The position numbers and the translations under genes are program-made. DNA of 22,747 nt from a virus, in the IMG/VR virus record IMGVR_UViG_3300017960_000059, positions 1 to 22,747 of that record; one strand, written 5' to 3'. Shown here piece by piece: positions 1 to 22,747 of this stretch. The notes below the pieces were generated by a model, which worked only from the letters and a program-made list of their open reading frames with translations, did not search any database and had not been told where the DNA came from. How positions within the stretch are numbered: position 1 is the stretch's first letter; the number at the start of each line of letters is the position of its first letter.

Positions 1-1
1 A

Positions 2-1015
2 GGCGAGGGTATCTATGCGATGCCCGAAGTCGGAGCCAAGGTGAAGTGCTGCATGCCGAGCGACGGGGCTCCATTCATCATGGGGTTCTGTACGACCTTC
101 GAGCGAGAGGGGCAGCCTCCCGAGGACGAGGGGGCAACGACCACTCAACCGTCTGTGGAGACGAGCTCAGATGCTGAGAGTGAGGAGGGGCCGCCGGTCG
201 AAGTCACCTATCGGTCGGGGCGTCCCTACCTCCAGCAGGGCGACATTATGCTTCGCTGCCGTGACGGCAACCAGATCTGGTTGCATCGGGGTGGCGTCGT
301 GGAGATCGGTTCTACTTGGTTGAGCAAGAGGTTCTACATCCCAGTGGCCAATACGATCAGGGACGTGGCCGAGAACTGGGAGGCGCTTACTCTGGCTGGC
401 GACATGATGTGGTCGGTGGAACGGTCAGATCGGTCTCCCAGTGCGGACGCTGATGCTCAGTTCACCTTGCTCGCCAAGAACTACGCCCAGGATGAGTTCT
501 ACACCGTGGAAGTCCGAGCCGGCCACGTCGACGACGACAAGCGGTTTCAGATGACGGTGGCCCCCAACGTCATCAAGAGTGACGGAACCTTCGACGGCGG
601 AGGCTCTCCGGTCTACACCTACTGGATCGATCAAGAGGGCAACATCGATCTGTTCGTGAAGAAGGACGCGAACATTCTCATCGAAGGTGAGCTCACCGAG
701 CAGGTGAACGGGAGTGCTGAGTACACCTACGGATCGGGAAGGACAATCAACGTCACAGGTGATGACGAGACAACGGTTTCCGGTCAGCTCAAGATGGGCG
801 CAGCCAACGCCGAGATGAGAATGAATGGGAGCTTCAAAGTGATCAGCCCGACTGTTCAGCTCGGTAGTGCGAGCGCGGGAACGCCGGTTGTGCTGGCCAC
901 CCCACAGGTGATCGCCTTCTTCCTGTCCCACACGCACACTGTGGTAGGGTCAAGTACGTTGGGACCAACCCCACCCGTGACAAGCCCGGGTGCCCGAAAG
1001 GTCTTCGGTGAGTGA
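2..1015 (+). CDS. Baseplate spike / assembly protein (gpV/gp5-like), 5' end outside window
   Basis: The reading frame is open through the left edge, so the N-terminus is missing and 337 residues are visible. The first visible residues, around Y-A-M-P-E-V-G-A-K-V, followed by a short strand and P-F-I-M-G-F, resemble the OB-fold domain of phage baseplate assembly protein V and T4 gp5. The middle is rich in beta-strand-like polar repeats, as expected for a trimeric needle. Near the C-terminus S-H-T-H-T-V-V-G (the two His codons at 929 and 935) matches the HxH metal-binding tip known from P2 gpV-type spikes, followed by a Pro/Gly-rich end. The family forms the membrane-piercing needle under the tail tube. 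An ATG at 20 has a weak GAGG upstream, but starting there would cut into the OB-fold, so I treat the gene as partial. Confidence 0.72.
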   Translation, partial: GEGIYAMPEVGAKVKCCMPSDGAPFIMGFCTTFEREGQPPEDEGATTTQPSVETSSDAESEEGPPVEVTYRSGRPYLQQGDIMLRCRDGNQIWLHRGGVVEIGSTWLSKRFYIPVANTIRDVAENWEALTLAGDMMWSVERSDRSPSADADAQFTLLAKNYAQDEFYTVEVRAGHVDDDKRFQMTVAPNVIKSDGTFDGGGSPVYTYWIDQEGNIDLFVKKDANILIEGELTEQVNGSAEYTYGSGRTINVTGDDETTVSGQLKMGAANAEMRMNGSFKVISPTVQLGSASAGTPVVLATPQVIAFFLSHTHTVVGSSTLGPTPPVTSPGARKVFGE

Positions 1016-1305
1016 TGGCTCTTGATCCAACCAGGCTCGAGACGAGATTCATCTCGCTCTTCCGGTCCATCACCAGACAGTTGTATCCTGATGTAGTAAA
1101 GAACGTGCGTGTCCGCGAGGTCAAGCAGGATGACGGCACCATGCGGTCCGAGGTTTCTGAGGAGCGCGGACCGTTGGAAATAGATGAGCAAGCACTGGTT
1201 CCACTGGCTCGGGCAATGGCCCAGGCCGTTTGCGAAGAAATCGCCGCTGGCGCGGAGGTCGCTGACACCGATCCCACGAACGGCGGAACGTGGAGGGTAT
1301 CATGA
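1015..1305 (+). CDS. Small unknown protein after the spike gene
   Basis: A 96-residue protein whose ATG overlaps the spike stop by one base (TGATG); a GTG at 1012 is the alternative start. The ribosome site is weak, which suggests translational coupling. The protein is mixed charged, with a basic N-terminal half (R-F-I-S-L-F-R-S) and an Ala/Glu-rich helix near residues 63-80. It has no signal peptide, membrane segment or catalytic motif that I can see. Its position between a spike and a large virion-like protein suggests a baseplate or tail role, but that is inference only. I do not recognise the family. Confidence 0.6.
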   Translation: MALDPTRLETRFISLFRSITRQLYPDVVKNVRVREVKQDDGTMRSEVSEERGPLEIDEQALVPLARAMAQAVCEEIAAGAEVADTDPTNGGTWRVS

Positions 1306-3374
1306 ACGAGCCGCTGTACTTCGAGGTGAAGCCGCCGGCCGTCGAGAAGCTCGCCTTCGAGGCTCGGCTCTCGGACAACGCAGACACATGGCCGAGGGAG
1401 GTCTACGACGAGCTCCTGAAGCAGAACCCGTTCCTGGGGGTCTATGACATCAGTCCGATCATGACTGAGGTCAACGGTGACCGCGGAACAGGCATCGGGT
1501 ACTTCCAGGTCACGAACAAGTCCGCCACGGCAGCACTCGGGCCAGGCGGAAATGCGATGCGGGCCATCCAAGGCGTCAAGACCATCAAGGTCCCAATCGT
1601 GATCAAGGACTCGAAGCTCTGTCCGCTGGACATCATGATGGTCGACCAGCCCGGCGCAGAGGGCAAGGCGTACCCGCTCAACGAGCGTCGTGTGCGTGAG
1701 GCGATGCACCGTCCGCAGCTCTTCGACGCAGTCAAGAAGACCCCGGGTGATGTCTCCATCGTCGATCAGATGTACCCGCCCACCGCAAGGCAGCGAGGTC
1801 TCCAGGCGGGCCAGGTCGTCGATGCTCCCCAGACCAAGATCAGCTCTCTTCAGCCGCAGTTCCTACTCGAGGCCATCGCTCCGACCATCCTTCAGGGTGA
1901 CTTGGAGAAGTTCGCCTCCGAGCTGGAGAACGATGATCAGCTGACCGCAGCCCTGACCCACAACGAAGCCACTCTTCCGGCTCTCCAGTTCCTCGGCGGA
2001 GTTGAGACGGTGACGGCCGAGGATGTCGAGAAGTTGGCGTCGGCTCATCGTGTCCCCAACGTCATCCAGGTGAGTCGTGATGGGGAGCGGTATCTCCTCA
2101 AGATGGCCAAGAGCGACGAGTTCGATCCCGATGTCATCGAGGCCGATCGCCCGACGATGGCCGAGATGGCGGGTGAGGACATGGTCGAAGCGGCGGACGC
2201 CAACGGGGCCAAGACCGTCACCACCGATCCCGTTGTCCGCGACAAGCTCGAAGACGATGAGGTCTCGGTCGTCGAGCGGTTTGGCCAGTACAAGGTCAAG
2301 ACCTCGGACGGCAAGGAGCTCCTGGGTTGGGTCTTCCCGGTTGTTCTCGACTTCGACGGGACTGCCCTGACCATGACCCTCTTCACCAACGGCTCCAACT
2401 CAGCGGTGCAGTCGCAGATCGCCGGGAGCCTCGTGGGCAAGGGGGCGAACATCATCCGAGGCAAGCCCGAGGGCTACGGCTTCTTCTATCGGGTGACCGC
2501 CAGCGGAAGCGTCATCGCCTTCATCCCGACCGAGATCACCGGCAAGATGGCGGACGAGGGTGGCGAAGGCTACATGGCGAAGACCATGATGGACGAGCCT
2601 GTCACCATCCGCTTCGCTCCAGGGCTTCGCGAGATTGCGCGCACGGGTGAGGGAGAGGTCACGCTGCCGACGGACGTTCGGTGGGCACCGCTGGCAGACG
2701 CAGTTCCGCTGCTCGAGGACCCCAGCACCTTCGCCAAGGTAGCGGCGCTGAAGGACATCAACAACACCGTCAGGATCATCTCGGACCGCACCACTTGGTC
2801 CTTCCAGGGCGGGGCCGGTCTCAACAAGGTCGCCCACCGCTGGCGAGAGGGTCTGACCGGAGAGAACGCCATGTTCATGGCGTGCTGCCTCGGCATGGAC
2901 GAGGTGACGGCTGCGCGTGCCCTGGTCAAGGCGGCCAATGACGGGTCGCACGAGGTCCGGGGGTGCCGTCCCATCGGTCTGCGCCAGGAGAAGCTGGCCT
3001 CGGCCCGCGAACACGCTCGGGAGCTCTGGGATGCTCTGCCTCCCCGTCACATCCTCCTCAAGGAAGCTGCTGGGCTCCAGGACCTGTCCACGGTGGATCA
3101 CATCCTCTCCATTGGGTTCCTGAACCCGGAGAACGTCCGGCACTTCATCAAGCATCTTCCGAAGCTGGATGACAGCTCGAGTCGTCTCGCCGAGCTTCTG
3201 GGTGCTGTGCGGATGGGACTCGCCGACCCGCCCGAGGACTCCGTCAAGAGTGCGATGGAGCGCCTCGAAGAGGTGATCGAGGGGTTGCAGAAGCTGGTAC
3301 ATCGGTCCACTATGGAGAAGTCAAGTTCGGATCGTCGGAAGGCGGCGATCAGGAGACTTCTTCGGAGTGGATAG
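1302..3374 (+). CDS. Large probable virion protein with repeated K-x-A motifs
   Basis: A 690-residue protein. ATG at 1302 overlaps the previous stop (ATGA) and has GGAGGG at 1292-1297; an upstream GTG at 1290 is less likely. The first ~150 residues contain a compact region with P-F-L-G-V-Y-D-I and V-P-I-V-I-K-D-S-K-L-x-P-L-D-I, which I have the impression of having seen in structural proteins of large phages but cannot name. Short motifs of the form E-K-[LF]-A or A-K-V-A occur several times (V-E-K-L-A-F at residues 14-19, D-L-E-K-F-A, V-E-K-L-A-S, F-A-K-V-A-A, Q-E-K-L-A-S). The C-terminal third is helical and charged. No enzyme motif is seen. A structural or injected virion protein is my inference; portal is an alternative I cannot support. 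Confidence 0.6.
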   Translation: MNEPLYFEVKPPAVEKLAFEARLSDNADTWPREVYDELLKQNPFLGVYDISPIMTEVNGDRGTGIGYFQVTNKSATAALGPGGNAMRAIQGVKTIKVPIVIKDSKLCPLDIMMVDQPGAEGKAYPLNERRVREAMHRPQLFDAVKKTPGDVSIVDQMYPPTARQRGLQAGQVVDAPQTKISSLQPQFLLEAIAPTILQGDLEKFASELENDDQLTAALTHNEATLPALQFLGGVETVTAEDVEKLASAHRVPNVIQVSRDGERYLLKMAKSDEFDPDVIEADRPTMAEMAGEDMVEAADANGAKTVTTDPVVRDKLEDDEVSVVERFGQYKVKTSDGKELLGWVFPVVLDFDGTALTMTLFTNGSNSAVQSQIAGSLVGKGANIIRGKPEGYGFFYRVTASGSVIAFIPTEITGKMADEGGEGYMAKTMMDEPVTIRFAPGLREIARTGEGEVTLPTDVRWAPLADAVPLLEDPSTFAKVAALKDINNTVRIISDRTTWSFQGGAGLNKVAHRWREGLTGENAMFMACCLGMDEVTAARALVKAANDGSHEVRGCRPIGLRQEKLASAREHARELWDALPPRHILLKEAAGLQDLSTVDHILSIGFLNPENVRHFIKHLPKLDDSSSRLAELLGAVRMGLADPPEDSVKSAMERLEEVIEGLQKLVHRSTMEKSSSDRRKAAIRRLLRSG

Positions 3375-4246
3375 TGAAGGCGCACCCTGCGATCTACTGG
3401 GCCAAGTTCTATCTGACGAGGCGATCTCATACTTACGATGGAGTGGCCCAGCTTCTGTCCGTCTCCCAACTGGGAGGACTCAACGCCGATGAGCTGCGTG
3501 ACATCGACGCTGAGATGGACTACCCACGCCCATTCAACCCCCATAACCTGAGAGATCGAGAGTCCCAGCGTTTCCTCCGCAAGGAGGGTGTGTACGAGGC
3601 CTGGCGGAATGGCCCGGACATGCAGAAGGCGCTGGAGATCCTCGCGACGGACAAGCTCCGTCAGCTTATAGAGACCTACATCTTGTCGCCGATCAGGCCG
3701 GACCAGGCAGTCCGGAAGCTCAAGCGGGAGTTCCCGCTGGCGAAGGTGACGGTGAAGGCCTACGAACTCTTCCAGCACTACTTCTGGAACAGAGAGCTGA
3801 TGACCTCTCTCCAGTGGGGGAAGTTCGTCGAAGATCGACGGGCGGACAACGATCAATGGACCCAGCTCGCTCTGAACTCGAGCGGGCCGGGTGGTGTTCA
3901 GGCTGTGCTGTGGAAGACAGGCACGGGCCCACTACGAGGTGTCGAGACCAACCGAGCGTTCACCGACGCCCGCAACATCGCCTACATGATGATCATGCAG
4001 ATCGCGATGGAGCCCCCCAGTCGGTATCACTCGGAGATGCTGCTCAACTACCTGCGTGCGATGAAGATGGCGCAGGAAGGAATCGACGCGAGCAGCGACG
4101 CGATCCGGGATGTGGTTCAGGCGTTCAGTGCGTTCAAGATGAGGCACGCCGAGATTCAGACGCCATCGGTGCAGCAGCTTTCCGGCGGCAACGTGTCTGA
4201 GGCCGAAGGCGGAGAAGGTGCAGAGGAGAAGATCGAATATGACTAG
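3374..4246 (+). CDS. Unknown helical protein, possible helix-turn-helix
   Basis: A 290-residue protein beginning at GTG 3374, which overlaps the previous stop by one base (TAGTG), with GGAG at 3364-3367 six bases upstream. It is predicted mostly helical. Around residues 110-150 a segment with R-P-D-Q-A-V-R-K-L-K-R-E-F-P and then Y-E-L-F-Q-H-Y-F-W-N looks like a helix-turn-helix-type helical bundle. The C-terminus is acidic and Gly-rich (G-G-E-G-A-E-E-K-I-E-Y-D). A packaging or terminase-small-like role is conceivable from the helical DNA-binding look, but the gene is 4 kb from the large terminase and I cannot confirm it. The next gene starts inside its end, which supports co-translation. Confidence 0.55.
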   Translation: MKAHPAIYWAKFYLTRRSHTYDGVAQLLSVSQLGGLNADELRDIDAEMDYPRPFNPHNLRDRESQRFLRKEGVYEAWRNGPDMQKALEILATDKLRQLIETYILSPIRPDQAVRKLKREFPLAKVTVKAYELFQHYFWNRELMTSLQWGKFVEDRRADNDQWTQLALNSSGPGGVQAVLWKTGTGPLRGVETNRAFTDARNIAYMMIMQIAMEPPSRYHSEMLLNYLRAMKMAQEGIDASSDAIRDVVQAFSAFKMRHAEIQTPSVQQLSGGNVSEAEGGEGAEEKIEYD

Positions 4247-4688
4247 GCTGTTCGATGGGAGGATCAGGAGCGATGCAGAAGCGGAGGACCACCTCAAGGA
4301 GCATGGCGGGGAAGCACGTGAGATGTTCAACCGCAACTACTTCGGCCAGGCCGGGTTGGGCCTCGCGGGAGTGGATATGAAGAACGTCGCCCTCCAGTCC
4401 TTCGACGCGGAGTTCCTCATCAAAGGGAACAACTTGATCTTCCACTTCTACCCCAAGACCGGGCAGTCGTTCCCGGAAGATTTCCGCAGTCGAGTGTGGC
4501 GGGCGATGATCCGCGCCTTCCGCCTCGAGCGCCGCCACGAGCAGGTCGAAATCGACTGGGTTGCTGAGGTGGGGAGCTGGTGCGTTACAATCAAGGACAT
4601 CGCGGTCATCACGCCGCCCGAGGATGAGCTCGTAGTAGCGGCGCTGACCTATGTGGAGAACCCCGATGAAACCACGGAACCCCGGTAA
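4239..4688 (+). CDS. Unknown small protein (149 residues)
   Basis: ATG at 4239 follows AGGAG at 4224-4228 and overlaps the previous gene by eight bases; a GTG at 4218 precedes that ribosome site and is therefore rejected as the start. The N-terminal third is charged and helical. The C-terminal part alternates hydrophobic and charged residues (E-I-D-W-V-A-E-V-G-S-W-C-V-T-I-K), which looks like beta strands of a compact domain. It lacks the K-x-A motif shared by most of its neighbours. There is no recognisable family. Its place in the left plus-strand cluster suggests a virion or assembly role only by association. Confidence 0.6.
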   Translation: MTRLFDGRIRSDAEAEDHLKEHGGEAREMFNRNYFGQAGLGLAGVDMKNVALQSFDAEFLIKGNNLIFHFYPKTGQSFPEDFRSRVWRAMIRAFRLERRHEQVEIDWVAEVGSWCVTIKDIAVITPPEDELVVAALTYVENPDETTEPR

Positions 4689-4707
4689 GCAGGAGAAGCG
4701 ATCTAAC

Positions 4708-5073
4708 ATGGCCGGAACAGGCTATGGTCCCGGATCCCCCTCATCAGCTGTCGCCAACCTCACCCCGCAGGTGCAGGCGACCAAGATGCCGACCCAGCCC
4801 GGCCAGATGACTCAGCCGCCGACTGCCGCACCGACCATGCCCAAGGTGGCCATGGTGCGGTTCGTCGCTTTCGTCGACGAGTTCGAGAAGATCGCCAGAG
4901 TGAAGCCGCCGTTCATGAGCCGCGTCAAGGAGTTCGTCAACGAGGGTATGCAGAAGGGCTTCATCTTCGACAAGGGTCACATCAAGGACGTGCGGAGGCG
5001 ACACGGCAGCATCCGCGCCTACTTGAAGAGTCCCGAGTCCCGCCTCCCCCACGAGCGGTGGATGAAGACATGA
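4708..5073 (+). CDS. Small protein with Pro/Gln-rich N-terminus and D-E-F-E-K-I-A motif
   Basis: A 121-residue protein starting at ATG 4708 with AGGAGA at 4691-4696. Residues 1-48 are low complexity, rich in Pro, Gln, Thr and Met. Residues 55-65 read F-V-D-E-F-E-K-I-A-R-V, the short motif shared with many neighbours, followed by a basic helical segment ending R-W-M-K-T. An in-frame ATG at 4852 would place the motif at the very N-terminus, as in the genes at 5070, 12629 and 16553, but its upstream region has no good ribosome site. If the motif is a processing or targeting signal, the low-complexity leader would be the removable part; that is inference. The next gene overlaps the stop (ATGA). 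Confidence 0.6.
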   Translation: MAGTGYGPGSPSSAVANLTPQVQATKMPTQPGQMTQPPTAAPTMPKVAMVRFVAFVDEFEKIARVKPPFMSRVKEFVNEGMQKGFIFDKGHIKDVRRRHGSIRAYLKSPESRLPHERWMKT

Positions 5074-5999
5074 TCAATCTACGTTCGTTCGCAGATGAGC
5101 TCGAGAAGATCGCGACCAGCCGCTGGAAAGCGGCGATAAGGGCGGGCGAGATAGGTGCCGGTGAGGTCAAGAGATTGCGGAAGGCGGATCTCTTGAATTA
5201 CTCACGAGAGATATCTGGTCTGAACGTCGGCACGAAGAACATTGCCAAGAAATTGGGGATCGAGGTGAAGGACCTCTCCAAGATGCCCAAGCCGAGAAAG
5301 AGGGTGTCGTCCAAGGAATTCCAGAACGTGTTGTCCGGTGAAGCGGAAACGGTTTCTCCGGCCATGGCCAGTCAACTGGCTCAAGGGGGTGGGGGATACG
5401 CGGCCTATCCTCAAGGACGTGTGGCCGTCGTCGGCGGACCCGGCTCTGAGAGATTCCTCCAAGGGACCAAGGGTGATGTGAGGTCGGGGCTCGACGCTTT
5501 GGCTAGAAGGCACGAGATCGATGAGCTGAGATCCGCGATCAAACGCGGCGTGGACAGACCAGTAAGTGAGATCGAGGGTCGGCCGATGTTTCAGGTCTCA
5601 GCCTCAATAAAGCCGACCGCAGCGCAGAAGAAGAAGATCGAGAGTGCTGCAAAGAAAGCGGAGTCTCGAGGCCGCACAGATGTGGCGGAAGAGATGAGGA
5701 AGACCATCACCGAGGGCGTCCCATATTCCCAGCTCGGATCACATATCAGCCCAGATGTGATCTTGCGGGAAAGTTATAATGTGGCCACCCTTCCTCCGGG
5801 AGTCAGGAGCGGCATCTCCAAGAACCGTATGGGGGAGTCTATGGCCTTGCGGCCTCATGGTCTCACTTATGGTACGGCGATCTCACCGCAGGCCCGCCGA
5901 AGGATACTGAAGTCATTCGAGCGTGGTGAGCTCTCGGCCAACGTGCAACTCAACAAGAGCCAACTGGCGGCGTTGGATAAAAGACTGCGGGGAGGGTGA
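5070..5999 (+). CDS. Motif-bearing virion-associated protein of unknown function
   Basis: A 309-residue protein; ATG 5070 overlaps the previous stop as ATGA, and the upstream GTG 5058 is unlikely. Residues 6-15 are S-F-A-D-E-L-E-K-I-A, the clearest copy of the recurrent motif and at the extreme N-terminus. The rest is basic and helical, with a Gly-rich patch near residues 100-125, a segment R-R-H-E-I-D-E-L-R-S-A-I-K-R and later G-S-H-I-S-P-D-V-I-L-R-E-S. I have an unverified memory of such segments in hypothetical proteins of large phages. No enzymatic motif or membrane segment is visible. Base use is like its neighbours. Confidence 0.6.
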   Translation: MINLRSFADELEKIATSRWKAAIRAGEIGAGEVKRLRKADLLNYSREISGLNVGTKNIAKKLGIEVKDLSKMPKPRKRVSSKEFQNVLSGEAETVSPAMASQLAQGGGGYAAYPQGRVAVVGGPGSERFLQGTKGDVRSGLDALARRHEIDELRSAIKRGVDRPVSEIEGRPMFQVSASIKPTAAQKKKIESAAKKAESRGRTDVAEEMRKTITEGVPYSQLGSHISPDVILRESYNVATLPPGVRSGISKNRMGESMALRPHGLTYGTAISPQARRRILKSFERGELSANVQLNKSQLAALDKRLRGG

Positions 6000-6649
6000 T
6001 GCCTGCCTGGATCGATCAGAGGGCCAAGCACATCCGGGAGAAGAACCCGGACATGGACGAGAGCACCTCGTGGGCCATCGCCACCCAGCAGGCCCACAAG
6101 CTCGGCAAGACCCCGAAGAACTACGGCACCGCCGAGGGGAAGCGGGAGGCGAAGGTGAAGTACGACAAGCCTCGGAAGGAGTACCGGAAGACGGCTGAGG
6201 ACAAGACCGTCCGCATGCTCTCTCCAGACTACGTCGAGCGGGTTGGGAGCACGCAGCAGAAGGTTGCTCCTCACGTCGTCGGTGGGTTCATGGGGGTGCC
6301 GCTGGGAGTAATGGGCGGAGCCGCTGGTGATCTGATTCGAGGTCCTGCAAGCCGATCCAAGTTGCCAGTGGCTGCTGGGGCTGCTCTTGGGGCTGCTGCC
6401 GGCTACGGCCTCGGTCGTCTCGCGTGGCATCGGCAGGCTGGTGGTCGCAACTTCGGGAAGGGTGAGAGGCGTGCAGCTCTTCGTGCTATCCGCGAGGCAA
6501 AGAGGCAAGGCTACACGCCCATCCTCGTCGACAAGCGGCGTGATGCGGAGTTCGACAAGATCAAGGACATCCTCCGGAAGAAGGCGTCGGCGTCTCTTGT
6601 CAAGATGGCGGCCTTCACTGATGAGCTCGAGCAGTTGATGATCAGCTAA
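5999..6649 (+). CDS. Basic protein with Gly/Ala hydrophobic segment and C-terminal motif
   Basis: A 216-residue protein; ATG 5999 overlaps the previous stop (TGATG) with GGAGGG just upstream. Residues 1-60 form a basic, conserved-looking module (W-I-D-Q-R-A-K-H-I, A-I-A-T-Q-Q-A-H-K-L-G-K-T-P, K-Y-D-K-P-R-K-E-Y). Two Gly/Ala-rich hydrophobic stretches follow (around V-V-G-G-F-M-G-V-P-L-G-V-M-G-G-A-A-G and V-A-A-G-A-A-L-G-A-A-A-G-Y-G-L-G), resembling glycine-zipper membrane segments. The C-terminus carries the recurrent motif in reverse placement: S-L-V-K-M-A-A-F-T-D-E-L-E-Q-L. A membrane-active ejected protein is one reading, inferred from composition only. It is the last gene of the left plus-strand run and is followed by tandem hairpins. 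Confidence 0.6.
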   Translation: MPAWIDQRAKHIREKNPDMDESTSWAIATQQAHKLGKTPKNYGTAEGKREAKVKYDKPRKEYRKTAEDKTVRMLSPDYVERVGSTQQKVAPHVVGGFMGVPLGVMGGAAGDLIRGPASRSKLPVAAGAALGAAAGYGLGRLAWHRQAGGRNFGKGERRAALRAIREAKRQGYTPILVDKRRDAEFDKIKDILRKKASASLVKMAAFTDELEQLMIS

Positions 6650-6659
6650 GGAAGAGTGA

Positions 6660-6691
6660 CCACGGAAACCGTGGCCACCCTATCGGGGTGG
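6660..6691. terminator. Tandem hairpins between convergent genes
   Basis: Two adjacent perfect hairpins lie between the convergent genes ending at 6649 and 6680: CCACGG-AAA-CCGTGG (6660-6674) and CCACCC-TATCG-GGGTGG (6675-6691). The second includes the stop codon of the minus-strand gene. No T-tract follows on either strand, so intrinsic termination is not certain; the placement between convergent genes supports a two-way terminator. Confidence 0.5.
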
Positions 6692-7330
6692 GGCGACGAA
6701 GTAGATCCTCATCTCACCATGCCCGTCGGGCATGATGAACCAATCGCCGAAATCTCGGTGCTTCCCGTTCATGGTCGGAACCAATTCCGGATCGGCACCA
6801 GCAGCATCGGCTGCGGCGAGGATCACGTCCATCATATCGAGGCCGGTCTCCCTCGAGGGGAGCTTGCGCATGGCGGGGTTCGGGACCTCGTCCGGAAAGA
6901 ACATCCGGTACGAGACCTGAATCACCCGCCCATCATGCTTGGGGACATCGGCGATCTCTCGGTGGGCTCCGAAGAGACTGCCCGGTTCCAGCCGGAACTC
7001 GTCCTCGTACACGACGTTGAACTGGCGGATGACGTCGTCCAACCAGTCAAATGCACCGGGGTTGGCGATGCGTTCGAGGGACACAGTGAACCTCCCGTTG
7101 GGGCACGTCCGACACCACGCCACATGAGTAGCGTCTGTCTTCTTGTTCCACATACAGGATGTTCGCATGACCATGCGCACATCACCAGCGTTGATCTTAC
7201 GCTGCGCGTCCTTGACACCTTTGGGTGGCTTTTCGGTGTCAGCGGGGCACAGCACCCACAACCCCTTCTGCTCGGCATACCAAGGGGAGACCTTGGCGCG
7301 CTTCGCCTTGCGCTTAGGGTCGTCGGCCAC
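6680..7330 (-). CDS. Unknown protein with scattered Cys/His
   Basis: A 216-residue minus-strand protein, with GTG at 7330 following the upstream gene stop by two bases, so the two form one transcript. The N-terminal 13 residues are strongly basic (K-R-K-A-K-R-A-K). Cys28, Cys59, His69, Cys73 and Cys76 could form a zinc site, with C-R-T-C as the closest pair. The C-terminal half mixes strands and helices, with D-W-F-I-M-P-D-G-H-G-E-M. I do not recognise the family. The opposite strand also has a long open frame, but its Ser-rich composition marks it as the shadow of the acidic neighbour. Confidence 0.6.
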   Translation of the reverse strand: MADDPKRKAKRAKVSPWYAEQKGLWVLCPADTEKPPKGVKDAQRKINAGDVRMVMRTSCMWNKKTDATHVAWCRTCPNGRFTVSLERIANPGAFDWLDDVIRQFNVVYEDEFRLEPGSLFGAHREIADVPKHDGRVIQVSYRMFFPDEVPNPAMRKLPSRETGLDMMDVILAAADAAGADPELVPTMNGKHRDFGDWFIMPDGHGEMRIYFVAPPR

Positions 7331-7332
7331 GA

Positions 7333-8283
7333 CTACTCGTCATCCTCCCAGTCGAAGAGCTCCTCCCCATCCTCCCAGTCGTCCTCGTCAGAGTCGTCCT
7401 CGTCGTCGAACCAGAACTCGGCGATGCGCTCTCGCGCCGCCTCGTCCTTGATCTTCGAGATTTCCTTCTCGTCGGAGTCGCTGGTGATGGCGATGGATTC
7501 CCAACCCGGAGATCCGCTGAGGCCGCCGAGCTTCAGCGTGTCGTTGAGGGCACGCTTGACGAAGCTCACCGGCACCCCACCTCGGCGATCCAGATCGTAG
7601 CCGAGCCGTTCGATCACCGAGCGGAGTTCTCCGTCCACGTCGATGTCTTCGGCCAACAGCTTGACCGCCGTCATCGCCGAGCGGCCGTCGGGGTCTCCCT
7701 CGATGTACACCGGTCTCCACATCGAGTGCGGCTTCCCCTTCGGGGGAAGCGCGCCGAACGAGGCGTACTCCGTCGCGCCGAGGACGAGCCCCAACCCGTG
7801 GGTCGGGACCCCGACGTACCCTTTGCCGTTGCGGCGGGGGAGCTGAGCGATCGGCCCCTTGAGCTCGCAGTTGTAGACTACGAGCAGGTCAGGCCTGGCG
7901 ACGATCTTGGTCCCCACCGTGACCACCGCCCAGGAGAAGCCCTGGAGATTGGCGATGTTGTTCCAGACGACGTCACCCACGGCGACGTCCCCCTGGCGCT
8001 TCCGCCCCTTGGCCGGGAGGTCCGCGTAGGCCTTCATCCGCTCGGCGAACTGCTCGAGCCCATCGCGACCGAGCTCGAGCAGCTTCTGCCTTGCGTCCTC
8101 CAGACCGATCCCCGCCTTCCTCGCCTTACGGACGGCGGTCAGAGACTTCTTGAATTCCGCCTCCCCTTGCTTGAGCAGTCGCTTGCTGAGCTTCTTGGAA
8201 AAGCCCAGCTTGGCGGCCGCCTTCAGTGGATCACTTTTGGCCTTGGGCTTTGCGCCTTCGGCCTTCTCTGATACCTGAGCCAT
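7333..8283 (-). CDS. Unknown protein with basic N-terminus and very acidic tail
   Basis: A 316-residue minus-strand protein. ATG at 8283 has a strong AGGAGG (8289-8294) five bases upstream; a GTG at 8289 is too close to that site. The first ~60 residues are Lys-rich and helical (K-K-L-S-K-R-L-L-K-Q), the centre has beta-rich segments (F-S-W-A-V-V-T-V-G-T-K-I-V, G-Y-V-G-V-P-T-H-G-L-G), and the last ~25 residues are almost all Asp and Glu with a few Trp/Phe. Such a tail suggests interaction with basic proteins or DNA mimicry, which is inference. It leads a two-gene minus-strand unit that runs against the surrounding late genes. Confidence 0.6.
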   Translation of the reverse strand: MAQVSEKAEGAKPKAKSDPLKAAAKLGFSKKLSKRLLKQGEAEFKKSLTAVRKARKAGIGLEDARQKLLELGRDGLEQFAERMKAYADLPAKGRKRQGDVAVGDVVWNNIANLQGFSWAVVTVGTKIVARPDLLVVYNCELKGPIAQLPRRNGKGYVGVPTHGLGLVLGATEYASFGALPPKGKPHSMWRPVYIEGDPDGRSAMTAVKLLAEDIDVDGELRSVIERLGYDLDRRGGVPVSFVKRALNDTLKLGGLSGSPGWESIAITSDSDEKEISKIKDEAARERIAEFWFDDEDDSDEDDWEDGEELFDWEDDE

Positions 8284-8330
8284 GTGCACCTCCTAATGTG
8301 CTTGAACTCGCCACCCACTATCAAAGCTCT
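8284..8330 (-). promoter_or_regulatory. Minus-strand leader with possible late-type promoter box
   Basis: The 94-base divergent gap between the minus-strand gene starting at 8283 and the terminase contains, read on the minus strand, C-TATAAG-A followed by TTCAAG-GCACAT-type sequence and AGGAGG. The TATAAG box resembles the single-box late promoters of T4 (TATAAATA) more than a two-box sigma-70 promoter; I see no convincing -35 element. The TTCAAG...AGGAG part recurs before the gene starting at 11642. Confidence 0.3.
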
Positions 8331-8377
8331 TATAGCCTCTGGCACTGATCGAATTGTGGTGATACGGTTGAGGCGGT

Positions 8378-10192
8378 ATGGCAGCCGCAACAGAACCAAT
8401 CGGCGACTTCTATGTCGACGCACACCAAACGATCTCTGAGCAAGTTCTCGAGCAGGATCTGGAGGACGAGATCGATCGGCTCATGCGCCTCGAGGAGGAA
8501 GAGGAAGCAGAGATCGAAGCGATCATGGAGGATGATCTCGAAGGCCTAGCCAAGAAGAAGCAGGTCGAGGTCACACCTTCAGACTTCACAGAATTCGCGA
8601 TTCGTATCCCGGTTGCCGGCGCACTCGAGCATTTCGACTTTGCCGAGAGGCGGTACCTCAAGCCGGTCTACAACACACCGGCCCGAAGGACACTCCTGAA
8701 GTGTGCTCGCCAGACCGAGAAGTCCACCACGCTCGGCAACAAGTCGATCGCCTACTGCGGGATCAACTACAACTTCAAGGTCCTCTACGTCAGCTCGACG
8801 GCGACGCAGGCCCAGGTCTTCTCAGTCGACCGCATCAAGGAGCCGCTGGACATCTCTCCAGAGATGGGCTTCCTGATCGACAGGGGTCTGAACCAGAACG
8901 TCTTCTTCAAGCAGTTCCGCAATCGTTCTCAGATTCGTGTTCGGTACGCCTTCCTCAACGCCGACCGCACACGCGGTATCCCGGCGGACATGATCCTGAT
9001 CGACGAGATCCAGGACATCATCTTCGCCAACGTGCCGGTCATCGAGCAGTGCGCGTCCCACTCGGCCTGGAAGCTCTACTGCTACTCCGGCACGCCGAAG
9101 TCCCTGGACAACACGATCGAGAAGTACTGGGCAAACTACTCCACCCAGAATGAGTGGCTCGTTCCTTGTGAGCGGCATGGCCTGCCGAAGAAGCCCCACA
9201 CGTGGTTCTGGAACATCCTCGGGATGAAGAACATCGGGAAGGACGGCCTCGTCTGCGCGAAGTGCGGCGAACCGATCGACCCGATGCACCCGATGGCGAG
9301 GTGGGCGGCCAGGAACCCAGTCACCGAAGAGAACGCTCACATCGTCACGTTCGAGGGCTTCCGCATTCCCCAGTTGATGGTCCCCTGGATCAACTGGCAG
9401 GACGATGTTCTCATGGCGCTGGAGCGGTACGACACCGCTCAGTTCTACAACGAGGTCCTGGGGCTCTCCTACGACTCTGGTGTTCGGCCGCTGACCAGAG
9501 CCCAGGTGAAAGCGTGTTGCCGAGATGAGATCCGTCTGAGCGACGTGATCGAGAACGCGCGGAAGTGTCACGGCGGCTGCTACGTCGGCATCGACTGGGG
9601 TACTGGGGAGCAGGATAGCTACACGGTCCTCTCGCTCGGCGGCTACATGGGCGGGGAGTTTCAGATCTTCTACACTCACCGTTTCGTCGGCGAAGATCTC
9701 CAGCCCCGACGCCAGCTCGAGATGATTGCCAAGCTCCTCGTGTCGATCCCCTTCAAGTTGATCGGTGCGGACTACGGCGGCGGCTTCGACCGCAACGACT
9801 TCCTCATGCGGAACTTCGGGACACTCAAGCTGGCCAAGTACCAGTATGCGGGCAGCCCGAAGGCGAAGGTGAAGTGGCAGGCCCAGCTCGGCCGGTTCAT
9901 CCTCCACCGCACGGAGATCATGAGCGACATCTTCAACGCGATGAAGTACAAGAAGATCTGGCTGCCGAACTGGGCGGACATGTTCACGCCCTACGCCGAG
10001 GACATGCTCAACATCTTCTCGGAGTTCAACAAGCAGCTCAACATGATCCAGTACAAGCTCAGCCCCGGGAAGAGCGACGACACCTTCCACTCGGTGCTGT
10101 ACTGTTTCTTGGTCTCGATGCTCGACAAGCCCAGGCCCGACATCATCATCCCGATGCACGAAGGCCACGTCGACTTCGCCCGCGCCGCATGA
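8378..10192 (+). CDS. terL: Terminase large subunit (DNA packaging ATPase and nuclease)
   Basis: A 604-residue protein starting at ATG 8378 with a weak GAGG upstream. It pumps DNA into the prohead and cuts the concatemer. The ATPase domain shows a terminase-style Walker A at residues 108-117 (K-C-A-R-Q-T-E-K-S-T) in which Glu114 stands where Gly is usual, and Walker B at 205-210 (M-I-L-I-D-E). Cys264-x2-His267 and Cys293-x2-Cys296 form a likely zinc site between the domains. The RNase H-like nuclease has Asp406 (G-I-D-W-G), Asp465 (G-A-D-Y-G-G-G) and Asp567/568 (K-S-D-D-T-F-H), the expected acidic triad. The acidic N-terminal ~60 residues precede the motor. Length is typical for the family. 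It is flanked on both sides by minus-strand genes, so it is probably transcribed on its own. Confidence 0.93.
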   Translation: MAAATEPIGDFYVDAHQTISEQVLEQDLEDEIDRLMRLEEEEEAEIEAIMEDDLEGLAKKKQVEVTPSDFTEFAIRIPVAGALEHFDFAERRYLKPVYNTPARRTLLKCARQTEKSTTLGNKSIAYCGINYNFKVLYVSSTATQAQVFSVDRIKEPLDISPEMGFLIDRGLNQNVFFKQFRNRSQIRVRYAFLNADRTRGIPADMILIDEIQDIIFANVPVIEQCASHSAWKLYCYSGTPKSLDNTIEKYWANYSTQNEWLVPCERHGLPKKPHTWFWNILGMKNIGKDGLVCAKCGEPIDPMHPMARWAARNPVTEENAHIVTFEGFRIPQLMVPWINWQDDVLMALERYDTAQFYNEVLGLSYDSGVRPLTRAQVKACCRDEIRLSDVIENARKCHGGCYVGIDWGTGEQDSYTVLSLGGYMGGEFQIFYTHRFVGEDLQPRRQLEMIAKLLVSIPFKLIGADYGGGFDRNDFLMRNFGTLKLAKYQYAGSPKAKVKWQAQLGRFILHRTEIMSDIFNAMKYKKIWLPNWADMFTPYAEDMLNIFSEFNKQLNMIQYKLSPGKSDDTFHSVLYCFLVSMLDKPRPDIIIPMHEGHVDFARAA

Positions 10193-10218
10193 CCACGTAA
10201 GAGGAAGCGACTCGAGAT

Positions 10219-10273
10219 CGCCGCCTCCCGGATTCCATCGGCCCTTTCGGGCGGGGATGTCCGGGAGGCGGCG
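10219..10273. terminator. Strong nested hairpin after the terminase
   Basis: A perfect 13-bp inverted repeat, CGCCGCCTCCCGG (10219-10231) and CCGGGAGGCGGCG (10261-10273), encloses a 29-base loop that itself holds GCCC-TTTC-GGGC (10241-10252). It lies between the convergent terminase (stop 10192) and the minus-strand gene ending at 10293. There is no T-tract on either side, but the stem is long and GC-rich, and the position fits a bidirectional terminator. Confidence 0.65.
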
Positions 10274-10292
10274 TCAGTGAGCTTCGGCGGCG

Positions 10293-10787
10293 TCAGCGGG
10301 CGCGGGCGCGAGCGCCCTTCCTCTTCGCCGGCTTCTTCTTCGCCGGCTTCTCGTCCTCGTCGCCCTCGTCGTCCTCGTCGTCGCGGTCCTCACCCATCAG
10401 GGAGGTCCGCACCTCGGAGACGAGCTCGCGGACGTCGATGGACCCGGCCTGCTCGACGATGTCCTCCACCTCCTCGAAGGCGTCATCGAGGGACTCGATG
10501 AGGGCCTCGCCCTGGCGGTGGATGGTCGACTCGAGGTCGTGGGCGTCGATGGCTCCGTCCACGACGCCGCACACGAGACCGACGCCGGCCCCGACGCCGA
10601 CGCTGACGCCGAGGTCCGTGCCCATCGTGAGGGAGACGGCTGCGCCGCCGCCCGCGCCTGCGGCCGCGCCTTTGCCGCCGCTCTTGACGACCTTCGCGGG
10701 ATGCTTCTTCACCGAACTGAAGAAGGTCGGCTTCTCGAGCTCGATCCCGGTACGCTTCGACTTCTTGCTCTTCTTACCCTTGGCCAT
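10293..10787 (-). CDS. Lys/Gly/acid-rich small protein with histone-like tail
   Basis: A 164-residue minus-strand protein. ATG at 10787 has GGAGG seven bases upstream; an earlier ATG at 10805 lies before that site and is less likely. The order of segments is a Lys-rich start (K-G-K-K-S-K-K-S-K-R), a Gly/Ala/Val-rich stretch at about 37-80 that could span a membrane or form a glycine zipper, a helical acidic section, an Asp/Glu run near 131-145, and a basic end with K-P-A-K-K-K-P-A-K-R-K-G-A-R-A-R-A-R that resembles histone H1-type tails. The function is unknown; DNA or membrane binding are both inferences from composition. The minus-strand reading is preferred because of its ribosome site and ordinary amino-acid use. 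Confidence 0.6.
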   Translation of the reverse strand: MAKGKKSKKSKRTGIELEKPTFFSSVKKHPAKVVKSGGKGAAAGAGGGAAVSLTMGTDLGVSVGVGAGVGLVCGVVDGAIDAHDLESTIHRQGEALIESLDDAFEEVEDIVEQAGSIDVRELVSEVRTSLMGEDRDDEDDEGDEDEKPAKKKPAKRKGARARAR

Positions 10788-10813
10788 TTTCGCACCTCCA
10801 TGCACATGGTTTC

Positions 10814-10873
10814 TGAACCGCGATGGCCATACCCACCAAACTAGGTGGTCCGCGGTTCAATGATCTTATATAC
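10814..10873 (-). promoter_or_regulatory. Compound inverted repeat with upstream TATATAAG box
   Basis: In the gap between two minus-strand genes, TGAACCGCG (10814-10822) and CGCGGTTCA (10851-10859) form a perfect 9-bp stem. Inside lie the palindrome ATGGCCAT (10823-10830) and a second hairpin, CCACC-AAACTA-GGTGG (10833-10848). Just upstream on the minus strand is TGTATATAAGATC (about 10862-10874), a possible single-box promoter. As RNA the structure would sit in the 5' leader of the gene starting at 10787; it could also end the transcript of the gene stopping at 10899. A tRNA was considered and rejected. Confidence 0.4.
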
Positions 10874-10898
10874 AGAGAGGTGCGATCTTTTGCGGTTT

Positions 10899-11642
10899 TC
10901 AGCGGATCTGGAGGTGTCCGGCGTGTCCGGTCTGCTTCAGCTGCTTGGCGAGGTGATCAAAGAGGTCGATGTCGGTGGCGGCCAGCTTCTGGAGGAGCTT
11001 TCGGGAGGGACCAAGCTGGGCAGACTTCTCGACGAACAGGACAGCGATTGTCGCAAGGTTCTTCCGTCCAGTGTAGAGGAGGTCCCGGATCCGCTGGAGG
11101 TTGAGCGTCGTCTCGAGCTCGGGGTGCATCCCCACGTAGCGGGTCATCGCCAGGCAGAGCTGATAGAACGTCTGCCACGAGTGGTCCACCTGGAGCAGAT
11201 CGTTGAGCCTGTCGATCTCCACTTCGGTGATCTTGCAGAACACCTCGCAGAACTTTCCCATCTGCTCCTCGGCCCATACGTCCTCCCCGATCGAATCTCG
11301 TGCGTTGTTGTGCAGGTTCAGGAGGTCGGAGTCGGAGATGGATGAGAACCTCGAGGCCTTCAGCCCGTTGACCTCCATGACGAGGTCGAGAGCCATCTCC
11401 AGCCTCTCGATCTTTCGTTCGCAGAAGAGCAGCCGCCGGATGAGCTCACCGGGTTCCATCTCCCCAGCGATGTTGAGCCGGTGGATCTCAGCGAGATGCT
11501 CCTGGTTCACCTCGACCACGCCGTCATCGTTCGTCCGGCTGGCCATGAGTCCTTGATCGATGAAGTCCTGCACACGGGACACGGAACGCCCCAGGATCTT
11601 GGCGGCTTTCTTGATGGTGACGAATTGGGGGTTGCTTCCCAT
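10899..11642 (-). CDS. Helix-turn-helix DNA-binding protein (MerR/excisionase-type N-terminus)
   Basis: A 247-residue minus-strand protein; ATG at 11642 has AGGAG (11648-11652) five bases upstream. Residues ~7-55 (F-V-T-I-K-K-A-A-K-I-L-G-R-S-V-S-R-V-Q-D-F-I-D-Q-G-L, then V-V-E-V-N-Q-E-H-L) have the pattern of the winged helix-turn-helix found in MerR and excisionase proteins and in lambda Nu1-type terminase small subunits. The remaining ~190 residues are helical. Two readings fit: a regulator acting on the inverted repeat directly upstream of its own start, or a terminase small subunit lying 0.7 kb from the large subunit. The sequence does not decide between them. Confidence 0.55.
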   Translation of the reverse strand: MGSNPQFVTIKKAAKILGRSVSRVQDFIDQGLMASRTNDDGVVEVNQEHLAEIHRLNIAGEMEPGELIRRLLFCERKIERLEMALDLVMEVNGLKASRFSSISDSDLLNLHNNARDSIGEDVWAEEQMGKFCEVFCKITEVEIDRLNDLLQVDHSWQTFYQLCLAMTRYVGMHPELETTLNLQRIRDLLYTGRKNLATIAVLFVEKSAQLGPSRKLLQKLAATDIDLFDHLAKQLKQTGHAGHLQIR

Positions 11643-11654
11643 ACGATCTCCTAT

Positions 11655-11676
11655 GTGCTAACTTGAATACTAGCAC
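11655..11676. promoter_or_regulatory. Operator-like inverted repeat in divergent gap
   Basis: GTGCTA (11655-11660) and TAGCAC (11671-11676) form a perfect 6-bp inverted repeat with a 10-base spacer. It sits in the 72-base gap between the divergent helix-turn-helix gene (start 11642) and the plus-strand gene starting at 11715, immediately upstream of the ribosome site of the former. The roughly 16-bp centre spacing would suit a dimeric DNA-binding protein. Autoregulation by the adjacent protein is inference. Confidence 0.4.
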
Positions 11677-11714
11677 GGCCGGGCGTGTACGCGAGAACCA
11701 ACAGGAGGCCGGCC

Positions 11715-12632
11715 ATGACGAGGGATCGACACATGATGGGAGCAGGCAGCGCGCACTTCACCCTGGCCGACAGCGGTCATCGGGAAGTGGCCCCCGAGCG
11801 GCTTCAGATGCTCGGCAAGAGGGCGAGTGCGCTCTTCGTCGAGAAGGGGATCCCACTGACCGACGCCGTCGTGAACGTCCTCAATGACGAGAGCGGACTC
11901 AACAAGCAGCATGTCCATCGGATCACCGAGTTCGCGAACAACTACGCGTTCGAGGACATGTTCAACAAGGAGGCTTCAGATCACCGCGTGATCGACTTTG
12001 GTGAGGACGGACCTGCCGACTCGGCTGCCATCCTCAAGGAACTGAACTCGATGGGCAAGGAGCAGATCAAGACGGCCTCAGCGAGGCCATCGGCTCCCCG
12101 ACGCCGATTCATCCCTGGGCAGGAAAGCGCAGCGGATCGGTACGGGTCCATGTCCAAGACAGCTTCGGCTGGCTCGGAGATGTATCCGTATGTCGATCCG
12201 TATCGTGAGCTGGGTGATCTGCGGGCGGATGTCAAGCGTGCCCACGAGGAGATGCTCACCAAGGTCGCTGACAGTGGGATGGAGTACGAGGCTGCGGCAA
12301 CGGAGCTCTACTCCCTCACGAAGCAGGCGGTGCTCAGTGGACACTCTCCGGCTGAGATCGCGATCCTCTTCGAGCAGCGTGCTCCGCACCTCACCATGGT
12401 GAAGCTCGCGCTGAAGGAAATCGCCACTCGGATGGAGGGAGACAACATCCCCGCCGTCCCGATGCAGAAGGTAGCCGGGAAGCGTGTGGCCAACGCGGAC
12501 CACCCGCTCCTCCGGTCCTTCGACACGTTCGTGAAGATCGCCGCAAGGTACTTCACGAACATCGCCGCATCCGAAAAGCTCGCGGGCCAGTTCCGCAAGG
12601 TGGATCGGAAGCTGCGAGACATGGTTCAATGA
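11715..12632 (+). CDS. Motif-rich probable virion protein
   Basis: A 305-residue protein; ATG 11715 has AGGAGG at 11703-11708, which favours it over a GTG at 11685. The N-terminal ~100 residues are helical (L-G-K-R-A-S-A-L-F-V-E-K-G-I-P-L, then V-H-R-I-T-E-F-A-N-N-Y-A-F) and end in F-G-E-D-G-P-A-D. The remainder contains many copies of the short Lys-x-Ala motif: I-K-T-A-S, S-K-T-A-S, L-T-K-V-A, L-T-K-Q-A, M-Q-K-V-A, F-V-K-I-A-A, S-E-K-L-A-G. I do not know the family function. The motif density and position before the putative protease suggest an internal or scaffold-associated head protein that could be processed; that is inference. The next gene overlaps the stop as ATGA. Confidence 0.58.
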   Translation: MTRDRHMMGAGSAHFTLADSGHREVAPERLQMLGKRASALFVEKGIPLTDAVVNVLNDESGLNKQHVHRITEFANNYAFEDMFNKEASDHRVIDFGEDGPADSAAILKELNSMGKEQIKTASARPSAPRRRFIPGQESAADRYGSMSKTASAGSEMYPYVDPYRELGDLRADVKRAHEEMLTKVADSGMEYEAAATELYSLTKQAVLSGHSPAEIAILFEQRAPHLTMVKLALKEIATRMEGDNIPAVPMQKVAGKRVANADHPLLRSFDTFVKIAARYFTNIAASEKLAGQFRKVDRKLRDMVQ

Positions 12633-12991
12633 TCGACGACTTCGAGAAGCTCGCGGCGGTGAGCCTCCTTGTCCGACTGGAGAAGCAGGCTACGGTCGAT
12701 AGTGCCATCGAGGGCGTAGGCAAAGGAATCAAGGACACAGGCCGCGCCGTCTATCGTGGCATCGGAGCAGCGACGGGCGGCGCGGCTCAACACCTGAAGC
12801 AGTTCGGTGTCGGTGGGCGACTTGCTGGTGGGGCCATCAGGTTGGCCCCGTGGGTTCTTGGTGCGGCAGCGGTCAACGAGGCGCTCGGCCGACCAACCCA
12901 GAACATCATGAAAGCCAAGCTCCGTGAGTTTCGGGCGAAGCGGCAACAGCAGCAAGCCGTCTATGATCCACGGACCGGGAGGATGTACTGA
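12629..12991 (+). CDS. Small motif-bearing protein with hydrophobic segment
   Basis: A 120-residue protein whose ATG 12629 overlaps the preceding stop (ATGA) with no clear ribosome site, implying translational coupling. It begins M-I-D-D-F-E-K-L-A-A-V, a close match to the recurrent motif at the very N-terminus, and L-E-K-Q-A-T follows at ~17-22. The middle is Gly/Ala-rich and ends in a hydrophobic stretch (I-R-L-A-P-W-V-L-G-A-A-A-V). The C-terminal ~35 residues are basic and Gln-rich (K-R-Q-Q-Q-Q-A). It may be a small internal or membrane-interacting virion protein, inferred from composition and neighbours. Confidence 0.58.
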   Translation: MIDDFEKLAAVSLLVRLEKQATVDSAIEGVGKGIKDTGRAVYRGIGAATGGAAQHLKQFGVGGRLAGGAIRLAPWVLGAAAVNEALGRPTQNIMKAKLREFRAKRQQQQAVYDPRTGRMY

Positions 12992-13548
12992 TGGGCAATC
13001 CCGTAGACGACTTCCTCGAGATGGAGAAGAAGGGAGCGAACTGGGGCGACGCATTCGCCCGAGTCGGTGCCACTGCTGCGACTGTGGGTGCAGGTATCGT
13101 CGCCAACGAGGTGTACGGAGCAGTCAAGGGAGCGATCAGCAAGTCTCGTGGCTTCAAGGCCATGATGAACTACAACCCCAAGCTCCAGAAGCAGGATCGC
13201 GCCAAGGTCCAAGCGATCTACAACACGCTCCACAACGCCAGCCCGGATCTCGCTCGTGATCCGTTGGTCGCGAACTCCTGGGTCAACCGGATGATGTACC
13301 AGGACGAGTACATCGATCCGAAGACCATGAGCGATCTGACCTCGGCCCAGAAGAACATCTCCCAGGCCCGGAAGATGCCGGACTTCGCCCAGGCCATGCT
13401 GACCGCGGACGTCCCGGAGACGTTCGCCCCTGGTCCTCCCAAGGGCGGCTTCGGTGGAGGCAACCAACGACAAAGCGGGCGACCCCCACGGAGAGGTGGG
13501 AGCGGTCAGCGTCGTGGTGGTGCTCGTCAGGCCATGGGCGGCCGGTAG
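12991..13548 (+). CDS. Virion-associated protein with Gly/Ala segment and Arg/Gly-rich tail
   Basis: A 185-residue protein; ATG 12991 overlaps the prior stop (TGATG) and has GGGAGG at 12977-12982. It starts M-G-N-P-V-D-D-F-L-E-M-E-K-K-G, a degenerate form of the shared N-terminal motif. A Gly/Ala/Val-rich segment (~26-48) is followed by a region with F-K-A-M-M-N-Y-N-P-K-L and D-P-L-V-A-N-S-W-V-N-R-M, which I have an unverified memory of from phage hypothetical proteins. The last ~35 residues are Arg/Gly/Gln-rich and RGG-like (R-P-P-R-R-G-G-S-G-Q-R-R-G-G), suggesting nucleic-acid contact. No enzyme motif is visible. Confidence 0.58.
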   Translation: MGNPVDDFLEMEKKGANWGDAFARVGATAATVGAGIVANEVYGAVKGAISKSRGFKAMMNYNPKLQKQDRAKVQAIYNTLHNASPDLARDPLVANSWVNRMMYQDEYIDPKTMSDLTSAQKNISQARKMPDFAQAMLTADVPETFAPGPPKGGFGGGNQRQSGRPPRRGGSGQRRGGARQAMGGR

Positions 13549-13562
13549 CGTAGAGTCTTCCC

Positions 13563-15560
13563 ATGATCACCAAGCAGTGTCAGTTTTCTGGTCGTGATGA
13601 CCGCGGGGTCCACATCCACCTCGTGCATCCGGGTTACAACAACGATCACTTGATCAAAGCTGCCGCTGCGTCTCCCCCACAACTCGCCCAGATACAGCGA
13701 CAGCTTCGGTCAATGAGCCGGGCGGATGGCTGGCTCTACACCATGGTCTCGGCGCTGGGCGCGGGAGAGTTCTGGGGATCAAACTCCAACGCCGACTACT
13801 TCGGCATGGAACCTCTGCTCCACACCCCTCCAGGGTGGGACATGCTCCCAGCAGACAAGCAGAAGATCATGGGTGCCCGTTGGGAGTGGGGCTATCCGAC
13901 GTTCTACAACGCCCACGCTTTCCAGCACCACGTGAACAAGGACCCAGCCCGCGCATTCGGCACGGTCGAGTACGTGCTCTGGGATCCCCGCATGAAGCGG
14001 GTGTTGCTGATCGTCGGCATCAACCGCGCCAAGGCCAAAGAGCTCGGAGCCATCGGTGTCGTGGACCGTATCGAGAACGGGGAGTATCCCGACGTCTCGA
14101 TGGGGTGCAAGGTTCCGTTCGATGTGTGCTCGATCTGCGGGGACATGGACCTCATCAGTCCCTACCTGAGCACGCCGAAGCGCATTCTCCAGATGCACAG
14201 GCAGCGTCCCATTCGAGGTATCAGCGCCACCACGGCGGAGTACTGCCAGCATCTGAAGTTCGAGCTCAACAAGATCTACCCAGACGGCCGCCGAGTCATG
14301 ATGTTGAACCTGCACCCCAGGTTCTTCGACATCAGCTTCGTCTTCATTGGAGCGGACAAGACCAGCAAGATGCTCGCGAAGCTGGCACACGGCAAGTGTC
14401 CGATCAAGACGGACTCCCCGATCTGCAAGCAGGGTTGCACCTCGTGCAACCCACAGGGCGCGGTTCCTTCTTCTCACATCTACAACGTCTGGAGCCGGGA
14501 CAAAGCGGCCTACGTGAGCCCTGCTCGAGGAACAACTGGGGAGCCCGTCCCCATCCCTGAGCAGACGACGCCGGAGCCGACCATGGATGCCAGTGAAGCA
14601 AGGAAGCTCAAGAAGAAGATCAAGACAGCCGAGGAGCTCTTCGAGGATACTCTCAACGCGCCGCTGGAGAAGACAGCAGCCGCGGTTGACGAGGGCAAGA
14701 TCAAAGAAGCCTTCGGCATCGAGGACTTCGACATCGACCCGGCGGACGAGGATGCCGTGTCCTCCTACTACCGCAAGAAGTACGCTCCCGGCCGACTCAT
14801 CAAGAAGTCAGAGATCGCCAAGCGAGTGTCCTCGCATTTCGGAGGAAGGGCGCTCCCGCTGATGGAGCGTCGAGAGCGCGACATCCCGTCGGATGTTCAG
14901 GACAAGATGTCCGAGGACCTGCCCGGGGCACTCAGCACAGCGGGGAGTCTGGGCATGGTCGTGAAGCCGAAGGAGTTCCAGCGCATGATGCTGATCTCCT
15001 GCGGCAAGAAGGACGTCGCCGACGACCTCGAGGCCAAGCGCCTCGTGTTCCGTCCCGGAGCTGCTGCGGATCCCAGCTTCTCCATCGCGGACTCGATAGT
15101 CCCCAGGATCCTCAAGTCGCTCCTCCCCATGATGGGAGAGCGCAGCGCCTTCGGTCCGACCCTTCACAAGAGGATCGTGATCACCATCAGCCGGAAAGCT
15201 CCCCCGCCCATGGGGCCGAGGGGTTGCGACGGCCCGCTGATGGACAAGCTCAGCAGCGCCTACACCTCCTACCGCCGAGGCCTGATCTACAAAACAGCAG
15301 GCCTCGTAAAGCAGGCGGTGGACAGTTACCCAGAGATCTTGCAGCCGATCTTCGGCGGAGATCTCATTCGATCTTTCGGAGGGGGACTTGTCAAGGAGGG
15401 GGGCGATGTGATGGAATCATTGATTGGAGGCATTCTTCCAGTGATCTACCTCAACCAGGCCTACACTGATGGGATGGTGTCGAGGTATGTCTCGGAGAAT
15501 CCTGATCTTGATGGGCTCACTCGGGTGGGTGAGCTCGCAGCTTTCGGTGGGGTGGCGTAG
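13563..15560 (+). CDS. Putative prohead protease with long C-terminal extension
   Basis: A 665-residue protein from ATG 13563, with no good ribosome site. Residues ~110-270 follow the prohead-protease pattern: a His-rich segment (His118, His122, His123), then A-F-G-T-V-E-Y-V-L-W-D-P, a strand-rich stretch, and D-V-S-M-G (Ser179), where the family has its nucleophile Ser in a S-[IM]-G context. Cys189, Cys192, Cys228 and His230 may bind zinc, and F-D-I-S-F-V-F-I-G-A-D lies near 259-269. A second Cys cluster is at 279, 288, 292 and 295. Known prohead proteases are about 200 residues; here ~350 residues follow, containing L-E-K-T-A-A and V-K-Q-A motifs that might be self-processing sites. The protease call is from motif reading; Cys-rich structural protein is the alternative. 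Confidence 0.5.
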   Translation: MITKQCQFSGRDDRGVHIHLVHPGYNNDHLIKAAAASPPQLAQIQRQLRSMSRADGWLYTMVSALGAGEFWGSNSNADYFGMEPLLHTPPGWDMLPADKQKIMGARWEWGYPTFYNAHAFQHHVNKDPARAFGTVEYVLWDPRMKRVLLIVGINRAKAKELGAIGVVDRIENGEYPDVSMGCKVPFDVCSICGDMDLISPYLSTPKRILQMHRQRPIRGISATTAEYCQHLKFELNKIYPDGRRVMMLNLHPRFFDISFVFIGADKTSKMLAKLAHGKCPIKTDSPICKQGCTSCNPQGAVPSSHIYNVWSRDKAAYVSPARGTTGEPVPIPEQTTPEPTMDASEARKLKKKIKTAEELFEDTLNAPLEKTAAAVDEGKIKEAFGIEDFDIDPADEDAVSSYYRKKYAPGRLIKKSEIAKRVSSHFGGRALPLMERRERDIPSDVQDKMSEDLPGALSTAGSLGMVVKPKEFQRMMLISCGKKDVADDLEAKRLVFRPGAAADPSFSIADSIVPRILKSLLPMMGERSAFGPTLHKRIVITISRKAPPPMGPRGCDGPLMDKLSSAYTSYRRGLIYKTAGLVKQAVDSYPEILQPIFGGDLIRSFGGGLVKEGGDVMESLIGGILPVIYLNQAYTDGMVSRYVSENPDLDGLTRVGELAAFGGVA

Positions 15561-15588
15561 GGCCTACGCGGTTCGAGGATCGACCTCG
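15555..15588. terminator. Tandem hairpins over the stop of the putative protease gene
   Basis: GCGTAGG-G-CCTACGC (15555-15569) is a near-perfect 7-bp palindrome that includes the TAG stop, followed by CGAGG-ATCGA-CCTCG (15574-15588). No T-tract follows. It may attenuate or terminate transcription, or protect the RNA end, between the protease candidate and the next gene. Confidence 0.35.
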
Positions 15589-15631
15589 CCTGCCGGTGTG
15601 TGAAGGAACGACAACCCCAAGGAGAAGACAG

Positions 15632-16513
15632 ATGAATCAGTTCCTGGCAGATCAGTACGGCACGGGCGGCGTGGACGAAGACACGGATGCCCTCGAGAAG
15701 ATGGCCCAGCTCACTCTCCTGGTGAAGGAAGCCGAAGAGAACGACATCGATCTCTCGGAGCTTTCCGAGGAAGAGGCGCTCGAGCTCGCCGACGAGCTCT
15801 ACGGCGACGAGGAGTACGAGGACGAGGACGACTTCGAGAAGGAGGCCGCGGCCAAGTTCGAGGAGGCCGACTTCCTGGGCCGCGTCATGGCCCACTCCAT
15901 GTGGCAGGAGCTCGACGAGATCCAGAAGGAAGCCGGCCTCAAGGAGAAGGCCGTGGACCTCGGCCGCCGTGCCTACGGGGCCACTCTGGGTCGCGTCGGC
16001 AAGGGCGTGGAGCAGAAGCTCATGAACCGCTACCGCGGTGAGGGGAAGATGCCCACCAAGCTCGAGTCTCGCATCATCCAGCGGCTCGGCGGCGTCAAGC
16101 GGAAGTACCGCGGCAAGAAGATCACGGACGACAACTACGAGCAGTGGGCCGGTTCTCGCAAGGTCCGGCGCGGCATGAAGCGTGGTGCGCACCGCTTGGA
16201 GCGCGCGGGCCGCATCGGAGCCGAGGCCGCGACGACGGCGGGTGCGCTGGGTGCCGTGGGCGGAACCGCCTGGGCCGGGAAGAAGGGCATCGACGCCCTG
16301 CGCGACGGCAAGAAGAAGAAGGCGTCGGCCTTCCTCAAGCTCGCCGAGGATCGCGCGCTCGAGATGCTCTACGACGAGGGCTACATCGACGAGTACGGCA
16401 ACGTCTACGGTGCGGAGAAGACGGCCTCGGCCGGCGACTTCGACACGACCCTGGACACGGCCGCGCTCGAGATCCTCGAGGCCAACGGCTGGCCCGTCCA
16501 CTGGAACGAGTAG
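15632..16513 (+). CDS. Acidic/basic bipartite motif-bearing head-region protein
   Basis: A 293-residue protein; ATG 15632 has AAGGAG at 15619-15624. It starts M-N-Q-F-L-A-D-Q-Y-G-T-G and carries D-A-L-E-K-M-A-Q at residues 19-26. Residues ~35-85 are very acidic (E-E-E-A-L-E-L-A-D-E-L, then D-E-E-Y-E-D-E-D-D-F). The middle is strongly basic with a Gly/Ala segment (A-G-A-L-G-A-V-G-G-T-A). Near the C-terminus come F-L-K-L-A-E, A-E-K-T-A-S and an ending A-L-E-I-L-E-A-N-G-W-P-V. A scaffold or internal head protein is plausible from the acidic helical region and the position between protease and capsid genes, but I cannot name it. Confidence 0.55.
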   Translation: MNQFLADQYGTGGVDEDTDALEKMAQLTLLVKEAEENDIDLSELSEEEALELADELYGDEEYEDEDDFEKEAAAKFEEADFLGRVMAHSMWQELDEIQKEAGLKEKAVDLGRRAYGATLGRVGKGVEQKLMNRYRGEGKMPTKLESRIIQRLGGVKRKYRGKKITDDNYEQWAGSRKVRRGMKRGAHRLERAGRIGAEAATTAGALGAVGGTAWAGKKGIDALRDGKKKKASAFLKLAEDRALEMLYDEGYIDEYGNVYGAEKTASAGDFDTTLDTAALEILEANGWPVHWNE

Positions 16514-16552
16514 AAGGTCTCCGGGGTGTTGGGGTTGACTACGGTGTGGGCC

Positions 16553-16810
16553 ATGGTGGATGAGGTGACGAAGATCGCTGCGGTCTCGTCCCCCTCCATC
16601 AAGGCCCCACCCGCTCCCGGCGGGTTGCAGGGGCAGCTCAGTGCTACCCCTGTCGCCCCCGTCCCGTTGAAGAAGATCACCGGGAAGGCGCTGGAAAGCA
16701 CCAACCTCCAGAAGACCAACTACACGTCCGTAAACACGAGAGCGCAGATACCGAACGTCACACTGACCTCTGAACAAAAGGCTCTCACGCCCCCGGTGGT
16801 CAGATCGTGA
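16553..16810 (+). CDS. Small protein with N-terminal V-D-E-V-T-K-I-A motif
   Basis: An 85-residue protein; ATG 16553 has no clear ribosome site, and a GTG at 16526 is the only in-frame upstream start noted. It begins M-V-D-E-V-T-K-I-A-A-V, the recurrent motif in the same N-terminal position as in the gene at 12629. The rest is a low-complexity, Pro/Ser/Thr-rich and probably unfolded chain. If the motif were a cleavage or targeting signal, this would be a minimal cargo. It is followed by AGGAGG and the next gene. Gene reality is less certain than for its neighbours because of its length and weak start. Confidence 0.5.
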   Translation: MVDEVTKIAAVSSPSIKAPPAPGGLQGQLSATPVAPVPLKKITGKALESTNLQKTNYTSVNTRAQIPNVTLTSEQKALTPPVVRS

Positions 16811-16823
16811 AGGAGGTTCCCTG

Positions 16824-17939
16824 ATGGGACAGAGGATCAACAATTTGATCGAAGCTGCGCTCCTTGACGGCGCTGACGGGGTGATGACCAAGATCGCTCA
16901 AGATGCCGAGGGTGAAGCCGGCGGCGGCAAGTGCGCGAAGTGCGACAAGCCGGCCGCAGCTGGCTCCAAGCTGTGCAAGGAGTGCGCGGAGAAAGCGGCC
17001 CGTGCTGAGGAGCAGGCCGCCGGTATGGAGGAGACCGAGAAGACTTCCTCCGCTCGGCTGTACAAGCTGGCCGAGGCTGTTCAGTACATCGCCGACAACT
17101 TCGGTGACATCCAGATGCCCGTTGGTGTCCTGAAGACCGCAGAACCCGCGGCCACCATGACGCCTTCGACGTCTGGCCCCGGAGGCGGACCCAACGCCCT
17201 GCCCACCGATCTGAACTCTCCTCCCGGCGGTTCCAACACTGCCCCCGAGGGATTCGGAGAGGCCAAGGCGAAGAAGCCTCCGATGGTCCCCGGCCTCGAG
17301 GCCGGCGCGACGCCCAAGGCGGCGAAGAACGCCATCGAGACCGACGACACCACCCCGCCTGGCGGCGCTGGGGAGCAGCCTCAGATGATGCAGCCTGGTG
17401 GGCTCGGTGGTTCCACACCGCAGGCCGGCTCCAAGACTGCTTCGGCGGTCAATCGGATCAAGCAGGCCATGCTGCGTAAGCGAGCCGCCGAGAATCCGGG
17501 GACGAGCATCTCGACCCCCAAGACCATGCTTCCCACGACACCAGAGAACCAGCCCTCTGGCGTCGAACGCCCTGCGGAGGTCACTTCCCAGGAGAGCCTG
17601 ATTTCGTCCAACGAGGCAGCGATCAACGCGACGAAGCGCCAGGCCAAGGAGGTTCCGAAGAAGCGGATGGGCGATGTCCTTTCCGAGCCAGCCCAGTCGA
17701 AGTCGACCGATTCGGCTCTCGACGCGGCCCTCGGTTCGGGGATGGTGAACGAGGCCGGTGCCAAGGTCGCTGCGGCACAGGCTCGTGTTCACTTGCAGAA
17801 GATCGCAAGCGCCGGATGCACCTGCGGGGGCAAAGGCGAGTGTGGATTCTGCAAGATCGCTTCACGAATTGACCAGAGGCACACGGAGGATGCTGGTGCT
17901 CTGTGGGCTGCTGGTCGGGGACCGGGAGCCACCCGGTAG
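16824..17939 (+). CDS. Long disordered protein with zinc ribbon and many K-x-A motifs
   Basis: A 371-residue protein; ATG 16824 has AGGAGG at 16811-16816. V-M-T-K-I-A-Q is at residues 20-26. Cys37-x2-Cys40-x10-Cys51-x2-Cys54 is a classic zinc-ribbon spacing. Residues ~110-250 are Pro/Gly/Thr-rich and look disordered. Further motif copies are Y-K-L-A-E, L-K-T-A-E, S-K-T-A-S and L-Q-K-I-A-S, and near the C-terminus a second cluster reads C-T-C-G-G-K-G-E-C-G-F-C followed by K-I-A-S. No catalytic site is seen. The position just upstream of the capsid module and the repeated motif suggest a processed head or scaffold-associated protein, by inference. Confidence 0.55.
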   Translation: MGQRINNLIEAALLDGADGVMTKIAQDAEGEAGGGKCAKCDKPAAAGSKLCKECAEKAARAEEQAAGMEETEKTSSARLYKLAEAVQYIADNFGDIQMPVGVLKTAEPAATMTPSTSGPGGGPNALPTDLNSPPGGSNTAPEGFGEAKAKKPPMVPGLEAGATPKAAKNAIETDDTTPPGGAGEQPQMMQPGGLGGSTPQAGSKTASAVNRIKQAMLRKRAAENPGTSISTPKTMLPTTPENQPSGVERPAEVTSQESLISSNEAAINATKRQAKEVPKKRMGDVLSEPAQSKSTDSALDAALGSGMVNEAGAKVAAAQARVHLQKIASAGCTCGGKGECGFCKIASRIDQRHTEDAGALWAAGRGPGATR

Positions 17940-17950
17940 AGGAGGCCATG

Positions 17951-18337
17951 ATGCAGAAGCTCAGTGCACGAAACGTGGTGGCCGTCCTCAAGCAGATCCC
18001 AGAGGCTCTCGTGAAGACGGCCTCCGAGCGTGATCACTGGAAGGAGCGGGCCATCCGCGCCGAACAGATGCTCGGGGACTACCAGACTCGCGAGCGCGTC
18101 GAGAAGGTCGCCGCGGCCATGATCGAGAAGAACCTGAACAAGGGTCTCGATCAGGACGAACTGCGTGAGAACCTCATGCAGAAAGCCGCGGAGGGCAAGC
18201 TCGAGGTCGTGGCGGAAGCCGTCGGCATGACGGCCCGCAGCAACCCGCTGGGATTCCTGGGCGAGGACACCAACTCGACTGGGGGCGGATCCACCGGAGG
18301 AGCCTCGGCGGCGTTCGAGAACGCCATCCTGGGCTAA
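17951..18337 (+). CDS. Helical protein upstream of capsid genes, scaffold candidate
   Basis: A 128-residue protein. AGGAGG at 17940-17945 is two bases from an ATG at 17948 and five from ATG 17951, so I chose 17951. The chain is mainly helical and charged with coiled-coil character (A-S-E-R-D-H-W-K-E-R-A-I-R-A-E-Q-M-L, then R-E-R-V-E-K-V-A-A-A-M-I-E-K). It has motif copies V-K-T-A-S and E-K-V-A-A, a Gly/Ser/Thr-rich linker and a hydrophobic C-terminal end. Phage scaffolds are typically helical, charged and encoded just before the capsid gene, which is the only basis for the scaffold idea; the length is short for a scaffold. Confidence 0.5.
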   Translation: MQKLSARNVVAVLKQIPEALVKTASERDHWKERAIRAEQMLGDYQTRERVEKVAAAMIEKNLNKGLDQDELRENLMQKAAEGKLEVVAEAVGMTARSNPLGFLGEDTNSTGGGSTGGASAAFENAILG

Positions 18338-18395
18338 CCCGGAGATCTGCTGGGTGAACGGAAACAAGGAACCTTGATCTAGGGAGGATCGGAAA

Positions 18396-18878
18396 GTGTA
18401 CCAAAACTACTTCCGGACGACCAGCCCAGTCGCCGCCGTCAACCGTCAGGACTTCGTGGTCTCCGACCGCGCTCTGATGGACTTCGAGAGTGCCGCTCCT
18501 TTGGCGCTCGTGATGGGCGAGTGGCTGACGCTGGACGCCACTTACAAGCTGGCGAGGGCCGCGAACCCGGGCATCCCGCCCGGACCGTGGTGCCTCTTCA
18601 TGGAGCTCGGTCGTTCCGACGGCCAGGCCATCGCAGACGGGAAGCTCGACGTCCTCTTCCAGGGCGGCTACTGGGCCGAGACGAAGGTGTTCAACACCGG
18701 CGCAGCTCCGGCCCTCGGCGCAGCCCTCGAGGTGGCGAACGTCACGCCGACCGGCATCACCGGAACGAGGTCGGGTCTCCAGACCCACGCCGGCGGGGCG
18801 AACCCCGTCATCGGGTACGTCACGAAGCTCGCAGCCGACAACGGCGGCTGGCTCCAGTTCCAGCAGACGCTGGTGTAA
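18396..18878 (+). CDS. Probable capsid decoration / head-stabilising protein
   Basis: A 160-residue protein starting at GTG 18396 with GGGAGG at 18382-18387. The composition is beta-rich, with Gly-rich turns and few charges (V-M-G-E-W-L-T-L-D-A-T-Y-K-L, F-Q-G-G-Y-W-A-E-T-K-V-F). The C-terminus runs G-Y-V-T-K-L-A-A-D-N-G-G-W-L-Q-F. It sits 15 bases before the probable major capsid gene, the usual place for decoration proteins, and shares its transcript. The decoration call rests on size, composition and context; no specific family is recognised. A minor structural protein is the alternative. Confidence 0.5.
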   Translation: MYQNYFRTTSPVAAVNRQDFVVSDRALMDFESAAPLALVMGEWLTLDATYKLARAANPGIPPGPWCLFMELGRSDGQAIADGKLDVLFQGGYWAETKVFNTGAAPALGAALEVANVTPTGITGTRSGLQTHAGGANPVIGYVTKLAADNGGWLQFQQTLV

Positions 18879-18893
18879 GGAAGGAGGGATCAC

Positions 18894-20024
18894 ATGTCGA
18901 CCAGATCTCAAGTCCTCAACGATCTCTTCGTCCAGAACCTCGACAGCTACGAGGGCAAGGAGAAGGTCGCGGCCGCAGGCGGCACCTTCATTCGTGACCG
19001 GCTGCGCGAGGTCGCCTTCTCTCGGCAGATCCTGCCACCCGAGAACGTGACCAAGGCGGACTGTCAGCGGTCCACGCGCCACGACACCCTCGTCAAGATC
19101 ATCGACGTGGAGCCGGAGAGCCGCGCCATGGCGATCACCTTCCGTGGTCAGCCCAAGGCTCGCTTCATCCGCGCGCCTCGCGCCGAGATCCCCTTCTTCA
19201 CCATCTCGTCCGAGAAGTTCGAGAAGGTGGAGCAGGAGCTGCTCGCCTACGAGATGCCCATCACGCGCGTCATCGAAGACAACAGCGTGAAGGACATCCA
19301 GGAGGTGGAGGACCGCGAGTTCCTCCTGCACCTCGAGGCCGCCGTTCAGGCCATGCAGGCCGAGGCCAACTCCGTCGCCGCCGCGCCCGCGCTCAACAAC
19401 GCGAGCATCAACGGCCTGACGCCTCCACGAGAGTTCTCCGTCCGCAAGGGCGAGCTCGCTCGTCAGCCCGGCGTCACGGACAACGCCTACGTCTGGCCGC
19501 TCCAGCGCCCGGACATCGTCAACCTCCACAAGCTGCTGGACGGGAATCGTCTGCGTGCTCAGAAGGTCCTCATGACCGAGTACGACTTCGACGATCTCAA
19601 CCAGTGGACGGTCGAGGACTTCGGCGACAAGCTCCAGAGCGAGACCGCCGTCGAGGGCTACAAGTACTCGACGCTCCTCGGTCGGGCCTTCGTCCGGACG
19701 ATCAAGACCGACATCCTCCGCACGGGCAACCTCTACGTGTTCACGTCGCCCGAGTTCCTCGGGAAGTTCTACGTGTTGAACAACACGAAGTTCTACATCG
19801 ACAAGATCGCGAACCTGATCACCTGGCAGAGCTGGGAGGACATCGCGATGTCGATCGTGAACATCGCCTCGGTGCGGAAGCTCGAGCTCTACGCGGGCGA
19901 CGCCACGCTGAACGACACCGACTCGATCCGGTCCGACGTGACCCCGGTCGACGAGGCGGATCTCGGCGCGGTGAACAACCGAGTGGACTCCGGCCTGGTG
20001 TTCCCGCAGGTGAAGGTCTACTAG
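18894..20024 (+). CDS. Probable major capsid protein (HK97 fold)
   Basis: A 376-residue protein; ATG 18894 has GGAGGG just upstream. After a helical N-terminal arm it has R-Q-I-L-P-P-E-N-V-T-K and then beta-rich segments (L-V-K-I-I-D-V-E-P-E-S-R-A-M, A-R-F-I-R-A-P-R-A-E-I-P-F-F), a long helical part near 115-160, and A-F-V-R-T-I-K-T-D-I, Y-V-F-T-S-P-E-F-L-G-K-F-Y-V, as in HK97-fold shells. Codon use is strongly biased to G/C-ending codons, as in abundant proteins. Around residues 22-30, K-E-K-V-A-A-A-G-G resembles the recurrent motif and could be an N-terminal processing site. The call combines size, position after a decoration candidate, codon bias and fold-like pattern. Confidence 0.72.
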   Translation: MSTRSQVLNDLFVQNLDSYEGKEKVAAAGGTFIRDRLREVAFSRQILPPENVTKADCQRSTRHDTLVKIIDVEPESRAMAITFRGQPKARFIRAPRAEIPFFTISSEKFEKVEQELLAYEMPITRVIEDNSVKDIQEVEDREFLLHLEAAVQAMQAEANSVAAAPALNNASINGLTPPREFSVRKGELARQPGVTDNAYVWPLQRPDIVNLHKLLDGNRLRAQKVLMTEYDFDDLNQWTVEDFGDKLQSETAVEGYKYSTLLGRAFVRTIKTDILRTGNLYVFTSPEFLGKFYVLNNTKFYIDKIANLITWQSWEDIAMSIVNIASVRKLELYAGDATLNDTDSIRSDVTPVDEADLGAVNNRVDSGLVFPQVKVY

Positions 20025-20074
20025 CTTCGGCTTGTTCCTTCGTCCAAGCGGCAACACCGCATCGCGCGTTTTCA

Positions 20075-20111
20075 GAGGGGCGCGGCGTCCACAAGCGGCG
20101 TCGCGCCCCTC
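20075..20111. terminator. Strong hairpin after the capsid gene
   Basis: GAGGGGCGCG (20075-20084) and CGCGCCCCTC (20102-20111) form a perfect 10-bp GC-rich stem with a 17-base loop in the 113-base gap after the capsid stop. No T-run follows, so partial termination or transcript end protection, lowering expression of downstream neck genes relative to capsid, is as likely as full termination. Nothing else is evident in the gap apart from a ribosome site at its end. Confidence 0.55.
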
Positions 20112-20137
20112 GTATCTGAGGTGAGGAGGTTGATCCT

Positions 20138-20689
20138 GTGAAGTTCGTTATCACCAACATGGTTCGTCGGACCGAGACGCGTGTGGCGCGTGCGAGGTCG
20201 GCAACCCGAGCCCGTCCCCTTCAGCGAATCTGCGGGAACAAGTTCCGCCTCGTGCGCGGCAAGAACCGCGGCGGCATCGTCATCGACGAGGATCTCCTCA
20301 ACGAGCACTGGGACGAGCTCAAGGAGAAGCAGGCGGCAGGCCTGATCGCTGTCCACGAGGGGGTCTACAACGGCCCGCTCTTCGCGTTCGACTCCCTCGA
20401 CCGCCAGGTCGTCGAGAACACCCCAGAGCCCGTGGAGGAGCCATCCGATGATGAGCCCGAAGACGAGGAGCAAGCTGCGGATGATTCAGAGGAGGAGGCC
20501 GAAGAGCTCGAAGAGGAAGAAGCCGAGCTCGAAGAGGAGCCCGAAGAAGAGATGACCGCCGAGCCCGAGAAGCCTGTCGAGCGGATGAACAAGGCTGAGC
20601 TCATCGCACACGCAGCGGTCATCCTCGGCGAGGACGAGGGAGCCCTCGAGGCCCTCACCAAGAAGCAGATCATGGAGAGGCTCGGATGA
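20138..20689 (+). CDS. Unknown protein with basic N-terminus and Glu-rich region
   Basis: A 183-residue protein; GTG 20138 has GAGGAGGT about eight bases upstream. Residues 1-50 are basic (R-R-T-E-T-R-V-A-R-A-R-S-A-T-R-A-R). The middle 95-145 is a run of Glu and Asp, probably unstructured. The C-terminus (M-N-K-A-E-L-I-A-H-A-A, then L-T-K-K-Q-I-M-E-R-L) looks like a small helix-loop-helix of the HeH/SAP kind that can bind nucleic acid. The location after the capsid gene suggests a head-completion role; no family is identified. The next gene overlaps the stop as ATGA. Confidence 0.55.
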   Translation: MKFVITNMVRRTETRVARARSATRARPLQRICGNKFRLVRGKNRGGIVIDEDLLNEHWDELKEKQAAGLIAVHEGVYNGPLFAFDSLDRQVVENTPEPVEEPSDDEPEDEEQAADDSEEEAEELEEEEAELEEEPEEEMTAEPEKPVERMNKAELIAHAAVILGEDEGALEALTKKQIMERLG

Positions 20690-21090
20690 TCATCTACAAC
20701 CTCACGGACAGGACTCCCCCGTGGGAGAAGAAGCCGCGCACCCCGAACAAGATCAAGATCCGTGGTGTGCAGATTCTCCCAGGGGACCAACACGAATTCT
20801 CAGACTTCCCGCTGGCGCAGGTCTCGGGGCACATCAACGCTCATCGAGTCAGCGTCGACGGAATCCCCGACTGGTACCAGAAGGCGGAAGCGTCGGAGAA
20901 GGAAGAGCGGTTCAAGGTTCACTTCGCCCAGGTCGCCGAAAAGGCCGCTGCGGAGAAGTCCGTGAAGGCGTCTGTTGGTGCCATGGACGTCGAGGTCACG
21001 GCTGGTGACGACGGAGAGCTCGGCACCGATGACGATGAGGTGAAGATCACTCCGAAGCGCAAGAAGTCCAAGAAGGGGAAGAAGAAGTGA
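20686..21090 (+). CDS. Unknown small protein with Lys-rich tail
   Basis: A 134-residue protein; ATG 20686 overlaps the previous stop. The N-terminal ~60 residues look like a compact beta domain (I-Y-N-L-T-D-R-T-P-P-W, K-I-K-I-R-G-V-Q-I-L-P-G-D). They are followed by a helix with Ala/Lys/Glu, an acidic section (D-D-G-E-L-G-T-D-D-D-E) and a Lys-rich end (P-K-R-K-K-S-K-K-G-K-K-K). No K-x-A motif is evident at the N-terminus. It may be a head or connector accessory protein by position only. Confidence 0.55.
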   Translation: MIIYNLTDRTPPWEKKPRTPNKIKIRGVQILPGDQHEFSDFPLAQVSGHINAHRVSVDGIPDWYQKAEASEKEERFKVHFAQVAEKAAAEKSVKASVGAMDVEVTAGDDGELGTDDDEVKITPKRKKSKKGKKK

Positions 21091-21608
21091 CAAGTCTTCA
21101 GGGCCTCGACACCCCGAGTATCCCCGGGGCGTCCCAGACCTTCAACCACTTCGTGGCTCAGACCCGTCTGTTCATGCGGGACTTCCCGGAGTTGAACCGG
21201 CTGGTGGCTGGGGAGGAGACCGACGATCGTATGATCGCGTTCTGCTGCATGGAGGCCCTGAGCGACTTCAACTCCGAGCCGCCTCATCTGGGGTTCTACA
21301 CCTTCGAGATGTTCGTGCAGAAGGGCTGGGTCCACCCGCTTCGCAACGGGACGATCTGCCAGATCCTGCACACGATCGGGCTGCTCCAGACGCGCAATCA
21401 TCTGCCCTTCTCGGATGGCGGCCTCAACGTCGCGGTGAGCGACAAGACTCCCCTGCTCCAGAGCTGGATCCAGCTCTTCTGCAACAAGTGGGAGATGTGG
21501 AAATCGAAGGCCAAGGTGTCGCAGAACATCGCAGGCATTCTGACTGGTGAAGGGGGCGTCTCGAGCGAGCTCTTTGCCATCAACGGGTACTTCGGTATCT
21601 ACTACTAA
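21087..21608 (+). CDS. Likely head-completion / neck adaptor protein
   Basis: A 173-residue protein from GTG 21087, overlapping the previous stop as GTGA, with AAGGGG upstream. The pattern R-D-F-P-E-L-N-R-L-V-A-G-E-E, then E-A-L-S-D-F-N-S-E-P-P, then L-L-Q-T-R-N-H-L-P-F-S-D-G-G, V-S-D-K-T-P-L-L-Q-S-W-I and a helical C-terminal part is one I associate from memory with neck or head-to-tail adaptor proteins of tailed phages. It would attach below the portal and prepare the head for tail joining. Its place after the capsid gene agrees. It lacks the recurrent K-x-A motif. I am moderately sure of the role and have no symbol for it. Confidence 0.5.
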   Translation: MTSLQGLDTPSIPGASQTFNHFVAQTRLFMRDFPELNRLVAGEETDDRMIAFCCMEALSDFNSEPPHLGFYTFEMFVQKGWVHPLRNGTICQILHTIGLLQTRNHLPFSDGGLNVAVSDKTPLLQSWIQLFCNKWEMWKSKAKVSQNIAGILTGEGGVSSELFAINGYFGIYY

Positions 21609-21620
21609 GAGGAGGTCGAG

Positions 21621-22100
21621 ATGGCGACCTGGGCACATCGTTACTTTCGCACCCTGAAGGAGGCCACGTCTTTCCTCAATGGGGTGATTCAGATTCCGAA
21701 GGATGTCGGCGGCACGATAGACCTCGATGGTCTGACGTTGATCATCGACAAGGATGGTGGCGGCAACCGAACGGTCACCTTCGTGGGAACTGAGCTCACA
21801 GCCGAAGACATCGTGACGCAGATTGCCGCTGCCCACGCGGATCTCTCCGGCGCAGTGACCTACGTTCAGAATGTGGGTTCTTTCCACCACGGCCGGGGGC
21901 AGATCTTCTTGCGGATCGGCAAGGACGACGGGTCGGTCTACACCATTCGCGGCAACGGCACGGCGAACCCCGAGTTGGGGCTTCCGTCCCCGGCGACTCC
22001 CGCGAATGACGTCGTGGGCACGCCGTACACGAACACCGAGGCCCAGCTCATGCGCAACGTGGGCGATCAAAACCCGTGGGTCGTGGTGACCTACAAGTAG
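21621..22100 (+). CDS. Beta-rich virion structural protein
   Basis: A 159-residue protein; ATG 21621 has GAGGAGGT six bases upstream. The central segment (L-T-L-I-I-D-K-D-G-G-G-N-R-T-V-T-F, then E-D-I-V-T-Q-I-A-A-A-H-A, then I-F-L-R-I-G-K-D-D-G-S, ending N-P-E-L-G-L-P) matches a small repeat-type domain often present in phage tail and fibre proteins, where a strand pair, an Ile-Asn-Ala helix and a final Leu-Gly-Phe-like turn alternate. A structural role is likely; head, neck or tail cannot be distinguished. It follows the neck candidate by 12 bases and precedes the last gene by 10. Confidence 0.5.
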   Translation: MATWAHRYFRTLKEATSFLNGVIQIPKDVGGTIDLDGLTLIIDKDGGGNRTVTFVGTELTAEDIVTQIAAAHADLSGAVTYVQNVGSFHHGRGQIFLRIGKDDGSVYTIRGNGTANPELGLPSPATPANDVVGTPYTNTEAQLMRNVGDQNPWVVVTYK

Positions 22101-22110
22101 GAGCGAGACC

Positions 22111-22747
22111 ATGTCGAACACCTTCGACGATATGATCAAAGAAGCCACGGGTCTGCCGTGGGAGATGGGTGCTCGACTCATGGTCGAGCTCCGAAGCTCC
22201 GTGCACGTCCCGGAGCAGCCGGTCATGACCAAGGAAGCTGCCTTGGGGATGATCAAGATTGCTCGGATGAGCAAGATCGCACAGACCCCCGAAGAGGCGC
22301 AGGCCATGGCGCAGGAGGCGGCGATGACCGACCCCAACATCGTGGCCGCCATGGATCACCAGCAAGCCGCTTCCGAGCGGGAGATGTTGGTGAACCGCAT
22401 CAACGAGCTTCAGGTTGCCAACGAGGCGGCAACGGCTCAGGTCGAGATGGCCAACCAAGCTGCTCAGGCGGCTTCTCAGCAGTCCGAGCAGACGCAGGCC
22501 ATGCTCGAGCAGGCTCACTCCGACCGGACCATGGCGGTTCAGGAGTCGATGGCCGCCAAGGACCAGGCTCTTCAGACCCAGGTCGCTGGTCAGCAGCACC
22601 GCCACCAGATCGCTCAAGCCGCCGAGCAGATGGCGGAGCAGCTCAAGTCGCTCGCCGCCACGAGTCCGGAGCAGCAGCAAGCTGAGCAAGCCATGGCTCA
22701 GCAGCAGATGGCCGAGCAACAGGCTGCGGCTCAGCAAGCTCCAGCAG
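22111..22747 (+). CDS. Gln/Ala-rich coiled-coil protein, 3' end outside window
   Basis: ATG 22111 has AGGAG at 22099-22103 and the frame stays open to the right edge, giving at least 212 residues. The N-terminus reads M-S-N-T-F-D-D-M-I-K-E-A-T-G, a variant of the recurrent motif, and residues ~40-60 add M-T-K-E-A-A, M-I-K-I-A-R and M-S-K-I-A-Q. The remainder is a long Gln/Ala/Met/Glu-rich helix with heptad-like spacing, ending in Gln-Ala repeats. An elongated coiled coil is clear from composition; whether it is a scaffold, internal or tail protein is not. Confidence 0.6.
   Translation, partial: MSNTFDDMIKEATGLPWEMGARLMVELRSSVHVPEQPVMTKEAALGMIKIARMSKIAQTPEEAQAMAQEAAMTDPNIVAAMDHQQAASEREMLVNRINELQVANEAATAQVEMANQAAQAASQQSEQTQAMLEQAHSDRTMAVQESMAAKDQALQTQVAGQQHRHQIAQAAEQMAEQLKSLAATSPEQQQAEQAMAQQQMAEQQAAAQQAPA

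Follow-up and report, generated by a model that had tools for sequence, protein, structure and literature searches.

The window analysed here, a 22,747-nucleotide stretch of viral DNA (IMG/VR record IMGVR_UViG_3300017960_000059, positions 1-22,747), raises the question of why otherwise unrelated proteins carry near-identical short peptides ending in K-x-A, and whether these act as a targeting or cleavage tag as was originally predicted. All eight peptides quoted in that prediction were found in the genes named (Table 1).

Enrichment of the motif in the window

Motif counts were compared with 2000 shuffles of the window proteins that keep protein composition. The form originally proposed, [DE]x[LFV]xK[ILMVT]A, occurs 10 times against 0.3 expected (shuffle maximum 4), which bears out the anticipated enrichment over composition-matched shuffles. 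Shorter forms are in excess too, with 97 KxA against 47.5 expected (maximum 70) and 56 [LFVMI]xKxA against 11.4 (maximum 24). On ranking 400 residue pairs at 6 spacings (1-6), KxA came top (z 7.2) and LxK second. The K..A excess is confined to spacing 2, the remaining spacings giving 34-63 where about 47 are expected, and it is specific to K, since RxA gave 38 against 47 expected; ExxA is somewhat raised too (85 against 57). Chance or composition as the source of the KxA excess is ruled out by the shuffles together with the spacing controls. As a positive control the pair scan was applied blind to the head region of T4, where the top pair was IxE, the known T4 protease site; the T4 scaffold gp22 has 16 [LI]xE against 5.7 expected. 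The robust core of the motif is Phi-x-K-x-A. The KxA core with its hydrophobic residue stands from the motif as first worded (acidic-x-[LFV]-x-K-[ILMVT]-A), while the acidic residue at -4 is only a preference (D 2.1-fold and E 1.8-fold over 909 sites). A fuller form may be written [DE]-x-[LMFI]-E-K-[ILTQV]-A-[SAEQ]. In the profile of the 909 sites P, G, D and K are avoided at position +1, and at +3 S is 2.9-fold enriched with I, P, K and L avoided. This +1/+3 profile agrees with what is described for SPN3US gp245, whose determinants are P3 and P1 and which prefers Ser at P1' (PMC10052503).

Table 1. Motif sites, leaders and genes of interest in the window, with the peptides originally quoted and their residue numbers.
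Feature	Position	Strand	Quoted peptide (residues)	Basis
g03, 690 aa, spike/tail-side gene group, 9 sites	1302..3374	+		shuffles
g06 tag FVDEFEKIA	4870..4896	+	FVDEFEKIA (55-63)	peptide match
g07 N-terminal tag FADELEKIA (cargo 5115-5999)	5088..5114	+	SFADELEKIA (6-15)	peptide match
g08 C-terminal LVKMA, then degenerate tag FTDELEQLM	6596..6640	+	VKMAAFTDEL (201-210)	peptide match
g14, core-like protein, 8 sites	11715..12632	+		homologue counts, conservation
g15 N-terminal leader MIDDFEKLA	12629..12655	+	MIDDFEKLA (1-9)	peptide match, shuffles, homologues
g17, prohead (head-maturation) protease, 665 aa, predicted motif reader	13563..15560	+		fold and profile matches
Site LIKAA directly before g17 catalytic domain	13650..13664	+		KxA at equivalent place in relatives
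g17 catalytic domain, about residues 38-262	13674..14348	+		AlphaFold2 model
Site LAKLA directly after g17 catalytic domain	14373..14387	+		column shared with relatives
g18, acidic core/scaffold-like protein, 5 sites	15632..16513	+	DALEKMA (19-25)	homologue counts, conservation
g19 N-terminal leader MVDEVTKIA	16553..16579	+	MVDEVTKIA (1-9)	peptide match, shuffles
g20, core/scaffold-like protein, 6 sites	16824..17939	+	VMTKIA (20-25)	homologue counts, conservation
g21, small protein, 3 sites, directly upstream of g22 and capsid gene	17948..18337	+		homologue counts
K-V-A in N-terminal arm of major capsid protein g23 (gene 18894-20024)	18963..18971	+		alignment
g28, N-terminal FDDMIKEA and three further sites	22123..22281	+	FDDMIKEA (5-12)	peptide match, shuffles, homologues

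Distribution among genes and genomes

The shuffle signal in the window is concentrated in g03, g14, g17, g18, g20, g21 and g28, with the terminase g11 and most other genes at chance level, a correction to the statement that most plus-strand proteins share the motif. In relatives the homologues of g14 are enriched 9.2-fold, those of g21 7.5-fold, g18 5.2-fold, g20 5.1-fold and g17 4.2-fold; g28 homologues also reach 4.2-fold, and those of g22, g24, g26 and g27 just 0.3-0.8-fold. In g14, g18 and g20 the Lys and Ala of the motif are much better conserved than Lys and Ala elsewhere. Homologue alignments of the terminase and g13 showed no preferential conservation of the motif K and A, and because of this the copies there (3 in the minus-strand g13) are taken as chance, in line with the expectation that the terminase and minus-strand proteins largely lack the motif.

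Mean site numbers in homologues, against expectation, are 5.2 against 0.57 for g14, 4.2 against 0.82 for g20 and 2.4 against 0.32 for g21. In g14, 78% of homologues retain the motif K, against 12% for other K, and in g20 conservation of the motif K is 0.88 (other K 0.44). K24 and A26 of the major capsid protein g23 are invariant in a 16-sequence alignment, and the Arash capsid protein has an aligned KEA. This is weak evidence because the entire arm is conserved; the capsid site, without a hydrophobic P5 in a uniformly conserved arm, may be structural. The AlphaFold model of g23 (pLDDT 33) is too low in confidence for placing KVA in the fold. For g03 several sites are kept in a relative at about 34% identity, and family libraries gave no identification. 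It may be noted that its 9 sites, near the spike, count against the head-protease reading.

Among four relatives of 177-191 kb, the KxA-motif excess lies mainly inside the structural module: 79 against 27.7 within and 40 against 36.3 outside in G001, 63 against 19.9 and 50 against 39.2 in G004, and peaks in the bins containing the protease in G013 and G016. A genome-wide residue bias is ruled out, since the motif is close to expectation outside the module. In the cultured Salmonella phage Arash, proteins labelled structural have 67 against 31.5 and the remaining proteins 36 against 36.6. Mycobacteriophages I3 and Phrappuccino and a Moorella phage have no KxA excess although a related protease is present; KxA as a general feature of all gp19-type proteases is therefore unsupported, and the specificity varies within the family. 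A host search gave just 3 genome matches, in MAG bins of different groups.

The prohead protease g17

By its profile matches and modelled fold, g17 is a prohead protease. An AlphaFold2 model reached pTM 0.75, with low confidence at residues 1-38 and most of 263-290. The Foldseek comparison with BFVD gave matches of probability 1.00 to gp19 of phage G and to numerous entries that bear the name prohead protease. The profile matched Rhodococcus phage E3 gp77 'prohead protease' (prob 96, E 5e-9), and the homologues Arash gp222 and phage G gp19 match phrog_18299 'head maturation protease' (2.6e-19 and 2.1e-6). Pfam gave no match for the g17 relatives themselves; for T4 gp21, profile comparison found no sequence link and the PDB fold match is weak (E 0.37). 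H123 and S179 are invariant in 21 sequences, their catalytic roles being assigned by analogy. The gene precedes those for the scaffold-like proteins and the major capsid protein, in an order (g17, g18-g21, g22, g23) that is the same in relatives, Arash and phage G. The KxA aligned with the upstream flank of the catalytic domain reads LTKQA in Arash, LEKSA in Vibrio D69 and LVKTA in phage G gp19, and at the downstream flank the same column holds LEKVA, LQKVA and LEKVA, respectively. A motif is found near the downstream column in 33 of 38 relatives, and the flanking sites are kept in phages of very different hosts.

The N-terminal leader

The leader FxDELxKIA, with the longer form A-F-x-D-E-L-x-K-I-A, ends in the same K-x-A that flanks the protease domain, and cleavage is predicted there. 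Where relatives have the g08 N-terminal domain, the full tag follows that domain. A scan of IMG/VR found the tag in at least 120 stretches, where a permuted pattern gave 27. Among the matches listed, it lies within the first 30 residues in 96 of 121 distinct ORFs (control 6 of 17), and removal of the tag from 87 of these 96 left at least 66 unrelated cargo clusters, most of them without a Pfam match. Conservation of the tag ends at Ala. Candidate cargoes include papain-like amidases, a SNF2-type helicase, an acetyltransferase, a zinc peptidase, MazG and a sigma-70-region protein. Two transketolase-like matches (L172 and L207) are probably chance. A g17-type protease is present in 29 of the 30 long tag-found contigs among those listed, against none of 19 control contigs, which are smaller (10-99 kb). 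Tagged genes also occur far from the head module, at 65.5 kb and 95.6 kb in G001 and at 10 kb and 46 kb in G016. In Arash, the proteins rich in KxA showed no such leader. The literature searched, with subscription papers outside its scope, held no occurrence of DEL[EQTA]KIA and nothing relevant on a KxA prohead protease site.

Interpretation and alternatives

The most likely role of Phi-x-K-x-A is that of a site for the prohead protease which the phage itself encodes: it flanks the protease domain, core/scaffold-like proteins keep it in place, and its copies cluster in the structural module. We consider it quite likely, from the sequence comparisons, that g17 recognises and cuts this site, thereby freeing itself, cutting the core and trimming head proteins. 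The site would have a hydrophobic residue at P5, Lys at P3 and Ala at P1, and cleavage would probably follow Ala. As the head assembles, g17 would release itself at the two sites flanking its catalytic domain, degrade g14, g18, g20 and g21 at their repeated sites and trim other head proteins. By analogy, the longer leader on unrelated proteins looks like a head address label, which would form a targeting layer comparable to the T4 capsid-targeting sequence. It seems reasonably probable that a large group of mostly uncultivated phages (contigs of about 85-210 kb) uses one portable leader, read by a prohead protease whose K-x-A specificity had not been described before, to load diverse and rapidly changing effectors into the head, from which they would be injected. 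The statistics, the conservation of site positions, the clustering in the structural module, the N-terminal tags on unrelated cargoes, their co-occurrence with the protease and the identity of the protease are observed here; that the sites are cut, at which bond, and that tagged proteins are packaged and injected is what we infer. The original prediction of a targeting or cleavage tag is supported in that it fits all the evidence gathered, and it splits into a protease site and a leader.

The bond cut could instead be the one after Lys, the rest being as above; Phi-x-K would then mirror T4 [LI]-x-E, and in the pair ranking of the window LxK comes directly after KxA. We hold this possible but doubtful, as K and A form the conserved pair and Phi is less so, matching P3 and P1 of T4 and SPN3US, while Ser is enriched and Ile and Leu are avoided following Ala, and tag conservation continues through Ala. 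It is also conceivable that the motif serves for docking alone, on a common core or scaffold protein or on the protease, and stays uncut, which would suit its repetition in core proteins, its presence in N-terminal leaders and the observation that targeting and processing are separable within a single T4 leader (PMC9026906). The placing of the motif on both sides of the catalytic domain at conserved columns makes docking alone rather unlikely, as do the +1/+3 avoidance and the end of tag conservation at Ala, which resemble protease subsites, and the recovery of the known T4 cleavage site by the same method.

The distant tagged genes of G001 and G016 would fit a leader that acts without g17 and routes proteins elsewhere, for example to a phage replication compartment or to a membrane or protease of the host. 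Yet the K-x-A of the head-module sites also closes the leader, nearly all tag-found contigs among those listed carry the protease, and in T4 too the genes for internal proteins are found outside the head cluster; we regard such routing as unlikely. That the motif is a side effect of helical or coiled-coil scaffolds rich in Lys and Ala, with no function of its own, is very improbable: g18, g20 and g28 are indeed Ala-rich and charged and ExxA is raised, but under shuffles that preserve composition the excess is limited to Lys and to spacing 2, the Lys and Ala of the motif are conserved well beyond the remaining Lys and Ala, and the tag stands at the N-termini of at least 66 unrelated cargo groups.

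If the preferred reading of a g17 cleavage site with a head-targeting leader is true, the leader consensus together with the phage's own protease would allow head and injected proteins to be listed from metagenomic sequence, and the injected proteome of uncultured phages to be read; such head-carried proteins are normally known, via proteomics, for few cultured phages only. K-x-A would be a further site chemistry and a test case for how head-protease specificity changes while dozens of substrates follow. Pair statistics on the head gene region alone are also a simple site-finding method, the T4 site having been recovered blind.

Comparison with known systems

The known protease sites are [LI]-x-E in T4 and A-x-E in phiKZ-type phages, so that the parallel originally drawn with these systems is apt in mechanism while the residues differ. 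Phage G gp19 and Arash gp222 are g17 homologues with KxA flanking the catalytic domain; the phage G major capsid protein gp27 is without KxA, its deposited chain (6wkk) starting at residue 1, and the remaining phage G head genes have little KxA excess. In SPN3US, many head proteins are cut by gp245 (A-x-E) at a short P3-x-P1 motif, with auto-cleavage of the protease and Ser at P1', according to the part of PMC10052503 used here. The present system is alike in its short P3-x-P1 motif, predicted self-cleavage and preference for Ser after the site, and unlike in its residues, K and A; the same part of that paper gives mostly long propeptides and describes no shared short leader. For phage P1, the portion of PMC9024508 consulted reports that N-terminal residues of DarB suffice to bring a reporter protein into the head; unlike the leader, DarB is a single large protein of a single phage, no multi-cargo leader being described in that portion.

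Unlike in T4, P3-P1 is K-x-A rather than [LI]-x-E, the leader core is F-x-D-E-L-x-K-I-A, g17 is without detectable sequence similarity to gp21, and the candidate cargo set, its function predicted only, is far larger and more varied. The layout is nevertheless alike, although the residues are not the same and the leader is not classed as a homologue of the T4 capsid-targeting sequence. As in the T4 system (IPI-III, Alt and gp21), a short N-terminal leader stands on unrelated cargoes and ends in a protease site, known in T4 and predicted here; both leaders combine aromatic, acidic and hydrophobic residues (IPII and IPIII start MKTYQEFIAE, then A), sites are repeated in the scaffold (gp22 in T4), and the cargo genes are scattered.

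K-x-A motif in the late region

The 22,747-base IMG/VR contig is from a tailed phage and carries its late region, with genes for a spike-like protein, g03-g08, terminase g11 (match to phrog_675, E 1e-49), g14-g21, g22, major capsid protein g23 (match to phrog_2522, E 5e-12) and further genes. All peptides quoted in the original prediction, which read the motif as a phage-wide targeting or cleavage tag routing proteins into the head, were located in the window proteins, and the over-representation of K-x-A is real, as the count of [LFVMI]xKxA is 56 where 11.4 are expected, and none of 2000 shuffles exceeded 24. When all residue pairs at spacings 1-6 were ranked blindly, KxA topped the list for the window (z 7.2), for the structural module of G004, one of the relatives (z 6.2), and for the head region of Arash; for that of phage G it ranked third. 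As a positive control, the T4 head region gave IxE at rank 1, which is the known determinant of the T4 protease. The mycobacteriophage I3 group and a Moorella phage have a related protease, with no accompanying KxA in the pair scan.

Relatives with contigs of 120-193 kb were collected by a capsid protein search. The nearest cultured ones are Salmonella phage Arash and Vibrio phages D69, D148 and D181 (26-39% identity), with Bacillus phage G more distant. Genome-collection matches of the capsid protein were only L274, L275 and L276, MAGs labelled Deltaproteobacteria, uncultured bacterium and Methanoregulaceae archaeon, labels for which the binning may be wrong. Related phages show the excess as well, mainly inside their structural module (G001: 79 vs 27.7 expected, outside 40 vs 36.3; G004: 63 vs 19.9, outside 50 vs 39.2), and in two further genomes the motif peaks in the bins containing the protease. 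In Arash, record-labelled structural proteins carry 67 vs 31.5 expected and the remaining proteins 36 vs 36.6; these labels are spread over the genome and therefore probably come from proteomics.

By gene, the excess across relatives reaches 9.2x in g14 and 7.5x in g21, with g18 and g20 at about 5x and g17 at 4.2x; g22, g24, g26 and g27 show none. The motif Lys is retained in 78% of g14 homologues (12% for other Lys) and 88% of those of g20 (44%), and the motif Ala in 85% of those of g18 (40% for other Ala); terminase and g13 have few sites, none retained among homologues. The KVA of the capsid protein may have a structural role, since the arm in which it sits is conserved throughout. Together, 909 distinct sites give the consensus [DE]-x-[MFLI]-E-K-[ITLQV]-A-[SAQE]-[EA], with P, G, D and K avoided at +1 and I, P, K and L at +3.

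Features with coordinates
Feature	Sequence	Position	Strand	Observation
g07	window	5070-5999		47% identity between residues 133-170 and residues 376-415 of phage G gp14 (noted as portal), E 1e-4
g08	window	5999-6649		degenerate, C-terminal tag
Plus ORF	window	6656-7600	+	overlaps minus ORF by 268 bases
Minus ORF	window	7333-8283	-	coding-like third-position G+C; homologue in G001
g17	window	13563-15560	+	prohead protease
CxxC then CxxH	window	14127-14252		g17 residues about 189-230, beside putative catalytic Ser
Sigma-70 region 3 match	G001 (L096:5529-6302)	65529-66302		leader FADELDKEA; E 1.9e-9, above Pfam cut-off
g14 homologue	G001	139435-140343		two adjacent frames

It may be noted that, of the two long opposite ORFs, the plus one is probably not a gene, since coding-like G+C and the G001 homologue favour the minus one. 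The break in the G001 g14 homologue is either a sequencing error or real.

Protease g17

Structure model, profile and homologue-family matches identify g17 as a prohead protease. The model (pTM 0.75, folded domain at residues about 38-262) has structural matches in phage G gp19 and in many predicted structures that bear the name prohead protease. At the profile level g17 matches gp77 of Rhodococcus phage E3, which carries the same annotation, and the Arash and phage G homologues match the PHROG family of head-maturation proteases. Copies of K-x-A lie immediately before and immediately after the folded domain, at alignment columns shared with Arash, D69 and phage G gp19, which is how self-release sites would look. 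The CxxC/CxxH element, also found in these three homologues, is likely a zinc ribbon. In G003, G013, G030, G031 and G032 the protease lies in a frame of about 1060-1680 aa and the match to it is broken, often around model positions 193/227, which suggests that an intein, a long extra domain or the like may be inserted behind the putative catalytic Ser.

N-terminal leader and candidate cargoes

Some of the proteins begin with an extended form of the motif. The pattern [FYW]x[DE][DE][LFMVI]x[KR]xA has 30 copies (1.3 expected) among 1273 proteins from relatives, 24 of them within the first 30 residues; genes there were called with a simple custom script that took the longest coding-like ORFs, which makes start codons, and with them some tag positions, approximate. 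In IMG/VR DNA, at least 120 stretches match F-x-D-E-L-x-K-I-A, and 27 in all match a permuted pattern. Among the matches listed, the leader is in the first 30 residues of 96 of 121 distinct ORFs, 82 of 87 have A, S or G just before F, a position that the search pattern leaves free, no residue is conserved beyond the final Ala, and 87 proteins stripped of the tag fall into 66 unrelated groups. A g17-type protease is encoded on 29 of the 30 long contigs found by the tag alone among these matches and on 0 of 19 control contigs, which are smaller (10-99 kb).

Cargo matches among those listed include C92 papain-like amidase (3), SNF2-type helicase, GNAT acetyltransferase, zinc peptidase, MazG and NlpC/P60. 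The leader-bearing sigma-70 region 3 protein of G001 is a candidate virion-packaged sigma factor. An N-terminal domain, WI-x-x-RA...AIATQQAH-x-x-GKTPK-x-YGT, is common to g08 and the loci L128, L185, L186 and L220; in the relatives sharing it the tag stands at residue 60-89, followed by variable cargo.

Comparison with known systems

Most likely, the aromatic and acidic part of the leader would target proteins to the prohead, where the protease would then cut at K-x-A. By analogy with T4 gp21 and SPN3US gp245 the scissile bond is placed after Ala, which we consider fairly probable, and tagged proteins would be cleaved, packaged and injected. In T4, internal proteins are directed to the prohead core by a leader of 10-19 residues, which gp21 cuts off; its residues 4 and 7 govern targeting, and 8 and 10 processing (PMC9026906); the T4 record reads MKTYQEFIAE, then A. 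The two leaders share a layout, an aromatic and acidic part and then P3-x-P1, but P3-x-P1 is K-x-A in the window phage. SPN3US gp245, too, recognizes P3 and P1, with A-x-E as its site, and favours Ser at P1′ (PMC10052503).
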